Shown here in pieces: positions 1 through 64,000 of a DNA stretch of 64,000 bases. The position numbers and the translations under genes were made by a program. This stretch comes from Haloquadratum walsbyi J07HQW2. GTDB taxonomy: Archaea > Halobacteriota > Halobacteria > Halobacteriales > Haloferacaceae. The stretch spans positions 311,660-375,659 of the forward strand of contig NZ_KE356561.1 of NCBI RefSeq assembly GCF_000415985.1, in the 5' to 3' direction. The notes under the pieces were generated by a model. That model saw nothing but the letters and a program-made list of their open reading frames with translations. It was not told the origin of the DNA and searched no databases. The first letter of the stretch is position 1. Each line of letters starts with the position of its first letter.

Positions 1-3
1 AAT

Positions 4-141
4 ATGGAACTCCGACGTACCGCACCCGTCACAGTTGACGTTCCTGACCAGCGGCGTGAGGACTTCCACGAATCAGCTCACGCTCACCAGTTTCTCCACT
101 GTGCGAACTGCTATGTCTCGCTCCTTAGCATAGTTTTCTAA
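4..141 (+). pseudogene. 5' fragment of a TnpB-type (IS200/605, IS1341-like) gene
   Basis: An open frame from ATG at 4 begins MELRRTAPVTVDVPDQRR and contains QFLHCAN. This resembles the N-terminus of haloarchaeal TnpB proteins of the IS1341 type, as I remember that family. It stops after 45 codons, against roughly 400 in a full TnpB, and nothing downstream continues it. The rest was lost, probably by deletion when the serine protease gene came to lie next to it. No terminal hairpin is visible because the window begins here. Confidence 0.55.
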
Positions 142-204
142 CTCTCGTTTCACACCGTCACGAACGCGGCGACAGTGATTTATAATTCTATGCCAACAGG
201 CTGT

Positions 205-1224
205 ATGAAGCAATTGGATTATCAGTCGCTGTACAAAGCGGCTGTCACCTCTGTTGTATCCATCTACCGAGATCCTGGTCAGCGCGGTGCTGGATCAGGC
301 TTTTTTTACGACGACACCCACCTCCTCACCAACGAACATGTGGTCCGAGACCGCGACCGCGTTGATATCCGGTTTCATGACGGGAGTTGGGAGACTGGGA
401 CTGTGGTCGGGAGCGATGTGTACACTGACCTTGCAGTAATTCGTGTCTCAGACAGTCCAACTGAGGCAACGCCCTTGCAGATCGCCGGGGGAACAGCATA
501 CCCTCAACCAGGACAGCCTGTCGCAGCACTTGGGAACCCACTCGGATTAGATGGGTCAATCACAACTGGCGTGGTGTCCGGTATCGACCGGTCTATGCCG
601 ACGTCAGGTGGATTCGCGATTCCTGATACCGTTCAGACAGATAGTCCAATCAACCCTGGTAACAGCGGTGGACCGTTGATCACAGCAGTTGATGATACGC
701 CTGGCACAAATGAGGGATATCCAGTCGTTGGAGTGAATCGTGCCAAGTCTGGTGAGAATATTGGATTCGCTATCTCGGCAAGGGTCATCTCGGAAGTTGT
801 ACCGGAACTAATTACGACCGGTCGTTATCGACATTCGTACCTCTGTGTCCAGACGTTAGACGTGACACCGCGTATTGCCAAAGCGAATGGCATGGACGCC
901 GCACGCGGTGTGATAATTGTTAATGTTCGACAGCAAACTGGTGGTGACCAGCTGAAGCCAAGTCATCAAAAGCGGCGGATTGAGGAAGCTGCAGTACCAG
1001 TCGGCGGTGACGTCATTGTTGGGATCGGTGGGCAATCAGTCCGCTCTCATGAAGAACTCACACGCCGCCTATTGACTGAAACAGAACCTGGAAATCCGAT
1101 CAAATTAGATATCGTGCGCCAAGGTCGAGAGGTGAGTATACAAACAGTCCCCGCTGAACGCCCAGTGACGGCAGGCGACCGGAAACGTGCAGCGGACTCG
1201 TCAACGACGATCCCAATCAACTGA
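205..1224 (+). CDS. HtrA/DegP-like trypsin-type serine protease with C-terminal PDZ domain
   Basis: The trypsin-like S1C family fold is clear: catalytic His in LLTNEHVV, Asp in VYTDLAVIRV, Ser in INPGNSGGPL, with TALGNPLG-like loops between them. The last ~110 residues form a PDZ-like domain (RGVIIVN, then GGDVIVGIGGQSVRSHEEL). I chose the ATG at 205 (MKQLDYQSLYKAAV) over the in-frame ATG at 175, because homologues start close to the protease domain and the first ten codons add nothing recognisable. There is no signal peptide or transmembrane segment, so it is probably cytoplasmic or leaves by an unrecognised route. At about 340 aa it has normal family length with one PDZ, and appears intact. 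The likely role is degradation of misfolded proteins, inferred from family. It stands alone, with decayed DNA on both sides. Confidence 0.9.
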   Translation: MKQLDYQSLYKAAVTSVVSIYRDPGQRGAGSGFFYDDTHLLTNEHVVRDRDRVDIRFHDGSWETGTVVGSDVYTDLAVIRVSDSPTEATPLQIAGGTAYPQPGQPVAALGNPLGLDGSITTGVVSGIDRSMPTSGGFAIPDTVQTDSPINPGNSGGPLITAVDDTPGTNEGYPVVGVNRAKSGENIGFAISARVISEVVPELITTGRYRHSYLCVQTLDVTPRIAKANGMDAARGVIIVNVRQQTGGDQLKPSHQKRRIEEAAVPVGGDVIVGIGGQSVRSHEELTRRLLTETEPGNPIKLDIVRQGREVSIQTVPAERPVTAGDRKRAADSSTTIPIN

Positions 1225-1542
1225 CCAGTTATCGACAGGCGGTTCGAATGTGTGAAATTGCGGCTGTGCTGCTCTTTGCCCGCAACATTACTTAGTCGGC
1301 GTATATGTGAGTTATTTTTAAAATTGGAAAGTACACTCATCGCATGAAACATTATGAATTATTCCTTCATGACATATGTAGCATCTATGTTATCTAGTTA
1401 ACTAACTGTTCTAAAATCTCAGCAACCCGTTTTACTGCATCAGTGGACTAGGAATAGGTCTTTCAGAGGGTACATCATCTGGACAGTTTAGATATCAGCA
1501 ATATCATGTAATCATGGGACTAGCTTCTGGTAAGACCCGTTT
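1225..1542. other. Non-coding gap
   Basis: About 320 bases with stops in all frames and no recognisable gene, hairpin or RNA. The first part is the 3' flank of the serine protease gene. Confidence 0.5.
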
Positions 1543-1791
1543 TTATTTTAACATTCTATCGTATCCACAGACTTTGCAGGTATTCTCCTCGATTGTGACT
1601 ATCAATCCTGAGTCGTCGGGTCCCCTTTGAAATGTGACTGAATTAGTTTCTGCTGGAGAAATGCTATAGTTCATCGAATCGGCATCAATAATCCCATCAT
1701 AATTAGAATCTATTCGATTGAGATCATTAACATCTGTAGTGACTTTATGACTATTTGTAAGCCCATCATTATCGGCATATATTGTATGTAT
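1543..1791 (-). pseudogene. Fragment of a secreted protein with calcium-binding (thrombospondin type 3-like) repeats
   Basis: On the minus strand an open frame without a start codon reads ADNDGLTNSHKVTTD, then RIDSNYDGIIDADS, and ends at TAA (1543-1545). The D-x-D-x-D-G spacing is typical of thrombospondin type 3/dockerin-like calcium loops found in haloarchaeal exoproteins. A CKVCG pair lies near the end. A TAG lies just upstream of the readable part, so the N-terminal portion is gone. The metzincin remnant at 2057-2776 is of the protease type often joined to such repeats, so both may be pieces of one rearranged gene, now in opposite orientations. Confidence 0.5.
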
Positions 1792-2056
1792 CTACGTTGA
1801 CTACAGCAAACACACCAGTCCAGATGATGATTAAAAAGAGTATTGGGCTGATTTACGCATAGATTTTATTGAGTGATAGAGTAGCATTAGTATATGAAGC
1901 ATCGTATTTACACTTCATGATGTTTTACAGATTCGGATATTCAACGCAAAATATAGTCATATATCAACTCAATATACACATTATAGTCTAAAATGTATCG
2001 AAACTGAAGGGTAAAGACAGAAGAATAAATACCAGATTCAGTATAATATAGAGTAA

Positions 2057-2776
2057 TGACGACAGTCACAATTGAGTTGCGCTACAAGATGACTCAACTG
2101 GACAACTACACATCAAATATGAAAAAATTATTCTATTCATCCTTTGTATATTTATTCTGTCTACAGGGTTTACGTTCTTACCAGTAGACGTTCGATCAAA
2201 TATTCAGTCTGAATTATCATCAATAACATCGACAACATACTCAGAACTGAGTAAAACAGGGGTACAAGACGGTGATACAACGGATGGACTCAGCGATTTT
2301 ACTATGATGTATACCTCTCTGAGTACCAATCTGAGTTCACATATAGAGACAAAGGGGTTCGACATGTATTGATTGGTACTGATATCGCCAGTGAACAGTC
2401 AACAACCATTATTGGCATCTCTGAAGTTGGAGGAGACATACTCCTGATCGAGTACGATGGAATTGATGCAACAGGGAATATCTTGATGCACGAAATTGGG
2501 CATTCATTAGGTCTATCCAAAGAGACATTTACCGGAATTGATTCTCGTGAATACACAACTGAGGAATATCCCAGTACAATGAATTACAATCAGTATTCTT
2601 GTGAAATTGATCAGGATTGTACAAATGTTGTAGAGTATCAATATTCAACAGGGGGTGCAGGGTCAAATGACTTTGATGATTGGGGATATATTGAATCTGT
2701 ATTTATCGCGAATGCTCCGTCGACGTCTCAATTAGAATATATTCCGTCGAATAGTATTAACAGTACAAGCAGATAA
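2057..2776 (+). pseudogene. Frameshifted secreted metzincin-type zinc metalloprotease
   Basis: The intact 3' part (from about 2300) carries the zinc site HEIGHSLGLSKETFTGID and a Met-turn, YPSTMNYN, the two signatures of metzincins. Upstream, in a different frame, lies a hydrophobic stretch (ILFILCIFILSTGFTFLP) that looks like a signal sequence, followed by GDTTDGLSDF, which ends at a TGA near 2371. Reading passes between the two frames near 2296-2300 (DFTMM versus FYYDVYL). A further shift near 2070-2090 would be needed to use the ATG at 2057. I infer a once-secreted protease now inactive unless the shifts are programmed. Possible relation: the calcium-repeat fragment at 1543-1791. Confidence 0.6.
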
Positions 2777-3161
2777 CAGCATCAGGATGTCCAAATTATT
2801 TATTTTTAGATGCTCAAATCATCGTATTATGCAATAAACTCATATATAATCTTGTACTGTACGATTTCATCATAGATTCATCAGGATATCGCCTCAGATC
2901 AAAAGGAGTAAACTGCAGTATGCACCAAATGTCTGGTTGAATTGCCTACGTGAGGGGCATACGTGGGGTGCGATTAATTCAGGCTTGAACAACGCAACAA
3001 CATATCGTGGCGGCACTGAGACGAGTCCCCCTTGTTTGACACCACCTCAATGTAGATGTTTCAGATATTTGCTTGGTCAGTAGCTATCCCATCTGAATAA
3101 CAACTCGTCGGAACGTGACATATGGATTGGATTTATTGAGGGGAAGTGTAGAACAGATAGT
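2777..3161. other. Non-coding gap
   Basis: About 385 bases between the metzincin remnant and the PLD/ATPase gene. I see no coding frame, RNA gene or convincing hairpin. Base composition becomes more G+C-rich toward the right, where the next gene begins. Confidence 0.4.
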
Positions 3162-5438
3162 ATGGATGAACTAACGGCGAATATCTCATTCGATTGTTTC
3201 GCCGATATGCCAGAGTTCTACGGCTCAGGGGCCGCTCAGTTTCGATTGGCGATGGTGAAAGAACGAGCGGACTTTCTGGATTTGTTCGAGGGAGCTCACC
3301 ACGTTGACGCGGTTACGTATGCGGAAACGCCCGAACTGATGGTGACGATGCTCACTGAGTACGATATTGATTCTCTTGATGTTCTGATCGGGAACGCGGA
3401 CGATTACGCTGACAGAGTCGATGAAGTCCCAACCGCTCGGTCGCTCGTGCAACTTCGTCAAGACGGTCGGCTCACCATTCGACTGAAAAATCAGAAAACC
3501 GTTCATTCGAAGATCTACCGTATCGTCATGCCTGATGACATAGTTAAGCTCGTTCACGGCTCAGCGAACCTCTCACGGAACTCATGGGAGTACCACACGA
3601 ACCAGATTTCTGTTATCACAACCGACGTCGGTACGCAGCTCGACGAGCAATTCAAGCAATTCATCGATGAGTACAGGGACGGATACAGTAATCAGACACT
3701 TCTCGATGGGCTCATCGAAGCTCTTGAAAACGCAGACACGCCAGAAGAACGAGACAATCGCATCGAGTATTGGGTCGGTGCGGGTGATCTTGATGTCAGC
3801 GACACGGCTGCGTTGAATCAGGACGCGGTCGAAGATCTCAAATCGGTTGCTGACCGCGTCACCGCTGTCGTTGGCGACCCAGATAGTGCTGATGAGACAG
3901 TCGCGTTTGTCGAGGAACCTGAGAGCGCTGACCGAACCATCGTTGAGCCTGCTGACGCTACAAGCGATGCTGGTGTCGAAGCTGGCAGTGAGGTCACTGA
4001 ATCGCCGGATGTCGGGCTAGTCGGATCAGATCACGAGACGGATTTGACAGAGACGCTTGACCGCCCACGTGTCCGGGCTCCCGATAGGCAGGTTCGAATG
4101 GGCACGAGCAAGGTCGACAAAGACACGGCTGATGAGTTCGGGACGAGCCTTCGCGAACGGGGGGCGACTGTTGAAGATCACAGCATCACTGCCCCTCTGA
4201 GCGCGTACAACAACCAGGTCAAAGAATCGACAAGCATTCCAACGATGTCGGTGCTTCCCGATGCCGAGCAACTCGTTATCGGTGATGACGACGAGATGAT
4301 TCTGGTCGCCACCGATAAACCAACACCCAGGGTTCTCGATCACTGTCTCGAAACAATCGAGGATTACATTGAGACCGTCGAGAACCACGGTCACACGCAG
4401 TCAGAAACTGCGGTGATGGCCCAGATGTATGAGGCGTTCCTGTATGGGTTTTGGGCGCCGTTCGCTAACCAGTACGCTGAAGCTCTTTCTTCTCCATCAC
4501 GGACCCTCGATAACGTCCTGCAACACCTCTACATTGAGGGGAAAAGCGACGCTGGGAAAGACAAACTCACAGAGTATATACTGCGTCTCATCTCGGACAA
4601 CACCGTCATCTCCGGTGTGGATGCCGACGAAGTTGGTGTGAAAGAAATCCGTGGCATCCGGAAGTGGGACACTAGCTTCCCATACGCCATTATTGACGCC
4701 GAAAAAGAGAAGATTCAACGTTGGAGTCCGATTCGGAACTACTGGAGCGACTGGACCCCTACCAGCGTTGACCAGCCGTGTCTCATATTCACGACGAACG
4801 ACGCACTCCCGAAATCAGAGTTCCGGAACCGCATGAAAATTCTGAGCATGGACGTTTCGTTCCCGTCCAATCCGGAAGACCCCGGGTTCCGTGACGCACA
4901 AGACGATCTTGCGGACGTTCTCAAACGCCAGAATCCAATCTTCAGCTACGTCGCACGACGCATGCTCACCGAGCAACCGTGGGAAGATGGAACCGGCACG
5001 ATCGAAGACATCCGTCGCATCCTCCGGGAGTTCTATCAAGAAGCCGGACGGACGGAACCAGAGTACTTCCCCGCAGACGAGCCGGCCGAGAAGACTTACG
5101 ACACGGGTCGAATCAATTGGCAGCGAGACATTCAGGGAGGTCGCGTCTCCTTCGAGCCAGAACCAGGCGCCATCACCGCTGAATTTGACCGCGACGGGTA
5201 CGAAGTACACGACTACGCAAAACGCCTTCCGAAACGATTCATGGCTGAAAAATCCGCCTCCAGCGTGTACATCGGTGCCCCGGAAGAATTCGCTAAATGG
5301 GCCGGATATACTGTCGATGAACTACTGAGCGGCGTAGCTGAGACTGGTATGGGTCACGCAGAAACGCACGATGATGAAGAGAGCGGAGAGTCAGATGATG
5401 CGTCCGGGGGTTTTCTCTCCAGACTGTTTAGTCGGTAG
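3162..5438 (+). CDS. Phospholipase D-like nuclease domain fused to an AAA+/SF3-like ATPase
   Basis: The protein is 758 aa. Residues ~1-180 form a PLD-family fold with one HKD-type motif, HSKIYRIVMPDDIVKLVHGS followed by ANLSRNSW; such enzymes pair two chains to build the active site. Residues ~210-300 are a low-complexity acidic linker. The C-terminal half is an NTPase: P-loop-like GKSDAGKDKLTEY (~residue 460), Walker B-like PYAIIDAEKEKI, a sensor-1-like IFTTNDALPKSEF and a possible arginine finger, RNRMK. The arrangement recalls helicase/primase-type ATPases of mobile elements or NTPase-coupled nucleases of defence systems. Known: PLD nucleases can cut DNA. Inferred: ATP-dependent action on foreign or element DNA. 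It is a lone gene of higher G+C than both flanks, suggesting separate acquisition. No partner gene is adjacent. Confidence 0.75.
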   Translation: MDELTANISFDCFADMPEFYGSGAAQFRLAMVKERADFLDLFEGAHHVDAVTYAETPELMVTMLTEYDIDSLDVLIGNADDYADRVDEVPTARSLVQLRQDGRLTIRLKNQKTVHSKIYRIVMPDDIVKLVHGSANLSRNSWEYHTNQISVITTDVGTQLDEQFKQFIDEYRDGYSNQTLLDGLIEALENADTPEERDNRIEYWVGAGDLDVSDTAALNQDAVEDLKSVADRVTAVVGDPDSADETVAFVEEPESADRTIVEPADATSDAGVEAGSEVTESPDVGLVGSDHETDLTETLDRPRVRAPDRQVRMGTSKVDKDTADEFGTSLRERGATVEDHSITAPLSAYNNQVKESTSIPTMSVLPDAEQLVIGDDDEMILVATDKPTPRVLDHCLETIEDYIETVENHGHTQSETAVMAQMYEAFLYGFWAPFANQYAEALSSPSRTLDNVLQHLYIEGKSDAGKDKLTEYILRLISDNTVISGVDADEVGVKEIRGIRKWDTSFPYAIIDAEKEKIQRWSPIRNYWSDWTPTSVDQPCLIFTTNDALPKSEFRNRMKILSMDVSFPSNPEDPGFRDAQDDLADVLKRQNPIFSYVARRMLTEQPWEDGTGTIEDIRRILREFYQEAGRTEPEYFPADEPAEKTYDTGRINWQRDIQGGRVSFEPEPGAITAEFDRDGYEVHDYAKRLPKRFMAEKSASSVYIGAPEEFAKWAGYTVDELLSGVAETGMGHAETHDDEESGESDDASGGFLSRLFSR

Positions 5439-5572
5439 ACTGAACCACTGCTCTGGCTTTTCGGACTGATGTGCTGTGCTCACGCCGTCCACACGATGAG
5501 GAATTTCAGTGCTAATTCAAATGAACTTCTGGGGCTGAATACAGGTGCGTACTCCTAGGTCGATAAGAGCAT

Positions 5573-5704
5573 GTGTGGCTTCAACTGGATAGTCGTCGTC
5601 TCTCCGAAGCGAACCTCACAAATCTACCTACGTGGGTGAGTATTGCAGTTGTGCTGGTTGTCGGAGTTGTTATCCCGCAAGTTCTCAACGAGAGTAGCAA
5701 GTGA
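5573..5704 (+). CDS. Possible 43-aa single-pass membrane protein
   Basis: A GTG-started frame (after a TAA) encodes a short polar N-terminus and one hydrophobic span, WVSIAVVLVVGVVIPQVL, ending NESSK. Length and design match the other small membrane proteins in 5.6-13.8 kb. No Shine-Dalgarno motif is evident and the start is weak. It could also be the tail of a deleted gene. Confidence 0.35.
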   Translation: MWLQLDSRRLSEANLTNLPTWVSIAVVLVVGVVIPQVLNESSK

Positions 5705-5844
5705 CTGGCTTCAGTCAAAGTACCGTAGAACGGCTTAGATACTTCGTTCACCGACCCGCGAATCGGTCAGTACAGAGAATATATCCAGCAAGATGGACTT
5801 TGTATGAATCACACTATCGAACCGATAGTCGCTAACTGCCCGAG

Positions 5845-6069
5845 TCAATCAACAATAGCCAGCAAAGTAACTCCGAGAAGCACAAATATCGTCCAGAGGA
5901 CGGGCAGTGGGGTTCGGTTTAGTGCCCCATACGACTGAATAAGAACCCCTAGTCCGCCCCCGATAATAACAAACATTGGCAGGAGCAATTTTACTCGTTT
6001 CGGGTTGTTCCACGCCTCAAAATCCGTCGAAAGCAGACGGGACTGGAGTTTGGTGCATATATCCGACAT
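5845..6069 (-). CDS. Small membrane protein, paralogue of the protein at 11774-12025
   Basis: A 74-aa protein with an N-terminal cytosolic stretch LQSRLLSTDFEAWNNPKR and two hydrophobic spans (LLLPMFVIIGGGLGVLI and LPVLWTIFVLLGVTLLAIVD). It aligns along its whole length with the 83-aa protein at 11774-12025, which has LSSRLLSTDYAEWHRPR in the same place, so both are real and arose by duplication. Function unknown. Two-helix proteins of this size can be holin-, toxin- or subunit-like, but nothing here decides. It lies alone on the minus strand. Confidence 0.65.
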   Translation of the reverse strand: MSDICTKLQSRLLSTDFEAWNNPKRVKLLLPMFVIIGGGLGVLIQSYGALNRTPLPVLWTIFVLLGVTLLAIVD

Positions 6070-6103
6070 ATTTTGTGCGATAGTAATGAGCCCAATTTAA
6101 ACT

Positions 6104-6228
6104 TTACAACACGCGGATAACCAGAAGCAATAGGAATACGCCACCCCCAAGGAATCCCCGCGAAGCGTCTCCCCACCCATCAGATCTGCTAGTGTCTGGA
6201 ACTATTCGTCATCAACTTCAGGTGTCAT
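6104..6228 (-). pseudogene. Remnant of a small membrane protein
   Basis: From ATG at 6228 the frame reads MTPEVDDE, then an amber stop (6202-6204), then FQTLADLMGG. After a one-base shift a hydrophobic tail GGGVFLLLLVIRVL ends at TAA (6104-6106). This looks like another member of the local small-membrane-protein set that has decayed. Weak call: it rests on composition only. Confidence 0.3.
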
Positions 6229-7204
6229 ATGTGTCACTATTGTTACGAATCTCTGTGGGAAGTCGCAGATCTCCCTGTTCAGCCTCAGCACCTGTCTTGA
6301 TGAACACATCAAGAGGGCAGTATTTGTCCTCGCATCAATAGATACTGTGCGTGCTGACAGTGCTTGTGGCATTTCTGTTCGGGTTCAAGACTGATGGAAC
6401 AGGGGAGTGACACTAAGGGCAGGGTGGTTGATTTGAACTGGTCGTACTGGTGTTGTCAGTATCTACGCTCCTCAAAATGACTTGTTGGATATCAATCGCC
6501 ATCTGTCGTTGCCTGGTTGACGTATCAAGAACGAGTGATCGTCTTATGAGCTTATCAGGGGTTGTTTCCCAACCTCAGCGATTTTGTTCAGTAACTCAGC
6601 CGTTCCGGGCTAATTTGCCTATCTGAGTTAGACGTATATAAGATAAATTATACATGTCTCAAATATGCTTTCCCTCACAACCCGATGGACTCGTGTTTCT
6701 TCCCTCGACAGATACGCGGCGTACACCGAGCGTGTGATGTCCCAGTTGTTCCCATGTATTTCGAAATTCTCGTCACATCACGCGTCCGGAAGTAGCCACC
6801 ACCTGACAGTGGAGCAACCCTGTCACGTATGTCGCCAATCGGTGACGCGACGCCAGCTCCTGTCCCACCAGCTACCAGCACCACGGTAACTGCATGCTGT
6901 GTTGATGTCCGTCGCACGCGCTGCTGGATGAAGCTCAGCACTAATAACCATACATTGGTGACTGCTGAGTGTCAAAACTGATTCAGCACCATGGGGTTCA
7001 GAGTGCGGATATTCTTCGAGTCGGAAATTTCGCACGTGAGATGTAACGAGATCAAACGTGTCTCGGTTGAGACTCAACTCATTGAGATCATTGAAGTTGA
7101 ATGAATTCCCCGTGTCTGAAAATCATCCTGTTGACCGCACGAATAGAGTATTTCCTATCACAGACGGTGAATATCTGTATCGTATCCTATCAAGAGTGAT
7201 AATA
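6229..7204. other. Gap of about 1 kb, possibly decayed coding DNA
   Basis: No intact gene is recognised. From about 6670 to 7080 the minus strand carries two overlapping frames without a clear family: one includes LSLNRDTFDLVTSHVRN, the other TVVLVAGGTGAGVASPIGD. Read together they could be one gene broken by a frameshift near 6930. The codon pattern is better than random but I cannot name a product. The stretch 6229-6660 holds nothing I can support. Confidence 0.3.
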
Positions 7205-7645
7205 TTAGTTCACGACCGCAAGGAAGTCCTTGGGTGTCGTGCCAACACGGATGACGATGGGTTCGGACGCCTGGGTAGTATTGAGCACAGCACCGATCCT
7301 TTGCTCATTTATGTCGTCGATGGACACTGTCTTGATTGCCTGCGATGTTCCCGCTATTTCCGTATTCATGAGTTCAACGTTGACCACATACTCACCGGTG
7401 ACCCCGAATACATCAGCAATATTTTGATCCTGCTCATGTTCTAACTCGAAGGTTCTCTCAAGAGCGGTGTCTCCAGCAGGAGCGACCACCTCAATCGACC
7501 CCTTGATTTGCTGGTCTACCATATTGAACACATTTACCTCTTCGAGAGCCACATCGCTCGTAAGATCTCGAATCGTGGCGCATCCAGCCATCGAAGTCAA
7601 GACAGTTGTTCCGCTCATCATGAGAATCTGCCGTCTTGTCGACAT
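7205..7645 (-). CDS. Haloarchaeal lipoprotein with Tat-like signal and lipobox
   Basis: The start at 7645 gives MSTRRQILMMSG, an RR signal, followed by a hydrophobic stretch and a lipobox, TSMAGC, so the mature protein would be lipid-anchored on the outer face of the membrane. I preferred this start to the upstream in-frame ATG (7711) because it places the RR pair at the N-terminus. The mature part (~120 aa) is a predicted beta-rich domain (VNVFNMVDQQIKGSIEVV, GVTGEYVVNVELMN), resembling small ligand- or surface-associated domains of unknown function. It is intact and has no operon partners; flanking DNA is non-coding. Confidence 0.75.
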   Translation of the reverse strand: MSTRRQILMMSGTTVLTSMAGCATIRDLTSDVALEEVNVFNMVDQQIKGSIEVVAPAGDTALERTFELEHEQDQNIADVFGVTGEYVVNVELMNTEIAGTSQAIKTVSIDDINEQRIGAVLNTTQASEPIVIRVGTTPKDFLAVVN

Positions 7646-8098
7646 TCCGCCTCTCTGATCGTGCAATCGCATGAGTGTATCATATTTTATGTTCGCATTC
7701 GTCATATACAATCACGCATGGAGCCTCTCACGTCGAGAAACACGTGAGATGTTCTCCGGTAAGTTGGCGATGGTGCATGTTCTGGGGTCACGATTGAAGT
7801 ATAATAGATACCTCTTCCATTTTCTATAGCCCTCACATAACATACTAGCCCTATCAAGCAGCGGTCGACAGAATGTCATTATATCGATAGTTCTTCGATT
7901 CCATCACCGATAATGAATTGCTGGAAAGCGTCCATAGTGGCTCTCTTAGAGATGTGGATATGTCTGTACTGTATTGTATTGTATCCCGCCGTCAGATTGT
8001 TCTAGCCTATCACCGCTGGGTGCAACTGCTTGGTATGTATAGTGCCTAGCAGCGAGTGCCCGAAGACAGGGGTGATTGATGTGGTTAGTTTCCATATA
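7646..8098. other. Non-coding gap
   Basis: About 450 bases without a supported gene. A short run of TGTAT repeats (about 7965-7985) is the only local irregularity. The left part would carry the promoter for the lipoprotein gene. Confidence 0.4.
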
Positions 8099-8569
8099 TT
8101 AGTTTCTACTCAAAGATGATCTATGATGATCCATAACAGGTTTGCCGAACCCACACAGAGCACCGAAGAGAAACGCAACCGTTCCAAGGACGAGTAGTTC
8201 AATACATAAGAACACAATTCCATCAAGTTGGATGAACTCCGCTGCTCGATCTGTGAGCGATTGATTTGGGGGCTGGCTGAGAAAATAGAAATTCGCGCTT
8301 TGCCCAAGTAACGCAGCGTATGTGATTGTCTATGCAGCGACGAGCCCGCGCTGGGAGTATCCAACCCAGATGGCGCCAACCATCCCCATGACCGCAGCAT
8401 GAAACGCGAGGAATATCAGCCCACCTGATAGTTCAAATACGTCGAAGGTATATAGAAGAAATATCATCGTGAATAGAGCAATAGCCAGCACGATGAGCGT
8501 ATATCGCCGCTTGCTTGAGTGTGTCTTCCCGAAAAGCAGAGCACGAAGTTGGAAGATTATAAACGAGCG
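8099..8569 (-). pseudogene. Multi-pass membrane protein gene interrupted by one in-frame amber codon and lacking its 5' end
   Basis: One minus-strand frame of 157 codons is open except for a TAG at 8330-8332. Before it are spans such as YTLIVLAIALFTMIFLLYTF and GGLIFLAFHAAVMGMVGAIW; after it LDGIVFLCIELLVLGTVAFL, then TAA at 8099. The sense on both sides is hydrophobic and well organised, so the stop is probably a point mutation in a four-helix membrane protein. No start codon exists near the 5' end. The hairpin of a miniature IS200/605-type element begins about 45 bases upstream, suggesting its insertion removed the N-terminus. Function unknown. Confidence 0.55.
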
Positions 8570-8604
8570 TTACTTGAGCGGGTAATTAAACACAATACAG
8601 CAGT

Positions 8605-9005
8605 TGTGACCTCCTCCCCGTCGTAAACGATGGGGCTTCCCACGGTACCGTACCGCACCGCACCGCTCCGCTGGGGTGGGGTGGGGTGGGATATTTGCTG
8701 GGTGACGACTCGTCGGCATGACGAGCCGATGGCGGAGCCGAGCAGCCACACCGCCGTTACTCCTATCCCGGCAGGGGACTCGGAGTTATCTTCACCGAGA
8801 CACCACAGTGGTTCGAGAGGGTGTCTCGAACATTCTGGATCTCGAAATCCCGATATTGTGCAATTGGGTGGGCAGTGGAACCGCCTCGATATACGTCATG
8901 TTAACGACCGATGCGAGTTACATATTCGTATCGTCGTCAGACTGTCGTTTGTAGCGGAGTTGTCGGATTCACGCCCGGCGTAAACGCCGGGATTCTCTCC
9001 TTGAA
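8605..9005. mobile_element. IS200/605-derived miniature element bounded by two hairpins
   Basis: Two hairpins of the kind found at haloarchaeal IS200/605 ends lie about 340 bases apart: 8616-8635 (stem CCCCGTCG, loop near TAAA) and 8974-8991 (stem CCCGGCG, loop TAAA, perfect). Both are flanked by ACCTCCTCC- or ATTCTCTCC-like sequence and carry the same TAAA loop. No transposase frame lies between them, so this is a non-autonomous or deleted copy. The interior has a pentamer-periodic tract with strong G-quadruplex potential. Precise ends cannot be set because IS200/605 elements make no target duplication. Confidence 0.55.
8644..8690 (+). repeat. Pentamer-periodic CACCG/TGGGG tract, predicted G-quadruplex
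   Basis: ACCGT/ACCGC pentamers are followed directly by GGGGTGGGGTGGGGTGGG (8673-8690). Four G-runs with single-T loops form one of the most stable parallel quadruplex patterns known. It sits inside the miniature element. Confidence 0.7.
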
Positions 9006-9274
9006 GAAAGATAGAGCACTCCACACGTCGGCTATCAGAAGAGTCAGTCCAACGCAAGATCTATGCCCTGTACTCTTCACAAACCATTATTTAATAGTTC
9101 AACTTCGATTGATTTTATTTCACCGGTCACACGATTCCATCTCAAATTGCGTCGATATCATCTTGAGCGATATCGTAGTCATACTGATATGTGAGTGACA
9201 CACCACCTCGGAATTCAATACCGGTCCGGAGCAGCGCTCGAAACGTCTCGGTGTAATTTGCCACAATCCGGTAT

Positions 9275-10342
9275 TCAGCGAATCCCCTCAATTTCTGTCC
9301 ATAATTTCCATCCATCGTCGACACGGCGGAATTCGTATATCACTGGCTCAGTCGCACCGCTCAACCGTACGGGTAACCTGGCGACTGCTGAGTCGTCCTG
9401 TCGTCGTATAATTTCAAAATTGACAAGATCAATTGCAAACGTTCGCACCCACTGGAGGTCTTGGGATGACCATGGATCAAGTGGTCCTGCATCCGCGATA
9501 AGATCATTTGCTTTCTTCTTCGCACCGTGATCAAGCACCGCCACGTACGCATCTGCAGCCGCCTCCGGGGAGATTTTACCGGTGGTTCGGAGTCCGCCAA
9601 TGGCTGCCCACAACTTAATATTTCCAGCAGCTGTCTCCCGGAATTGATACCGAGTTGTCTCTTTGTTGTCGTCAATCGCAATGTCGATGTCGGTAATAAC
9701 CTCAGTATCATCTGTCCTAACTGCATCGAAGTTGACAAATTCAAACTCGAAGGCACTCACCTAGTCGAATTCCTGCGAGGACCATGGTGAGAGTTCACCA
9801 GCAGCAGCAATCAGTTCGTTCACACGAGCATCGAGTGCTGCCACATACGCTTCTGCGACAGCTTTCGCGTCTGTTTCTGGTGGGTGTGCTGACGCTGATC
9901 TAAGACCATCGATGGCCTCCCAGATCATCCATCCAGCTTTCGTCTCACGGAATCGATATCGAATAGTGTCGCTGTTCTCGGCAATACGCAGTTTGATGTC
10001 TGTCATGACACTCCCGGTGTGCTGCTCGACTGTTTCGCACCCGAGATATTCGAATTCGAAACTATCGACCCAAGCAAACTCTTGACGAGACCACTGATCA
10101 AGATCCCCGTGCGACGCGATGAGTTTGTTCACCATCTGTCGGTTGCCAGCGTCAAGTGCCTTGATATATGCTTGAGCAGTGTCCTCCGAGTGACTCTGCT
10201 CTGGAGTGGTATCTGTCCTCGTTGTCCGCTCAGACACAACTGAAGTCGCTGCAGTTTGACCTGCGGGAAGAATTATCCTGCTCGTCGTCGCCGCAAGGAG
10301 GCGTCGGCGGCTGAGGGTTGGTCGTCGTTTGACATCAGTCAA
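9275..10342 (-). pseudogene. Exported protein of three ~90-aa repeats, interrupted by a Trp-to-amber codon
   Basis: The single frame from ATG 10342 to TGA 9275 is open except for TAG at 9761-9763. The N-terminus SRRRLLAATTSRIILPAGQ looks like a Tat-type signal. Three tandem copies follow of a domain beginning AQAYIKALDAG / AEAYVAALDAR / ADAYVAVLDHG, with the core ...PWSSQEF-W-V...FEFE and ending GW..WEAIDGLR. The layout (helix, strands, W-rich end) is like NTF2/SnoaL-type domains; that assignment is tentative. The amber codon occupies exactly the Trp conserved in the other two copies (QEFAWV, QDLQWV), so a TGG-to-TAG change is evident. Without readthrough only the first ~193 residues would be made. 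No adjacent partner genes. Confidence 0.65.
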
Positions 10343-10561
10343 ATCACCAGTCGTATCGCTCTGAAAGTCTCACGCGGGGAATATCTACAACCACGAAATA
10401 TCAGTTGAACGTGCATTCGAATCATAAAAAACATACTGATGAGATGTACAATTTGAATCAGTCGAGATAAACCAAAATTGACTGTCTGTGAGTAATCGCG
10501 GCGAGTCCTGATTCAGACGATGATTTTCTGCGTGAAATAGCGACCGTCGATTGAAGAGTGA

Positions 10562-10840
10562 AAAGCAAAGAACGGAGAGGAACGCCTACTGGAACACCAG
10601 ATCCCACTTCGATTGAGTTTCTATGCTGGGCTTGGGGCAACACTCAGTATTGATGACGACACGCTCTCCGATCCACTTGGCTTTCCAGATGGCTACTGTC
10701 GTGTGTGTAATGCGGATATTCGTGAGAACAAGAACTACTGCTCGGCAGGATGTGAGCAAAACGACCGATCAAATCGGTTCTGTGAGACGCGTGAGGACCG
10801 ACTCGACTGGGACAGCACAATCCGATCCGATATCACGTGA
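10562..10840 (+). CDS. Small zinc-finger-like protein, N-terminus uncertain
   Basis: The open frame contains CRVCNADI, then YCSAGCEQ and FCETRE, giving four to five Cys in a treble-clef-like arrangement. Only a TTG (10613) could start it; no ATG or GTG exists after the upstream TGA (10559-10561), and the readable part extends back to 10562 (EERLLEHQIPLRL). It may thus be the 3' end of a longer gene. Zn binding is inferred from cysteine spacing; function unknown. Confidence 0.4.
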   Translation, partial: KAKNGEERLLEHQIPLRLSFYAGLGATLSIDDDTLSDPLGFPDGYCRVCNADIRENKNYCSAGCEQNDRSNRFCETREDRLDWDSTIRSDIT

Positions 10841-10968
10841 GTTACTTTCCCGAAGAGACGGTCGCAGTTTGCCGTTCATGCCACAACAAGCTCCATATGA
10901 CCGATACGATAGCTTCTATCCCGAGTTGACGCCTTCTCAAGAGGAGATAGATGAGTTCTACGACTGAG

Positions 10969-11169
10969 TCACTGTCCACGTAGGCGAGTCGAGAGGGTCG
11001 GTATGAAAGCATAACCACAGACAAGGAGAGTAATAACGAATAGAGGAAACCCCAGCCCGCTCTCGTCTGCGATAATAAGTCCCGTTGTAAGAATTGAGAT
11101 CGCCATAGCGATGAGTGCCGTGCGGATTGAGCGGAGGTGTACATCAAGCGTGATCTGCTCGTCGGTCAT
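10969..11169 (-). CDS. Small two-helix membrane protein
   Basis: A 66-aa protein: polar start MTDEQITLDVHLRSIR, span ALIAMAISILTTGLIIAD, short loop, span LGFPLFVITLLVCGYAFI and basic end RLRGQ. Start and stop are clean and the codon pattern is regular. It belongs to the local island of small membrane proteins. Function unknown. Confidence 0.6.
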   Translation of the reverse strand: MTDEQITLDVHLRSIRTALIAMAISILTTGLIIADESGLGFPLFVITLLVCGYAFIPTLSTRLRGQ

Positions 11170-11445
11170 ATGTGGACCACATTCGTATTCGGTATGAGCC
11201 TTCTGAACTAGTCTATCGGAACAGTGATTCGAGCGACACTAGCGGTGCAAAAGGACAGAACCTCCTTCGAACTAATGCCATCTTAATCGGAGGTAGACAG
11301 GCTCTACAAGTGATAATCCACATCTTTTACAGAGGCTGTAGCTTATGAACGGTTCAATAGCGTCAGAGACCCCTCACGCCTGGGAGTTGCTCGGTACATC
11401 GGATTAACTTATTATCTGAGGGAGGGGTATCACATCCTTATAGCT

Positions 11446-11655
11446 GTGAACCTTCGACAGACAATCAGCGGAAGCGCACTACCTCTGTTACTCCTCATTA
11501 TCAGTATCGCACTTCTTCTCAATCCGATTCTGGACTTTTCACAACTGGTTTCTGATGAACTGCTTCCTGATGGGGTGTTTAGCTTGATACTCGGGATTGT
11601 CCTTCTCGCTGGTGGGATCCTCTCGTATTGGTCTAACACAGGCTCAGACGGTTGA
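11446..11655 (+). CDS. Small two-helix membrane protein
   Basis: A 69-aa protein starting with GTG (MNLRQTISG). Spans are LPLLLLIISIALLLNPIL and FSLILGIVLLAGGILSYW, separated by a short acidic loop. A long-shot alternative is a holin-like role. No family recognised. It is transcribed in the same direction as the next two plus-strand genes, but gaps of >100 bases argue against one tight operon. Confidence 0.5.
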   Translation: MNLRQTISGSALPLLLLIISIALLLNPILDFSQLVSDELLPDGVFSLILGIVLLAGGILSYWSNTGSDG

Positions 11656-11773
11656 TACACGGATGGACTCTGAGGACGAATCCCAAACAACAAGACAAAA
11701 CATCGTGAAATGGGTTCTGTAGCGTTCTGAACGTAATTATGATAACCCGCACCTGCAACCATCGAATTAAGTA

Positions 11774-12025
11774 ATGCCCATGCTCATAGATAGATTAAGC
11801 TCTCGATTACTGTCCACGGACTATGCTGAGTGGCATCGTCCACGAGTTGCGAGGAAACTCGTAGCCATTCTCGCACCCCTTCTTACTCTCGGTGGAATCG
11901 GCATCGGTCTGGTCGCTCAGCACTCTGCGGTGCTTGACACTATTCCACCGATTCTGTTCGGCTTAGCGACGCTCATAGTTGGGTTAGTTTCTCTTGCTGT
12001 CATTGACTCCGTCTCGCATAGATAG
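11774..12025 (+). CDS. Small membrane protein, paralogue of the protein at 5845-6069
   Basis: An 83-aa protein. RLSSRLLSTDYAEWHRPR matches the N-terminal segment of the 74-aa protein at 5845-6069, followed by two aligned hydrophobic spans (VAILAPLLTLGGIGIGLV and ILFGLATLIVGLVSLAVID). A second in-frame ATG at 11780 is possible. The conserved soluble N-terminus with its STD-x-x-E/A-W pattern suggests a contact surface kept under selection. Function unknown. Confidence 0.65.
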   Translation: MPMLIDRLSSRLLSTDYAEWHRPRVARKLVAILAPLLTLGGIGIGLVAQHSAVLDTIPPILFGLATLIVGLVSLAVIDSVSHR

Positions 12026-12426
12026 ACAGAGCAAGAGTGTGGCTTACTGGATGTCTACTCAACGAGAGTAATAGCAGCCGTACCGTCGAACAGAATTTGG
12101 AACAAGAAAGCTATTCATACGCAGTCTTGAGCCCTTAGAAGTCGAAATAGGATGTAACTGTAGATGTGTCATTTCATACAGAGACGGCTCCGTGCGGCAG
12201 TAGATCCTCTATCCACTCTCGGTTGGGAGCTTGTCCGATCACCTCAATCAGTCGGTCGCATGTCTCGCTCATCAACATAGTTGTTACTGTTGTATGTGTC
12301 AATAGATTAATTTACGGTCTCGGTCACAGAGGAAACAGCTGTGTTTTCAGCATCGAAAATATCTTTATTATCGACATTTCGTATGTATCTATTGGAAAAG
12401 TGAAACGAAAAAAGATAATAATATTG

Positions 12427-12726
12427 ATGAGTATTGAATTGCTCGGACTTATGATACTTTTGATGAGTTTCATCTGGGAACTCAGTCAGGGCTCGTTTCA
12501 GACAGTCTCTGAGTATGCTCCGATGTTTCTGCTGGTAGGTATCTCTGCTCTCGGTATCGTTCTTGATCTTGATGATGAAACACTTCCTGAGATAATCGTG
12601 CCGAGTTCAAAATATATCCCTGATACCGAACTGAGCCCCCTCGCAACTCAGATGCTCATCGTGCTTGTGAGCGCTGGTGCGATTGCTTTCCTGCTCATTT
12701 CCACGTACCTGTATGTCGGGGTCTGA
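12427..12726 (+). CDS. Small three-helix membrane protein, paralogue of the protein at 13549-13818
   Basis: The ATG at 12427 gives MSIELLGLMILLMSFIWE and ~99 aa in total; the frame is open further upstream but that extension is AT-rich and unlike protein. The C-terminal part, YIPDTELSPLATQMLIVLV, aligns with AIPNEELSSLASRIIITML in the minus-strand protein at 13549-13818, and the helix order agrees. This is a second duplicated pair in the island. Function unknown. Confidence 0.6.
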   Translation: MSIELLGLMILLMSFIWELSQGSFQTVSEYAPMFLLVGISALGIVLDLDDETLPEIIVPSSKYIPDTELSPLATQMLIVLVSAGAIAFLLISTYLYVGV

Positions 12727-12733
12727 TGCTACA

Positions 12734-13054
12734 CTACCCAACTCCGATTACAGTCATACCCATAGAGCCAATCGAGATGAGTGCCATCGTAGTGACGACC
12801 CATACGATCCAGTCTGCAGGGAGTTGTGCAGACGGGTCAGATGCGGATTTCCACTGATACGCACTCCCGAGAGTCACTCCGATCCCACCAATAAAAAAGA
12901 GTAGTCTATTGAAGCCAGTCTGCCACCCCCACCCGATTCGGACGAGTCCCCCGCCACACACCATCATTGAGGTATAATAGAACAGAGGCTTATTCATACT
13001 GGCGGGAAACGACAATCGAGTATATTCCTTCTGCCGAGTGTCTCTGCCTGACAC
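12734..13054 (-). CDS. Small multi-pass membrane protein
   Basis: A 106-aa protein with about three hydrophobic spans (LFYYTSMMVCGGGLV, RLLFFIGGIGVTLGSAY, WIVWVVTTMALISIGSMGM). The start may instead be the internal Met at 12997 (MNKPLFYY), which gives 87 aa and removes a polar extension. It converges with the gene ending at 12726, only 7 bases apart. Family not recognised. Confidence 0.5.
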   Translation of the reverse strand: MSGRDTRQKEYTRLSFPASMNKPLFYYTSMMVCGGGLVRIGWGWQTGFNRLLFFIGGIGVTLGSAYQWKSASDPSAQLPADWIVWVVTTMALISIGSMGMTVIGVG

Positions 13055-13165
13055 GCGATATCCATATTAATGAGACAATAGAACTATTATCTGATGTTTG
13101 GACTCACATCCTCTGACAACGGATAAATTAGAACAAAGACGAACAACTCTCAGGGCGATCCAAAG

Positions 13166-13414
13166 ATGGACCGGTGGAAACGACTGTTTGATCTAGACCG
13201 ACTGATACCAATCATACTCGGATTTGTCGGCGGGATAACGGGGTTATTTGTCGCCTTTCAGGATACAGGTGAGAACACAGCTTCTCTCGGGTTGGTCAGC
13301 GTAAACCCGAAGCTGTTGGGACTCGGGTGTGCGTGCTTGATTCTCTCGGGATTTCTCCTAATCAGGTACTTCTATCTTTATGAAGACGGAAATCCATACG
13401 AGTATCTTCCGTGA
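13166..13414 (+). CDS. Small two-helix membrane protein
   Basis: An 82-aa protein: amphipathic start MDRWKRLFDLDRLI, spans IPIILGFVGGITGLFVAF and LLGLGCACLILSGFLLIRYF, tail YEDGNPYEYLP. Clean start and stop. Part of the membrane-protein island; function unknown. Confidence 0.6.
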   Translation: MDRWKRLFDLDRLIPIILGFVGGITGLFVAFQDTGENTASLGLVSVNPKLLGLGCACLILSGFLLIRYFYLYEDGNPYEYLP

Positions 13415-13548
13415 CGAACGGAGCAAGACCCTCGATGTATTAGTGACGATTCATACAGAAATACGCTTTCGGGCAGAGCACGAATATGAGACGAGATATT
13501 TGACACACCCGTCCAAATCAGATGGTACTCTCACGAGTCATTAACACG

Positions 13549-13818
13549 CTATACGTGCAGAGAGAATGACAGTAGAGATACTATTACGCCAGCTAGGAGC
13601 ATAGTGATAATAATACGACTAGCAAGAGAACTCAGTTCCTCATTAGGGATTGCCTCAGGCTCATACACTCCAGAAAGGATTGCACCACTCAGGCAGGTCA
13701 GTGTGACAGTTGCGATGCCCGACAGTATCAATAACGACCCTGATTCGGTCAGAGCCGTCTGCCCCATGTAGAGGCTGATAACGAGCATCGACAGAGCGAA
13801 TCCTGACTGGCGGTTCAT
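13549..13818 (-). CDS. Small three-helix membrane protein, paralogue of the protein at 12427-12726
   Basis: An 89-aa protein (MNRQSGFALSMLVISLYMG). The loop-plus-helix AIPNEELSSLASRIIITML matches the 12427-12726 protein. Both share a pattern of two helices, an acidic loop containing P-x-x-E-L-S-x-L-A, and a last helix. Function unknown. Confidence 0.6.
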   Translation of the reverse strand: MNRQSGFALSMLVISLYMGQTALTESGSLLILSGIATVTLTCLSGAILSGVYEPEAIPNEELSSLASRIIITMLLAGVIVSLLSFSLHV

Positions 13819-13941
13819 ACCGTCTGTTGTGGATCAGGATATATGATTATCGACGTTAGAGTAATGAGCTAGAAACAATCTGATCAGCATATATTCAGGG
13901 CTTATTCTCTCAGCTCCTAATCTTTCGGAATATCTTGTGGC

Positions 13942-14048
13942 TCAATCATTTGTGTTATCAACCATCTGATCGAATTTTGTTTTGATGATATTAACCTCGT
14001 CTTTGATATCTTCAGCTATCTCGGTTGGCGGTCGATGCCCCTCATACC
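13942..14048 (-). pseudogene. Possible 3' remnant of a truncated gene
   Basis: The minus strand reads EGHRPPTEIAEDIKDEVNII, then KTKFDQMVDNTND and a TGA at 13942-13944. It is protein-like (amphipathic helix) and its reading continues without stop for a short way into the flippase gene start. It may be the tail of a gene replaced by the flippase. Weak call. Confidence 0.3.
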
Positions 14049-14067
14049 TGAACTCTTTGTATGTAAT

Positions 14068-15534
14068 ATGAGCTCTGATAGTCTCGACAAGATAACTGAT
14101 GACGCATATACTTCTTCTTACAGCGATATCGCCGCTATAGTTTTCTCGAGCTTGATATCCTATATAATCATTAGTATAGTTGGGTCGGCTGGTTACGGGA
14201 TATATACGACCATAAGTAAGAATCTAGACATAGCAAAGGAATTATTCGTTGGAACATTCATCAGTCTCTCAAGAACTGTCCCAAGAGAGGAGAATGAGGA
14301 GAAGAATACGATAGTTGTAGTTTCGTTTTTAATAATCTGTGTTATACTGCTTCTATCTCTAGTACCCATCTTAAGATTTAGTGATCTAATAAAGACGAAT
14401 GTATTCAATAGCGTATCTTCTGAGTTAATTCTGTATATAACATTAGTATATCTATCTCTCTCTCTGTTCGTGCGATACGTGTATAAGATACTTACATCTT
14501 ATAAGAAGATACCGCAAGCTAATGCCGTTAGTCGATGGGCGTATCCGTTATCTAAGATTACAGCACTACTGCTCTGCTCTTTCTTTCTAGCGGCAACAGT
14601 ACAGAATGTGTTGATTTCTTTGGTAACAGCGTCGCTCATGACGGCTGTTATCGGTATTGGAGTCATAAAGAGGTATACGAAGTTTAACCCTCTCGATGTT
14701 AGTTTAGAGCAATCTCTGGTCAAAGACTACACAAAATACGTAGTTTCAGCTACATTTTCATCTGTTCTGGCGGGGCTACAGTACACTTCCCCTAATCTGA
14801 TGCTAGTGCTTGTGACACCAGAACAGGCTGGTGCGTTTGGTGTGGCTGTGGTCATCGCTTCGACTGTAAGAATTCCACTATCGGCGATTAACTCTATATT
14901 TCCTCAGTTCGCGACTGAGCTTTACGATGAGAAAAATCCTGCAAAAGTGGACAGATTGTTGAAGAGTACATCAAAGATAGCTGGATTCTTAGCGGTGATA
15001 CCCTCAATAGTTATAACTGTCTATCATGACGAACTGATATCCCTATTTTCAGCAGCGTATGTACAATATAAGATCATAGTTCCGATACTAGTTACTGGTA
15101 ACCTAATTGCTGTTCTGATAGGAACTGTTGGATACCTGATAATGGTTACAGATAATGAAAACCAAAATATAGTGATCCAGTTCATCCTGATGTCAATCAC
15201 CATCTCATTATCATACTTTCTGACAATTAACTACGGAGTTATTGGACTTTCCACCGCATTATCGGTTGGTCTAACCTTGAACAACGGCGTCGAACTTCTC
15301 TACCTTCATTACAGAGAGGATATATTCTCCATAACTACTGGTCATATACATTTGTTCATCGTATATATCGCCGTGTCATTAGTACTCTCTGGAGTCAACC
15401 ATATTACAGGATTAATTATATCTATACCCGTATCCGCAGGAGTCATAGTAGTGTCAACATATATTAATTACAAGTTTGCACTTAGTGAACCCGAGAGAGA
15501 GGCGTTGGCTCACAAGTTCAATTCATTAGTGTAG
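14068..15534 (+). CDS. Wzx-type flippase / polysaccharide biosynthesis transporter
   Basis: About 488 aa with 12-14 hydrophobic helices spread over the full length, matching the MATE-like/RfbX polysaccharide transporter group. Early features are DIAAIVFSSLISYIIISIVG then SAGYGIYTT, the usual first helix and G-x-x-x-Y-G motif. Later come TPEQAGAFGVAVVIASTVRI and VNSIFPQFATELYD-like segments typical of flippases. I preferred ATG 14068 (MSSDSLDKI) to 14035. Known role of the family: moving lipid-linked glycans across the membrane. No glycosyltransferase genes are adjacent here, so its pathway is unknown; it seems intact though surrounded by decay. It is more AT-rich than the left flank. Confidence 0.85.
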   Translation: MSSDSLDKITDDAYTSSYSDIAAIVFSSLISYIIISIVGSAGYGIYTTISKNLDIAKELFVGTFISLSRTVPREENEEKNTIVVVSFLIICVILLLSLVPILRFSDLIKTNVFNSVSSELILYITLVYLSLSLFVRYVYKILTSYKKIPQANAVSRWAYPLSKITALLLCSFFLAATVQNVLISLVTASLMTAVIGIGVIKRYTKFNPLDVSLEQSLVKDYTKYVVSATFSSVLAGLQYTSPNLMLVLVTPEQAGAFGVAVVIASTVRIPLSAINSIFPQFATELYDEKNPAKVDRLLKSTSKIAGFLAVIPSIVITVYHDELISLFSAAYVQYKIIVPILVTGNLIAVLIGTVGYLIMVTDNENQNIVIQFILMSITISLSYFLTINYGVIGLSTALSVGLTLNNGVELLYLHYREDIFSITTGHIHLFIVYIAVSLVLSGVNHITGLIISIPVSAGVIVVSTYINYKFALSEPEREALAHKFNSLV

Positions 15535-15971
15535 ACTTCTGTGGTCGCAGATCTTAAAATCGATACAGCTTCCTGTAGCGTCTTGACTATGTGTCCACCT
15601 AATTGTACTGACAAGTGCGTAGCCTTTCTGATCAATTCTTTGTCTCTATATTAGTTTTTCTTACAGGTTGATCCTACAGCTATTCTTAACTCAAGATAGG
15701 ACTTAGAACCGCGTTAGCTGAGTAATAACTCGATAATATTTTGCGGAAAAACACGTACTTGTCGTAGGAAGATTTAGTGATCCAAGCGATACCTACAAAC
15801 AAAGATTCCTAACACGATTGCGATCAGATTGATTAGAGCTCAGTCTGAGTTAGTATAATAGAATGTCGCAGGTTCTTCATGTATGAGAGTGCTTACCTGT
15901 TTCTGCTTGAATATATCCTTGTCGTGACAAGCTCCTACAAGACTCGGCAGGTTGTGTCCAGTAATCTCAAT
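15535..15971. other. Non-coding gap
   Basis: About 440 bases, AT-rich, with no supported gene, RNA or strong hairpin. Confidence 0.4.
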
Positions 15972-16808
15972 CTATCTCATACCTTCGCTCGTCCTTGGAT
16001 ATGCTTTAGATGTAGGAACTCGATCGTAGGTGAACGGGAAAGCCTCATTGATCTCCTCCCAGACTGATTGGATTCTCTCGTGCTTTCTTCCTATACTGGC
16101 ACAGTCTCACCTATCAGACTACCGTGTCGGAGAACTTCAACTCCGAGTATATTTTTGTGTAATTCCCGAGATCTGTTATCGCGTTCCTCTGAATCAAATG
16201 TCGCCGATTCGAAACCCTGTTTGAATCTTCCTCCATCTAGGAGTCGAACTGTCACTATAATGTCTCTAGTATCTACAGACCTCAGACCAACAGCCTCTCG
16301 TAACTGATCTTGAACTGTGATTAAGTTTTCTGAGATACCAGTATCTATGACCTCATTGCTTGCACGCTCTGTTTTCGCTCGTGATTGCTTTGACACACTC
16401 CTTCGGATTATCGATTTGTAGTTCTTCAGCGAACACTTCCCTGAAATCCTCTGCGATGATATTTGCGTGGTCAGTATTTTGAGCGAATACCAGAGTAAGT
16501 GCGTCTTTGATCTCAGCAATCTCATTGGCGACCTTCCGATGTGTGTCGTGGATATAGACATTCGTTCCAAAGTCGCTTAGAGAGTAGTATTTTCCATCGT
16601 ATACGATTCCGTCCATCGTCGCTTCAGTTTGTATGACGTATGGTCGAAATGGAACTATCTTGTCATCATCCAACGCTTCGTGGTAGTCGTAACTGTATAC
16701 ATGAGTATTATTATACCGCTGAATGGTTTTCACCTCATCGCATCTGTCTGAAAAGCGTCTTTTGAACGATGACTTTCGACTCTTGCTCTTTGTCGAATAG
16801 TATATCAC
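15972..16808 (-). pseudogene. Frameshifted gene of unknown function
   Basis: Three minus-strand frames must be joined. From ATG 16808 a 151-aa frame runs through YNNTHVYSYDYHEALDDDK, GIVYDGKYYSLSDFGTNVY and FREVFAEELQIDNPKECV. Near 16380-16360 reading shifts to KTERASNEVIDTGISENLIT, VQDQLREAVGLRSVDTRDI and TVRLLDGGRFKQGFES. Near 16091 it shifts again to ERIQSVWEEINEAFPFTYDR, ending at TAG 15972-15974. Together about 275 aa of globular, mixed alpha/beta sequence. I do not recognise the family. The ILVTVRLLDGG-type segment and the E-rich helices do not point to a transposase. Confidence 0.5.
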
Positions 16809-16818
16809 TTGACTGATA

Positions 16819-16848
16819 CATCTATGTCGTAACTGACGTAATTAGATC
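16819..16848 (+). repeat. Direct repeat copy 1 flanking the sensor kinase gene
   Basis: A 30-bp sequence containing TCGTAACTGACG matches 19692-19721 at 27 of 30 positions in the same orientation. The two copies bracket the histidine kinase gene. Confidence 0.7.
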
Positions 16849-17134
16849 TTATAGTTATTCCCTGACCACAGCTGGTCGATAGACGGTGTATCAGAAAGGC
16901 ATAATCACTGTGGCTATTGAGATAGTGCCAGCACGGTCATTCAATCCTTGGTATCTTCCTGAGTGGGCGTGTCGCCAATAACTACAAACGCAAGGAAATG
17001 AAGAGAACGAAAACATTCTATTTATTTTCAAACCGCTTACAGTGACTGCAAGACGACTGAAGGAATACCTGACAGGGATAATAACTTCTCAGAGCCAAAG
17101 CTAGAACACTCGGATGAATTATTTGACTCAACAT
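16849..17134. other. Non-coding gap
   Basis: About 290 bases between repeat copy 1 and the end of the kinase gene; nothing else recognised. Confidence 0.4.
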
Positions 17135-19346
17135 TCATTCCGATTCAATGTGACTTACTTCGACGTTATTCATCACAAACCGTGCCCCGCCTTCAGAGCC
17201 TTCTGTAAGAGATATTTCCCATCCGTGAGCTTCAGTGACTTGCTTCACGATTGAGAGTCCAAATCCAGTGCCTTGCTCGGTCGTCGTGTAGCCCGCTTCG
17301 AATATCTCATCTCGCTCATTCGCAGGGATTCCGTTTCCATCGTCCTCAACGTAGAATCCGCCCTCAAGTTCACCAATGGTGACTGTCACATCTTCAGTCT
17401 CACCTGAATGATCGATTGCATTCCGCATCAGATTCTCCAGCAACTGTGCGAGCCGATTTGAGTCTGCCTTGATACTCTGGGTGGGAGTGAGATCGATATG
17501 GATTGTTGCATCAGTTGTCTCAACATTCTGCCAGCAATTCTCAGACAACTCGGCGAGATTGACTGACTCTGTGCTCTTCATTTGCTCGTCTGCACGAGCT
17601 AACGTTAGAAGATTGTTGATCAGCTCGTCCATCCGAGTCAGTGCTGAGTTAATCGTGTCTATTCGCTTATTATTACAATGACAGTCCTCACGAAGGAGTT
17701 CCACGTTTCCCTCTGCAACAGACAGTGGGTTTCGGAGGTCGTGACTCACGACACTTACAAACTCATCTAACTGTTTGTTCTGGCGTTGGAGTCTTTGTCT
17801 GTTCTTACTCTGCTCGGTAATATTCTGTGCAACCGCCATCACATAAGGGATCTTTTTGTTATCATTTCTCACAGGCGTTACTTGAACTCGGTATCGTTCA
17901 CCTCTGTACTCCTGCTCGGTAGTGGTCGCAACCCCACTGAACGCTTGGTCGTATTGGTGGCAGAGTTCATCTGCAATTTCATCAGGAAGTACGTCGTGTG
18001 AGACGTGACCCTCAATGTCTGCGGGTGAAAGACCAACTCGGTTCAATTCATCACCCCGAGCACGGACAAATTCAAAATTTTCATCGATTAGGGATACTGC
18101 ACCGCTGGGGAAATTCTCTACCAGCGTCTTGTATTCTTGCTTCAGTTGCATCAGTTCTTGTCTTTCGCTTCGAGTATCAGTGATATCACGAACTGCACCT
18201 CGGAGTTTAATGATCCTCCTCATCCTCATCGCCCTCGCCATCGTACACGGGTTTGCCAGTGGTACGTACCCACTTTTGCTCATCTTCAGCGGTAATCAAT
18301 CGTACTTCAATGTTGTACGGGTCGCCGTGAGTGCGACAGTCACTCACCGCTGTCTTGATTTGTGCCTGATCATCAGGATGATAAAACTCGACTCCAGTCT
18401 CAATCGATGGCTCAAAGTTTCCATCAGGATCGATATCGTGGATTGCGTATGTTCCGTCTGTCCACCGTATCTCACCAGTTTCGATATCAGCCTCCCACCC
18501 ACCGACATCAGCTAACTGTTCAGTGTGTCGTAGCAGATCTCGACTCCGTTCGAGTGTTTCCGTCTGTTTGCTTCTGTCTGTAATATCTGTGTAAATAATA
18601 AATCCACCAGAGTCAGTATCGCAGATAGCGACTTGGATGAGGAATTTACGGAGACCATTTGCAGTCTCGCGGATAACTTCCCTTGATTTGAGGCGATTAT
18701 CCGCTTGAATACGCTGATTAATCGTTTTGGCTTCATTTATTCGATCATCAGGAATAATGTATGTGTCGAGGGAGTTACCGACGAGAGTGTTGGCTTCGTA
18801 CCCAAACACATCCTCGAAAGTTGCGTTTACCTGAGTGATGATTGGTTCGTCAGCTTCATATTGAACCTCCACGACGGGCTGTGAAAGACGGTTAAAAAGG
18901 GCTTCAAACCGCTGTTGTTCTTCCTGCGCCCACTGTTGAGCTTGTGAATGATCGACAGCGTTTCTGATCCGATGAGCCAATAACTCATACTGCTCAGTCC
19001 CAGATGATTTCTGGAGATAATCAGTCACTCCAGCAGAGATAGCCTCACTGGCGACCTCTTCGGATCCATTGCCCGTGTATAGAATGAACGGAAGCTCAGG
19101 GTACTTTGTCCGCACAGTTTTGAGAAACTCAATGCCATCCTGAGCAGGCATATCGTAATCAGAGATAATGCAGTCAAATGTTGAGTCAGCAAGACGAGCG
19201 ACCCCGTCGCTTGCACTTGCCACGGTCTCGGTCTCGAATCGGTCATCTTCACGTTCAAGCAAAGCTGTCGTCATTTCGGCGAAATCCAACTGGTCATCAA
19301 CGTGGAGGACAGAGATTGTGTCCTTGTGTTCCTTCCTAGCCGTCAT
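17135..19346 (-). pseudogene. Hybrid REC-PAS-PAS-PAS histidine kinase split by one frameshift
   Basis: The 5' part (ATG 19346) is a receiver domain: HVDDQLDF at the start, phospho-acceptor Asp in CIISDYDMPAQDG, and a K-containing TDYLQKSSG. Two PAS domains follow, the second ending at KWVRTTGKPVYDGEGDEDEE. Reading then shifts one base near 18210-18225 and continues with KLRGAVRDITDTRSERQELM, the normal PAS end, a third PAS, a HisKA domain (VSVVSHDLRNPLSV; His is the phosphorylation site) and an HATPase domain (N-box LENLMRNAIDHSG, G1 VEDDGNGIP, G2 GFGLSIVKQV). About 735 aa when joined. The shift lies in a short GAG/GAT repeat, a slippage-prone sequence. Signal unknown; such haloarchaeal kinases are soluble. 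Alternative: two separately translated proteins, since each half has a possible start. Confidence 0.75.
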
Positions 19347-19801
19347 AGTCAGTCATTATTAGATAGGTTTTGTATTGAAATAAAAATCCTCGGTGGAATT
19401 GCAGTTGCCACGGCTGACGGTGGAATTGTAATATCGATTGCGAGTGAATACCCAACTTCTGTCATTTCGGTCGGACTGTGCTGGTAGAGTAAATGTGCCT
19501 GCGTCTGAGTCGTCTCAGGATGAGACTCGTCACGACTACAACTGAAGCAGATCGCTCAGTGTATCAATTACGCTATTTTGAAAAATATCCAGTAAGTTCG
19601 TGCTTGATTGGCAGGTAGTCGATTATCTGCTGGTGTATACGTGTACGAGGCGAGTGTCGTATGTTCTCTGGTTATTAGATCTTGTTGAGATCATCTATAT
19701 CGTAACTGACGCAATCAGATCATAAAGTAGTTATTCTAAAACGGTTCCACGCTTACGACTGCTGTAATAGCCGTATTATATCGATACTGTGATTCCCCGG
19801 T
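19347..19801. other. Non-coding gap
   Basis: About 450 bases upstream of the kinase gene. It contains repeat copy 2 (19692-19721) and presumably the kinase promoter; otherwise nothing recognised. Confidence 0.4.
19692..19721 (+). repeat. Direct repeat copy 2 flanking the sensor kinase gene
   Basis: Second copy of the 30-bp repeat at 16819-16848; three mismatches, all transitions (G/A, T/C, T/C). Confidence 0.7.
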
Positions 19802-20863
19802 TTATACACTGAGACCGTATGTATCAACCTTATCACGGTCTACTTTGTCGTCAAGATACTGTCGTGCTGTCTCTAGATCCGACCACCCCTCACGTCGTGG
19901 CGAGTCATATTATCACTCGCAAAATTAATGTAATTCTGTGCGTATGAGCGTCGAAGAATATGCGATGTAATTGTGGAACGTTTCTGCCCGTTTGCTCTGT
20001 CGTTATATCCTCGTTATTTTCTACTTCAGAATAACGTTCTACCCCATTATTAAACAACACACGGGCTCTGTCCCTAATCTCATCATCAACTCTTGTAATA
20101 AAGACATATTCAGAGCTGTCATTAGGATATTTTGAATGGTATCCTTGATTGATATACTGACCAAGATGTCGGCATGCCTTCCGATCAAAGTAGACAGGGC
20201 GACTATCTTGATGTTGATGTTTATGTTTTAATGTTACAATTGTAGCAGACCGCTCAGACAGATCTATATTTTCTCTTTGTAAATCGGATAGCCTCGCCAG
20301 TTCTCGCACCAGTAGTTGATATAAATGACAATAGAGCCTTTGTCCGCATTTCTGTCATCGGCTCCACTAACGCACCTACTTCGGATTGTTTGAGAGTCAC
20401 CTTTTCAGTTGATGCGTTTTCAGAGTCAAGATGAGAGACATCAACGTCGGTAAATGGGTTGCTCTTGTTCAATTTCTTTGCCTTGATGTGGTAGTCGCAC
20501 ATTTGCTACATCTTAGAATAGTAACTAACGACTGTATTATCAGCCAGACCTCTGTTGTCGCTGAGATATGAAACAAAGTTCTTTAGATTTGAGAAATCTA
20601 AATTTTGTAAGTACAATCCTTCTTATTCGACAAAGTTGATGAAAGCCGTAACTGCTGATTGCTCTGAGGAATACGCGCCGCTCGCTAATTGTGATTTCCT
20701 TCGCTTTAATCAACTCTCAAAGAAACGTTTGTCATCACTGTTCATCTCTGTCAGTGAAAACCCGCTGAAGTTCGTATATCAGTTCATCCGAAACGCTCTC
20801 TGCATCATCGATAGATTCCTCAAGTTCAATTTTTATCAGTTTAAACAATAACTCAATTGCTTC
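19802..20863 (-). pseudogene. Decayed tyrosine recombinase (XerC/D- or phage-type integrase)
   Basis: The minus strand can be followed through several stops and shifts. The N-terminal core-binding domain reads NFVSYLSDNRGLADNTVVSY with an amber codon before QMCDYHIKAKKLNKSNPF, plus TGA and TAA further upstream. The catalytic domain gives SFISTTGARTGEAIR (first catalytic Arg), LQRENIDLSERSATIVTLKH (beta strands with the catalytic-Lys region), SHILRRSYAQNYI (H-x-x-R) and, after another shift, WSDLETARQYLDD with the nucleophilic Tyr. It ends at TAA 19802-19804. All catalytic landmarks remain, so this was once an active integrase. Its 5' end directly abuts a ZIP transporter fragment and it borders the large AT-rich element, consistent with it having inserted that element. 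Confidence 0.75.
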
Positions 20864-21042
20864 CAGTTGGACTCGGATTTGGGTTTGGATTCGCTGCTGG
20901 CGCAATAATATACCTTGTCTTCACAGAGTTTATTCCAGAAACGTTGACGATCGGTAGGGATATGCTATACAGTGGATATCTTGAAACGAGTATTGGTGTC
21001 CTCGCTGGTGTATTCATTATGTTTCCGTTCTTATCCTTCTGA
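20857..21042 (+). pseudogene. 3' end of a ZIP-family metal transporter
   Basis: About 60 codons read LPVGLGFGFGFAAGAIIYLV then FTEFIPETL and GVLAGVFIMFPFLSF. This matches the last two helices of ZIP (ZupT/GufA-type) transporters, where GFAAGAMIY-x-x-x-x-E-x-x-P is the metal-binding helix. The N-terminal ~200 residues are missing. The fragment begins exactly where the integrase remnant begins on the other strand, so this is probably one side of a recombination junction. As a truncated tail it cannot transport. Confidence 0.65.
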
Positions 21043-21310
21043 ATGAGCTCCAGTGGAATCCAAATCCTCGAGACAATCTTGTAGACTGCTATTTGAAGAA
21101 ATGACCGTATGATTGAGATTCAATACAATAGAATAATTCTATATCTCATTGTTAGAACTGAGATATATAATAGAATTTCTTGTCGTCATCAAATGTTGGC
21201 AAAAAAGATCTATATTTCTATATACTTTATTAGATCTCTCACGTCCAGTGAAATGATGAACGTTTTTTCTCTTGTTGAGAACTTAGCTATTTCAATACCC
21301 TGAGCCTCGA

Positions 21311-21571
21311 TCAGCGACCAGTTAGTTTATTAACTTTTGCTCCTGTTTTTTGTTTCTCAAGATGTTCATCTGGGTTTTGCTTGTCGTACATGTATTCTAG
21401 CGAAAGTTTCATTGTGAACATGTCTGTGTCACCAATATTGGTTTTGTAGTAATCTTGGTCACGGGATGTTCCACCATAATTTCCTTCAATTGGAGTTTGA
21501 GTGATCTCAATGTGCATCCCATCCTGGTAAATGTGTATTTCACGTGGATCATCCAGTGTTTCCATATTCAT
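21311..21571 (-). CDS. Hypothetical 86-aa protein
   Basis: The start MNMETLDDPREIHIYQDGMH has two Met codons; the rest is polar (EITQTPIEGNYGGTSRDQDY, MFTMKLSLEYMYDKQ) and ends in a basic KTGAKVNKLTGR. Clean open frame with no membrane segment. It is the first intact gene on the right of the integrase remnant. Function not recognised; in such a position one would expect an element-encoded accessory or antirestriction-type protein, but nothing shows that. Confidence 0.5.
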   Translation of the reverse strand: MNMETLDDPREIHIYQDGMHIEITQTPIEGNYGGTSRDQDYYKTNIGDTDMFTMKLSLEYMYDKQNPDEHLEKQKTGAKVNKLTGR

Positions 21572-21719
21572 ATCTTACATTTGTCATCATTACATGATAC
21601 GCCCGGTGTACAAATATATTTGTAGTGACACTTACTAATTTGTATAATTACCTCAATGGTGATGTCCTTCGAAAGATGTTCTTGGCGCAATTAACTAAAT
21701 TATGTAGTAAAGTATACCC

Positions 21720-21738
21720 ACTAACAATGTTGTTAGTG
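21720..21738 (-). promoter_or_regulatory. 19-bp near-palindromic motif, copy 1
   Basis: On the minus strand this reads CACTAACAACATTGTTAGT, identical to copy 2 at 21897-21915 on the plus strand. Each copy is itself nearly palindromic (CTAACAA-x-x-TTGTTAG). TGCCCAATT-like sequence also flanks both. A related palindrome lies before the secretion ATPase gene at 28771. Confidence 0.65.
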
Positions 21739-21896
21739 GCGAATTGGGCATGTATGTAAGAAAGTAAGTAAAAATAGCGTTAGAAAAGGTATACCATGAT
21801 CTAACCAAGCTACACTAATATAACTACAATTTATAATCGTCGAGAGAGCGTAATTGCGTCTTTTTTGATGCTCACTAACAGAAACACCAATTTGGG

Positions 21897-21915
21897 CACT
21901 AACAACATTGTTAGT
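21897..21915 (+). promoter_or_regulatory. 19-bp near-palindromic motif, copy 2
   Basis: CACTAACAACATTGTTAGT, an exact inverted match to 21720-21738, about 160 bases away. A dimeric regulator is the simplest reader of such a site; the regulator is unknown. Confidence 0.65.
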
Positions 21916-23134
21916 ACGGGTTCACTAGTTTGGTAAATGTGAATATTGTACTATTACAGGTTCTAGTCTACATATTTATCTACTTCAGAAGATTAACTAT
22001 TTCAAAATTAAGATTATCTGATGATCTTGACAACGACGTTTTCAACAAGCCGTTTGAACGAATCAATCACATCCAAATGCTCTTGATATTTGTTTCTAGA
22101 ATGTCTAAATAATTAGATATACCATGTATCCGTTGAGATTTTTCAGACGAAATGACTCTTTGTATATCGTTGTTTTATATCTTGATCTGATTGTGATGGA
22201 GACACAGATTTCGATTAGTAATATACTGTCACTGTGTTTCAGCTGTAATTTGTACAATTAATTAATAAATTGATATGACTGAGATGTAATTTGTGAAAAT
22301 AATAACTATTATATATTTACAGGTTAGATTCTGATTGCCGTCAGAGGCACTCCCTATAATTAATCAAAACAGTCTGAGATTTGTACTTATGAGGATAATC
22401 ATAATCAACGTGTTCGTATCCTTATCGACAAGTATCAGGACACATCAGATCTCTTAGCCAAATACTCTTCACAGTGACACGTTTCTGCTAATAAAATCTT
22501 TCATCGACTGCCTGAATGGTGTATGTACCTATCAGTTGTTGGTCAGTAAGTTGTTTTGAAATGCTATGTCTTTTTCACCGATATTCTTGAACTCATATGA
22601 GCCTGTTAAATCATCGCACTACTTTCATTAGATATGAATTGGTGTCTGTAGGATATCATCGCAGCACTCATTCAATGGCTTATGCCATCCTCTCGTGCTG
22701 CTTTTGATGTAGTCACTGTTTACCCAATAAAATACAGACTTCTGTTATCTAATGTGCTCTCGCGCTCATATTGAACTTCTATATCCATGACCACACACTC
22801 GTGATGAAACTACCATTCACTGTATGTTTATCTGCGGAAAATACGTCAGTAGTATATACTACGCCTCTGATGTGTATCTAGCCTCTTTGCCCAACGTTAC
22901 TCTTAGGTTTGGTTTTACTCTCACTCTCAACTCTTACATTTTCTTGTAGCATCACACCAGGTCATCACTTACCAATACAAATACTGATACTACTATGATC
23001 AGTATTTTAGTTTATCAATATTCATCTTCATATTTATTTTCTCTATCTCTACCTCTGTATTCCAATAGTTCTCCATACTTGCTAGAGCGCAGGATGTATT
23101 CTGAAAGGTTCTCAAGCAACAATTTGGGTTAAAT

Positions 23135-23151
23135 TCCAGGCAGAGCCTGGA
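23135..23151. other. Perfect short hairpin
   Basis: TCCAGGC-AGA-GCCTGGA: a seven-base-pair G+C-rich stem with a three-base loop in otherwise AT-rich DNA. It has no T-run after it, so it is unlikely to be a terminator. A nick-site or origin hairpin is possible. Confidence 0.55.
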
Positions 23152-23371
23152 CAGGGCTTTCATATTTATATTGAGTGCGCTAGTGGACTTTTAATAATCA
23201 AGATGAGAGCAGAGCTCTCTCAGGACACCACGTACTCACCCGTGATGGGAACTGTCACATTCTCATTGAGCAGGGGAATACATGATCATCGCCATTGTGG
23301 TGATAGAACTTATTGTCATTTTCATTTCTCGTTTCCAATATACTTTCATCAGTGATGGGGTCTGTTTTCTC

Positions 23372-23679
23372 ACTGAAGTATGTCTTCCTATGTATTTGAT
23401 TTTGTGTCTGTTTCATTAAGATATTACTTCAGTGATTCAGTAATGTACTGAAGTATTGAGGTAAATTGATCTTCATTTTTTCATAGTTGATGTGATTATG
23501 GAATTGGATCTGAATGTAATGGAAGCAAGTATTATGTGAAATAAAAAAGTGATCTGATATTGTATGTATTTTCATCAGATTTTGAATGAAATATCAGTCA
23601 GAATATACTCATTATCACTACCAGTTTAACCAGTATTTGATACTTCAATGAAGCACAACTTCAATACCTCACTGAGGTA
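23372..23679. repeat. Cluster of TACTTCA/TGAAGTA and TACCTCA/TGAGGTA motifs
   Basis: Within ~300 bases: ACTGAAGTA at 23372; a 9-bp inverted repeat TACTTCAGT (23425-23433) / ACTGAAGTA (23447-23455) followed by TTGAGGTA; TACTTCA at 23641; and ACTTCAATACCTCACTGAGG with the perfect palindrome TACCTCA-C-TGAGGTA (23665-23679). The same two half-motifs recur in varied orders, as in origin iterons or operator clusters. Confidence 0.55.
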
Positions 23680-23727
23680 ATAAAGTAGAAAAATATACTT
23701 GTATATATGTCGATGTGGGATAACAGA

Positions 23728-23791
23728 ACGTATAGAACCGTGTAATGACCGTGTAAAATTAAACGTATAGTAAACGTATTAGAACGTTTAA
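23728..23791 (+). promoter_or_regulatory. Six helically phased CGTRTA repeats upstream of the regulator gene
   Basis: CGTATA/CGTGTA/CGTTTA-type units begin at 23729, 23739, 23750, 23764, 23775 and 23785: spacings 10, 11, 14, 11 and 10. Most are preceded by A-A or A-C. All lie on one face of the helix and end just before the TATA box (23794). This suggests cooperative binding of a repressor or activator, most simply the winged-helix protein encoded next (autoregulation). Confidence 0.6.
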
Positions 23792-23793
23792 AA

Positions 23794-23800
23794 TTATATA
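23794..23800 (+). promoter_or_regulatory. TATA box for the winged-helix gene
   Basis: TTATATA lies 23-29 bases before the ATG at 23823. That spacing predicts a leaderless or near-leaderless transcript, common in haloarchaea. Confidence 0.55.
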
Positions 23801-23822
23801 TACTTGAATTTAACAAGGCTAT

Positions 23823-24512
23823 ATGGAAAGTTGGAAATCAATTGATGAAAAGTCTATTCAGTTTCTCAAAGCAGTTAGAGGATATGATGGATCTGCAACA
23901 ATTACACAGATTAGAAACTTTACTGGACTCTCAAGAGCTAACGCTAATTATCGGTTCAAGAAATTGAAAAATGAAGGACTCATAAATATTAAGCGAGACG
24001 GAAAAACAAAGGGGGAGAGAAAGCCTGCAAAAAGAGCCACATTGACTGGAAAGGCTCGTCGGGAAATCGAAAAGGGATTATTGGATACTGATTTCCCTAA
24101 CACAATAGTTTCAGATATATCCAATTTTGCATCCGTTAATGATGTTGATCAGCTCAGTGAAAAAGTCGATAAGATCGAGACAAAGATTAATACTACGTTA
24201 CATTCAACTGGAAATGTATCAAGTCATTCTCATCCAGAGGAATTCAATACTGATATTGAGCCGGCATTATCTTCAATCCGTTCTCGGTTGGATGAACTTG
24301 AGACCAATCAAGTAGATGCAGATAATGAAGAAATTATTGAACAGGTGGATCATCTTAATCAAGAGTTCGCTGAACTGGAGGATTTTTTGAGCGACTGGAT
24401 GAGTTATACTGAGAGTTATTTAGTGACAATCCGTGATGTAATTGAAACTCAATTGGACGTTGACTTTTCAGAGTCATTGAATGGACAGTTACAACAGCTA
24501 GAACAAGAGTGA
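23823..24512 (+). CDS. Winged-helix DNA-binding protein with long C-terminal coiled coil
   Basis: A 229-aa protein. Residues ~10-85 form a winged helix-turn-helix: VRGYDGSATITQIRNFTGLS (helix-turn-helix), NANYRFKKLKNEGLI (recognition helix region) and a basic wing (KRDGKTKGERKPAKRATLTG). Residues ~105-225 are acidic heptad-rich helices (VDQLSEKVDKIETKI, LSSIRSRLDELETNQ, VDHLNQEFAELEDFLSDW), predicted to dimerise or oligomerise. The protein probably binds the phased repeats just upstream and may also read the palindromes of this element, acting as a regulator or as a partition/replication-type protein. No catalytic domain is seen. It is the first gene of the AT-rich block and is transcribed in the same direction as the secretion genes. 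Confidence 0.75.
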   Translation: MESWKSIDEKSIQFLKAVRGYDGSATITQIRNFTGLSRANANYRFKKLKNEGLINIKRDGKTKGERKPAKRATLTGKARREIEKGLLDTDFPNTIVSDISNFASVNDVDQLSEKVDKIETKINTTLHSTGNVSSHSHPEEFNTDIEPALSSIRSRLDELETNQVDADNEEIIEQVDHLNQEFAELEDFLSDWMSYTESYLVTIRDVIETQLDVDFSESLNGQLQQLEQE

Positions 24513-24674
24513 TATGATCGACATCCTCCCACGTCTTGTATTCTATAACTGATTATTGCAGTGAGTATATTACTATTGCTGTGAATTTAGTGATCCTTTT
24601 CAGAGCTTATTTTTCCGATCAATAATTGTTAATTGTAAGAGTATACGTTAATCAGTATTTTCAATTTTAGTCTA

Positions 24675-24791
24675 TTACAATGACTCAGTCAGGTAGTCAC
24701 GTCGATAGACACAGATATAACAGAAATATCTTGTATATACGTTAATCTCACCAACAGTTTCCATGGGATTATTGCAGTCTGGGCAGTTCAT
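24675..24791 (-). CDS. Micro zinc-finger protein (38 aa)
   Basis: From ATG 24791 the product is MNCPDCNNPMETVGEINVYT..., with CPDC near the N-terminus and CYIC later: a two-knuckle zinc ribbon. The start is preceded by AGGTGAT, a good Shine-Dalgarno motif placed at the very end of the upstream 51-aa gene, so the two are translationally coupled. Small CPxC zinc-finger proteins are a known and abundant haloarchaeal class with regulatory phenotypes. The gene is too short for routine annotation. Confidence 0.65.
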   Translation of the reverse strand: MNCPDCNNPMETVGEINVYTRYFCYICVYRRDYLTESL

Positions 24792-24792
24792 A

Positions 24793-24948
24793 TCACCTAA
24801 CTGCATTAATATGCGAATCAATGTCTAGAGATTGTATGCTGTTACATCCAGGGCAGGTATAATTGATTGTTGTCTCAGCTACTAAATCGACATCAACATT
24901 TGAAATATCTATACCACAGTTTGGGCAGGTCAGTTCATTTGTGTTCAT
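24793..24948 (-). CDS. Micro zinc-finger protein (51 aa) with two CPxC motifs
   Basis: From ATG 24948: MNTNELTCPNCGIDISNVDV ... YTCPGCNSIQSLDI, ending TGA 24793-24795. CPNCG and CPGCN are placed about 20 residues apart, the standard small zinc ribbon of haloarchaeal micro-proteins. It overlaps the ribosome-binding site of the 38-aa gene, forming a two-gene operon opposite in direction to the pilus genes. Role unknown; regulation of the neighbouring machinery is a guess. Confidence 0.7.
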   Translation of the reverse strand: MNTNELTCPNCGIDISNVDVDLVAETTINYTCPGCNSIQSLDIDSHINAVR

Positions 24949-25108
24949 TACAGATGAGTAATATATGTTTTAGTGTATAGACTTTTTGTAGTGCGACGAT
25001 GCTAAAGAATGTGCTGTACATGTATCAGACACATTTGAGTATCTTATTTTAGATGAGCAAGAACATCAAAGTTAGAGTATATTCAGGAAAGCCAAATCAC
25101 TTATATCG

Positions 25109-25114
25109 TATATA
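25109..25114 (+). promoter_or_regulatory. TATA box supporting the start at 25137
   Basis: TATATA lies 23-28 bases before ATG 25137, the spacing of a leaderless transcript. It would lie inside the coding frame if the upstream ATG (25053) were used, so it favours 25137. Confidence 0.5.
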
Positions 25115-25136
25115 TGTTTATTTTGATACATGTATT

Positions 25137-27719
25137 ATGATTAGTATATTAATTATCGTTAATTCACGTATTAATCGAGAGAGAGCTGTCTCCGTTGTCA
25201 TTGGCGTTATGTTAATGCTGTCAGTTTTGTTTTTAGCAGCGGCACAGTATCAAGTGGTGATTGTTCCACAGCAAGAGCAAACGACAGAGGTAGACCATCA
25301 TCAAACAGTAATTACACAGATTGACACAATTCGGACGAATATTATTGGAACAGCTGAGACAGGATCGCAATCTGCACAACAAATAAAGATGGGAGCAATG
25401 TATGAGCAGGAAACAATTTTTGGTGTCGTTCCAAAAGTACATCCATTAAACCCCAGTGGTAAGTTACAGACTGTTGAACTTGCGTCGGATTCACGAATCA
25501 AGTTTTCAAACGCAGAAGGAACTGGACCATCGACAAGAAGTTACTGGACCGGTGTCAACTCATGTCCGACTCATTGCTATGAGACAAACGGACTTGAGTA
25601 TACAATCGATTATAATGAATTTAGCGATAATTCCGAGTTAGTATATGAGAATTCATTGTTCTACGAACGGTATCTAACAAAAGACGAAGATCCTGAATAC
25701 TTTGTTCAATCTGGACAGTCACTAATCAATGGACGGTCGATTAACTTGATAGCGCTTACTGGAGGGTTATCTGTAAATCAAATTCGATCAACATCTGTTG
25801 AGACAATTCCCGTGAGTGCTCCAAGTCAAACTGTGTTGTTGACGGATGATTCAGCAGACGAAGATCCACTTATTCTTGAAATTCCAACGCAGTTACCTGA
25901 CCGTGTGTGGCGAGATGTACTTACTGATGAGATGTCTTCGAGGGGTGGATATATCTCACAATTACGTGTTCAAAATAACGTTCTTCGATTGACGTTGAGA
26001 CCAGATGAGACGTATTCAGTTAAGATGGCACGAGTTCATCTGAGTTCGCAGACACAGCAGGAATCTGTGCAAGCGACAAACGCACGGTATATCTCCTGGG
26101 CAGGAAATGAACGGAAGATCATTCCTGACGGGACACAAACACAAATTGAGGCACAAGTTCGAGATAAATTTAATAATCCAGTTTCAGGAATTCCCACGCG
26201 TGCGTACGTAAATGATTCATCAGGTATCTGTGTTGGTGATTTTGTTCCAGAACAGGTTGAAACCGATCCAACAGATAACTGTTCAAGTAACCAACAACCA
26301 GGAAAAGCAGCAAGTGGAAACGATGGTGCAGTGACGTATTACTATTCAGCTGATGTTGAGGATAATACTGAGATAATTATTGATATTGATATTCTTCGTC
26401 CATCGGTCATCGTAAATCCCTCAATTTCTCCACCAGACGGAGCTACATCTGTTGACCTTGCTTCATTGAGTCAGCGCTCAATACCCACTGTGCACTCATC
26501 GGTAATTGATACAACCAAATTTCCTGACGGGGAGAACCATTTTCGAATTCTTTCAGTAGATCCTTCTCAATCAAGTGCAACTATTGGATCAACAATCACT
26601 GTTGATACACTTGTTGATAACATCGGACGTAATACTATCAGCAAAAACATCACTCTCACAAGTGACAAAAACGCAATTATTACGCCTGAATCCTATCGTA
26701 TTAGATTATCACCTGGATCTCACGCAAGAATTCGATATGAATTAACAGTTACTCAACCTGGCAAACATACACTCGAACTCAATGGCAAGGAAGTCGCTAC
26801 GATAGAAGGGAAACGTCTTGGAAATCTATTATTTGCTTCGTACATCAATAATCGATTTGAGGAAGAAGAAATTGTAGAGGATCCAGATGTATTCAAAGAT
26901 GGATCAGGAAATGTGCTTGAACGAAAAGAGAATAAGAATGTTCCTCCAATTGTTGATGAGTCGACCCCGTTCACTGGTGTCATTGGTGATATTCAGTCAT
27001 TTGAAAACCTTGGAACAGATAACCCAATGCGTGTTTCAAGCGCTAGACCACTCAATTCAGGCATCCTATTTTCAAGTATCGAACCTAACACAATGTATAC
27101 GCTCGGAATTAAGTATCGACTAATATCATCAGAGCCAGTTCAGCTACAGTTATATAAAAATGGAGATACCCATGTTGGTTCCTTAGATGGAAGTCAGTCG
27201 TCATACTATCTCTCTGGAGAGAATGAAGAACAACTATTTCAACTCAGCTCAAAGGAGATCAAATATATTCAAACACAACAACAAGCAGGATGGGCTTTAA
27301 GATCTAATACACAAACTGATATTTCAGTCGATAAGCTACAAATTCGAAGTTCTCAAGATTCAATATTGGCTGATCCAATTCAACCAGTTATTACAGAGTT
27401 CTCAATTCTAGAAGATCAAGTTCAATCCTTTGAGCGTTTTACTGTTGAATTAGAGGTTCGAAACCCCTCTACTGAATTTAAAACCCCGTTGCTAGAGTTT
27501 TCTCAGAAGTCTACATTTAATCCAGCAAGCAAAGTATCTGATAGACGAACAATCTTAGTGAATCCTCAAACGACACTCACAGGAAACTCTAATAAGATTA
27601 TTGAGCGCATGTATTCAGAATATCCCGGTCAGTACACGTATTCAATCCGAGGCACAGAAGAATATCGTGTTGACCCTGACTGTAATTGTGAAGCAACGAT
27701 TACAGTAAAACATTCTTGA
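25137..27719 (+). CDS. Large surface protein with type IV pilin-like N-terminus
   Basis: About 860 aa. The N-terminus (basic INRERAV followed by SVVIGVMLMLSVLFLAAAQY) resembles archaeal class III pilin signals, in which the peptidase cuts before a hydrophobic assembly helix. The rest is extracellular and beta-rich with Ig-like segments: HVSLSSQTQ-type strands, GIPTRAYVNDSSG and a CARDB-like DNIGRNTISKNITLTSDKNA. It has few Cys, mostly in pairs (SCPTHC, CNCE). An in-frame ATG at 25053 exists but the TATA box at 25109 favours 25137. I infer a very large pilin-like or tip/adhesin subunit of the nearby pilus system. It is followed by two ordinary small pilins. Confidence 0.7.
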   Translation: MISILIIVNSRINRERAVSVVIGVMLMLSVLFLAAAQYQVVIVPQQEQTTEVDHHQTVITQIDTIRTNIIGTAETGSQSAQQIKMGAMYEQETIFGVVPKVHPLNPSGKLQTVELASDSRIKFSNAEGTGPSTRSYWTGVNSCPTHCYETNGLEYTIDYNEFSDNSELVYENSLFYERYLTKDEDPEYFVQSGQSLINGRSINLIALTGGLSVNQIRSTSVETIPVSAPSQTVLLTDDSADEDPLILEIPTQLPDRVWRDVLTDEMSSRGGYISQLRVQNNVLRLTLRPDETYSVKMARVHLSSQTQQESVQATNARYISWAGNERKIIPDGTQTQIEAQVRDKFNNPVSGIPTRAYVNDSSGICVGDFVPEQVETDPTDNCSSNQQPGKAASGNDGAVTYYYSADVEDNTEIIIDIDILRPSVIVNPSISPPDGATSVDLASLSQRSIPTVHSSVIDTTKFPDGENHFRILSVDPSQSSATIGSTITVDTLVDNIGRNTISKNITLTSDKNAIITPESYRIRLSPGSHARIRYELTVTQPGKHTLELNGKEVATIEGKRLGNLLFASYINNRFEEEEIVEDPDVFKDGSGNVLERKENKNVPPIVDESTPFTGVIGDIQSFENLGTDNPMRVSSARPLNSGILFSSIEPNTMYTLGIKYRLISSEPVQLQLYKNGDTHVGSLDGSQSSYYLSGENEEQLFQLSSKEIKYIQTQQQAGWALRSNTQTDISVDKLQIRSSQDSILADPIQPVITEFSILEDQVQSFERFTVELEVRNPSTEFKTPLLEFSQKSTFNPASKVSDRRTILVNPQTTLTGNSNKIIERMYSEYPGQYTYSIRGTEEYRVDPDCNCEATITVKHS

Positions 27720-27748
27720 ATACCAGTGATACGCAATTAACAGAATAG

Positions 27749-27754
27749 TATATA
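27749..27754 (+). promoter_or_regulatory. TATA box for the pilin gene at 27778
   Basis: TATATA lies 24-29 bases before the ATG at 27778, predicting a leaderless mRNA. Confidence 0.5.
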
Positions 27755-27777
27755 CATTCTTGACAAAATTTAGATAT

Positions 27778-28164
27778 ATGATTGATAATAGTAACGCAAT
27801 TGACGAAACTGCAGCAAGCCCAATCCTTGCTATTGTTCTTGTCTTAGCAATAACCGTCATATTAACTGGAGGTATTGGAACATTTGTTCTTGATCTTGGA
27901 GAGTCACAACTTGAAGGAGCTACAAGTAACGCTGATCTTGGAGTTCGAGTATCTGAATCTAATGGCGAAGTTACTATACTTGTAAAGTCTGGGACAGCTG
28001 ATGAATTACAGGTACTAGTCGATGGACAAGTTAGTGAGGATAGTTTAATTGATGCGAAACCGGGAGACATAATTCAATTTACAAGCCCCTCATCTGGCAC
28101 GAGATTAACTCTATTAGAAATCGATGATAGCAAAATAACTGTTGCACTAGACACAGAAATGTGA
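27778..28164 (+). CDS. Type IV pilin-like protein
   Basis: A 128-aa protein. The N-terminus AIDETAASPILAIVLVLAIT followed by VILTGGIGTFVLDLG is a canonical haloarchaeal pilin: short polar leader, A-S-P in place of V-S-P, then the hydrophobic H-domain. The ~80-residue head is beta-rich and Cys-free. FVLDLG after the H-domain also occurs in the pilin at 35660, so the two are related. The start was chosen from the TATA spacing; an ATG-less extension to 27760 has no support. Likely a major or minor pilus subunit processed by a prepilin peptidase encoded elsewhere. Confidence 0.8.
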   Translation: MIDNSNAIDETAASPILAIVLVLAITVILTGGIGTFVLDLGESQLEGATSNADLGVRVSESNGEVTILVKSGTADELQVLVDGQVSEDSLIDAKPGDIIQFTSPSSGTRLTLLEIDDSKITVALDTEM

Positions 28165-28280
28165 ATGGTCTTTAATTCTAGTAACGCATAGATACGTATA
28201 TCTCACATATTTCTATTTGGATTCAATATTAAGAGTATGTTCAGCAATGATTTGCACATTGTTATGTCAGTAAATATACT

Positions 28281-28286
28281 TTTATA
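28281..28286 (+). promoter_or_regulatory. TATA box for the pilin gene at 28308
   Basis: TTTATA lies 22-27 bases before the ATG at 28308. Confidence 0.45.
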
Positions 28287-28307
28287 CTCTTACAGATAGT
28301 TCAATAC

Positions 28308-28712
28308 ATGAATTGTTCAACATCAACTACAGGAGTATCAGAGGTTGTAAGCACAATTTTACTGATTGCTATTACTGTGCTCGCTGCATCAATTCTCGGG
28401 AGCTTTGTAATTCAGATCACAGGTATTCTCGAGGAACCGGTACAAGGACAATTAGATATTAACTCCGAATATAATCCATCTACGGGATTGTATGATACTC
28501 GAATTACGTACACAAATACAGTTAATGCAGAGAGTATGCTTGTTCGAGCAACGTATGATGGAGAATATGATGGACAGATTAACTCACCAAGATTAACACA
28601 GATTGGTGAAACAATTGAGGTGGCCTACCCTGAGGGAACATATCTCGTTGTGATTGCTGAGAGTAAGGATACTCGGAAAGTAGCTTATCAAGCTCACGTT
28701 GAAGATTTATGA
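28308..28712 (+). CDS. Type IV pilin-like protein
   Basis: A 134-aa protein. The leader MNCSTSTTGVSEVVSTILLI followed by AITVLAASILGSFVIQITG has the V-S-E/P-V cut-site region plus H-domain of haloarchaeal pilins. The head (INSEYNPSTGLYDTRITYTN) is beta-rich. It is a separate promoter unit from the preceding pilin. It lies directly before the secretion ATPase gene, so it is probably assembled by that ATPase and the platform protein at 33511. Confidence 0.8.
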   Translation: MNCSTSTTGVSEVVSTILLIAITVLAASILGSFVIQITGILEEPVQGQLDINSEYNPSTGLYDTRITYTNTVNAESMLVRATYDGEYDGQINSPRLTQIGETIEVAYPEGTYLVVIAESKDTRKVAYQAHVEDL

Positions 28713-28753
28713 GTTTGATATTCTATTCATGCACAGTGTAAGTGCTGAAAAAG

Positions 28754-28784
28754 TTTAAATAATCTAATAGTAACAATATTGTTA
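28754..28784 (+). promoter_or_regulatory. Promoter with palindromic operator before the secretion ATPase gene
   Basis: A TATA-like TTTAAATAA (28754-28762) lies ~31 bases before ATG 28793. Between them is a perfect 14-bp palindrome, TAACAATATTGTTA (28771-28784), overlapping the expected transcription start. It shares the half-site TAACAA/TTGTTA with the inverted 19-bp motifs at 21720 and 21897. A bound protein would block transcription of the ATPase gene. Confidence 0.55.
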
Positions 28785-28792
28785 ACTACTCT

Positions 28793-31700
28793 ATGGGTTC
28801 AAATATTATTAATGATATTTATCGAATATCGGATCATACATTAGTGGTAACACATCTTAATGAAGAAATTCTTATTCGAGCATATGTGAACTCAAATAAT
28901 AAAGAGTGTTTACTGTGGGCATCGGAGTCTGACATCGTTGGGCACAAGGGAAAATTATTACAAAACCAGTCGAAGTTGCAAACTGATCATAATGGACGCT
29001 ATCATTCAATTCGTCTAAAATCGGAGATTGTCGATCAGATAAACGATGATTTTTCACAACTTCACTCAGTAGATAGTGAAGTACAACAATCAGTCTCATC
29101 TGATTCATTGATTAAGCAATTAATTTCGGCTGAAATTGACACCTCAAATCTTGAAGAGGCTTCGTTTGAGGTTATTGAAACTACAGCGAGCAATACAACA
29201 CAAAGTCAACAAAATAATGTAACAAACACATCTACAGAATCGAATGTAGCCCATGTACCTAGCTTTGAGGCTGATACATCATGTTCTAGAGAGGGCGTGA
29301 GCGAAGAAGTATCACTTTCGCCTACCTCACGATCAGAGGAAATTCGTGTTGAGCATTCAGTATCTTCACAGGATACTTCAGTAAAACAGGGAGAAACAGA
29401 GTCCTCAAAAAACCAATTAGCGGATAGTCAGACATCTCAAGAGAGCAATACAGAAGCTGATGAGGATGTCGATGTCGATACAAATTTGAATGATGATCCA
29501 CGGGAAGGCACTGACAGCTTAGTTGAGGCTGAGGATGAAGATGAACCCGATCTTAATAAGGACGAAGAGGAGGCGTCTGAATTGGATATACAAAATTTAC
29601 ATTCAAATAAAGATATTTCAAACACAGATGAAAATATACAGGAAGTTGAGCTAGACGAATCACAAAGAAGTACTGAATCAATAGATACTGCTCAATCTAT
29701 ATCAACTTCTGAAAGTATTGATGACGTGAATGCACGAAGAGGTGTTGATGACATTGAGCAGATACATACACTCGTTGAGTTTGTTTCATCACAAGCTTTT
29801 GCAACACATGTAAACTTGAATCTTCCACTGTTTTCACGCTTGTTTATGTCTAACTACAAGTCATTAGACGAGCTTGAAAGTCAGCGATTCGTGCTTCCGA
29901 CCCAAATAACACAGCAGAAATGGCTATCAGATAGAACGTATAATCAGTCACAGTCGAATGAGTATATTGATTTACAGTCAATAATTTCTTTTGAGACAAT
30001 CAAGAGTCAATTATTATCACCTGAAGCTGGAGATAACACACATAACGAGAAAGTAGAACAGATAGATTATATAATTAAAAATCTTTTAGAGACGGTTCTA
30101 TCTAGATATGTAGAAAATATTAACAAAGATAACCCAGTCAATAAATCAATGAGTAATAATTCTAATCATAATAACGATACCACAGCTGATACAGAAGGTG
30201 AATCGTCAATAAAAAGCAAAGAGATAGATGATGAGCCTTTTTTAGAGAATGAGAGTCAGGATTCTATTAAATTTGATGATAATAACCCTGAAGAAATAGA
30301 AGGATCAATTTCAAAAACTAATAATGACAACTCCTCAGAATTAACTGATGGAATTATTGACCGTATTAAATCCTCGTTAGTTGTGACTGAGTTTGATGAA
30401 GGATCAGATCATGCTGAAGACGTCAATGATGATGCGCAGAGAACACCTGATTCACTCAATGACACAGACGATCAAGACATCGTAGATGGAGAGTCGATTG
30501 AGTCCGATCAGATCGACACTGATAACGAAGAAGTTGAGTTTGAAGATAGTGATCCAGGATCAGAATTAGAACCAGAAGATGTGCAAATAGACACGAAAAC
30601 GGACACAGATACAGATATTGACACTGAGATCGAAATACAATCTGAGGCGTTTTCTGCATCATCTAGTGCATATATAGAAGATAACTCAACGCAGAGAGAT
30701 AACACTGATTTAGAGGATAACATTGGTGATACAAATAATCAAGATGATTTATTTTATCCTCGGAATCCGATGTCGTCAAATCAATCAGAGTCGGGACTGT
30801 TAGCGACGGTTTTTGGAATTTTTGAGCAGGACGTAACAGATGAGACTACATCCCACCCAACGGAGGATTCACACACTATTTTGCCAGAGTGGTTTACACA
30901 AAATCTTGGACGCAATACGGAGTATACACCTCCTGCAGAGTTAACACCAGCATATCCGTTTGAAAAGACGGGAATATTGGTATATAGGTATGTATCAGAG
31001 CTACGAGACAACGCAGCAGCAGGAAATATAACTGCTGAACGGAGACTCGAGGATGCTTCCCGCCGGTTTGATCGATTAAAACAAAAACGACCGACAATTC
31101 GTGGATTGAAGTTCTCGATGTTTATTGTTTCGACCCTCTTTTTATATGCGGCGATGATTCTGATATCAAAAAAACTGTTAGATCCTGGTTCACTCTCTTA
31201 TCTATTCATCATCACAGAGAATCGAATTGCAGATTTACTTCTTGTTGATATTGCACTCATTGGATCGTTTGTGATGGCGTCATTTATATTCAAATTTATT
31301 GGACAGCGAACAGCTCCACAGATTGGGTATTATGCAGGAGAAGTCGCTCGGTGGGCGATTGTGTTTGTTCAATTAATTCCGTTAATTGCGATGTCAGTGT
31401 TTCTTTATCGACCAGTTTCTGAGCGAGGGACTGCTAATCAGATTCTCAACACATATTACCAGAATGTCAATGCCTTAGAACAACAAGTACCAGAAATTGT
31501 AGTTCAGCTCGGAACGTACTATTATTATGAGATTTCACCATTAGGTTATTCACCACTTGAACTTACATCCTGGTTTCTCGGTACAGGCATAATTTTTGCT
31601 CTTCCATTTGCTGCACAATATTGGCAGGCAAAGACGTATGCAACATCACTACAGTCGAAAGAGCTTCCAAAGTCAAGAGAAAGTCAAGATTCAACAGATG

Positions 31701-33517
31701 CTGAGGTTGACGCTGACGATACAGAGGACTTCGATATTACAGACGTTGCTTCCTGGAACGAATCAAAAGTTGGAACTCCAACTATCGAATCAGGAACGGG
31801 ATATGAGACTGCAGAGCAACTGTTATCTATACCTGATCAAATGAGATTAGAGCCATACGAGGATTACGTAGAAGTGCTTAGATACTGGATCAATGAACCA
31901 TATACTTTCATCTCAATTCTCCGAGACGACGAACAGTCGGATTATCGGTATTTCGTCATGGAGCCACAATTAAACAGTGAAGAAGAGCACTTGTTGTTGG
32001 AAGAGTTCGAAGAACGCCTGGAGACTCGGTTACTGTTTAATACTGTTGAGCCATCTGAAAATGAGACTGAAGTTGAGCTGAAGATTGATTTGCTTCATGA
32101 GGAAGTGATCAGTCTAGCTGAGGAGTATAATGTCTCAGTGACTGAGCAGACCTTTCATAAATTACTGTATTATCTCGAACGGAATTTCGTTCACTATGGA
32201 CCAATTCAGCCGCTAATGGAAGATGTGAATATTGAAGATATCTCATGTGATGGTGATTCTGTTCCAGTGTTCGTATTCCATCAGCACTACAACGATATGA
32301 TGTCAAACATCTTGTTTGAATCAAAAGAACTGCGTCAGTTTATTATTCAATTAGCTCAGCGTTCTAGCGAGCATATTAGTTCTGCTCGACCAATTGTTGA
32401 TGCCTCACTACCAACAGGTGATCGGATTAATATGACTCTTGGAGACGAGGTAACTACTCGTGGATCAACGTTTACAATTCGTATTTTCCAAAAAACTCCA
32501 TTTACACCAGTTCATTTGATTGAGACAAATACATTCTCTATTGAGCAAATGGCATATATTTGGCAGGCAATTCAGTATGACAAATCACTGATTTTTGCCG
32601 GTGGCACTGCGAGTGGCAAGACAACTTCAATGAACGCAGTAAGTTTGTTCATCCCGCCAAAATCAAAAGTTGTCACAATTGAGGATACCCGCGAGATTTC
32701 ACTGCCGCATATAAATTGGATCCCCGGCGTGACCCGAGAAGGGTTTGGGGGAATCGGTGACATTGACGGAGCAGGTAGTATTAATATGTTTGATCTTGTC
32801 GTGAGTGCGCTTCGACAGCGTCCAGAGTATATGATCGTTGGTGAGATTCGTGACGAAGCTGCAATTTCACTCTTTCAGGCAATGAGTACCGGACATACGA
32901 CATATTCAACAATGCATGCTGATTCTGTAAAGCGAGCGATTAGTCGATTGACAAACCCACCAATCAACGTTCCACAAGATATGATATCAGCACTTGATAT
33001 TGTCTGCATTCAAAATCAAGTTCGTATTCAAGATGCTGAAACAGGCGATATAAAGAATGTTCGTCGGAATGAGACAACCACAGAAATTGTAAGCGTTAAT
33101 CCAGATATCAAAACAACCACTCCATTCATTCGAGATGCACAGCTAGATGAATTCAGATCAAACTTTGATGATTCACAAGTAATTGATCAGATTCGTGAAG
33201 AGCAAGGATGGACTCAAAAGGAACTCTTCGAAGATCTTGAGGCAAGGCAGCAGACACTGGAGTATCTTGTAGATAACGATATTAAGGACGTAGGAGATGT
33301 TACACGGACAATTCAAGCGTATATGCTCAATCCATCACGAGTTACAAAAGATGCAAAAGAGGGGGTCCTCAATCCAGATGATTACAAAGATATCACAGAA
33401 ATCGATCTCACTAAAGTCACCAGTTCACTCAAGCTTGGTGACTCAGTGCTCGAAACCATGGATTCAGCCCGAAGACTACCACAAGATGTTATTGAAGAAA
33501 CAAAACAATCATGGTAA
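28793..33517 (+). CDS. Giant membrane-linked type II/IV secretion (PilB/TadA-type) ATPase
   Basis: A 1574-aa protein. Residues 1-~110 form a small folded domain; ~110-740 are extremely acidic, Ser/Asp/Glu/Asn-rich and disordered. About four hydrophobic spans follow between ~765 and 940 (FSMFIVSTLFLYAAMIL, IGSFVMASFIFKFIG, WAIVFVQLIPLIAMSVFLY, WFLGTGIIFALPFAAQYW). The C-terminal half is the secretion ATPase: Walker A AGGTASGKTTSM (~1266), Asp box VVTIEDTREI, Walker B YMIVGEIRDEA (~1344), His box STGHTTYSTMHAD (~1366). Family members are normally 500-1000 aa and soluble; the membrane spans and long acidic region are exceptional. Partner: the platform protein, whose ATG overlaps this stop. Role: power pilin assembly or retraction. 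Regulated through the palindrome at 28771. Confidence 0.85.
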   Translation: MGSNIINDIYRISDHTLVVTHLNEEILIRAYVNSNNKECLLWASESDIVGHKGKLLQNQSKLQTDHNGRYHSIRLKSEIVDQINDDFSQLHSVDSEVQQSVSSDSLIKQLISAEIDTSNLEEASFEVIETTASNTTQSQQNNVTNTSTESNVAHVPSFEADTSCSREGVSEEVSLSPTSRSEEIRVEHSVSSQDTSVKQGETESSKNQLADSQTSQESNTEADEDVDVDTNLNDDPREGTDSLVEAEDEDEPDLNKDEEEASELDIQNLHSNKDISNTDENIQEVELDESQRSTESIDTAQSISTSESIDDVNARRGVDDIEQIHTLVEFVSSQAFATHVNLNLPLFSRLFMSNYKSLDELESQRFVLPTQITQQKWLSDRTYNQSQSNEYIDLQSIISFETIKSQLLSPEAGDNTHNEKVEQIDYIIKNLLETVLSRYVENINKDNPVNKSMSNNSNHNNDTTADTEGESSIKSKEIDDEPFLENESQDSIKFDDNNPEEIEGSISKTNNDNSSELTDGIIDRIKSSLVVTEFDEGSDHAEDVNDDAQRTPDSLNDTDDQDIVDGESIESDQIDTDNEEVEFEDSDPGSELEPEDVQIDTKTDTDTDIDTEIEIQSEAFSASSSAYIEDNSTQRDNTDLEDNIGDTNNQDDLFYPRNPMSSNQSESGLLATVFGIFEQDVTDETTSHPTEDSHTILPEWFTQNLGRNTEYTPPAELTPAYPFEKTGILVYRYVSELRDNAAAGNITAERRLEDASRRFDRLKQKRPTIRGLKFSMFIVSTLFLYAAMILISKKLLDPGSLSYLFIITENRIADLLLVDIALIGSFVMASFIFKFIGQRTAPQIGYYAGEVARWAIVFVQLIPLIAMSVFLYRPVSERGTANQILNTYYQNVNALEQQVPEIVVQLGTYYYYEISPLGYSPLELTSWFLGTGIIFALPFAAQYWQAKTYATSLQSKELPKSRESQDSTDAEVDADDTEDFDITDVASWNESKVGTPTIESGTGYETAEQLLSIPDQMRLEPYEDYVEVLRYWINEPYTFISILRDDEQSDYRYFVMEPQLNSEEEHLLLEEFEERLETRLLFNTVEPSENETEVELKIDLLHEEVISLAEEYNVSVTEQTFHKLLYYLERNFVHYGPIQPLMEDVNIEDISCDGDSVPVFVFHQHYNDMMSNILFESKELRQFIIQLAQRSSEHISSARPIVDASLPTGDRINMTLGDEVTTRGSTFTIRIFQKTPFTPVHLIETNTFSIEQMAYIWQAIQYDKSLIFAGGTASGKTTSMNAVSLFIPPKSKVVTIEDTREISLPHINWIPGVTREGFGGIGDIDGAGSINMFDLVVSALRQRPEYMIVGEIRDEAAISLFQAMSTGHTTYSTMHADSVKRAISRLTNPPINVPQDMISALDIVCIQNQVRIQDAETGDIKNVRRNETTTEIVSVNPDIKTTTPFIRDAQLDEFRSNFDDSQVIDQIREEQGWTQKELFEDLEARQQTLEYLVDNDIKDVGDVTRTIQAYMLNPSRVTKDAKEGVLNPDDYKDITEIDLTKVTSSLKLGDSVLETMDSARRLPQDVIEETKQSW

Positions 33518-35553
33518 CAAAACCAACTCACTTGGAAACAACAGAGCCACCTGAACCACGAGGTTCACGATCTGATAAGAGCAACTGGATACGACGAATC
33601 GATAACGTCGCATACTCAATCTTTGGAGACTTCTTCAAGCGACGTAAAGACACTACCTTTGAGTCGATTGGAACGTCACTTCAGCAAGCACGAATACCAA
33701 TTAGTTCGGATCTCTACTTATCACGAATTGCATTTGTTACTATAATTTGCACCGCTGTGATTGCAGTCATTCACTTAGGGTTCGCAATTATACTTGGGGT
33801 CTCAGGAATCGGAGCAACTTTCAGTTCACTTCCTGCACCCTTGGACATTTTTGTTGGGACTGTTTTACTTCTTCTCACATCTCTCATATCTACTGGGATT
33901 TCACTCGGAATAGGAATTGCCTATCCGTATACACGATTGTCTCTCATAATCTCAGATAGAAAACGAAAAATTGACAACATGATACCATTCGCAACCACCT
34001 ATCTGTTTGCACTTACACGCGGAGGAATGGATTTCGTTGAAGCACTTCGAACACTCGCTGAATCAGACGATGCTTATGGAGAAGCTGCAAAAGAAACCCA
34101 ATCAGTTATTCAAGATATGGATTACATGTCAATCGATCTCCCACGAGCAATGCGGAGGGGGTCACAACGATCGGCTTCAACAAAATTCTCTGAATTTATG
34201 GATGATCTTGTTGCGATTATTGATTCCGGAGCAGATATGTCACCATTTCTCGAATCAAAAGCTGAAGAATTCCTTGAGCAAAATGAACGTGAACAAGAAA
34301 ACTTCCTGGAGACGTTAGCTCTTCTCGGAGAGGTTTATGTGACCGCATTTGTCGCTGGTCCGTTATTTTTGATCATTATTACCGTCGTTATGGCAATGCT
34401 TGGAGGTTCTGCAATAACTCAATTATATGGTATTGTGTATGGACTACTTCCAATGATGAATGTCGCATTCTTCATTCTTATCGACACAATCACTATTGAT
34501 GAAAGCAAGCGAAACCGAACTATCTACACTGAACGTGTCAATAAGTCAATTGATGAAGTGACAGACGAATATAAAGAACAGATTGAAGCTAACAGTCGCA
34601 TTCAAAATATAATCAAAGCTAAAGAATATCGTGAAAGTAGCGAGTATATTCGAGAGCCGCTTTCCTGGCTTCTGGATAAACCATTTCGAACATTATACAT
34701 TACCGCTCCAATTGCGTTTTTATATACACTCGTTGCAATCATTATTCAACCGTACCCACTATCCTTTGAGGGTCTGAGTTCATTTCCTGTTGAAACAACG
34801 GTTACATACTTGCTTATTCCACTATCTATCTCGTTAATCCCATTCACTATTTTTTACGAGATCACAACAAGACGTAAGAGGAAAATACTCAATCGATTCC
34901 CTGACTCTCTCAAGCAACTTGCATCATCAAACTCAATTGGGCTTACTCTCACAGAATCTCTCAGAGCGACTTCAGACGCAACAAGCGGTGTTATCGGAGA
35001 AGAATTCAATAAAGTAAGTAACGATATCCGGTGGTACAATAACATCACAGAGGCACTCGTTAGTTTTGCAAATCGAATCAAAATTGCCGAAGTTGCTCGT
35101 ACTGTTAAACTTGTTACCAAATCAAATGAAGCGTCTGGTGACATCTCAGGAGTACTCGATATCGCTGCTAAGGACGTTACAAAACGGCAGATTCTTCGAA
35201 AACAAAGATTCAATGAAATGACCATGTACACTGTCGTTATTATCATATCATACGTTGTTTATCTCTTTGTCATCGCAATGCTCGACGCCGCATTCCTGTC
35301 AGAAATAGCTGCAATCAAAGAAAGTACCGCTGGGGCAACGTCAACAGGGGCTGGAAGCAGTAGTGGATTTGGAACAAATCTTTCATCACTTCCAATAGAT
35401 CTCTTCCGCATGGTGTTTTATCACTCGGCGCTTCTTCAAGGGCTTGGATCTGGACTTCTTGCTGGACAACTCGGGCAAAATGATGTTAGGGCAGGAATAA
35501 AATATGCTATCGCCCTCATGACGATTTCAACTATTGTTTTCTTGGTTATATAG
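33511..35553 (+). CDS. PilC/TadC-type platform membrane protein (type II secretion F domain)
   Basis: A 680-aa protein. Two T2SS-F-like modules: residues ~140-290 (MIPFATTYLFALTRGGMDFV, ...) and ~445-600 (FPDSLKQLASSNSIGLTLTE, ...), each followed by paired hydrophobic helices, with additional spans near 70-140 and at the C-terminus; about 8-9 in all. This is the usual double-module form of archaeal pilus and archaellum platforms. The ATG overlaps the ATPase gene by 7 bases, showing co-translation. It forms the inner-membrane base on which the ATPase acts. No preflagellin or archaellum genes are nearby, so this is a pilus-type rather than archaellum system. Confidence 0.9.
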   Translation: MVTKPTHLETTEPPEPRGSRSDKSNWIRRIDNVAYSIFGDFFKRRKDTTFESIGTSLQQARIPISSDLYLSRIAFVTIICTAVIAVIHLGFAIILGVSGIGATFSSLPAPLDIFVGTVLLLLTSLISTGISLGIGIAYPYTRLSLIISDRKRKIDNMIPFATTYLFALTRGGMDFVEALRTLAESDDAYGEAAKETQSVIQDMDYMSIDLPRAMRRGSQRSASTKFSEFMDDLVAIIDSGADMSPFLESKAEEFLEQNEREQENFLETLALLGEVYVTAFVAGPLFLIIITVVMAMLGGSAITQLYGIVYGLLPMMNVAFFILIDTITIDESKRNRTIYTERVNKSIDEVTDEYKEQIEANSRIQNIIKAKEYRESSEYIREPLSWLLDKPFRTLYITAPIAFLYTLVAIIIQPYPLSFEGLSSFPVETTVTYLLIPLSISLIPFTIFYEITTRRKRKILNRFPDSLKQLASSNSIGLTLTESLRATSDATSGVIGEEFNKVSNDIRWYNNITEALVSFANRIKIAEVARTVKLVTKSNEASGDISGVLDIAAKDVTKRQILRKQRFNEMTMYTVVIIISYVVYLFVIAMLDAAFLSEIAAIKESTAGATSTGAGSSSGFGTNLSSLPIDLFRMVFYHSALLQGLGSGLLAGQLGQNDVRAGIKYAIALMTISTIVFLVI

Positions 35554-35626
35554 TCATAACTTTGATACTAGATTTTAATTAATGTATCTAGATATCACAA
35601 AACGATACACTCGAAACATAAGAAAA

Positions 35627-35634
35627 TTTATATA
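35627..35634 (+). promoter_or_regulatory. TATA box for the pilin gene at 35660
   Basis: TTTATATA lies 26-33 bases before ATG 35660, favouring that start over the upstream ATG at 35582. Confidence 0.5.
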
Positions 35635-35659
35635 TTTGTTATTACATTATACAGTTGAT

Positions 35660-36025
35660 ATGTTTAGTATCAAGAACCGAGCAGAAGACGGTGTATCGCC
35701 AGTTGTCGGTGTAACACTCCTTATCGGAGTAACAGTAATTCTCGCAGCAGTTGTTGGTGGATTTGTTCTTGATCTTGGAAACAATGTTCAGGAGAATCCA
35801 CAGGCAGGTGTCTCATTCAGTCAGGACGGTACTAATGTAAGCGTTCAAGTTGTTTCAATGGAGAACGCAGACTCTCTTGACGTTCGTCTAGACGAAACTT
35901 CACAGGGAAGTCTTGCATCTGTTGGTGACTCTCTTGATGTAGTTGGATCAAGCGGTGCCGATATTACAATTGTCGGAACTCTAGACGGCAAGGACGCTGT
36001 CCTTCAGACATACACTGTCGAATAA
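35660..36025 (+). CDS. Type IV pilin-like protein
   Basis: A 121-aa protein starting MFSIKNRAEDGVSPVVGVTL. The leader has R-A-E-D-G before V-S-P-V-V-G and the H-domain VTLLIGVTVILAAVVGGFVL, the textbook haloarchaeal pilin signal. The head is beta-rich (GVSFSQDGTNVSVQVVSMEN). It is the best-conserved pilin of the cluster and sits directly after the platform gene, so it is a good candidate for the major subunit. An upstream ATG (35582) would add 26 residues that are not leader-like. Confidence 0.85.
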   Translation: MFSIKNRAEDGVSPVVGVTLLIGVTVILAAVVGGFVLDLGNNVQENPQAGVSFSQDGTNVSVQVVSMENADSLDVRLDETSQGSLASVGDSLDVVGSSGADITIVGTLDGKDAVLQTYTVE

Positions 36026-36148
36026 ATACTCGTACATATTCAGTTTTCTTTTTTATTAGTCGAAGTAATTGATGGGGTATAGCTGTAGATATTTCAATTA
36101 TAGTTTCACATAACAGCTATACAGAATTCAATTCAATATAATATTATA

Positions 36149-36286
36149 GTGTCTGGTATTAAAAATCGAGTAGAAGATGTTGTAACACCAATCTCTATTC
36201 TAATACTTCTTAGTGGAATCTCAGGAGCTATGATCAATCAGTTGTTGTTTTTTTATCTGATCAGGTCTTTCTTTGGCTTCATCTGA
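36149..36286 (+). pseudogene. Truncated duplicate of the neighbouring pilin
   Basis: A GTG-started 45-codon frame reads VSGIKNRVEDVVTPISILIL, parallel to MFSIKNRAEDGVSPVVGVTL of the pilin at 35660, then loses the match and ends after SFFGFI. The leader and the first half of the H-domain remain, but the head is gone. It is a decayed tandem copy. Confidence 0.55.
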
Positions 36287-36390
36287 TTCTGAAACAACGT
36301 CTGACAAATTTCTAGATATTGGTTACTGTTAATCATACATATGAAATAACTCATAGTCTCTTTGCTGCAATAGAGATAATTGTCAACAGT

Positions 36391-36401
36391 TTAATATATA
36401 A
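36391..36401 (+). promoter_or_regulatory. TATA-rich promoter for the gene at 36422
   Basis: TTAATATATAA ends about 20 bases before ATG 36422, a normal archaeal promoter position for a very short leader. Confidence 0.45.
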
Positions 36402-36421
36402 GTGTAATTATGAATTAACCA

Positions 36422-39400
36422 ATGAAAATACAGAATCCAGATTCAGTCTCAACGGATTCTCGTTCGGAGATGGTCTGTCCAAGTTGCTTCACAGTAGGTC
36501 TTGAGCAACATCCTGGTTACGTGTCTGATTATTCAGGGAAATCAGAAATCTTGTATGCAACTCGGTGTCCAAATCCAGAGTGTGAGTATCATCGTGCAAA
36601 AGGGGTCCCATCGAAACTCGTCCAAGGACAATATTCGGGAACATCATTATTATCGTTGGTATCTATTCAACCCTTGCTGATTGTAGTCGTCGTATTCGTT
36701 GGGATTGGCTTTGTCAGTGTCAATATCCTCGGGTTTGCATTACCAGCAACAGGTGTTGGTATTGTAGATGATGTTTTTGACGGTAGTACCCAGAGTGTAA
36801 GTGGATCAATTAGTTCTCCTACTGGGTCTGTATCTGGGGTAGAAGTGAGCGTTCAAGCAACAGATATCTCCACACGATCAGACTCTAACGGATATTTTTC
36901 ATTGAAAGGGATATCAACAACATCTGATCAGCGATTATTAATTGTCCCTTCTTCTGAATCTCCATATGCTCCAACGTCGGTTATGAGTTCAGATCTTCCG
37001 AAGAGCTCAGATCCAGATGTCGAATTGAATGCTGAGATTGTTCTCAGTTCTGTTGAAGATTTATTAGTAAGTGATGTTGTGACAAATGATTCGATTGAGT
37101 ATTCTGTTGCACACCCTGACAATCTTCCTGAGAGTGTAAATATTGTTGTGAAGCCTCCTGAGACCTCTGAAGTTACTGATTCAACTATATTACGTGGAAG
37201 CGGAACACATAGAGTTCTGATTCCAGGAGAGATTGTGAGTGATTCTGTGCGTGTATCTGGATCTGCTGAGATGTCTTTGAGGACTGCACAGTATACATGG
37301 AGAGGTAAATCAATTGGATTGGACATTCCTGATGGAACTGTTCCGGTAAGTATCTCAGTAAATCTCACTGAAGAATTATCGTCTGTTGAAAAGTCGGAAT
37401 CATTCTTAGTTTCTAATGGAGACAGTATTGAGGTGCCATATAGTCCGTCAACAATTGCCGATGATGCACAAGTGACGTTGTCGGGGGGAAGTTCAAGGGC
37501 TCCAACAACTGTCGAGGATGTGTTTTCAGCGGACAATCCCCGAATAGAGATTCGTGATGAGGATGCGCCGAGTGAAGTAACAGTAACTATCACAGGAAAC
37601 AAATCTAATCAAGAACGCACTGCGTCGGGGAAAATTAATGCTGAGAGTATAACGCTACCAGTGTCAGGATCAGTCCCTCTTGACGATGTTGTTTTTAGAT
37701 TAGATGATGTGACTCCAACAGAAGAGGTAATCACGAAATCAACGGTCAGTGCTGATGGATCAAGCGGTTTAGAGAGAAAACGAACGTCAAAAAAGATAAT
37801 TGATAATTCAGGGACATATACAGTTTCATTTAGTGAGTCAGTTGATAGAAATGGCGGATTAGTCACCAAAGGGTATCGAATAAATGGGGAGTCAACAGCA
37901 GTGCGTGGTGATACAGCAACCTTGTCGCTATCTGAAGATGATAAAATATGGTTTTGGATCGAGGCATCACAGCAGACGTACTCACAAAATAAGTCATTTG
38001 ACGGGTTTCAGGATCTAACAGTCGAGAACTCTCGAGTGAGTAACTCGGAGGTGGCTAAAACAGAATCTGTAAGCATTACCGCAGACTTGTCATATGCTGG
38101 ATCTGGTGGAACAAGTGTTCCTGTGTATCTATTTGTTGATGGGGTTCGTGAGCAAAAGAAATCAAGTGTTTTTATTGATTCACGTCAGGAAAAACAAGTG
38201 CAGTTTACGGGAGTTTCTTTCACTCGACCAGGAGTCCACACGGTAAGTATCAATGATGGTGAGAAGGTCGACATTGTAGTTGGGTCTGGAAAGCCTAAGT
38301 CGGGATCTGGAAGTGTAACAGCCGAACTTACTCGCAGTCCAACAGATCCAGGAATTGAATTGCAGGACAGAAGAACACAAGAGACAGTTTGTGCTGTAAC
38401 AGTTCAGAATCCAGCATGTGAAATTGCATCTGTTAATCCAGATGATCCACGGTTTATGATTAATGCTATCGGAGTTCAGTCTGGAAAATACGAGATTCTC
38501 TATACTGAACGAAACGGTCAGGGTGACGTTACAATCGACATCGATGCTGATGGAGAACCTGAATTAACTCATCCAGGTGTTCTTGAAGATAATGAGACAT
38601 TGCAGGCAACAAAATCACTTCCAGCCGGAACACGATCTATTCTGTTTGATGTTGGAATAGGCGACGATCTTCCGTATGTGATTACTTATACGCAAAAGAA
38701 TCAAATTTTACAACCAAAGATTATTGCTGGAACTGAAGTGGTAGTGAATGAAACGTCGAGTTTCAAGGGATCTAAGACGTATACGTTCACTCCACCAACA
38801 CAAATTACTCAATATCGGGTTGAAACACCTGATTTAAGCGAATTTACAGCGGAATTTAGATGGGTCGAATCAGGGCAGTCGACGTATCCATCTGTATTAA
38901 TCAATCGTATTGAGGTATGTTCTCCAATTGATTTTATTAAGACGTCTCGATGTAGAGTGACAGATGATTCTCTTGCTGCATTACAAACAGACGACTTAGA
39001 GTTTATTATGTTGACAAATTCTCAAGCAAAGTTTGAAACAGAAGTACAAGCGGTGAGTTTGCCATCAGCGATTGATGTGAGTGGACCTGAGGGAGCAACA
39101 AGAATTACGCCGAGTGTTGGGACAGACTCTCAGCGATGGTCGGGAGATTCAGCTGAAGATATACTCGTGTCTCGAGACAATACAGTGACGATCGTTTCGC
39201 CAGGTGAGACAGAGAGTGAGTTATTGAAAACAACGTTTGAGTATACGTATGTGCCATATCCTGCCGAAAATCCAACTGTTGTATTGATTAATGAGGGAAT
39301 TGAGCAGGAATATGTACTTCCAAGTGGCGTGAAGACATCTGGAGGGAATCTTGATGATCCATATACCATTGAGATTCCATCTGATTATTTTTCATTTGGG

Positions 39401-39499
39401 ACGAATAAGATATATATTCAATCTGAGAATGGTGGTGCTGTTGTAGTTGATATTGAGTCAAAAGGAGTGACTGAAGACCAGATTATCATTAGACGGTAA
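36422..39499 (+). CDS. Large exoprotein anchored by one helix, with N-terminal cytosolic zinc ribbon
   Basis: A 1025-aa protein. Residues 19-54 make a zinc ribbon (CPSC at 19-22, C-x4-C at 49-54: CPNPEC). One membrane helix follows (~77-105, PLLIVVVVFVGIGFVSVNIL). The remaining ~900 residues are outside the cell and beta-rich. The first domain resembles carboxypeptidase-regulatory/CNA-B-like folds (GSISSPTGSVSGVEVSVQAT, DSNGYFSLKGI), followed by several Ig-like segments (GPGSVSGSAEMSL-like repeats, ENSRVSNSEVAKTESVSI). Known: ribbons on the inside of a single-pass surface protein may sense or bind a cytosolic partner. I infer a structural or adhesion component of the transfer/pilus apparatus. 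Family not recognised by name. Confidence 0.7.
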   Translation: MKIQNPDSVSTDSRSEMVCPSCFTVGLEQHPGYVSDYSGKSEILYATRCPNPECEYHRAKGVPSKLVQGQYSGTSLLSLVSIQPLLIVVVVFVGIGFVSVNILGFALPATGVGIVDDVFDGSTQSVSGSISSPTGSVSGVEVSVQATDISTRSDSNGYFSLKGISTTSDQRLLIVPSSESPYAPTSVMSSDLPKSSDPDVELNAEIVLSSVEDLLVSDVVTNDSIEYSVAHPDNLPESVNIVVKPPETSEVTDSTILRGSGTHRVLIPGEIVSDSVRVSGSAEMSLRTAQYTWRGKSIGLDIPDGTVPVSISVNLTEELSSVEKSESFLVSNGDSIEVPYSPSTIADDAQVTLSGGSSRAPTTVEDVFSADNPRIEIRDEDAPSEVTVTITGNKSNQERTASGKINAESITLPVSGSVPLDDVVFRLDDVTPTEEVITKSTVSADGSSGLERKRTSKKIIDNSGTYTVSFSESVDRNGGLVTKGYRINGESTAVRGDTATLSLSEDDKIWFWIEASQQTYSQNKSFDGFQDLTVENSRVSNSEVAKTESVSITADLSYAGSGGTSVPVYLFVDGVREQKKSSVFIDSRQEKQVQFTGVSFTRPGVHTVSINDGEKVDIVVGSGKPKSGSGSVTAELTRSPTDPGIELQDRRTQETVCAVTVQNPACEIASVNPDDPRFMINAIGVQSGKYEILYTERNGQGDVTIDIDADGEPELTHPGVLEDNETLQATKSLPAGTRSILFDVGIGDDLPYVITYTQKNQILQPKIIAGTEVVVNETSSFKGSKTYTFTPPTQITQYRVETPDLSEFTAEFRWVESGQSTYPSVLINRIEVCSPIDFIKTSRCRVTDDSLAALQTDDLEFIMLTNSQAKFETEVQAVSLPSAIDVSGPEGATRITPSVGTDSQRWSGDSAEDILVSRDNTVTIVSPGETESELLKTTFEYTYVPYPAENPTVVLINEGIEQEYVLPSGVKTSGGNLDDPYTIEIPSDYFSFGTNKIYIQSENGGAVVVDIESKGVTEDQIIIRR

Positions 39500-39513
39500 G
39501 TATGTCAAAAAAC

Positions 39514-39521
39514 TTATATAA
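39514..39521 (+). promoter_or_regulatory. TATA box for the gene at 39543
   Basis: TTATATAA lies 22-29 bases before ATG 39543; a second TATATAA-like run is at 39533-39539. Confidence 0.45.
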
Positions 39522-39542
39522 TTTCGTTGCACTATATAATCA

Positions 39543-39947
39543 ATGGTATCCACATTTATCGATAATTTCAACCTTAGCGTTCGATCGCATGGAGTAACAC
39601 TTCTGATCTTAACAGTCGTGTTAGTTAGTATATTTATTCCTGGAACTGTCGCTGCACAGCCTGCTGAGGCTGAGCTTGATTCAATTATCTGTCAGAGTGA
39701 TAGCCCAGATGAAGGGTTTGAAAGTATCTTAAATTCATTATTAACGGTTGGGGCAGCACTTGGTGCTGTAGCTGGAACTGTTGTATATGCCCTTGTTAGA
39801 GCAGCAAAATCGGTGAAACCAGGGTATGACAATATTGATGGAAAGAAAGCACTCATCTCAGGATGGTCGGTTATTATTATTCTATACTTTGGTGAGTTTG
39901 TGCTTGATATCTTATTTGATATAAACATCGGTTGTATTACGCCATAA
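39543..39947 (+). CDS. VirB2/TrbC-like small membrane subunit
   Basis: A 134-aa protein. The signal-like segment VTLLILTVVLVSIFIPGTVA ends at A-x-A (VAAQPAEAE). The mature part has two hydrophobic helices, LTVGAALGAVAGTVVYALV and GWSVIIILYFGEFVLDIL, separated by a basic loop (RAAKSVKPGYDNIDGKK), with a Cys near each end. Signal peptide, two helices and a basic loop is the layout of VirB2/TrbC conjugative pilins, and its place before VirB6- and VirB4-like genes fits. No sequence match is claimed beyond layout. Confidence 0.55.
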   Translation: MVSTFIDNFNLSVRSHGVTLLILTVVLVSIFIPGTVAAQPAEAELDSIICQSDSPDEGFESILNSLLTVGAALGAVAGTVVYALVRAAKSVKPGYDNIDGKKALISGWSVIIILYFGEFVLDILFDINIGCITP

Positions 39948-39981
39948 CTAATAGCAACACCTTTTACGAGAACAAGAGTGA

Positions 39982-42123
39982 ATGAAATATCAAAAGTTGG
40001 GATTATTGGTAGTAATTCTGTGTTTTACCTTGAGTTTTGGATTTCCAACTGTTTCTGCTGAGCCTATTTCTGAGTGGGTAAATGAGACAAAAACAGATCC
40101 AACATACTCACAGATTACAGAGCCGAAAAGGTATTTCAGTGGCGATTATGAAATTCGACGCTCCGGAGATTTTGTCGTTGATTCAGACATACATATCAAT
40201 GATGTAAATACTGACCCAGCGAACTTCACAATTGATGCGTTGAGTGCGGCTAAAGATAATCCGTATGCAGTGTACGATGTTCAGTTTTCGAAGTATCCTT
40301 CAGAGGTAAGTACGTGGAATCAAATCAATTCAAACCAGTATCGAGATTTATCTCGGTATACAACGGTTGCTCCTGGAAGAACAATTGAAACTGCTGAATC
40401 AGGAAGATACGTCAAAGATGCTGTCGTTGGATTTCATTCGATAACTCCCAGTGTGTATGTACATACAACTGTATCGACTGAGAGTAATTCATTCGTTGAA
40501 ACGGTGAAGGAACTAAATCTTGGAGTTGAATTTGATGAAGTCGAACATCGAGTAGGATCCGAAGCGAGTGTGAATGCCATTGTTGATTACCGATTAGATA
40601 TTCCAGAGGATAATAAACGAGAATTTCGTTGGATTGAGTACGATGTCGAGACAGCAGACATTACACGGACTATAATAAGATCAACGTCGTGTCGGTCTGA
40701 ATCAGTATGTATTCTTGATTCGACTCAAAGAGATGATGAAAATCCTCAATTTCGCTCTGTTGAGTTTCCTGAGCCGGGGAGAAATGATATTATTGCTACA
40801 GCAGAGGTTTATGTAGAAATTGAGAAAATCACACGTACTCGTGATGAGGAATGCGAAACAGTTGATGCTGACAGAGTATGTAGCTATACCCCGTGGAAAG
40901 TAGTTGATATTGATATCTTAACCGACGAGGTTGAGACAACGACTTCAAGAGAACTTATTGTTGAATCACCGAGTATTACTGTTGAGAAAGCAGTGTTCCC
41001 GAGTGGAGCTGAAGAATTCTACATTACTGATTTAGACCCCGATGAGTGGAAGTATATGTCGTATGTTTCAACTGGCGAACGAGACACACAACGAGCGTTA
41101 AGTAGTTCGTGGCAGTATTTTTCATCTCGCGATGCTCGCTGGGATACCAGTTGTGAGATTGGTGAAGGGTTCTCGTTAAGTGTAAATAATTGTCTATTGT
41201 GGTCTGGAGACATTTCCACTGGGACTTCAAATGTGAATCCTGTAGAATCAGATATTCGACCATTGTGGGTTCATGCGTTTCCTCAAAAGACATTATTACA
41301 AAATGATCAGAGTATTGGAACAGTGATCAGAGATATCCCAGAAGAGACAGAGAAAGATGCTCCAGTGTTACAGTCTCACCCGACGTGTAAGTCTGGATTC
41401 TGTTCGTGGATATTTATTGATAATGTATTAAACACTCAATCAAATACTAATTCAAAAACGTATACAACACCGAGAGAGATTGTTATTCGACGAGCACCAC
41501 AATATTCTGGAAGTGTGTTCACGACAGGAAAGATAAATCGAGAAATAACAGATGCGATAGAAGTTACTGGATTAGTTCCAACAGCAACGACTCATCAATC
41601 ATTTACACGAGTTCAACCCGTAGTAAAGACACAGATTAATGCAAAATCAGTAATTGATCCAACGATGTCTTCAGAAGAACGAACCCGAGCAAGTCGTCGT
41701 TTGGGTGTCTCACAGGTTTCTGAAGACGAAACAATTCTACAAATATCCTTGTTTGAGGCAGAGTCTGACCGACCGATTTCATTATCGGGGCGGAATGAAA
41801 CTGTCGTCGTTGATGCATTCAATACTGATTATAGTTCAGAAGTGACGCTAGATGGTACTGGGAGAGGTGTAACTGTTGTGCCATATGATTCGTACGAAAT
41901 TCGGTATAATGCACAGCCATGGTATACGCTTCAAGATTCACAGACTGCATATTTATCTGCAGAAGCGTCCACTGATGGATCACAGGTTGAGCGATCTTCT
42001 TTGCTTTCGCAATTGATTGGGCTTGTAGGAGTGTTTGGAACTGTTATAGTTGCAAGTTTGTTTGTCGTTCGTGCAATGGGGTTGCAAGTAACCCTTCGTG
42101 AGTTAACTCGATTACTTAGATAA
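39982..42123 (+). CDS. Large secreted protein with C-terminal membrane anchor
   Basis: A 713-aa protein. Signal peptide LGLLVVILCFTLSFGFPTVSA at the start; then ~620 residues of beta-rich ectodomain with sparse, paired Cys (TSCRSESVC, DEECETVDADRVC, CEIGEGFSLSVNNC, CKSGFC). A final helix (LIGLVGVFGTVIVASLFVV) precedes a short basic tail. The disulfide-like pairs are unusual for a haloarchaeal cytosolic protein and fit an extracellular fold. It starts 34 bases after the VirB2-like gene and is followed by the VirB6-like gene, so it is probably an outer component of the channel or mating-contact structure. Not recognised as a named family. Confidence 0.65.
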   Translation: MKYQKLGLLVVILCFTLSFGFPTVSAEPISEWVNETKTDPTYSQITEPKRYFSGDYEIRRSGDFVVDSDIHINDVNTDPANFTIDALSAAKDNPYAVYDVQFSKYPSEVSTWNQINSNQYRDLSRYTTVAPGRTIETAESGRYVKDAVVGFHSITPSVYVHTTVSTESNSFVETVKELNLGVEFDEVEHRVGSEASVNAIVDYRLDIPEDNKREFRWIEYDVETADITRTIIRSTSCRSESVCILDSTQRDDENPQFRSVEFPEPGRNDIIATAEVYVEIEKITRTRDEECETVDADRVCSYTPWKVVDIDILTDEVETTTSRELIVESPSITVEKAVFPSGAEEFYITDLDPDEWKYMSYVSTGERDTQRALSSSWQYFSSRDARWDTSCEIGEGFSLSVNNCLLWSGDISTGTSNVNPVESDIRPLWVHAFPQKTLLQNDQSIGTVIRDIPEETEKDAPVLQSHPTCKSGFCSWIFIDNVLNTQSNTNSKTYTTPREIVIRRAPQYSGSVFTTGKINREITDAIEVTGLVPTATTHQSFTRVQPVVKTQINAKSVIDPTMSSEERTRASRRLGVSQVSEDETILQISLFEAESDRPISLSGRNETVVVDAFNTDYSSEVTLDGTGRGVTVVPYDSYEIRYNAQPWYTLQDSQTAYLSAEASTDGSQVERSSLLSQLIGLVGVFGTVIVASLFVVRAMGLQVTLRELTRLLR

Positions 42124-42167
42124 TAGAAAACTCTATAAGTGTCAGATGAATTAAATGATTTATTAGA

Positions 42168-45098
42168 ATGGCTAATTTCATCTTAAATTCAATTGAAACA
42201 TTACTTGATGGATTAATTAGTCTTCTTGGGAGTTTTATTCGAGTAATGTTAGAATGGTTGCAAGATCAAATAACGAATACGCCATATCCTGGTGAATCTA
42301 TTGGGTCTCCACAGATTTTTACTGGTCCATTGGAAGGTGAGCCATTTTATGATGTGTATGAGGTGTATACAGCAACGGGTGGGATTCAAGATACGGCATT
42401 GATTTTGTGGTTTATTGGAGTGTTTTTCGTGTTTTTGGGAGGAACCGTGCAACCATTGTTACCTGGATCGATCGACACTGAAGAATCCAAGAGAAAGTTA
42501 TTCGTGGCATTTCTCGGTATTGTATTCTGGTGGCCAATTGCGACGTTCTTGCTTGCCTTTAGTGATGTAATTGCTGAACTTTTGTATCAACAAGCATTGA
42601 CATACAATAATGTTTCAGCAAATCAAGGAGTGTTCGTTGGAATTTATGACTTAGTCATCGGTGGGCTACAAGATCAGGGAACAGGAGGGTCTGCATTTGC
42701 GTTACTCGCAGCGATCGTGTTTGTGTTAGAGGGAATTATCTATCTGATAGTTTCTGTATTGTGGTATATTCGGTATTTTTTTATTTATATCTTAACACCA
42801 TTAATGCCGCTTGTCTTTGCGACATGGAGTTTTGGACTTCCAGGATTGCAACCAATTTCACGATTTGCAGGAAAAGTACCGAGACAGTGGGTAACACTTG
42901 TATTTTTAACGATACCTGCGGCTATTTTAACGATATTTGCAACATCGGTTGTCGGAATCCTTGTTGAGCAGATGAGTGATTCGGATCAGGAGCTGAATGG
43001 AACTGGTGATATTTCTACTAATTATCAGATTGAATCGTCGTCAGCAGCTGCGACTCAAAACCCAGAGGTTATGTTTGATCCACAGGTCCCTCTTGCATCC
43101 TTACAACCGATAGTGGCTTCAAGCACAACATCTGATACAATTATTAATACGCAATCACAGTTAATTGATGGACTACAGACAGGAGCTGAAGAAGGAGTAA
43201 TACTATTACTTATCACTGTGATGGGATTAGCTATTCCGTTATTGATCATGGCAACTCCGTGGCTCATGGTCAAATTTGTCACTGGCTCTATGATGACTGG
43301 ACTGGGTGCTATTGTAAACCCTGTTGGAGCGGCGTCAAATGCATTAGGTGGTCTTGGTAATTTTACTAAGTCCGTTACGTCTAATGAAGTCTCGTACACT
43401 GATGAAGAGGAAGAGAAGATTAACAAGCAAGCCAAGCTTGAAGCAGAAATCGACGAATCTGGTCGTACCTGGAATGATCTCACAGCAGATGAAGAAACGA
43501 TCTTGAGTGCAAGTAATGATGCACAATCGAAAGCAAAGAACCGAGCTGAGACAAATATGTTTTCTGATATGCACAATCGAGTGAGTAGATATGGTGCAAG
43601 CGCTGCAGGAGTTGGTGCGGTTGTATCTGATGCAAATGAAATGTCTCACCGCTCTATGTCAGCTGCACGTTCGAAAGGAGGATCAGCGGCATCACAAGCT
43701 GGGAAGTTTACGACAGATATGACTTCAAATCCAGCAGCTGTGAGGAAGGGAATCTCAGAAAATATGAAAGCGAGAGCCAAAACAAGAGTTGCCGGTGCTG
43801 CCGCTCCATTTGCAAGGACACCTGGATCGATGGTGAGAAAGACACAATCTGCAATAGATAGAGTTAGTCTGCGTAAAGAAACCGCTAAGCAGAAACAGGC
43901 AGGAGATTTCAAATCAGAATATGGACATGATCCAGTGTCTGTTAAACAGACACTCAAATCAGAGTACCACGGAGTTTCTGAAGATGAGTTAGATACTGAC
44001 TTTCTATCTCCTGAAGAGCGGGCATTCTTGAATGCTCATGGGTATTCCGTGAGAGACATGCGTGATGGTGGCTATGCAATTGAGCGTGACGAATCATTGA
44101 ATCCAGCTGCTGATCAGACAGCTGAGATATTCGATGTGTTAGAATCAATTGAATATTCCTCAGACGGTCCGAACGCACACCTGAATAATAAAGGAATTGA
44201 ACGATATATCTCAGGTAACGCAAAAACATCGTATCAAGTCGAAATTGAAGATCCACAGTCAGACGACGCAGATGCGACAACAACGAAGACACTGAGTGTC
44301 AATGAATTATTGAATAATACTCACGATATTGAGGAACTTGATGCAATCAATACAATAAGTGGACACGATTTATCTGTTGAGGCAAAAGAAGAAGCTATCA
44401 ATTCTGCAATTAATCAAGATAGTGATAAATTGGATCAAATTACACAGGCAAAGATGAAAGCGAGACTTGAAGGGATGGGTGCAGAGGTTCACGATGAACT
44501 TGCAAAGATGTATTCACAAAGTCAAAGCAAGAGTAACGCTGGCGATGCTGGAACTACTACTGTAGAGACTGATGAAATCAGAAATACGTTGGAAACGGTC
44601 GGTGTAAGCGACAGAATAATCAATGTGGTTGCTGATACTACTGACGCTCCTCCTGTTCAAGATACATCAGTCACAGGATCTGTGGATATGGCTGTTGATA
44701 CAACAGACAATATAGCTCAACAGACGCCTGTTAATGAAGAGCCATCGGTTAATGTAACTATCGACAATGATTCAGCTACTGATACAGCAGGTGAAAGCGA
44801 TACATCAGATAACATTGACACTGACAAAACAATACAGGGGTATGATATATCAGTTGATGTTGGTAGTAGTGCTGCTAATTCAGTAATGAGTCAAAAAATT
44901 AATCAGCAGAAACAACAACAGAAGCAGAAGCAGAAAACTAAGACTCCAAAACAGACTGAGCAGGAGCGAATGAAAGAAAACTTGAGACAGTCACATCCTG
45001 ATCACGGTGGGACACAGGATGGATTCATGAAAACGTTCAGAGAATTTAAACAATTCCGGAAAAGGGAACATAATGAACACTATCACAAAAAGCTATAA
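42168..45098 (+). CDS. VirB6/TrbL-like polytopic membrane protein with C-terminal J-like HPD segment
   Basis: A 976-aa protein. Residues ~1-400 carry about 6-7 helices (LILWFIGVFFVFLGGTV, LFVAFLGIVFWWPIATFLLA, LLAAIVFVLEGIIYLIVSVL, YFFIYILTPLMPLVFATWSF, VTLVFLTIPAAILTIFATSV, GVILLLITVMGLAIPLLIMA), the design of VirB6/TrbL channel proteins of type IV secretion. A long soluble region (~400-976) is rich in A, S, K and D/E. Near the end are a Q/K-rich stretch and MKENLRQSHPDHGGTQDGFM, with HPD at 943-945, like helix II, loop and helix III of a J domain. J domains recruit Hsp70 (DnaK); here it may couple chaperone to substrate or assembly. Helix I of the J domain is not evident, so the match is partial. 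Confidence 0.7.
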   Translation: MANFILNSIETLLDGLISLLGSFIRVMLEWLQDQITNTPYPGESIGSPQIFTGPLEGEPFYDVYEVYTATGGIQDTALILWFIGVFFVFLGGTVQPLLPGSIDTEESKRKLFVAFLGIVFWWPIATFLLAFSDVIAELLYQQALTYNNVSANQGVFVGIYDLVIGGLQDQGTGGSAFALLAAIVFVLEGIIYLIVSVLWYIRYFFIYILTPLMPLVFATWSFGLPGLQPISRFAGKVPRQWVTLVFLTIPAAILTIFATSVVGILVEQMSDSDQELNGTGDISTNYQIESSSAAATQNPEVMFDPQVPLASLQPIVASSTTSDTIINTQSQLIDGLQTGAEEGVILLLITVMGLAIPLLIMATPWLMVKFVTGSMMTGLGAIVNPVGAASNALGGLGNFTKSVTSNEVSYTDEEEEKINKQAKLEAEIDESGRTWNDLTADEETILSASNDAQSKAKNRAETNMFSDMHNRVSRYGASAAGVGAVVSDANEMSHRSMSAARSKGGSAASQAGKFTTDMTSNPAAVRKGISENMKARAKTRVAGAAAPFARTPGSMVRKTQSAIDRVSLRKETAKQKQAGDFKSEYGHDPVSVKQTLKSEYHGVSEDELDTDFLSPEERAFLNAHGYSVRDMRDGGYAIERDESLNPAADQTAEIFDVLESIEYSSDGPNAHLNNKGIERYISGNAKTSYQVEIEDPQSDDADATTTKTLSVNELLNNTHDIEELDAINTISGHDLSVEAKEEAINSAINQDSDKLDQITQAKMKARLEGMGAEVHDELAKMYSQSQSKSNAGDAGTTTVETDEIRNTLETVGVSDRIINVVADTTDAPPVQDTSVTGSVDMAVDTTDNIAQQTPVNEEPSVNVTIDNDSATDTAGESDTSDNIDTDKTIQGYDISVDVGSSAANSVMSQKINQQKQQQKQKQKTKTPKQTEQERMKENLRQSHPDHGGTQDGFMKTFREFKQFRKREHNEHYHKKL

Positions 45099-45101
45099 AT
45101 A
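45094..45101 (+). promoter_or_regulatory. TATA-like box before the VirB3/4-like gene
   Basis: TATAAATA lies 29-36 bases before ATG 45130, overlapping the end of the VirB6-like gene. Confidence 0.35.
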
Positions 45102-45129
45102 TCATAACACGATAAAATATACTATATAA

Positions 45130-46215
45130 ATGTCAGTTGATAGACGAATACCCGAGTCATTAGGAACAACAGATACACTATTAGATAATGCCCCGCTAGT
45201 TGGGACTGTTGAAGTCACTGACGGGTTTGTCGCTTTTGGACCTGCAATGTCTGCGTTTATTATTTCAAATCAAGTTTTCCCGGCAGATTATCAGTGGATG
45301 GGCTTCGTTGTTGGATTTATTGTCGCATTAGTTGGTCTCGTGTTTCTTCTTGGAAAACCAAACTATATCTCGTTATCAGAATGGCTGCGTAATTACATAG
45401 AGTATAGAAAACGTCCACGGACAACTCACAAAGCGCTTCAAACAGACGGTGGATACAGTACAGGAAGCAAACCAATTACGAATAGTCCTGATACAAGAAA
45501 TACTACATTAATTGAACAAATCTACCCCGAAGCAAATGCGATTGAACGAACAGATGGAGCTGTCGTTGGAATGGTTGAACTCGGGGGGATCAATCTTGAT
45601 ACAGCATTAAAATCACGTTGGGAACAAGCTTCTGGAACGTTAGCTAATTTCTTTAATACACAGATACAATATGAAATCCAATTTTATCTTCCAATGAGGA
45701 AGTTTGACCCATCGGGTCAAATCCAGTTATACGAAAATCGAGCTGATTCGGCTGTTGATGAAGATAATGCATTATTGCTTGAATACCTTGATGATCGACG
45801 ATCCTGGTTCTATGGATTGTCTTACGACTCATATATTCGAGAATGTTATGTCATAGTGGCTGTTGATAAATCAGATGTATTGAACGAACAAATGGGCGTT
45901 GACTCTGACAGTGTATTTAATTTTATTACCGAAACAAAATGTGGTGAGCTTCTCTCTGATGCATTTGTTGGACTCCGTGGAACGCACACGATAAGCCGAT
46001 TAACAGGGTATGAGATGAAAGAACGACAACTACAGGAGTTGAATCGGCGCTTAAATGAAATAAATTCAGGCATGGGTTCTGGAGAATCAATGGCAACAGA
46101 GATTATATCAGCGGATAAAGCAGGAATCCTTTTGAAAGAATATTGGGAGGGCGTTGACATCCCAAAACTCGAAGGAGAGAATCTCATTCGCGAAAAACCA
46201 ATTGTCACAAAGTAA
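45130..46215 (+). CDS. PrgI/VirB3-like membrane domain plus VirB4 N-terminal domain
   Basis: A 361-aa protein. Two helices (GFVAFGPAMSAFIISNQVF and WMGFVVGFIVALVGLVFLL) near the N-terminus resemble the PrgI/VirB3 group. Residues ~130-361 (IEQIYPEANAIERTDGAVVG, RWEQASGTLANFFNTQIQYE, RECYVIVAVDKSDV) match the layout of the N-terminal domain of VirB4/TraC ATPases. It ends 6 bases before the ATPase gene, so VirB3-VirB4N and VirB4C are encoded as two coupled proteins. It probably anchors the ATPase at the membrane. Confidence 0.65.
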   Translation: MSVDRRIPESLGTTDTLLDNAPLVGTVEVTDGFVAFGPAMSAFIISNQVFPADYQWMGFVVGFIVALVGLVFLLGKPNYISLSEWLRNYIEYRKRPRTTHKALQTDGGYSTGSKPITNSPDTRNTTLIEQIYPEANAIERTDGAVVGMVELGGINLDTALKSRWEQASGTLANFFNTQIQYEIQFYLPMRKFDPSGQIQLYENRADSAVDEDNALLLEYLDDRRSWFYGLSYDSYIRECYVIVAVDKSDVLNEQMGVDSDSVFNFITETKCGELLSDAFVGLRGTHTISRLTGYEMKERQLQELNRRLNEINSGMGSGESMATEIISADKAGILLKEYWEGVDIPKLEGENLIREKPIVTK

Positions 46216-46221
46216 GTAATT

Positions 46222-48228
46222 ATGAAACTACCATTTATTCAATCCTCGACTGAGAATAATACCGATCAAACCGAAGACAGCACTGAGCAGAATAAAGCAA
46301 CATCAGGGTCTCAACGCAATGGGATTCCGAATATCGGACGTTTTCATAAGGATATTATTTCACCATCTGGGATTTATGAAGAAGTATCGCAAGCAAAGGT
46401 TGGAAATCATCATGTGAAAACGTTCTTTATTAATGGATGGCCAGATGCTCCAAATACACTATTTCTTGATAAGATTTTGAAATCGGTCCCAGTTGAGAAT
46501 GATATCTCGATTCACGTGAGTCCATATCAATCAGGTGAGCTTATGAGATCACTTGGCAAAGAAGTTGAGCAAGCAAGAGCTCGATTGAATACTCGTGAAG
46601 GAGGTGTGCTAACGAATCGACGGAAACAAAAAGAGTATGAGCAAACAGCAGAGATTTATCAAGCGTTAGAGCAAACGAATACAGAATTATTCGACGTTGG
46701 GATGTACATCACAATCCGTGGTGAATCAAAGGAAGAACTAAATGAAGCAACAGATGTGCTTTTGAAGGCAATGCGGTCTGCTCCAGCATTACTTCAACCA
46801 GCACCACTAGTACACAGACAATTAGAAGGAATGCAAGCTGTTTCTCCAATTGGAGCAGACACAGTTGGATATAAAACAGAGATGATGGGTGGTGCAATTG
46901 GGACAATGCTCCCGTATTCTTCAAAACGGATTATTGAAGATACTGGTGTAGATTTTGGTGTTCATGCGGGAAACAATTCACCCGTGATCGTCGATCGATG
47001 GACGCGAGAAAATGGATATAACCAACTCACAATCGGAAAAATTGGAAGTGGCAAATCCTTTTCTATAAAATTGAATATGTTGCGCAGTTACGCGTCACGA
47101 GATGATGTGTTATTATTCATACTAGATCCTGTTGGAGGATTTGACAATATTGTAACTGCACTCAAGGGAGAACGGGTCACTGTTGGTGGAAAGCTTGGAC
47201 TAAATCCGATGGAGATCCGACCAACACCAGAACGAGTAATGAAGCGAGCGTCTGATATCGATCCATATGCTATGAAAAAGGCAACTGTGATTGAATTTTT
47301 TGAAATGTATTTCTCTCAACGAGGGGTCTCATTAGATGATTCACGAGGTGTTCTTGAAACCGCAGTTGAAGCAGCATACTTTGAAAACGGAATTACTCGA
47401 GATATATCTACACATGATAATCCCTCTCCAACAATTAAGAATGTCATCAGGATCGTAGAACTCATGGCTGAAGAACCGAGTGAATTTGTCGATGCCGACT
47501 CTGATAGGCTCAGAGACCGAATTGAAACACAGGCAGCACGTTTGATAACTGGGTTCACGCAGTTCAAAGAGGGTGGGCAGTTTGAGAATCTTGCTGGAGA
47601 GTCAGAACTAGACATTCGAGATAACAACGTTACTTACTTCGATTTAACTCAAAAGGAAGGATCCGGAGAAATTGGATTGATGATGACGCTGTTGTTCTCT
47701 GAAGTATACCAAATTGCGAAAGAAACAGACAAGAAGGTGATGTTCATTATTGACGAAGCTCATTACCTGATGAAAGATGCGGAAACTCTTGACTTTCTCA
47801 CTACTGCAGTCCGCCACTCTCGCCATCTTGACCTCTCGATTAATTTCATTACACAAACTATTGAAGAGTTCTTTAGTCATCACAAAGCACAGTCTATTGC
47901 ACAGCTATGTTCATTAAAACTATTTCAGCGAACAGAGTCAGATATCCCTCCAGATATCGCAGACACATTAGATCTTAACCAAAGTGAAATTAATTTCATC
48001 CAGACAGCACAGGCAGGGTCACAAGAGTTAGGATACTCTGAAGCTCTTCTTGGGGTCGGATCGATGGGATATGTCCCGATTAGAGTCATTGCAAGTGATC
48101 TTGAAGAGAATATAATTAATTACGAGGATCAGTTTGAGGCCGATGAAGCCGAATTTATTGGAGATTCAGTGAATTCTGAAGAGACTGAAGATGAAAACAC
48201 CGAAAACGCCGAGAGTTCTAGAGAATAG
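46222..48228 (+). CDS. VirB4/TraC-type type IV secretion ATPase
   Basis: A 668-aa protein. Walker A TIGKIGSGKSFSIKL (~270-285), Walker B KVMFIIDEAHYLM (~504), then TAVRHSRHLDLSINFITQTI and IAQLCSLKLFQRTESD (motifs of the HerA/FtsK-VirB4 group). The N-terminal ~230 residues supply the second half of the VirB4 N-terminal fold, including the 'ALEQTNTELFDVGMYITIRG' type strand. The C-terminal tail is acidic. Known family role: energising pilus biogenesis and substrate movement through a type IV secretion channel. Its presence beside VirB6- and VirD4-like genes is the strongest evidence for a conjugation-type apparatus in this cluster. Confidence 0.88.
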   Translation: MKLPFIQSSTENNTDQTEDSTEQNKATSGSQRNGIPNIGRFHKDIISPSGIYEEVSQAKVGNHHVKTFFINGWPDAPNTLFLDKILKSVPVENDISIHVSPYQSGELMRSLGKEVEQARARLNTREGGVLTNRRKQKEYEQTAEIYQALEQTNTELFDVGMYITIRGESKEELNEATDVLLKAMRSAPALLQPAPLVHRQLEGMQAVSPIGADTVGYKTEMMGGAIGTMLPYSSKRIIEDTGVDFGVHAGNNSPVIVDRWTRENGYNQLTIGKIGSGKSFSIKLNMLRSYASRDDVLLFILDPVGGFDNIVTALKGERVTVGGKLGLNPMEIRPTPERVMKRASDIDPYAMKKATVIEFFEMYFSQRGVSLDDSRGVLETAVEAAYFENGITRDISTHDNPSPTIKNVIRIVELMAEEPSEFVDADSDRLRDRIETQAARLITGFTQFKEGGQFENLAGESELDIRDNNVTYFDLTQKEGSGEIGLMMTLLFSEVYQIAKETDKKVMFIIDEAHYLMKDAETLDFLTTAVRHSRHLDLSINFITQTIEEFFSHHKAQSIAQLCSLKLFQRTESDIPPDIADTLDLNQSEINFIQTAQAGSQELGYSEALLGVGSMGYVPIRVIASDLEENIINYEDQFEADEAEFIGDSVNSEETEDENTENAESSRE

Positions 48229-48436
48229 TGCAGAGTCATCATGTTTTCATTAATTAGAGGGTATCCTTACGACTAATAACGTGGATCGATACACTCCTGA
48301 AGTAAATAGAGGTATAGAGTGAATCGAGAATATATAATCCCCTTATGACAGTTTCACACGAATTATAGATATCCCAGGAATATTTATATATGATGACATA
48401 ATCACATAAGATAGATTATACATATAGAGTAAATAC
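48229..48436. promoter_or_regulatory. Intergenic promoter region
   Basis: About 200 AT-rich bases. Candidate TATA runs are TTTATATATG near 48383 and TTATACATATAG near 48417, the second about 20 bases before ATG 48437. It separates the VirB4 block from the coupling-protein block. Confidence 0.35.
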
Positions 48437-49702
48437 ATGTCTGAGTTTCATCCAATCAAGATTAACGAGCAATTCGCTGAAGCACTTAGTGGAAAGACAA
48501 TATATACACCCAGTAAATCACAGCTCATCAAGATTAATCCACCTAAAAAGAATGAAGGAATAGACGCAAGTATTTCATTATATCGAGCGTTGTACGATTC
48601 ACAAAATAATAGAATACAGAGTTATAGTCCAGAGAGTGAATCAGAATCAAAATCAGTAATTGGAACAGAAATTTGGTACGATGAGGAAGAACTGAAGTTT
48701 ATGTTTTATTCTCCAAATAGTGATTTATCTCGGTTACAGAGGAGGCATATTGATGGATTCTTTCCATTATGTCGGATTGAACGTCAGAGGAGTAGATTTC
48801 CCTCAGTTACTGCTGGAGATTATATCACAGGTGGAAACGTATGGTTACAAAATCACTATTTTGAACCGATTCGACAGAAAAAGCACGGTATTAATACATG
48901 GAATGATCCGTATCAAATGATTTTCAATGGAATTGATACTCGTGATTCAACACGAACTTTGGTACAGGTATTATTGAAGCCAGCAATCAAGAATTGGGCT
49001 CGAGAGGCTGATACTGAGATACAAGATTACGCACAGAAATTTCTTGAACCAATCACAGAGTCTAAGTATGGTGGTCTTATCCAGAATACATCCGAACGAA
49101 CACCAGAGGAAAAGAAATACGCAAAGACGATCATGAAACAGGTCGATCAGCAGGCATTTCATGTCAACATCCGATTTGTAGTGATTGCTGATTCACCGAA
49201 TGATGCAACAACACATGCTGTTGAAATTGACACTTTATTTCAAAACGGGTATGTCGAGATGGGAGGTCAAACGTTAGTAACTGATCCTGCCTCGACTCTA
49301 GATGAAACAAAAGAACTTGTTCGAAGGATAGCTAAAAGAGAAAGTCTGAATATGACGCCTCCCTCGGGGTTCTTAGACGGACTTAATCATATCAGAGACA
49401 CTGATCCAACAAGATACATGATCATGAGTATTAATGAACTAGCTGGAATTACGCATCTCCCTACTGCAGACGAGGTCTCAAGTAATAGTATCTCATGGAC
49501 GGATGTATCGATTACAGGAGTTCTTCCGCCAACAGCAAAGTCTCATGATCCTGTATCTGTCGAAGAACGTCAGCGACAGCTGAAAACGTGGGCGAGGGAC
49601 GGAGACAACATAAAAGAAAAGTTTGGCATCACTGAAGAGGACTCAATCGTTGAAAATCCACTTGGAGGTGACAATAATAGTCATACTGGCAAAGATAACT
49701 GA
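48437..49702 (+). CDS. Companion (N-terminal module) of the coupling ATPase
   Basis: A 421-aa protein. Mixed alpha/beta, with no membrane helix or P-loop. Strand-helix patterns such as VIGTEIWYDEEELKFMFYSP, FHVNIRFVVIADSPNDATTH and RYMIMSINELAGITHLPTAD, plus the phrase 'LAGITHLPT', recall the N-terminal module of HerA-/VirD4-like ATPases and of VirB4, where L-x-x-x-x-H-L-P-T occurs just before the ATPase domain. The gene ends 2 bases before the ATPase gene. I therefore read the pair as a split coupling protein: this part forms the N-terminal module, the next the motor. Confidence is moderate. Confidence 0.55.
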   Translation: MSEFHPIKINEQFAEALSGKTIYTPSKSQLIKINPPKKNEGIDASISLYRALYDSQNNRIQSYSPESESESKSVIGTEIWYDEEELKFMFYSPNSDLSRLQRRHIDGFFPLCRIERQRSRFPSVTAGDYITGGNVWLQNHYFEPIRQKKHGINTWNDPYQMIFNGIDTRDSTRTLVQVLLKPAIKNWAREADTEIQDYAQKFLEPITESKYGGLIQNTSERTPEEKKYAKTIMKQVDQQAFHVNIRFVVIADSPNDATTHAVEIDTLFQNGYVEMGGQTLVTDPASTLDETKELVRRIAKRESLNMTPPSGFLDGLNHIRDTDPTRYMIMSINELAGITHLPTADEVSSNSISWTDVSITGVLPPTAKSHDPVSVEERQRQLKTWARDGDNIKEKFGITEEDSIVENPLGGDNNSHTGKDN

Positions 49703-49704
49703 TT

Positions 49705-52700
49705 ATGGGATTAAAAGATATTTTTACTGAAGAAATCGAGGCACAGAGTGATGAAAATTCAGAAACAGAGACGGAGACAGGTGCAGAAACTGAAATAGCT
49801 GATTCAGCTGCTTCAATTGCAAGAAAAGCCGAATTAGAACAAAAGTACTGGCCATATGCATTTACAGCGACTGGACATAATGTCAAAATCGGCGGAAATG
49901 AAGTAATGATGGCTGATGCAACAGACTATCGTGGAAAGCCAGAGTCATATGCCGGTCAGTGGGTACGAGAGATGTTTGAGGCTCATCAGTTTAGAGAAGA
50001 AGAGAACTCTTGGATGGGTTATACTCGTGACAATGTGAAAGGAGTTCAAGAAGCCGGAGTCGAGCATGAGTCACTATTTCGCCATCTTGCCTTTTTCGGG
50101 ATTACTGGATATGGTAAAACAACAGTTATTCAAAATCTCATGGTGCAATGGGCATTGAAAGGACATGGATTTTGCTTTATTGATCCGAAGGAGAATGATA
50201 TCTATACATTACTTGATATGCTCCCTGAAGATCGGCTAGACGATGTTATCTGGGTTGAACCGGGATCACCAGATGACAAGATTGTTGGATTCAATTATTT
50301 TGATACAAATCATGAACATGGAACTGCACAGCATGAAAATGAAGTTACAGAGATAACTGAGGACTTTGTATCGCTTCTCAAAGCCTCGGATCCAACGTGG
50401 GGAGCAACGATGGATGCGGTTGCAAAAGCGATTTCACGTCAGCTGATTCGGTCTGAGGAGACGTTTACAATCGGAGACATGTATCGGATCATCACTGATG
50501 ATGAGCAGCGAGAACAATTCGCTGAAGAGTTTGGTGATGATACTGAATCGATGTTTCTTGATCGGCTCACAGAATTTTATAATGAAAAAGAGTTTGACCC
50601 ATTGATAAAGCGATTTCGGGATTGGCTCGACAATCGGAATACTCGAGAAATTGTCTCTCATCGTAATTCAAAGATTGATATTACCGAAGTTGTTGAGGCA
50701 AATAAAATCCTGTTGGTCAGACTTGCAAATATTCCGTCTGAGGACATTCAATCGCTTATTACAACATCAATTGTTCGTCGTATTTGGTCAACTGTGAAAG
50801 CTCGTCAAAGTATTCCAAAGTCAGAGCGGAAGCCATATTTCGTAATTATGGACGAGTTTAATCAGCTCTCAAAGGGAGCGATGAACATCAAAAACATGCT
50901 CAGTAAAGGGAGGTCATTTCGATTAAGTCTCACAATAGCAACACAGGCTCCAACGCAACTTCCAGATGATATCATGGAAGAGATTCTAACGAACGTTGAT
51001 AACTTGTGTACATTTAATCCTGGGGCGAATCCGGTTGCTGTTTCTCCGCTTGCGAGTCGGTATGATCTTCATCCGTCAGAACTCCAATCGCTCAATAGAT
51101 ACGAACTACTTGCAAAGTTGAATGTCGGGACTAAGTCGACTGAAGGATTACTGATTAATACATTTCCACCATATCCTCCACGAAGAACTCGAGCTGAGTC
51201 AGAGAAAGTTATCGAACGGTCACTTGAAAAATACGGAGTCGAGAAACTCGATGAAGATGCTGAAGATGATGGGTTTGCACTCGATGATGACGCAGAGGGT
51301 GATACAATTAGTGTGACAGACGACATTTCCGTTCCAGTTCATCAGATATTAGAAAGCATCCATACTGCAGGTGTTCGATACGGCACAGAAACGATCAAAC
51401 AGAAAACAGGGTGGGTATCACCTGAGAATATCAGATCTGAACTTGAAAAATACGCGACTGATATTTCAAGTGGTGTGTTATTCGATAATCTCATGGAAAT
51501 GGTCCCACGATCACTCATCAACGAGTTAGAAACCAGTAATTCTCGTTTCTACTACCGATTAACCCCTGAAGGAGAAACACAGACATTTATTCAAGATACT
51601 GGTGCATCGCAGACTGGAGGGAAGAGAGGACATCGTCGGTTACTCTCACGCGGATATGATGCATTCATTAAGCTAGGATATGACGTTCAACTTCCAGCAC
51701 AGGACGGAGAAGAGCAGCCAGATGGAATTGCAAAACCTCAAATAAATCCCGCTGAAGAAGCAAGTTCGATAACTGAAGTAGAGCAATTAACCAATGCACT
51801 TGAGACGAATCATCCTCGGCTCTATGATTTGTTTAAAGATAACCACATCTCAATCGAAGCTGAGTCAACGACAACGACAAAACCAAAGCAAACGATCAAA
51901 AACCTTGCAAAGGCAGTGAACAAGAATAGACACTGTGTATTTCTTGTTAAAGATGGAATAGAAAAAGACGACTTCTATTACTACGCTAAAAGTATCTATA
52001 CGATTCTTGAAGAACCGAAATTTGTTAATAACAAACAACACCGTAATCGACGATTTTATAATAAATCAACAGGCAGTGAACTCACACTCAATAATGGTAG
52101 CAAAGCCCTTCGAAAACGCAGAGAATCAGATACTGGACGAACTGCACAAACAATTTGGAAAGAGGAAGGGCATGACGTCATTCTTGAAGATCCTGATGAT
52201 GGACCTCCACTCGCCGTATTCGATGATATTGATGATCTTAAAGATCCATCACCGTCTAAAGTTCCATTTCATTTTGAGTATATTCAAAACCAATCAGAAT
52301 ACGTTGTTTACGATAATAAAAACAACATAATAGTAACATATGATACAAAAGAGAAACTCAAAAAAGAATATGATGTTATTCCCGGACCAGTAATCCCCAG
52401 TCATGTGTTCTCGAATGGAGAGTATCCATCGCAGGATGAGTGGACGATAGTTGTTATCCCAAGTGATACTATCGACGCTGGACCACAGATATTTAATGGA
52501 TATGAGTCAGATGACAAGACTGAAAATACAGAACCATTGCTTGAAGATCATGACCCGTTTGATCCGATAAAGCATACTGCCTCAAAAGTAGACAGTTCAA
52601 CACAAAAGTTAACGGCTGACGTTGTTGCTGATTCAGAGAAAGTATGCAGTAATCCAAAACCAACGGATTCTGAGTATAATCCTGCCAAAGACAACAGTAA

Positions 52701-53133
52701 TTTTCACACGGGATACAATGAAGATGGGATGGATAATGCATATACTGGTGGAAGTGCCCGTGAAAAAGATAAAAACGGAGACCTCGATTCGTATGAGATT
52801 ACGGAGTCAAAACCAGATGCATCAGGCACTGAACAAAGTAAATCAACTGATATCGATCAAACGCAGCGAGTAAATCTGGAAAATGAATCAGCAGGCTCAA
52901 CAGTAAATGTAGAGGAGACAGCTGAAACTGAGGCTGAGCATATGCCTGAATTTGAATCTGAGTTAGACGTCAATAAGCAGTCGGATGATGTAGACAAGGA
53001 TAATGATGAAAATAGCAATGAGAATACTAAGACTGTTGATCGATTTAAATCAGGACACTACGCAGCACAACGCACTAGCTTACGCTCTAAAAACACACAG
53101 TCAGATGATACTGAATCAGATGACGATCAATAA
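49705..53133 (+). CDS. VirD4/HerA-type coupling ATPase with nuclease-like C-terminal module
   Basis: A 1142-aa protein. Walker A FFGITGYGKTTVIQN (~130-143), Walker B PYFVIMDEFNQLS (~376), then LSLTIATQAPTQLPDDIMEE (sensor motif), as in TraD/VirD4 and HerA. The pocket lacks N-terminal membrane helices, so it may be soluble and recruited by a partner. After it come a winged-helix-like segment (VHQILESIHTAGVRYGTETI, ~545-565) and residues ~645-750 with GHRRLLSRGYDAFIKLGYDV, EQPDG and ISIEAESTTTTKPKQT. This pattern (PD, then E-A-E-x-T-x-x-x-x-K) resembles a PD-(D/E)XK nuclease core. The last ~250 residues are acidic and disordered. Role: deliver DNA to the channel, perhaps also cutting it. The nuclease call is inference. 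Confidence 0.75.
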   Translation: MGLKDIFTEEIEAQSDENSETETETGAETEIADSAASIARKAELEQKYWPYAFTATGHNVKIGGNEVMMADATDYRGKPESYAGQWVREMFEAHQFREEENSWMGYTRDNVKGVQEAGVEHESLFRHLAFFGITGYGKTTVIQNLMVQWALKGHGFCFIDPKENDIYTLLDMLPEDRLDDVIWVEPGSPDDKIVGFNYFDTNHEHGTAQHENEVTEITEDFVSLLKASDPTWGATMDAVAKAISRQLIRSEETFTIGDMYRIITDDEQREQFAEEFGDDTESMFLDRLTEFYNEKEFDPLIKRFRDWLDNRNTREIVSHRNSKIDITEVVEANKILLVRLANIPSEDIQSLITTSIVRRIWSTVKARQSIPKSERKPYFVIMDEFNQLSKGAMNIKNMLSKGRSFRLSLTIATQAPTQLPDDIMEEILTNVDNLCTFNPGANPVAVSPLASRYDLHPSELQSLNRYELLAKLNVGTKSTEGLLINTFPPYPPRRTRAESEKVIERSLEKYGVEKLDEDAEDDGFALDDDAEGDTISVTDDISVPVHQILESIHTAGVRYGTETIKQKTGWVSPENIRSELEKYATDISSGVLFDNLMEMVPRSLINELETSNSRFYYRLTPEGETQTFIQDTGASQTGGKRGHRRLLSRGYDAFIKLGYDVQLPAQDGEEQPDGIAKPQINPAEEASSITEVEQLTNALETNHPRLYDLFKDNHISIEAESTTTTKPKQTIKNLAKAVNKNRHCVFLVKDGIEKDDFYYYAKSIYTILEEPKFVNNKQHRNRRFYNKSTGSELTLNNGSKALRKRRESDTGRTAQTIWKEEGHDVILEDPDDGPPLAVFDDIDDLKDPSPSKVPFHFEYIQNQSEYVVYDNKNNIIVTYDTKEKLKKEYDVIPGPVIPSHVFSNGEYPSQDEWTIVVIPSDTIDAGPQIFNGYESDDKTENTEPLLEDHDPFDPIKHTASKVDSSTQKLTADVVADSEKVCSNPKPTDSEYNPAKDNSNFHTGYNEDGMDNAYTGGSAREKDKNGDLDSYEITESKPDASGTEQSKSTDIDQTQRVNLENESAGSTVNVEETAETEAEHMPEFESELDVNKQSDDVDKDNDENSNENTKTVDRFKSGHYAAQRTSLRSKNTQSDDTESDDDQ

Positions 53134-53190
53134 AAGATAATCTACAGATCGCTTGAGTCATATCGCATTTTTATTAGTATTATCAATAAG

Positions 53191-53202
53191 TTTATATTAT
53201 AA
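53191..53202 (+). promoter_or_regulatory. TATA-rich promoter for the 27-aa gene and its downstream neighbour
   Basis: TTTATATTATAA lies 18-29 bases before ATG 53220. Confidence 0.45.
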
Positions 53203-53219
53203 AAAGCAAATACAGCTGT

Positions 53220-53303
53220 ATGAATAATGATTTGATCAAGCAAGCTGTCGCTCTTGCAATCGTAGTGGCAATGGTTCTAATCCCAATTAGCGCATATATT
53301 TAG
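53220..53303 (+). CDS. 27-aa single-helix membrane microprotein
   Basis: From ATG 53220: MNNDLIKQAVALAIVVAMVL then IPISAYI and TAG 53301-53303. One perfect hydrophobic helix with a polar N-terminus. The promoter is well placed upstream and the next gene starts 6 bases after the stop, so it would be co-transcribed. Too short for gene finders; the coding call rests on composition and promoter position. Confidence 0.45.
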   Translation: MNNDLIKQAVALAIVVAMVLIPISAYI

Positions 53304-53309
53304 ATAATT

Positions 53310-53999
53310 ATGACACTCAAGACATTCACCAATCCTGATTATAGTCAATTATTACCAAATACGTATTCAACAGGTATCGACGGACTAGATCTTGATTATT
53401 TACAAGGAATACCTTACGGTAGTGTGGTTGGAATTATTTCTGACCCACGTATACAGTATGAGTTGTTTAATTATCATCTTGTTCATACTGATCGACCGAC
53501 TGAGTACGTCAGCACGGTAAGACCCAGTCGACTGATTACACAAGATATTGAATCAATGGGAGCTATTACAGATGGAATTCACATCAAGGACGTGTTTGGA
53601 TCCCGAGAGACGGCAAAAAATATTATTCTTAAACATGTTGGTCGAATTGAAGAAGGTCACAATTATATTCTTGATACAGTCGGGTCATATTATTTACTTG
53701 AGGAGAATCCTGATATGTTTCTTCAGACTCTCAGAAACGTGTACACAACAGTTCATGATAAAAACGCTATTGCGTATCTAAATTTCACTAATATTGCACC
53801 GGCAGCGTCGTCAGAGCATATTCAAGAGGCAATTGGAATGTGTGACGGGATATTTAATTTAATACAGGAGGTTAAAAGTCGAAACATTGAAACATTCCTT
53901 GAAATCAAGCGAATGCGAAAGCGGTCGTATCCATCTGAGCGTATTAAAGTTGAAACAAATAATATCCTCACGATTGATACGACACAAAATATTGCATAA
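53310..53999 (+). CDS. RecA/KaiC-like (FlaH/HTR-like) protein with degenerate P-loop
   Basis: A 229-aa protein. The N-terminus YSTGIDGLDLDYLQGIPYGS followed by VVGIISDPRIQYELF is the start of a KaiC/RadA core: T-G-I-x-G-L-D followed by G-x-x-x-G-S-x-x-x-I. The P-loop G-K-T is replaced by S-D-P-R. Later strands (NYILDTVGSYYLL, AIAYLNFTNIAPAAS) follow the RecA fold, with a D in the Walker B position. FlaH and 'HTR-like' proteins of archaea are such relatives, often binding without hydrolysing ATP. Position at the end of the secretion cluster suggests a regulator of the pilus or coupling ATPase. Not proven. Confidence 0.65.
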   Translation: MTLKTFTNPDYSQLLPNTYSTGIDGLDLDYLQGIPYGSVVGIISDPRIQYELFNYHLVHTDRPTEYVSTVRPSRLITQDIESMGAITDGIHIKDVFGSRETAKNIILKHVGRIEEGHNYILDTVGSYYLLEENPDMFLQTLRNVYTTVHDKNAIAYLNFTNIAPAASSEHIQEAIGMCDGIFNLIQEVKSRNIETFLEIKRMRKRSYPSERIKVETNNILTIDTTQNIA

Positions 54000-54001
54000 A
54001 G

Positions 54002-54076
54002 ATGAATCGAATACAAAGCGATAATTCCTCACGAGTTGAATTTAACACAGTGATACGAATGCTGAAAAAACTCTAA
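54002..54076 (+). CDS. Possible 24-aa peptide
   Basis: MNRIQSDNSSRVEFNTVIRM then LKKL, starting 2 bases after the RecA-like gene. Basic and amphipathic; its position in the operon is the only support. Confidence 0.25.
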   Translation: MNRIQSDNSSRVEFNTVIRMLKKL

Positions 54077-54095
54077 ATTACTTGAGCCACGAATA

Positions 54096-54263
54096 ATGAG
54101 TTCAGTTGAAATTATCTCACAAAAAGTTGAAGCGTATCATCTCGTAGTTGAAACGTTGCATAAGTCACGATACTCTGCAGAATGGACACAATACGATGAG
54201 TCAATACAGTCTTATCTTAGAACATATGAGTCCTATTTACAGTCATTGCAAATCATAAACTAA
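54096..54263 (+). CDS. Hypothetical 55-aa helical protein
   Basis: MSSVEIISQKVEAYHLVVET, then SRYSAEWTQYDESIQSYL and ending SLQIIN. Two probable amphipathic helices, Tyr- and Ser-rich. It lies in the same direction 20 bases after the previous small frame and is the last possible gene of the transfer cluster. No family recognised. Confidence 0.45.
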   Translation: MSSVEIISQKVEAYHLVVETLHKSRYSAEWTQYDESIQSYLRTYESYLQSLQIIN

Positions 54264-54439
54264 ACAGAGTTGTTTACGAAAGCCAGAACACGAACTCTCC
54301 GGGACTGGCTTTAGTGCATAATTTCTTATACTCACCGGCTCGCTATTGCTAAATTAGGGGAGATTATATGTTATTGTGAAACACAGATGTGAATAGATAC
54401 ATTAGTACAATTTCACGCCGAAAATTACACAGAACCAAG

Positions 54440-55985
54440 GAGAAAGCCCACGACTTTACTCGTGGGATGAATCCGACAACACACGACACGAACCACGAGC
54501 GATAGCCACTCCGAGTCTCCCACGTTAATCCATACCGTTCGGCACGAACATTTCTTAGACTGTCGCGATGAAGCGAACCAACCACTTCGATGTTCGCCTT
54601 CGCTCTATCACAGAGCGTGAGGTGTTCGTTGATGGGTGGATGCTTCTGCGAGTCTCTGGGATGAGACGAACTACGCTCGCCGCCAAGCCTTCCTCGCAGA
54701 CGATGAAAGCGTCTGGGATGCTGACACCGGCTGTCTCGAAGGCAAATACAAAGCCGTCCTCAGCAGTAGAGTAGAGTAGTGTTGCCCAGCAAGTCATTCG
54801 GAAAAACAGTGAAGCGTGGCGATCGTTCTTCGACCTCAATGAAAAGTACCACGCCGGAAAAGTTGATGCGAGACCGTCGCCTCTGGGGCAACGAGGAAGG
54901 GGAGGGGGACGGGTGCTGCGTACCTACGTTCGCAGCGATCAGTACACCATCGGATATGGGAACCGCTCCCGGCTCGAAGTGCCGATTGGCTCCGAACTCA
55001 CAGACGAACTCGGGGTGAATCGGAATCAGCGTCTTCGTGTTGAAATTGCAGGCGACCCGAAGTGGAGCGGCAAACACAACGGGCTTGAGATTGTGTACGA
55101 CGAACTCGTAGACACGTTCAGGGCTTTCCAACCAGTCACTATCGATGATTCTCGACTGGATTCACCACTGGCTTCAGAAGAAGCCGCTCTGGACGTGGGT
55201 GCGAACAACCTCGTCGCCTGCACAGTATCGATCGGTTCTCAATTCATATACGACGGACGCGACCTGTTCGAGCAGTTCCGTGAAATCACGGAACAAATCG
55301 CGCACTATCAGTCCCTTCTCGAAGACCAGCGTGAGTCCAGCAAGCGCATCGACCGCTTGTATCGAAAACGAAACGCACGAATCAGCGCAACCACGCCCAA
55401 GACAGTCTTGTGCGTGCCCTCGTTGAATGCTTGCACGATGAAGGCGTTTCAACGCTGTACGTTGGCGACACCAAGGGTGTTCTCGGCACGCACTGGTCGT
55501 GGTCGCCTCGTGTGACCGAGAAAACGCACAACTTCTGGGCGTACCGCCGGTTCATCAACCGCCTCAAGGACGTGTGCGAAGAATACGGTATCATGCTCGA
55601 GGAAGAATCCGAGGCGTGGACGAGTCAGGAGTGCCCTGGATGTGGCAAGCGCGAAGGGACTGTTCGTCACAGGGATTCGTTGACGTGTCCGTGCGGGTTT
55701 GAAGGACACGCTGAGTTGGTGGCGTCCGAATCGTTCTTGAGACAGCAGAACACCACGGTTGGGTCGATGGCACGACCCGTGCCGTGTACCTCAAGTGGAC
55801 CAAACACAGTTGGCGGGAACATCAGAGCCCGCCCTCCATCGCAGTGGAGACAACGGCAAACGAGGAATACACAACCCAGAATAGAGTCCCACAGCGAGTG
55901 GGAATGTCGCTCTCGGGGAAGCTCAGACCGATTGAGACTCCCACGAGAGGAATCCCACGAGTTCAGTCGTGGGTGGATGTCAAAG
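54440..55985 (+). mobile_element. Degenerate IS200/605-family (IS1341-type) element
   Basis: The left end shows hairpin CCCACGA-CTTTAC-TCGTGGG (54447-54466), the right end CCCACGA-GTTCAG-TCGTGGG (55954-55973), identical stems as expected for IS200/605 termini. Between them lies one broken tnpB gene and no tnpA, so this copy would need a transposase in trans. It terminates the AT-rich transfer region on its right side. Confidence 0.8.
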
Positions 55986-55994
55986 ATATGCTGA
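54568..55994 (+). pseudogene. Broken TnpB (RuvC-like, RNA-guided nuclease family)
   Basis: Several frames must be joined. ATG 54568 gives MKRTNHFDVRLRS; after shifts come [20 protein letters not shown] and then a 120-aa stretch ending in the RuvC-I motif [19 protein letters not shown] (catalytic Asp). Another shift near 55390 leads to [20 protein letters not shown], the RuvC-II Glu in [12 protein letters not shown], a zinc finger CPGCGKRE...CPCGFEGHA and the RuvC-III region AELVASESF, where the usual Asp/Asn is not clear. Interrupted at about four points; surely inactive. Related in type to the fragments at both window ends. Confidence 0.8.
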
Positions 55995-56296
55995 TATTGT
56001 TTATTGTTTAATCTGCGTTAATGCAGTAGGTTTGTTTATGCATTTCGCTTATATTGTATTGTACAGTGAGTGCTACAGAGACAATGCTATTGAATAAATG
56101 GTGTAACACAAGAAATCGTTGTCGAGCCAGAACGCTCTCTCACACGGTTGGATGTAATTAAACCTGCAGAAACCGAGGCTAACAATATAGTAGGTATCTA
56201 AAAGTATCGAATAGACTAATCGAACTCACAACACTGCAGTATAGATATTTTCAAATCGTAACAAAATATATACTATCTACTGTAAAATGATATTAT
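55995..56296. other. Non-coding gap
   Basis: About 300 AT-rich bases with no recognised gene; its right end would hold the promoter for the gene at 56297. Confidence 0.4.
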
Positions 56297-56671
56297 ATGG
56301 ATGGCTCAGCGGAAAAAATGTATAAAGAAGAACTCAACTCTTTATTCTTATTTACTGATGGAGATATACAGTTCACCGGGCGTATTTGTGATATGACTAA
56401 TCGACCAATTTCAGCTGGTGATCATGTCTATGTCTACTTAGACAGAACTTCAGGCCAATGGTGGGCGACAAGGACAGCAACTGAAGCAGCCCGTGTTCCA
56501 TTTGATGGCGAAGAACGAGAGGATGGAATGCCTCGTGCCGAGATCCTATGCAAGGCATTTGATAATGAAAATCAACCTGAAGAATTTAAACATTCAGGCT
56601 ATCGAATAAATGTTTCAACAGAATTGCTAGGACTCCAATTGGTCTGTATTGAAGATGTCGTGAGAATGTGA
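56297..56671 (+). CDS. Hypothetical 124-aa protein
   Basis: A clean frame: MDGSAEKMYKEELNSLFLFT, GRICDMTNRPISAGDHVYVY, QWWATRTATEAARVP, EILCKAFDNENQPEEF, ending LGLQLVCIEDVVRM. Beta-rich and globular, with no membrane helix. The stretch 'ISAGDHVYVYLDRTSGQWWA' looks like a small barrel domain. Family not recognised. A terminator-like hairpin follows at 56718. Confidence 0.55.
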   Translation: MDGSAEKMYKEELNSLFLFTDGDIQFTGRICDMTNRPISAGDHVYVYLDRTSGQWWATRTATEAARVPFDGEEREDGMPRAEILCKAFDNENQPEEFKHSGYRINVSTELLGLQLVCIEDVVRM

Positions 56672-56717
56672 TATTTCCAGAACAGTTTCAATGGAAATTT
56701 GTTGAGATCAATTAGAG

Positions 56718-56745
56718 ACTCCCCTACAGTTGGGGAGTGTTTTTC
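56718..56745. terminator. Hairpin terminator between convergent genes
   Basis: ACTCCCC-TACAGTT-GGGGAGT (seven perfect pairs) followed by GTTTTTC. It lies between the gene ending at 56671 and the minus-strand gene ending at 56762 and can serve the left gene. Confidence 0.6.
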
Positions 56746-56761
56746 GAATTGGGTAAGTATA

Positions 56762-57034
56762 CTATATTCGATGGCGAGGTTCGTTTCTAACATCCTCGAC
56801 GATACGACGGTTTTGAGTATCAAATGCTCCAACTACTGAAAAACCGTATTCCAAGAACATTTGAATTGATCCTGCAAATAGATTGGTGTTGATGCGGTCT
56901 TGTTTAGCATCATACGCTAGTTCGAGCTGTTCTGCGAACCATTGTCCCTCAGAGTGATTCGAAATTTCAAGAATATAATGAAGATATTTGTTTGTGTGTT
57001 CGTGAATCGCTATTTCTATCTTTTTCGATACCAT
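56762..57034 (-). CDS. Hypothetical 90-aa protein
   Basis: MVSKKIEIAIHEHTNKYLHY, ISNHSEGQWFAEQLELAYDA, LFAGSIQMFLEYGFSVVGAF, ending RRIVEDVRNEPRHRI. Amphipathic helix plus strands, consistent with a compact alpha/beta domain. Family not recognised. Its 5' side carries CTCAAA tandem units (about 57078-57095). Confidence 0.5.
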   Translation of the reverse strand: MVSKKIEIAIHEHTNKYLHYILEISNHSEGQWFAEQLELAYDAKQDRINTNLFAGSIQMFLEYGFSVVGAFDTQNRRIVEDVRNEPRHRI

Positions 57035-57153
57035 AATTATTTGATACTTTGTCAGGATTTATATTTTTTGATAAGCACAAACTCAAACTCAAACTCAAAA
57101 TCAGACTATAACGTATGGTATGAATGTGAATTTTAGTTATCCAATATGTGGTC

Positions 57154-57300
57154 ATGATTGAAATCCCCCCGACGGTGTTTGTTGCGAACGCGATATTCAC
57201 CGGTAGGATGGTGATACTCGGTGTCTACCTGATGATAACTGGAGCTCTGATCACAGTTCGTCCATTTCATTATTTACGTTCTCTCGAAAAGCACAATTGA
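57154..57300 (+). CDS. Possible 48-aa membrane protein
   Basis: MIEIPPTVFVANAIFTGRMV then ILGVYLMITGALITVRPFHY and ending LEKHN. One or two short hydrophobic helices. GTG at 57148 is an alternative start. The promoter is not clear. Confidence 0.35.
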   Translation: MIEIPPTVFVANAIFTGRMVILGVYLMITGALITVRPFHYLRSLEKHN

Positions 57301-57456
57301 AACAATCGACTCAGTCTTTCAGTTATACAAATTATTGCCGCTAGTTGTGCAGAGACAGCAGGGCAGGGGTAGGGAAGAGCAGAATATCTGCTTCGGTAAG
57401 ATATCCTGAAACGAGCCCAGCCGGTATAAGTATCTCCTGGCATCACAGTGTGGCAT

Positions 57457-57807
57457 ATGCGTCCTACCCTTCGGTATTTCGTGTCAATATTTATTGGACT
57501 CATTGTGACAGTCTCTGTCGCCAAATTCGCAACGACAGATCACTTGTTGACGATTTTACTTTTTCCACTCTATGCGGCTGTCAGTTCGATGGTAATAGTA
57601 CACTGGCAAGCGTACTTTGCTCTGTTTCGTGGCGACGACACCTCGGCAAGTCAACGAAAGCGTTCAGGGGTTGTTGGTGGTGTTGTCGCATGGACCGGCA
57701 CACTTCTCGCGCAGATATCACTCTTGGCTTGTGTCGCTGGGTTCGGATTACTGCTTCTTGGGATGATAGTAGTCGTTGCTGAATGTGATGAATCGTCAAG
57801 GGCGTGA
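57457..57807 (+). CDS. Small four-helix membrane protein
   Basis: About 116 aa from ATG 57457 (MRPTLRYFVSIFIGL). Hydrophobic spans: FVSIFIGLIVTVSVA, LLTILLFPLYAAVSSMVIVH, VVGGVVAWTGTLLAQISLLA and VAGFGLLLLGMIVVVAECD, with a basic loop (ASQRKRSG) between the pairs. Upstream GTG 57448 is possible. Resembles unnamed haloarchaeal small integral membrane proteins. A hairpin overlaps the stop codon. Confidence 0.6.
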   Translation: MRPTLRYFVSIFIGLIVTVSVAKFATTDHLLTILLFPLYAAVSSMVIVHWQAYFALFRGDDTSASQRKRSGVVGGVVAWTGTLLAQISLLACVAGFGLLLLGMIVVVAECDESSRA

Positions 57808-57821
57808 ATCCAAGATTCACG
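57803..57821. terminator. Perfect hairpin overlapping a stop codon
   Basis: CGTGAATC-CAA-GATTCACG: eight pairs with a three-base loop spanning the TGA of the membrane-protein gene. No T-run follows, so a terminator role is tentative. Confidence 0.4.
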
Positions 57822-58093
57822 TCTGGCGTCTGGAGTCTGAGAAATCACCGGGGACCTGGTTCCGTTGTCATTAACATCGACATTGAGGTGAAGTAGATGT
57901 CCTGGGTCATGCTGAGATTCAGTCTCTAATAGTTCGATCCGACTGTCTCTGCACAAATCACTCTCAATGTTTGTGCAGGTACTGTGGTAACTACGATAGG
58001 CGGTACAGTAAAAATAAATGATGAACAAACGTCACCCCCCGCTCCCGCTTCTGCCTCCGCTCTGTCAGTAACCAACCTCACTGTGTAGACATA

Positions 58094-58992
58094 TTATTCC
58101 GCTCCGGTGTAACCCCCAAGTCTGAGGAGTCGCTCTGTCAGCGTTCTGAATACCCATGCAGTCAGATTGACGCCGTGCAAACCAACAAGACAACAGATGA
58201 TACCCAGTCCCGAAGCAACCACTGCCTCCGGAAGTGTATTAACACTGACACTGGTAAGTGACCCAAGATTAATATCTACTGATCCGACATCGACCGTCCC
58301 ACTCGCCTGTGTCAGCTCGTATTCGATGCCAGGTACCCAGTAAAGTAAACAAGAGGGGCAACGGCAAGTGTCAGTGCCAGCGTGAACCCCACAATGATGG
58401 CAACGAATACGTGGAGACCAATCACAAATGACACAAACGCGAACAGGACTAGCAGGTAGTTGCGCGGGATGGTCACAATAGCTTTCAGATACGGTGTGAT
58501 TGATAATTCCCGAGGATCGGCAACGCTATAAGACACATCCTGCCCGTAGAGTTTGTTGAGGAGCTCAACCTCAATGAGCCCGACGTAGCCAGCCAGTCCA
58601 ACCACACCAGCGAGTATTAGGATTCCGACCATTACTGGAATGAGACTGACTCCAAGACTGAATCCAGTGATGAATATTGTAAAGTATGCGATCCCGAGTG
58701 GGAACCTTGCAAGCAGATACAGTAAGTTTAGGTACGTTTGCCGGCGAGTCCCGACGCCGAGGGCGCGACTGATGAGTGATTGTCCGTCTGCGGCGTCTGT
58801 GTCTGTGTCTGTTGCCTGCGAGCCATACCATAAGAATCCGACTGATGATATATGAGTTCCAACTCGCTGTTGCCGGGAGGGAAATAGAGAGTATGAACTT
58901 ATGCTCTTAGGTGGTTTTGACTTTGTCGACAGCCCTCGCGACATCGGGGACTCATGTGGTGATCCCAGGCGGTCGCAACGTTGTGAATGCAA
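58094..58992 (-). pseudogene. Sensor-domain-type membrane protein with a frameshift
   Basis: The first frame contains TYLNLLYLLARFPLGIAYFT, the start of the 'putative sensor' membrane domain seen before histidine kinases in actinobacteria and in haloarchaea, followed by ELSITPYLKAIVTIPRNYLL and further helices. It stops at 58312, but a one-base shift near 58335 (in TTTACTTTACTGG) restores YWVPGIEYELTQASGTVDVG and a last helix AVVASGLGIICCLVGLHGVN, ending TAA 58094-58096. The true N-terminus is uncertain: residues before TYLNLL are low in homology-like character. Function unknown. Confidence 0.55.
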
Positions 58993-59096
58993 TCCTTGAC
59001 CACCGGGGATTCCCTTAGCGAGTTCGCTAAGATCGATCGTGTGTGTTGTATGCTTTTTCGAGATTGGTTTTTGTCCCCGCTTGCCTTGCCACAGAT

Positions 59097-59762
59097 ATGG
59101 GCGATGCGGTAGTTATTGCGGGCGTCGGAGAAACAATCGGCGAGGCGACGGCACGACAGCTACACAGCGAGGGCTACAATGTCGGTCTGTTCGCTCGACG
59201 TGCTTCGGTCATCCAAGAGCTCGCAGCGGATCTCGGTAAGGGGGCGATTGCAGTACCAACAGACGTGACCGATACAGAAGCCGTCAAAGCGGGCACTGAG
59301 CGGATTCAAGATGAACTTGGTCAGATCGGAGCAGTCATACTCAATGCAACTGGTGGTGGCGGTCGACCGATCAACGACGCGAGTGTTGAACGCCTCCGGT
59401 CGATCTTTGATGTCCGGGTCGCTGGGTCACTGGCTTGCGTCCAAGCCGCGCTTCCGGACCTTCGTGACACAGACGGGACAGTTGTGTTCAGTGGGACGAC
59501 CTACGCTGAGGGAGCCGTCTCCAAGCAAATCGAATGGGGTGCTGTCGCACCAGCCGCACGTGGGCTTGCAACCTCGCTTGATGCCGCACTTGATCAGGTG
59601 CAGGTCACGTATGTCAGTATTGGAACGAGCGTTACACCAGCTGGAACAACCACAGGCGCGCGGCAGAGTCTCGACGCCAGCGAACTCGCGAGCCTGTACT
59701 CTGACCTGATCAAGCGCGATCAAGCAGTCACACGGGAGATTGACGTATTCCTCCGTGGGTGA
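59097..59762 (+). CDS. SDR-family (short-chain dehydrogenase-like) protein lacking the usual Y-x-x-x-K
   Basis: 221 aa from ATG 59097 (MGDAVVIAGVGETIGEATAR). Rossmann fold with G-x-x-x-G-x-G-like AGVGETIG, then VPTDVTDTEAVKAGTER (adenine-binding D) and VILNATGGG (N-A-G-like). The segment that should hold catalytic Tyr and Lys reads EWGAVAPAARGLATSLDAAL, without either; Ser remains in VVFSGTTY. It may bind NAD(P) without classical catalysis. I rejected the 54-base-upstream ATG (59043), since the extra residues are hydrophobic and not family-like. It stands alone and the G+C content is higher than in the transfer region. Confidence 0.8.
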   Translation: MGDAVVIAGVGETIGEATARQLHSEGYNVGLFARRASVIQELAADLGKGAIAVPTDVTDTEAVKAGTERIQDELGQIGAVILNATGGGGRPINDASVERLRSIFDVRVAGSLACVQAALPDLRDTDGTVVFSGTTYAEGAVSKQIEWGAVAPAARGLATSLDAALDQVQVTYVSIGTSVTPAGTTTGARQSLDASELASLYSDLIKRDQAVTREIDVFLRG

Positions 59763-60240
59763 CATCTCATGTCACAGGATAGGAGCAAACAGATCGTCGA
59801 CCCGAAGCCGTCCTGGCGGCCGTGTTCTATACTATACTATAATACTGCCGTGGTAGAATTAACACCCAAACTCACGCCACAGTGAGAGTGGGGCTACTGT
59901 AGATTTTCTCTATAAATTCTCAAAGTTAGTTTGTTTATTGTAAGATAGAGATCCACCTTTATCATGAATGATATTCAGTTCATCCATACTTTTCAGCACG
60001 CGTTTGATTATCTCCTCACTGAGTTCTCCTTCCAGCTATCAGCGTAGTCTCATACTTCACTGGTAATTCACCTTCGCCGAGTATCGACCACGATCACCCA
60101 ATTTAAAAAACAACAGAAATCATCGGTTATTGGTATCACCATCTCAAGAGCGATTCACGGCAGGAGTTTGTCAATTACTATAGAAAATCCGACAGGTGTA
60201 CCAAATTACTTAATGTATGAAACCGCTACTTTAGCGTGGT

Positions 60241-60344
60241 TGCTAGGGGCATACCTCCGAATTAGCCAAGTATGTTCTCTGGATGAGTCAGCCTCGGTTA
60301 ATTCTGAGAACCGGGATCATCACTTGATCTCCATGCCCCTAGCA
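60241..60344. repeat. 104-bp unit bounded by perfect 12-bp inverted repeats
   Basis: TGCTAGGGGCAT (60241-60252) and ATGCCCCTAGCA (60333-60344) are exact inverted copies. The interior (80 bp) is non-coding and has no target duplication that I can see. This looks like a small MITE-like or recombinase-target unit. Confidence 0.55.
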
Positions 60345-60625
60345 GTCACATATTCTATTGTACTACCATATAAAATCTCGTGATATTTGTTTTTCCAGGG
60401 TACGAACACTATTTTTTCAATTTCTCAACACACGTAATTAACACCCTTTGTTATTGATCATGATAGTCATCTCGGAGCGAATTTAGGACTGTTACACATG
60501 TGCTCTGTGGGTAGAGTGGTGATACACGACTTACATAGATTATATACTGCTATTGAGAGTTGTTTATTCAGATTCAGCTGCGCCCGTGCAACGCGCTGAT
60601 CAGCAGGTCAGGTGATTATAATATC

Positions 60626-60835
60626 TCACGTCAAATCTATAGAATCGTGAGGAATTGAGCAATCGACTGATTCAACTCTAAGATGACTAAGTAACATCGC
60701 TATGGCACCACCAAGCAAAATTATGAGGACTATTTCGGGTCCATATTGAGATAGAAAGCTCCAAATAGCGAAGAATCGCTCACCTGACTGTGGGGCGAGT
60801 GGGCTGTTCGTGACTCTCGCAACAGATAAGAACAC
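60626..60835 (-). CDS. Doubtful 69-aa single-helix protein
   Basis: Contains one helix, PEIVLIILLGGAIAMLLSHL, after FFAIWSFLSQYG. Start and family are unsupported. It could be a remnant of a viral or membrane gene. Confidence 0.25.
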   Translation of the reverse strand: MFLSVARVTNSPLAPQSGERFFAIWSFLSQYGPEIVLIILLGGAIAMLLSHLRVESVDCSIPHDSIDLT

Positions 60836-61093
60836 TCATTCCAGCCACACGGGTCTTGAGATTCGTATTAATCGCGTTACTGTCAATTGGGGGGTCACAG
60901 ATGAGTATGACGCATCGTTCGCGATTATGTTTTATTGCTCAGCCATTAAGCAGGATGAGACTCTAATATACACATAACGAGGGCTTAGTTGGAACATAAC
61001 CGCGCCTTCCACCTGACCGTTATCGGCTAACAGTGAGGTTAATCGAAGATGTCCCTCGCCCTTCAATCTCTCAGACATCAATAATCACACACT

Positions 61094-61370
61094 ATGAATA
61101 TGTCAGAGGATAACATAACTGGCGCACCTGACACGAAAGACGAGTATCAAGACATAATAAATATACTCGATGAGATAATTGAGGAAAGATTATACAAATT
61201 CCTGGGCGAGGGTCGTATCCGTAATAAAACAGCAGAAAGTTCGCATCCAATATATGAAGCGGATCGAGCAAGCGATCAGAGCTAAACGCGCAGTGGTGAG
61301 AGACAAACACCTACAAGAAATGTGGCGCACACTGGAAGTTCTCCAGGAAGAACACGAACTAGACTTGTAG
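61094..61370 (+). pseudogene. Frameshifted small helical protein upstream of the terminase remnant
   Basis: The frame from 61094 (MNMSEDNITGAPDTKDEYQD ... ERLYKFLGEG) stops being protein-like near 61210. The +1 frame continues KQQKVRIQYMKRIEQAIRAK, then AVVRDKHLQEMWRTLEVLQE, ending at TAG near 61368. It lies directly before the TerL remnant, the usual place of a small terminase or associated packaging protein. That role is inferred from position only. Confidence 0.45.
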
Positions 61371-61384
61371 CAGAGATTGAATTA

Positions 61385-62785
61385 ATGAGTAACTACACCG
61401 AGCACGAGATAACGAATCAATTCGAGGATTTAGTTGATCAAACGGCGATCAGTGACACGCTAGCACCAGCAGTGGAATGGCGAGAGTCTGACCCAATGGC
61501 ATGGAATGAGACCCTGATCAGTCGGCATTAGTGTATGACACCTGGGAAGCGCAGCACCGAGCGATTGATGCAACAATCAAAGAAGAGGCAGATATTTTCG
61601 CTTTTTTGAGATGCGGATCTGGAGAGACTCCCCTCGGGATTTGGTGGTTAGTCAAACAAACACTGGAATATGACAGTTTACGGTTCTTGGCACTCGGGAT
61701 TGATTTTCAAAAAGCGAGAGATGCCGCTTTCAGAGTATTATTTGAACAATTGCCAGGAGAACAAACGGGGAGTGTAACGAGTTCGTATAATGGACCGGAA
61801 TCAAGTCCTACTATTGCTGATTACACCCGACAAGATCACAAACTCACGTTTACTAATGACAGTATAATTAAACTGGGTTCTTCGGACCGTTGGAACCGAT
61901 ACGTCAGGTCGGGGATGGTTAGGGTGGCGTATGGGCGGATGAAGTCGGTCATCACGGCGATGATTTACACGTTCTCCTCGAAATACTCGGTCCGAGACTG
62001 CGTGGCGTTGGTGGTCCTCAGACACAGCTATGGACTCTCACTGGAAACGGCAAGAACCCCGATTTCGACATTATCGAACGTGACCAGGATGCCAACGGAG
62101 ACGCATTAGGACTGAACATCAAGATCGTGAAGACAAGTATAGTTAACAATCCATATCTCGATACGAGCGAGAAGGAACGGTTCAAGCGACAATGGCAATA
62201 CCTCGCGAGAAGGTCAGGCACTACATGGCGGGTTTGCATCGAGTGGCGGTAATCTCCTGAATCAGGATCGGCTCAGTTTTCTGCACAAGAGGGAAGTTCA
62301 GGACCGACAGGTCAGATCCCACATCGAGGTTGACCTGGCGTAGAGTCCAAGCAAGGCACAGACACAGGCTACGGACTCTGACTATACGACAGCGGTGTTA
62401 CTTGGATATAATAAGGCGAACGGGAACGCGTATGTGATTGATGAGAACCGAGAGCGTGGAGTGACACTCCAAGAATCGGTTCAGTAATTAACTGATATTG
62501 CGGGACAACTGCCCGAACCAACGGTTAAGATCGAAGATGTAGCGGCTCAAACGTGGTTTATTCAGGAAGCCCACGCTCGGTTCCTGGGAGTATACAATCA
62601 ATCTCGCCCGGAAAGCAGAGCAAAGGGGAGCGTACTACTGATATGTTCGTTCTCTTTGAGCGTGGCAATGTGCAATTAATCAATCATTCAGTGGATGCCG
62701 TTCTCGGTTCTGACTCTCGCCATGGACCGTTTATAGAAATTCGAGGAGAATACCTGCGTCTGTACGCGCAGGACAGGATAGAATG
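61385..62785 (+). pseudogene. Decayed viral terminase large subunit (provirus remnant)
   Basis: Across several shifts and stops the TerL order is readable: N-terminus MSNYTEHEITNQFEDLVDQT; after a TAG, VYDTWEAQHRAIDATIKEEA and Walker A-like CGSGETPLGIWWLV (G-S-G-K-T corrupted to G-S-G-E-T-P); FNGPESSP-like and DRWNRY; then in the other frame Walker B VWADEVGHHGDDLH, coupling TLTGNGKNPDFDIIERDQDA and NNPYLDTSEKERFKRQ; then nuclease-type VDLA and TDSDYTTAVLLGY, EDVAAQTWFIQEA. At least four lesions. The pattern recalls tailed haloarchaeal viruses. No capsid, portal or tail genes follow before the TnpB remnant, so only a piece of the provirus remains. Confidence 0.75.
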
Positions 62786-63883
62786 AATCCGACACCACTC
62801 CTCCACAACCCACTGTTCGATGGATAGCCCGGATATTCCACTGTCCTCAAACCGAACAGTTACAACAGACGCGAGTGTAAGTGATCATACAGACGGTTAG
62901 AATGCTGGAAACCCACCGCACTCATCGAGCGACAATCCTCAACCACGGACAACTAGAGGAAATGCTCGACTTGCACGGGTGGGACGCCAGCAAACTCTAC
63001 ACTGGAACGTCGCTAACCACCACTCCCGCCAACTGTGGGAGGAGACAGGTGAGATTCCTGACCACGGCGACCTCAAAGACGAGTTGAAAGGTAAGGTCAC
63101 GTCAAGTACAACGGATTGCATTCGCAGTCCAGTCAGCGCGTTCTAGAGGAACTCGCCGAAGCCTTCAACTCGAACTCGTGTCGTGGGACGGCAAGAGAAA
63201 CTCTGACAGTCACAGTCGAGCGAATCCGCCCGGCTACCGCAAGCAAAACTACTCCGACGACCACGGCAATCGTGTTCACGATCACGAGGAACATCCGCGC
63301 AGTACGGTCCGGTGACGTGGAAGCAGAATGGCATCCGTCACGATACCAAGAACAACCGTGTCCGCCTGTCCAAGGGCGCGAATCACAAGAGAACAAGAAC
63401 ATCCCAAAGCGTGGGAGTACATCCTTGTCGTTGTCGAATACGAAACTCGCCCCGGTGTTTCGGTTGAGAATCTGCAACAACTCAGGACTGTCTACGACAA
63501 AGCGAAAGGACGCTGGGAACTGCATCTCGTCTGCACAGACGAAATGGAAATCGAGACACCCACTCCCACTACACCCGGGAACGAGACAGCAGGCGTTGAC
63601 CTTGGTTCGGTATCTGTAACTTCGCCGCCGTCGCATACAGTACCGAACAAGCCAAGTTGTACCCCGGAAACCGCCTCAAACAAGACGGGACGGCTATTAC
63701 TTCCCGACAGAAATCGCCAACTGTGACGATTCGGATGGCGAACGGGTCACTCGTCTCCACGCGAAGTGGTCGGAACGCCGCACCCACTTTGTCCACTGTT
63801 TAGCCAAACACATCGTCGAACGGTGTGTCGAGCAGGAAGTTGGTCGTATCAACGTTGGGAAACTCGCTGGTGTCCGCGAGGAC

Positions 63884-63901
63884 GACAACGACAACGACAA
63901 C
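63884..63901 (+). repeat. (GACAAC)3 microsatellite in the TnpB remnant
   Basis: Three perfect hexamers, encoding Asp-Asn repeats in the readable frame. Confidence 0.7.
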
Positions 63902-63960
63902 GGCGAGTCGAAGAACTGGGGTCTGGGCTGGGTCGGCACGGGAATCTTGACTTGCACGGG

Positions 63961-63984
63961 TGGGCGTGGGCGTGGGCGTGGGCG
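63961..63984 (+). repeat. (TGGGCG)4 microsatellite in the TnpB remnant
   Basis: Four perfect hexamers encode W-A repeats (HGWAWAWAWAF where the family has HGWAF). The G-runs could also form a quadruplex. Confidence 0.75.
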
Positions 63985-64000
63985 TTCAACAGGTTCTCGA

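Follow-up and report, generated by a model that had tools for sequence, protein, structure and literature searches.

A type IV pilus locus and a VirB/VirD4-type secretion core side by side on the chromosome of Haloquadratum walsbyi J07HQW2

Results

The chromosome of Haloquadratum walsbyi J07HQW2 carries a block of 16 open genes in which a type IV pilus (T4P) locus is followed directly by the core of a type IV secretion system (T4SS). The block spans positions 23823-53999 of the window (the whole stretch of 64,000 nucleotides analysed) and is chromosomal, not plasmid-borne. The T4P part consists of three pilins, a pilin-like exoprotein, a 1574-aa PilB/FlaI ATPase and TadC; the T4SS part has VirB2-like, VirB6-like, VirB3/VirB4-N and VirB4 proteins, a split VirD4 and two exoproteins, and a KaiC-like gene stands last. 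What is unusual is the joining of the two sets, each an ordinary relative of known systems. This arrangement suggests that cells may grip a partner with the pilus and pass DNA through the T4SS. The gene content, order, homology and intactness of the block are shown here. The initial annotation of this DNA had described the pilus and VirB/VirD4 genes as contiguous and intact on one strand, and we likewise found no internal stops. It had placed the end of the block at 54263, but the last gene ends at 53999. The genes are as follows.

23823-24512, plus strand: P01, winged-HTH and coiled-coil protein, 229 aa (Pfam HTH_24, 25.7 bits, cut-off 21.9)
25053-27719, plus strand: P02, pilin-like exoprotein, 888 aa (860 aa from internal ATG)
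27760-28164, plus strand: P03, type IV pilin (Pilin_N 32.1 bits, above cut-off; likely start ATG 27778)
28308-28712, plus strand: P04, type IV pilin (Pilin_N 35.6 bits, above cut-off)
28793-33517, plus strand: P05, PilB/FlaI-type assembly ATPase, 1574 aa (T2SSE 120 bits, cut-off 24.9)
33511-35553, plus strand: P06, TadC/PilC platform protein, 680 aa (T2SSF 118 bits, cut-off 25.2)
35582-36025, plus strand: P07, type IV pilin (Pilin_N 50.9 bits, above cut-off; likely start ATG 35660)
36422-39499, plus strand: P08, exoprotein, 1025 aa (CarboxypepD_reg-like 8e-5, under cut-off)
39543-39947, plus strand: P09, VirB2-like small pilin candidate (homologue profile 3.4e-6)
39982-42123, plus strand: P10, T4SS-associated exoprotein, 713 aa (hydrophobic segment at both ends)
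42168-45098, plus strand: P11, VirB6/TrbL-like polytopic membrane protein, 976 aa (window-free profile 1e-16)
45130-46215, plus strand: P12, VirB3-like membrane segment plus VirB4 N-terminal part, 361 aa (window-free profile 6e-46)
46222-48228, plus strand: P13, VirB4 ATPase, 668 aa (window-free profile 5e-207)
48437-49702, plus strand: P14, N-terminal VirD4 part as a separate gene, 421 aa (blastp to L066 ORF)
49705-53133, plus strand: P15, VirD4/TraG-type coupling ATPase, 1142 aa (TrwB_AAD_bind 30.7 bits, cut-off 20.5)
53310-53999, plus strand: P16, KaiC-like protein (DUF7125), 229 aa (DUF7125 47.5 bits, cut-off 29.1)

Intergenic gaps ranged from -7 to 143 bp within P02-P07 and from 6 to 44 bp within P08-P13. 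Wider gaps lie before P08 (396 bp, at the border between the two halves and the largest within P02-P16), P14 (208 bp) and P16 (176 bp), so separate transcripts are possible. P01, a possible regulator, lies 540 bp before P02 and was assigned to the block by position only. GC3 was 0.304 in the pilus half (P16 included) and 0.310 in the T4SS half, as compared with means of 0.48-0.58 for long ORFs of four flanking stretches. Equal values in both halves, unlike the flanks, point to a probable common background; however, ORFs with a GC3 of 0.26-0.35 also occur at the genome's other pilus locus, so low GC3 is no proof of common origin.

The surroundings had been described as wholly decayed. This is broadly right, with a split TnpB and with plasmid-type VirD4 fragments in both 20-kb stretches that border the window, but two ORFs to the left of the block, of 758 and 499 aa, are open. 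An Orc1/Cdc6 gene was found further left among the flank ORFs scanned. In all, fragmentary plasmid-type VirD4 occurs at four other places on the chromosome, whereas the block itself is open throughout. Pfam searches of the 16 block proteins returned no integrase, relaxase, primase or other replication family, the window holds no tRNA gene, and no direct repeats of at least 20 bp bound the block within 18000-60000.

The pilus genes

Three pilin leaders had been proposed, and P03, P04 and P07 all scored over the Pfam Pilin_N cut-off of 25.2 bits. The starts first given (27778, 35660) and the length of 860 aa correspond to internal ATGs of ORFs that run from 27760, 35582 and 25053. P02 has a pilin N-terminus just under the cut-off (23.5 bits), making it a fourth pilin-like protein, and a CARDB-like stretch (CARDB 0.011, under cut-off); its homologues adjoin TadC in 7 of 11 fetched pilus loci. 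The giant PilB/TadA-type ATPase of the initial annotation was borne out in P05, which has a long N-terminal region, three hydrophobic segments between residues 774 and 872 and an ATPase part at about 1031-1509. It matched PDB entry 2oap at 4e-115 and the FlaI equivalog model of NCBIfam at 7.4e-110, yet under that model's cut-off, and it is 49-51% identical to PilB of four genomes: G031 (taken as Halorutilus salinus), G048 (taken as the MAG Ods02), G060 (Ods01) and G033. The P06 gene, whose assignment as TadC also held, overlaps the P05 gene by 7 bp, and its product is 38-39% identical to its top-scoring relatives, in family f9 and G033, and 37-38% identical to TadC of G031, G048 and G033. A FlaI/PilB-type ATPase, a TadC/PilC/FlaJ platform and type IV pilins thus identify this half as an archaeal T4P locus. 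No prepilin peptidase family was found among the 16 proteins with Pfam.

The T4P loci of G031, G048 and G033 have PilB, TadC and a KaiC-like gene, as the block does. In these loci the three are consecutive, with the P16 homologue directly 3' of TadC, whereas in the block eight T4SS-side genes intervene and P16 sits beyond VirD4. This difference points to an insertion of T4SS genes within a pilus locus. G060 has PilB and TadC, and KaiC was not matched in the stretch. In the 80 VirB4 loci described below, tblastn with P16 gave no match. In a quick tree of 20 TadC rows, not all of full length, the window TadC clustered (support 0.70) with the other TadC of this genome and with those of three pilus loci on plasmids, apart from the KaiC-bearing relatives and contrary to the order by score and identity, which weakens the argument for insertion.

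The secretion genes

For the T4SS proteins, profiles were built from homologues without the window and run against its 196 ORFs. The VirB4 and VirD4 assignments of the initial annotation survived profile searches. The best NCBIfam models for P13 were VirB4 ATPases (3e-56 and 1.6e-46, both under curated cut-offs); it matched the VirB4-like PDB entry 4ag5 at 9e-13, fell 0.2 bits short of the Pfam AAA_10 cut-off and was just over that of TrwB_AAD_bind (21.0 versus 20.5 bits). With the window-free profile, the NCBIfam and PDB matches identify P13 as the VirB4 of a haloarchaeal VirB/VirD4-type T4SS. P15, the VirD4 coupling ATPase, matched a TraD-type NCBIfam model at 1.2e-7 (under cut-off), had no PDB sequence match and is 35% and 31% identical to ORFs of G036 and G027. 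P14 looks like a detached VirD4 N-terminal part. It aligned by blastp with residues 21-353 of a 1428-aa ORF (L066; 21% identity, 2.5e-11), a match that phmmer at 1e-3 did not return; residues 391-1310 of that ORF correspond to P15. A P14 homologue precedes VirD4 in G034 C2.

P11, P09 and P12, taken alone, had no Pfam or NCBIfam match at E 0.01 or better, and PDB profile searches with them gave nothing usable. The window-free profiles picked out these three, which the initial annotation had named VirB6-like, VirB2-like and VirB3/4N. For P11, 15 of 16 aligned family members match Pfam TrbL_3 although P11 itself does not, which together with the profile indicates a VirB6-like channel protein. TrbL_3 as a whole-genome query returned zero matches, controls included, and is uninformative. 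The P11 model (mean pLDDT 61.2) had as its top Foldseek entry a stalk chain of the R388 T4SS (E 0.34, non-significant; Z 6.3 over 226 residues, rmsd 7.6), and chains of the R388 stalk complex (VirB5/VirB6) made up three of its first five VIA rows. From their length these are presumably VirB6 chains. A Z of about 6 is common among helical models, so this fold match is weak.

P12 seems to combine a VirB3-like segment with the N-terminal part of VirB4, as Halorutilus, Ods01, Ods02 and G018 encode its counterpart and VirB4 as one fused protein; its VirB3 identity is one of anatomy, with no Pfam VirB3 match in 10 members. P09 has a signal-type segment ending in AQ, a Cys, two hydrophobic segments and a further Cys. 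A profile of 18 homologues gave it 3.4e-6, as compared with 0.024 for the runner-up ORF, and a similar small ORF lies directly 5' of a P10-sized ORF in 72 of 80 VirB4 loci. P09 therefore belongs to a haloarchaeal family of small proteins. The family's link to VirB2 comes through weak Pfam matches (best 2e-4) of 3 (TrbC/VirB2) and 2 (T4SS_pilin) of 19 aligned members; P09 itself matched neither model, and its low-confidence predicted structure (mean pLDDT 66.6) had no Foldseek match. A tblastn homologue of P10 occupies the equivalent position in 46 of the 80 loci. P08 has a cysteine-containing N-terminus and a single hydrophobic segment (85-103), with weak local matches in 3 of 98 other genomes.

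The VirB4s nearest to P13 by identity (44-46%) are from Halorutilus and the Ods MAGs. VirD4 is absent alongside their VirB clusters, and two VirD4 queries found none elsewhere in four of four genomes of this family (64-92% complete). A first VirB4 tree, made from the 60 best of 112 matches and so leaving out divergent VirB4s, grouped P13 with sequences from Halorutilus and of Haloarcula type; the window VirD4 grouped with G036, G027 and G034 C2. In a fuller tree the position of the window VirB4 was unsettled, with long branches. The idea of a mosaic T4SS, with VirB4 and VirD4 from different lineages, was dropped because the window VirB4 became unplaceable once divergent VirB4s were added.

Distribution of the two halves

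Of 392 genomes of the order, 245 have a VirB4 homologue (E 1e-20 or better), and the T4SS of the block is of the usual haloarchaeal kind. T4P of the block's kind are also common. The initial annotation had made its reading depend on linkage of the halves in other genomes; we found no such linkage in 80 VirB4 loci (flanks viewed to 10 kb), in 24 loci of a partly overlapping set (22 with at least 18 kb upstream) or in 11 similar pilus loci; in these each half occurs without the other. TadC positions were also checked in 38 genomes holding 40 of the 80 loci, small contigs being unmappable. Among the matches listed, the nearest TadC-VirB4 pair on one contig was about 128 kb apart, in Halorutilus. 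Four plasmid-borne T4P loci had no annotated transfer gene in the stretches viewed, viral contigs, scanned with single TadC and VirB4 sequences, gave no confirmed relative, and tblastn with PilB found no VirB11-type ATPase near related VirB4 loci. These searches found no close relative of the block, and, among the openly accessible journal papers listed, no title or opening of an abstract reports a haloarchaeal T4P plus VirB4/VirD4 block.

Relatives of the T4SS half are often plasmid-borne, and the haloarchaeal plasmid module matches the block in its core genes and in their order. The block differs from it in that VirD4 is split in two and the T4SS genes are preceded by a T4P locus and followed by a KaiC-like gene. 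It also lacks a gene of about 230-310 aa that three plasmid modules have between the P10-type gene and VirB6. By eye, this extra gene product is lipoprotein-like in several. In three plasmid records the T4SS genes are often annotated as hypothetical.

Discussion

The initial annotation knew of no system with such a gene set, but integrative and conjugative elements (ICEs) of thaumarchaea are of this kind. They are described as uniting VirB4, VirD4, VirB6 and VirB3 with TadC, FlaI and pilins (PMC6563490, PMC5797428), a likeness in described gene content. No relaxase was found in them, and archaeal elements are reported to be relaxase-free (PMC6563490). Beyond the genes of the block they have PilT, a prepilin peptidase, TFIIB, ParB, replication genes and, where described, att sites; they belong to another phylum, and gene order is unconserved. 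In Sulfolobales, Ups pili (aggregation T4P) work with the Ced DNA transporter, which has VirB2/VirB4/VirB6-like parts (PMC9905601, PMC11868833). As described there, Ced has CedB/CedD in place of VirB4, an import direction for most components and no named VirD4 component, whereas the block has an open VirD4 and is a single gene block. The Ced/Ted pattern of VirB2, VirB4 and VirB6 without VirD4 thus does not fit it. Haloarchaeal examples are a 53-kb low-GC island of Haloferax volcanii with XerC/D and VirB4/D4 (PMC2841640) and fusexin-bearing chromosomal islands of haloarchaea with VirB4 and VirD4 (PMC9259645); unlike the block, the available descriptions of these do not mention T4P genes.

Each half of the block has its own motor and its own pilin candidate and is found separately elsewhere, which argues for two adjacent machines and against one chimera. 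The single hybrid apparatus of the initial annotation is therefore not accepted as an established fact; its proposal of DNA transfer as the likely function is one that we retain. With a probability of about 50%, we favor two individually ordinary machines that both serve one contact-dependent DNA transfer, and we infer that pilus and T4SS are coupled. PilB and TadC would extend the pilus, which would keep cells attached to one another. The VirB2-like pilin, VirB6 and VirB3/4 would form an envelope channel powered by VirB4, and VirD4 (P14 plus P15) would feed DNA into it, making the direction one of export. The halves would cooperate in the manner of Ups pili and the Ced T4SS, with their genes physically joined, and the place of the KaiC-like gene beyond VirD4 would reflect the entry of T4SS genes into a pilus locus. 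Counted for this reading were contiguity on one strand, short gaps, equal GC3, the position of KaiC, the presence of VirD4 (in contrast to Ced), genes open throughout while VirD4 elsewhere on the chromosome is fragmentary, and the two archaeal precedents. Counted against it were that the combination was seen once, that haloarchaeal T4SS modules evidently manage without a linked T4P, the gaps of 396, 208 and 176 bp, the lack of a relaxase, primase or integrase family in the block, the low GC3 of the other pilus locus and the TadC tree.

It is quite possible, if to us doubtful, that the halves are chance neighbors, the T4SS core of an integrated conjugative plasmid having come to lie beside a T4P locus in a remnant island with both machines independent. 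The 396-bp gap between halves that each occur alone elsewhere, a TadC that may be nearer the other pilus locus, and island remnants (the split TnpB, Orc1/Cdc6 and VirD4 pieces on both sides) speak for such an event. Against this stand the single strand, the openness of every gene, the equal GC3 and the pilus-type KaiC-like gene on the far side of the T4SS. A tighter union, in which the T4SS is integral to the T4P locus, the pilus draws in the partner, PilB replaces a VirB11-type ATPase and the KaiC-like protein regulates both, seems unlikely.

The absence of VirD4 from the VirB clusters with the closest VirB4s, the chromosomal location and the failure to find an integrase or att repeat would suit a domesticated Ced/Ted-like import system, its VirB part taking up DNA for repair while the pilus aggregates cells. 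We judge this rather improbable, as an open VirD4, the coupling ATPase of an exporter, is present and the VirB4 tree leaves the window sequence unplaced. T4SS cores elsewhere are able to secrete proteins, and the large exoproteins of the block could belong to a protein-secretion or contact-killing device built from the same parts. However, none of the 16 proteins matched an effector or immunity family in Pfam, and relatives are often on plasmids, as conjugation predicts; we consider such a device highly improbable.

To our knowledge, the means by which haloarchaeal cells come into contact for DNA transfer are not settled. As a side result, the comparison yields an inventory of parts for the T4SS found so widely among haloarchaea. 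If the tighter union of T4SS and T4P locus, which we consider unlikely, is true, haloarchaea would have in the block, as far as our searches reach, their first conjugation machine guided by a pilus, and the first case among them of an Ups-like pilus physically joined to an exporter with VirD4. Should the T4P and the VirD4-type exporter act jointly, the Ups/Ced division of labor would gain a physically linked counterpart, and what T4P contribute to conjugation in archaea would become testable in haloarchaea, which have good genetics.

Gene content and genomic setting of the block

The window occupies positions 311660-375659 of G000:C1, the single contig of the 3.59-Mb host genome. The ORF calls place one block of 16 genes (P01-P16) in it:

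window 23823-53999, + strand, 16-gene block (ORF calls)

The observed gene content of this block, in which the initial annotation had read one hybrid type IV pilus (T4P) and type IV secretion (T4SS) apparatus for DNA or protein transfer, was borne out with small corrections. Each of the 16 genes has a G+C content of 37-42%; 20-kb stretches outside the window have 48-49% and an interior stretch 47%. GC3 is equal in both halves (0.304 in the pilus half, P02-P07, taken with P16, vs 0.310 in the T4SS half, P08-P15). Mean GC3 of long ORFs is 0.48-0.58 in the four flanking stretches and 0.38 in the interior stretch; values are mixed at the second pilus locus of this genome.

A single match to VirB4 was found in this genome. 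Plasmid-type VirD4 pieces occur at four other chromosomal places (G000:C1 25633-27874, 39701-41280, 291949-294034 in locus L034 and 381604-382810 in locus L035). By contrast with the block, these are fragments of the usual kind, broken up among short, unconnected frames of which some contain stops, and are likely traces of other conjugative elements. About 25 kb to the left lies an initiator gene of Orc1/Cdc6 type (L034:17142-18479), possibly a plasmid-replicon relic. A TnpB/OrfB gene in two frames (OrfB_IS605, then a TNB domain) lies immediately to the right of the block, at window 54913-55994. At window 3162-5438, a 758-aa ORF has an N-terminal PLD nuclease domain (RE_NgoFVII, 2.2e-5); the rest of the protein is helicase/ATPase-like by eye, with no Pfam match at 0.001.

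The secretion half

Across the order, 245 of 392 genomes yielded homologues of VirB4 (P13) at E 1e-20 or better, and many of these homologues are plasmid-borne. Among the best 80 of 177 confirmed VirB4 loci, tblastn at 1e-3 matched VirB3/4N (P12) in 79, the exoprotein P10 in 46, VirD4 (P15) in 41 and the VirB6-like P11 in 14; P01-P09, P14 and P16 matched in none. Gene order around VirB4 in these loci is that of the window, save for one distant P15 match (L173). When the loci were screened by anatomy, 72 of the 80 had a small ORF with at least two hydrophobic segments immediately 5' of a P10-sized ORF, and most of these small ORFs show the AQ / Cys / Cys pattern that the VirB2-like P09 also has. 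Window-free profiles run against the 196 window ORFs recovered P09 at 3.4e-6 (next ORF 0.024), P11 at 1e-16, P12 at 6e-46 and P13 at 5e-207. Pfam TrbL/VirB6 is matched by 15 of 16 aligned members of the P11 family, the exception being the window's own. P12 and P13 are fused as a single protein in Halorutilus salinus, the MAGs Ods01 and Ods02, and genome G018. P14 (VirD4-N) and P15 align by blastp to successive parts of one 1428-aa protein of genome G027, a match to P14 that phmmer missed. The VirD4 assignment draws on a Pfam match, weak NCBIfam matches and homologues; a PDB sequence search for VirD4 found nothing. The T4SS therefore comprises VirB2-like, P10, VirB6-like, VirB3/4N, VirB4, VirD4-N and VirD4 genes, with P08 standing ahead of the series.

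VirB clusters also occur in Halorutilus salinus (L159:5614-11842) and Ods02 (L158:5457-11881), each with a VirB2-like gene, a P10-sized ORF, VirB6 and a fused VirB3-VirB4 among neighbours that by eye are of housekeeping type. On a short contig of Ods01 (L157:751-3813), the end of VirB6 and VirB3/4 are visible. Two VirD4 queries found no VirD4 in any of the four genomes of this family (64-92% complete). These clusters look like Ced/Ted-like import-type T4SSs in haloarchaea.

The pilus half

The pilins P03, P04 and P07 exceed the Pfam archaeal-pilin cut-off, and the pilin-like exoprotein P02 falls slightly under it. P05 is a FlaI/PilB-type ATPase that matches solved structures (2oap and FlaI) over its ATPase part. 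Its long N-terminal region (window 28793-31800; about 1000 residues) is acidic-rich, with three hydrophobic segments at 774-872. The size of P05 is unremarkable in itself, because PilB frames of 1,243-1,796 aa occur in the same genus too.

P06 is a TadC; a search of 293 genomes from the order found similar genes, at E 1e-10 or better, in 284. Relatives with the best scores are in Halorutilus salinus, Ods02 and Ods01 (family f9) and in genome G033. A KaiC-like gene (DUF7125) resembling P16 directly follows TadC at three of these four loci; a P16 search of the Ods01 stretch gave no match at E 0.01. By contrast with this score order, the window clustered in a quick TadC tree with three plasmid-borne pilus loci and the other such locus of its own genome (support 0.70), so its affinity may lie with either group. 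Among 17 genomes of the genus, the four that lack a PilB match at 1e-30 (G001, G010, G012 and G016) are the same four that lack DUF7125, and the other 13 have both. This joint absence links PilB and DUF7125 only weakly, since three of the four genomes are only 68-89% complete and the four may be one lineage.

Linkage of the two halves in other genomes

Around 24 VirB4 loci with wider flanks (21 genomic and 3 plasmid, of which contig C4 of G009, a genome with the same genus label as the window genome, and a Halobellus limi plasmid are apparently the same record), no pilus-half protein or P16 was matched at 1e-3. The upstream flank is at least 18 kb in 22 of these, nearly all covered; the other two have shorter ones, of about 5 and 7.5 kb. 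Pilus-half proteins and P16 likewise had no match at 1e-3 within 10 kb of VirB4 in the best 80 of 177 confirmed loci, a set that overlaps the 24. Because PilB and TadC in the window lie 11-17 kb upstream of VirB4, 10-kb flanks might miss an identical layout, and we therefore place the main weight on the 24 wider loci. In the reverse direction, 11 of the 13 top-scoring TadC places outside the window were examined, and P08-P15 had no match at 1e-2 near any of them. The initial annotation had proposed looking for linked halves elsewhere; none were found at these 24, 80 and 11 loci, so T4P-T4SS linkage has been seen once among the haloarchaea examined, and the VirB4 and VirD4 assignments were upheld.

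Precedents, origin and possible function

Thaumarchaeal integrative-conjugative elements unite VirB4, VirD4, VirB6 and VirB3 with TadC, FlaI and pilins (PMC6563490). In Sulfolobales, the Ups T4P and the Ced T4SS are described as acting jointly (PMC9905601, PMC11868833). A paper on archaeal T4P (PMC4858521) names KaiC ATPases as potential regulators, and a term search of it gave no VirB4, VirB6, conjugation or plasmid. Given these precedents, the combination of T4P and T4SS is of an already known kind in archaea. The earlier interpretation is supported in part: its T4P and VirB/VirD4 assignments stand, but its remark that no system with this gene set was known does not. What is new within the searches made is the haloarchaeal, VirD4-bearing, pilus-first arrangement.

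The KaiC-like gene of the window lies beyond VirD4, not behind TadC. This position and the equal GC3 are consistent with T4SS genes having entered a pilus locus long ago, or with the assembly of both halves in one AT-rich element; in either case the fit is short of proof.

As to mechanism, the parts and their order are observed directly. Judging from the families to which they belong, the T4P would serve contact or aggregation and the T4SS would provide a DNA channel, with VirD4 making export the likelier direction. We put the probability that the two halves are functionally coupled at about 0.5, because the basis for this consists of their linkage, their shared composition and the analogy with Ups and Ced.

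Follow-up and report, generated by a model that had tools for sequence, protein, structure and literature searches.

A haloarchaeal VirD4-type coupling ATPase with a fused PD-(D/E)XK-fold nuclease domain, a putative relaxase of the MOBC kind

The DNA analysed here (the window, 64,000 nucleotides of Haloquadratum walsbyi J07HQW2) contains a block of genes for a VirB4-like ATPase, membrane proteins and a coupling protein, and includes an open reading frame with an ATG start at 49705-53133 on the + strand that encodes 1142 aa. The copy in this window is chromosomal, and its mobility is putative. The features of the block and of the 1142-aa protein are as follows.

28793-35553, + strand: motor (T2SSE, 1574 aa) and platform (T2SSF, 680 aa) of a type IV pilus
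39982-42123, + strand: 713-aa protein with TM-like segments at both ends, in the conserved block
42168-45098, + strand: 976-aa polytopic protein with 5 TM-like segments, VirB6-like by position
45130-46215, + strand: PrgI/VirB3-like membrane protein, 361 aa (weak PrgI match, E 0.09)
46222-48228, + strand: VirB4-like ATPase, 668 aa (Walker A 272-279; PF12846/PF19044 just under curated cut-offs)
48437-49702, + strand: 421-aa protein, equivalent to the N-terminal domain of MOBC-linked coupling proteins in bacteria, here a separate protein
49705-53133, + strand: fused coupling protein, 1142 aa (VirD4-type motor, winged helix, PD-(D/E)XK nuclease, beta-rich domain and acidic tail)
49987-51246, + strand: VirD4/TraG-type motor, residues ~95-514
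51331-51594, + strand: winged helix, residues ~543-630, with LTPEG at its end
51622-52014, + strand: PD-(D/E)XK-fold nuclease domain, residues ~640-770, by conservation and predicted fold
51631-51633, + strand: nuclease residue H643
51721-51723, + strand: nuclease residue D673
51856-51858, + strand: nuclease residue E718
51862-51864, + strand: nuclease residue E720
51910-51912, + strand: nuclease residue K736
52015-52494, + strand: conserved beta-rich C-terminal domain, residues ~771-930, by alignment and AlphaFold model
52495-53133, + strand: acidic low-complexity tail, residues 931-1142 (25% D+E, not conserved)

The motor of the 1142-aa protein is a VirD4/TraG-type coupling ATPase, in agreement with the preliminary description of this reading frame. 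It matches PF10412 (E 2e-7, residues 123-420) and phrog_5156 (E 2.7e-39, residues 95-514), contains a Walker A motif (G132-ITGYGK-T139) and a Walker B motif (YFVIMDEF, from residue 378), and is encoded in an operon with VirB4. No transmembrane segment is predicted in the fused protein. The segment that follows the motor aligns in the AlphaFold model to the winged helices of MarR, PadR and RosR (VIA-align, Z ~8) and matches PF03551 at E 1e-4, under the curated cut-off.

Residues ~640-770 contain the positions in which the preliminary description saw a likeness to a PD-(D/E)XK core, and these read GYDAFIKLGYDV, Q-P-D673-G, I-E718-A-E720-S-T and K726-P in the translation, with an insert of ~40 aa separating the D and the E. 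The likeness holds up in related proteins. H643, Q666, D673, E718 and E720 are identical in 30 of 30 sequences (the query and 29 homologues, picked by full-length match rank and not by motif). Some 20 of the 400 columns of this alignment are invariant, and by our own rough estimate the chance of three named positions all being invariant would be ~1e-4. A larger set of ~96 proteins, including distant relatives of 640-3400 aa, gives H in 95/95, D in 93/93, E718 in 87/87 and E720 in 87/87; a loss of D and E in relatives, raised in the preliminary description as a point against the assignment, is not seen. The Lys that was also counted into the motif fared differently, with 34 K, 44 R and 9 other residues at position 726 in this set. 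Since Lys at 726 lacks conservation, a better candidate is the basic residue at 736, which lies on the next helix and is K or R in 86/86. The residue between both Glu varies (A, V, I, F or S), which leaves E-x-E as the conserved unit. The proposed catalytic pattern is H643 ... P-D673-G ... E718-A-E720 together with the basic residue at 736, and cleavage itself is predicted.

Since some loci in the larger set were retrieved with a pattern containing EAE, and some sequences are doubled under two locus ids, the 30-sequence set is the unbiased one. For the same reason the 52 loci found by a contig scan with an alignment (A1) are not taken alone as evidence of conservation, the search pattern having contained EAE; the first contig scan, with the single full protein as query, gave no matches. 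A whole-genome search with the full protein gave matches in 130 of 292 haloarchaeal genomes, and the 29 homologues of the 30-sequence set were drawn from these matches. In other families of the same phylum the relatives are coupling proteins of 840-900 aa that adjoin VirB4 and read PD ... VEIETTT. One giant relative also matches a DnaG-type primase region; some relaxases likewise carry a primase.

We modeled residues 536-930 with AlphaFold2 from an alignment of 28 sequences (pLDDT 85.7, pTM 0.82). The model runs from the winged helix through helix, strand, a second strand with D673 at its start, the insert helices, a strand bearing E718 and E720, helix and strand. This is the order of a PD-(D/E)XK core, in which the D stands at the start of strand 2 and the E in strand 3. 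Foldseek and VIA-align searches with the whole domain were dominated by the winged helix, and Foldseek gave no match with E < 0.001 either for the whole 536-930 model or for a nuclease-only model (pLDDT 70); a BFVD search likewise gave no match with E < 0.001. The comparison with restriction-enzyme folds that had been proposed in the preliminary description was made by VIA-align with the nuclease-only model, and nearly all matches listed have the restriction-endonuclease fold, at Z of at most 7.5. They are led by VRR_NUC 4qbn (Z 7.5, rmsd 3.2, 83 aligned) and Hjc 1gef (Z 7.5, rmsd 3.0, 88 aligned), followed by TnsA 1t0f (Z 6.0), with Can2, EcoT38I, EcoRV and homing endonucleases as further neighbours. 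Pfam and NCBIfam scans of the domain gave nothing significant (an AHJR-like match at E 0.11 only), and a PDB sequence search with the domain profile gave only a chance ribosomal match. Because the neighbour list is consistent and the residues are invariant, we judge the predicted fold to be secure, at moderate Z, and residues ~640-770 to be a PD-(D/E)XK-type nuclease domain.

The genes around the fused protein are arranged in the order 713-aa protein, 976-aa protein, PrgI-like protein, VirB4, 421-aa protein and fused coupling protein. The last four are kept at 9/9 archaeal loci compared, and the 713-aa and 976-aa proteins at many of the nine. Two pilins (28308-28712 and 35582-36025) adjoin the T2SSE/T2SSF genes, and the pilus genes (25-36 kb) were not matched at the other loci compared. 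A right-flank search of relatives in the genus resolved no empty site, the matches being scattered and repeated. As a possible alternative relaxase the 421-aa protein was ruled out, since it matches the N-terminal domain of coupling proteins: it aligns with the bacterial N-domain in hhalign (P 91%, E 1.2e-6), with an Embleya coupling protein in hmmsearch (E 1.2e-7), and with phrog_5156 over residues 23-201.

The closest bacterial coupling proteins belong mainly to Streptomyces plasmids, and eight actinobacterial and Bacilli loci were opened to compare gene order. A replication-relaxation gene lies directly downstream of the coupling protein gene in six of the eight (L094, L095, L096, L119, L121 and L122, on Streptomyces, Embleya and Bacillus plasmids), with PF13814 confirmed for three of these six genes. 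At one of the remaining loci the replication-relaxation gene is 2.5 kb off on the other strand, and at the other none is annotated after the coupling protein. Two proteobacterial loci have no replication-relaxation gene downstream of the coupling protein, and one Chloroflexota locus has a gene of no assigned family there. The coupling protein and relaxase genes of mobB-mobC plasmids likewise adjoin. Because the 421-aa protein corresponds to the N-terminal part of the bacterial coupling proteins, the archaeal block is collinear with the Embleya order of PrgI, VirB4, coupling protein and relaxase; the bacterial arrangement joins N-domain and motor and leaves the relaxase as its own gene, whereas the archaeal one leaves the N-domain separate and joins the motor to the relaxase-like domain. 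We read this match in gene order as the strongest argument that the domain may share its function with MOBC relaxases.

The MOBC class, a known class of relaxases with this fold, is related to the PD-(D/E)XK superfamily, and in TraX of pAD1 a winged helix precedes the catalytic domain (PMC12857230). MobC from a CloDF13-type plasmid, which matches PF13814 at E 1.7e-22, reads LTPHG ... PHRL ... VPDA ... FEVERTVK, and the archaeal domain has the same order of elements (LTPEG ... GHRR ... QPDG ... IEAESTTTTK). TraX is said by Francia et al. 2013 to have an ExE pair as well, at residues near 170. After this pair the motifs diverge, with E-x-E-R-x-x-K in the MobC set versus E-x-E-T-x-T-x-K/R-P in the archaeal domain. 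Alignment of haloarchaeal with MOBC profiles by hhalign gave a score of 34.6 (E 5e-4, P 30%), and addition of the non-haloarchaeal relatives raised it to 37.8 (E 1.9e-4, P 48%), with LTxxG, H, PD and ExE in register. These full-length scores were reached by 0/60 and 0/100 shuffled MOBC profiles respectively, and in an earlier full-length run the observed score exceeded that of every one of 200 column-shuffled and 200 block-shuffled profiles. Taken by itself, the nuclease half barely clears its controls (score 25.5, best shuffle 24.1); 1/60 shuffles scored higher for a compact subset of that half, and 2/100 did so for the small non-haloarchaeal set alone. PF13814 matched none of 28 archaeal domains even at E 10. 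Given the unmatched family model, the low hhalign probabilities and the borderline nuclease half, sequence does not prove membership in MOBC, which is marginal at this level. A search of viral contigs for MobC gave nothing.

As the preliminary description had noted, no other relaxase accompanies the fused protein. The scanned window proteins have no match to a relaxase family, and the whole genome has none to PF03432, PF08751 or PF13814. In haloarchaea more broadly, PF03432 occurs in 10/145 genomes, mostly of one genus, PF08751 in 0/145, and PF13814 above its cut-off in 0/59, with weak matches under the cut-off (E ~4e-4) in two of the 59. The fused domain is found in 67/145 (~46%) of haloarchaeal genomes at E 1e-5, a count that includes a few weak partial matches, and relatives occur in other families of the same phylum; the domain is real, conserved and widespread. 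No relaxase is annotated on a complete 90-kb plasmid of Natrinema thermotolerans that encodes the fused protein, and this plasmid was typed as MPF_T, non-mobilizable. The first 50 kb of Haloarcula pNG600 have no annotated transfer genes. Repeat searches for a direct-repeat array as an oriT found nothing convincing.

The same structural comparison that places the domain among PD-(D/E)XK enzymes also raises the possibility that it is a non-specific or structure-specific nuclease of the Hjc/VRR-NUC type, which would trim or cut the DNA being moved and would not act as a site-specific relaxase; Hjc and VRR_NUC are its top structural neighbours, and end resection has been proposed for HerA-NurA in Sulfolobales, as a route to single-stranded DNA in archaeal DNA transfer (PMC9905601). 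Distant short versions of the protein that lack most of the winged helix would suit such an enzyme, but most members keep this DNA-binding element directly upstream of the nuclease, the gene order fits that of MOBC loci and the alignment of the full-length profiles is in register, so we consider it unlikely. Less probable still is that the domain keeps the fold and serves only in DNA binding or substrate recognition while another protein cuts. Extra C-terminal domains with other functions are common in coupling proteins (PMC7434980) and the Lys right after ExE is not conserved, yet invariance of the D, both Glu and the basic residue across highly diverged proteins would not be expected of an inactive module. 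A defence system, in which a HerA-like ATPase and nuclease act against incoming DNA, is very improbable, for although PADLOC mad8 (E 1.2e-20) and HerA models do match the ATPase, and nucleases do partner HerA-type ATPases, the gene is part of a conserved block that is found on many plasmids and also encodes VirB4, PrgI-like and polytopic membrane proteins, and the VirB4 neighbour also matches mad8 (E 9.6e-10), so that the match reflects the shared motor.

We therefore favour the reading of the protein as a conjugative coupling ATPase with a putative relaxase of the MOBC kind fused at its C-terminus, and think it somewhat probable that it acts as set out here; relaxase function of the fused domain is likely. 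In its favour are the joining of motor, winged helix and nuclease in one protein, the fold prediction, the conservation both of the catalytic residues and of the gene block, and the bacterial order of coupling protein followed by MOBC-type gene. The winged helix would probably recognise an oriT and place the nuclease there, where D673, E718, E720 and the basic residue at 736 are predicted to bind a divalent metal and nick one strand. The attached VirD4 motor would then drive the freed single strand into a channel of VirB4, PrgI-like and VirB6-like proteins, possibly assisted in export by the neighbouring pilus, and the strand would be religated in the recipient. There is no settled account of how MOBC relaxases in general hold and rejoin DNA ends (PMC12857230). 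If a single polypeptide both nicks and pumps, no separate step of relaxosome recruitment would be required and the nicked end could stay on the pump. The suggestion in the preliminary description that the motor protein replaces a relaxase is thus plausible, and becomes more specific as a fused MOBC-kind enzyme. Its corollary of double-stranded or nuclease-processed transfer is unsupported; relaxases of the MOBC class act in the transfer of ordinary plasmids, both conjugative and mobilizable.

Papers from 2011 to 2025 describe archaeal relaxases as unknown or nearly so (PMC3158045, PMC9905601, PMC11389934, PMC12857230). A study of 2023 found no homologues of bacterial relaxases in archaea (PMC9905601), and reviews of 2024 and 2025 repeat that archaeal relaxases have not been identified (PMC11389934, PMC12857230). 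Partial precedents are a plasmidome, dominated by halobacteria according to its authors, for which 41 MOBC-profile and 73 Replic_Relax matches are given (PMC8563766), and a conventional relaxase with TraD in Haloarcula (PMC6333295). In the open-licence literature we found no account of a fusion between a coupling protein and a nuclease domain of this type. The domain may be the conjugation-starting enzyme that the reviews call missing, and we give even chances to the wider proposal that haloarchaeal conjugation, and related elements in the phylum, have their missing relaxase inside the coupling protein, one polypeptide of MOBC ancestry that both recognises and nicks oriT and pumps the strand. 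A conserved relaxase-like nuclease on many haloarchaeal plasmids makes the gap directly testable. If the proposal is true it would account for the labelling of such plasmids as 'MPF_T, non-mobilizable' by typing tools, and the domain provides a new profile with which to search for conjugative elements in archaea.

Among known systems, the archaeal Holliday junction resolvase Hjc and VRR_NUC are the nearest structural neighbours of the nuclease domain, but they are small stand-alone enzymes that have neither winged helix nor motor and gave no sequence match. The Walker A/B motor, the PF10412 match and the operon with VirB4 are shared with VirD4/TraG-type coupling proteins; unlike these, the N-terminal domain is encoded here by a separate gene (48437-49702), and the protein carries a large C-terminal nuclease extension and no predicted transmembrane segment. 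MOBC relaxases (TraX of pAD1, MobC of CloDF13; Pfam Replic_Relax, PF13814) differ from the archaeal domain, which is fused to the coupling protein, has the insert between D and E and another motif after ExE, and is unmatched by PF13814. They resemble it in having an N-terminal winged helix followed by a PD-(D/E)XK-type core, in the order LTxxG - H - PD[GA] - hydrophobic-ExE/D, and in their link to the coupling protein, to whose gene the MOBC relaxase gene adjoins and to which the archaeal domain is joined.

Next to the transfer block, on its upstream side, lies a type IV pilus operon, and the fused coupling protein gene is followed by genes for a RecA-fold protein and a transposase.

Window 25053-36025: type IV pilus operon (pilins, T2SSE ATPase and T2SSF), directly upstream of the transfer block
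Window 53310-53999: DUF7125/KaiC-like RecA-fold protein, just 3′ of the fused coupling protein
Window 54913-55994: IS605/TnpB-type transposase, spread over two overlapping reading frames and probably disrupted

The T2SSE ATPase is 1574 aa long, with an N-terminal extension of ~1000 aa and three TM-like segments. Neighbour comparison with nine other loci found no counterpart of the pilus operon, and the operon and transfer block may therefore have been brought together at the H. walsbyi J07HQW2 locus; the DUF7125/KaiC-like gene is likewise unmatched at the nine loci compared. G+C content is about 35-41% across window 20000-54000 versus about 40-53% in the flanks. No tRNA was found in the 64,000-nt window and no integrase among the window proteins scanned. 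A 195-bp stretch at window 21720-21915, apparently outside long ORFs, carries an 18-bp palindrome at each end (ACTAACAATGTTGTTAGT / ACTAACAACATTGTTAGT).

Relatives of the nuclease domain, or of the whole fused protein, were observed at other loci (L-numbers).

L113:6440-8458, L114:6676-8679, L115:7215-9134: short haloarchaeal VirD4 proteins, 640-673 aa, nuclease motif LEAEHSTLSKP
L116:6784-8343: 520-aa protein with the nuclease domain
L175:4875-5723 (-), L176:4380-5294 (-): stand-alone haloarchaeal proteins, 283-305 aa
L107:3370-13254 (-): example of a giant coupling protein, with motor, nuclease and further regions

The winged helix is largely absent from the short VirD4 proteins, and no coupling-protein motor was found in the 14-kb locus of the 520-aa protein. 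In the stand-alone proteins the similarity is confined to the latter half of the model, where the ExE strand and the beta-rich C-terminal part lie. At the other extreme of length, the haloarchaeal coupling proteins of L106-L111 (2400-3400 aa) combine the motor and nuclease as in the window protein with further regions, and the DnaG primase N-terminal domain matches the L107 protein with an E-value of 2.5e-5, just under the curated cut-off.
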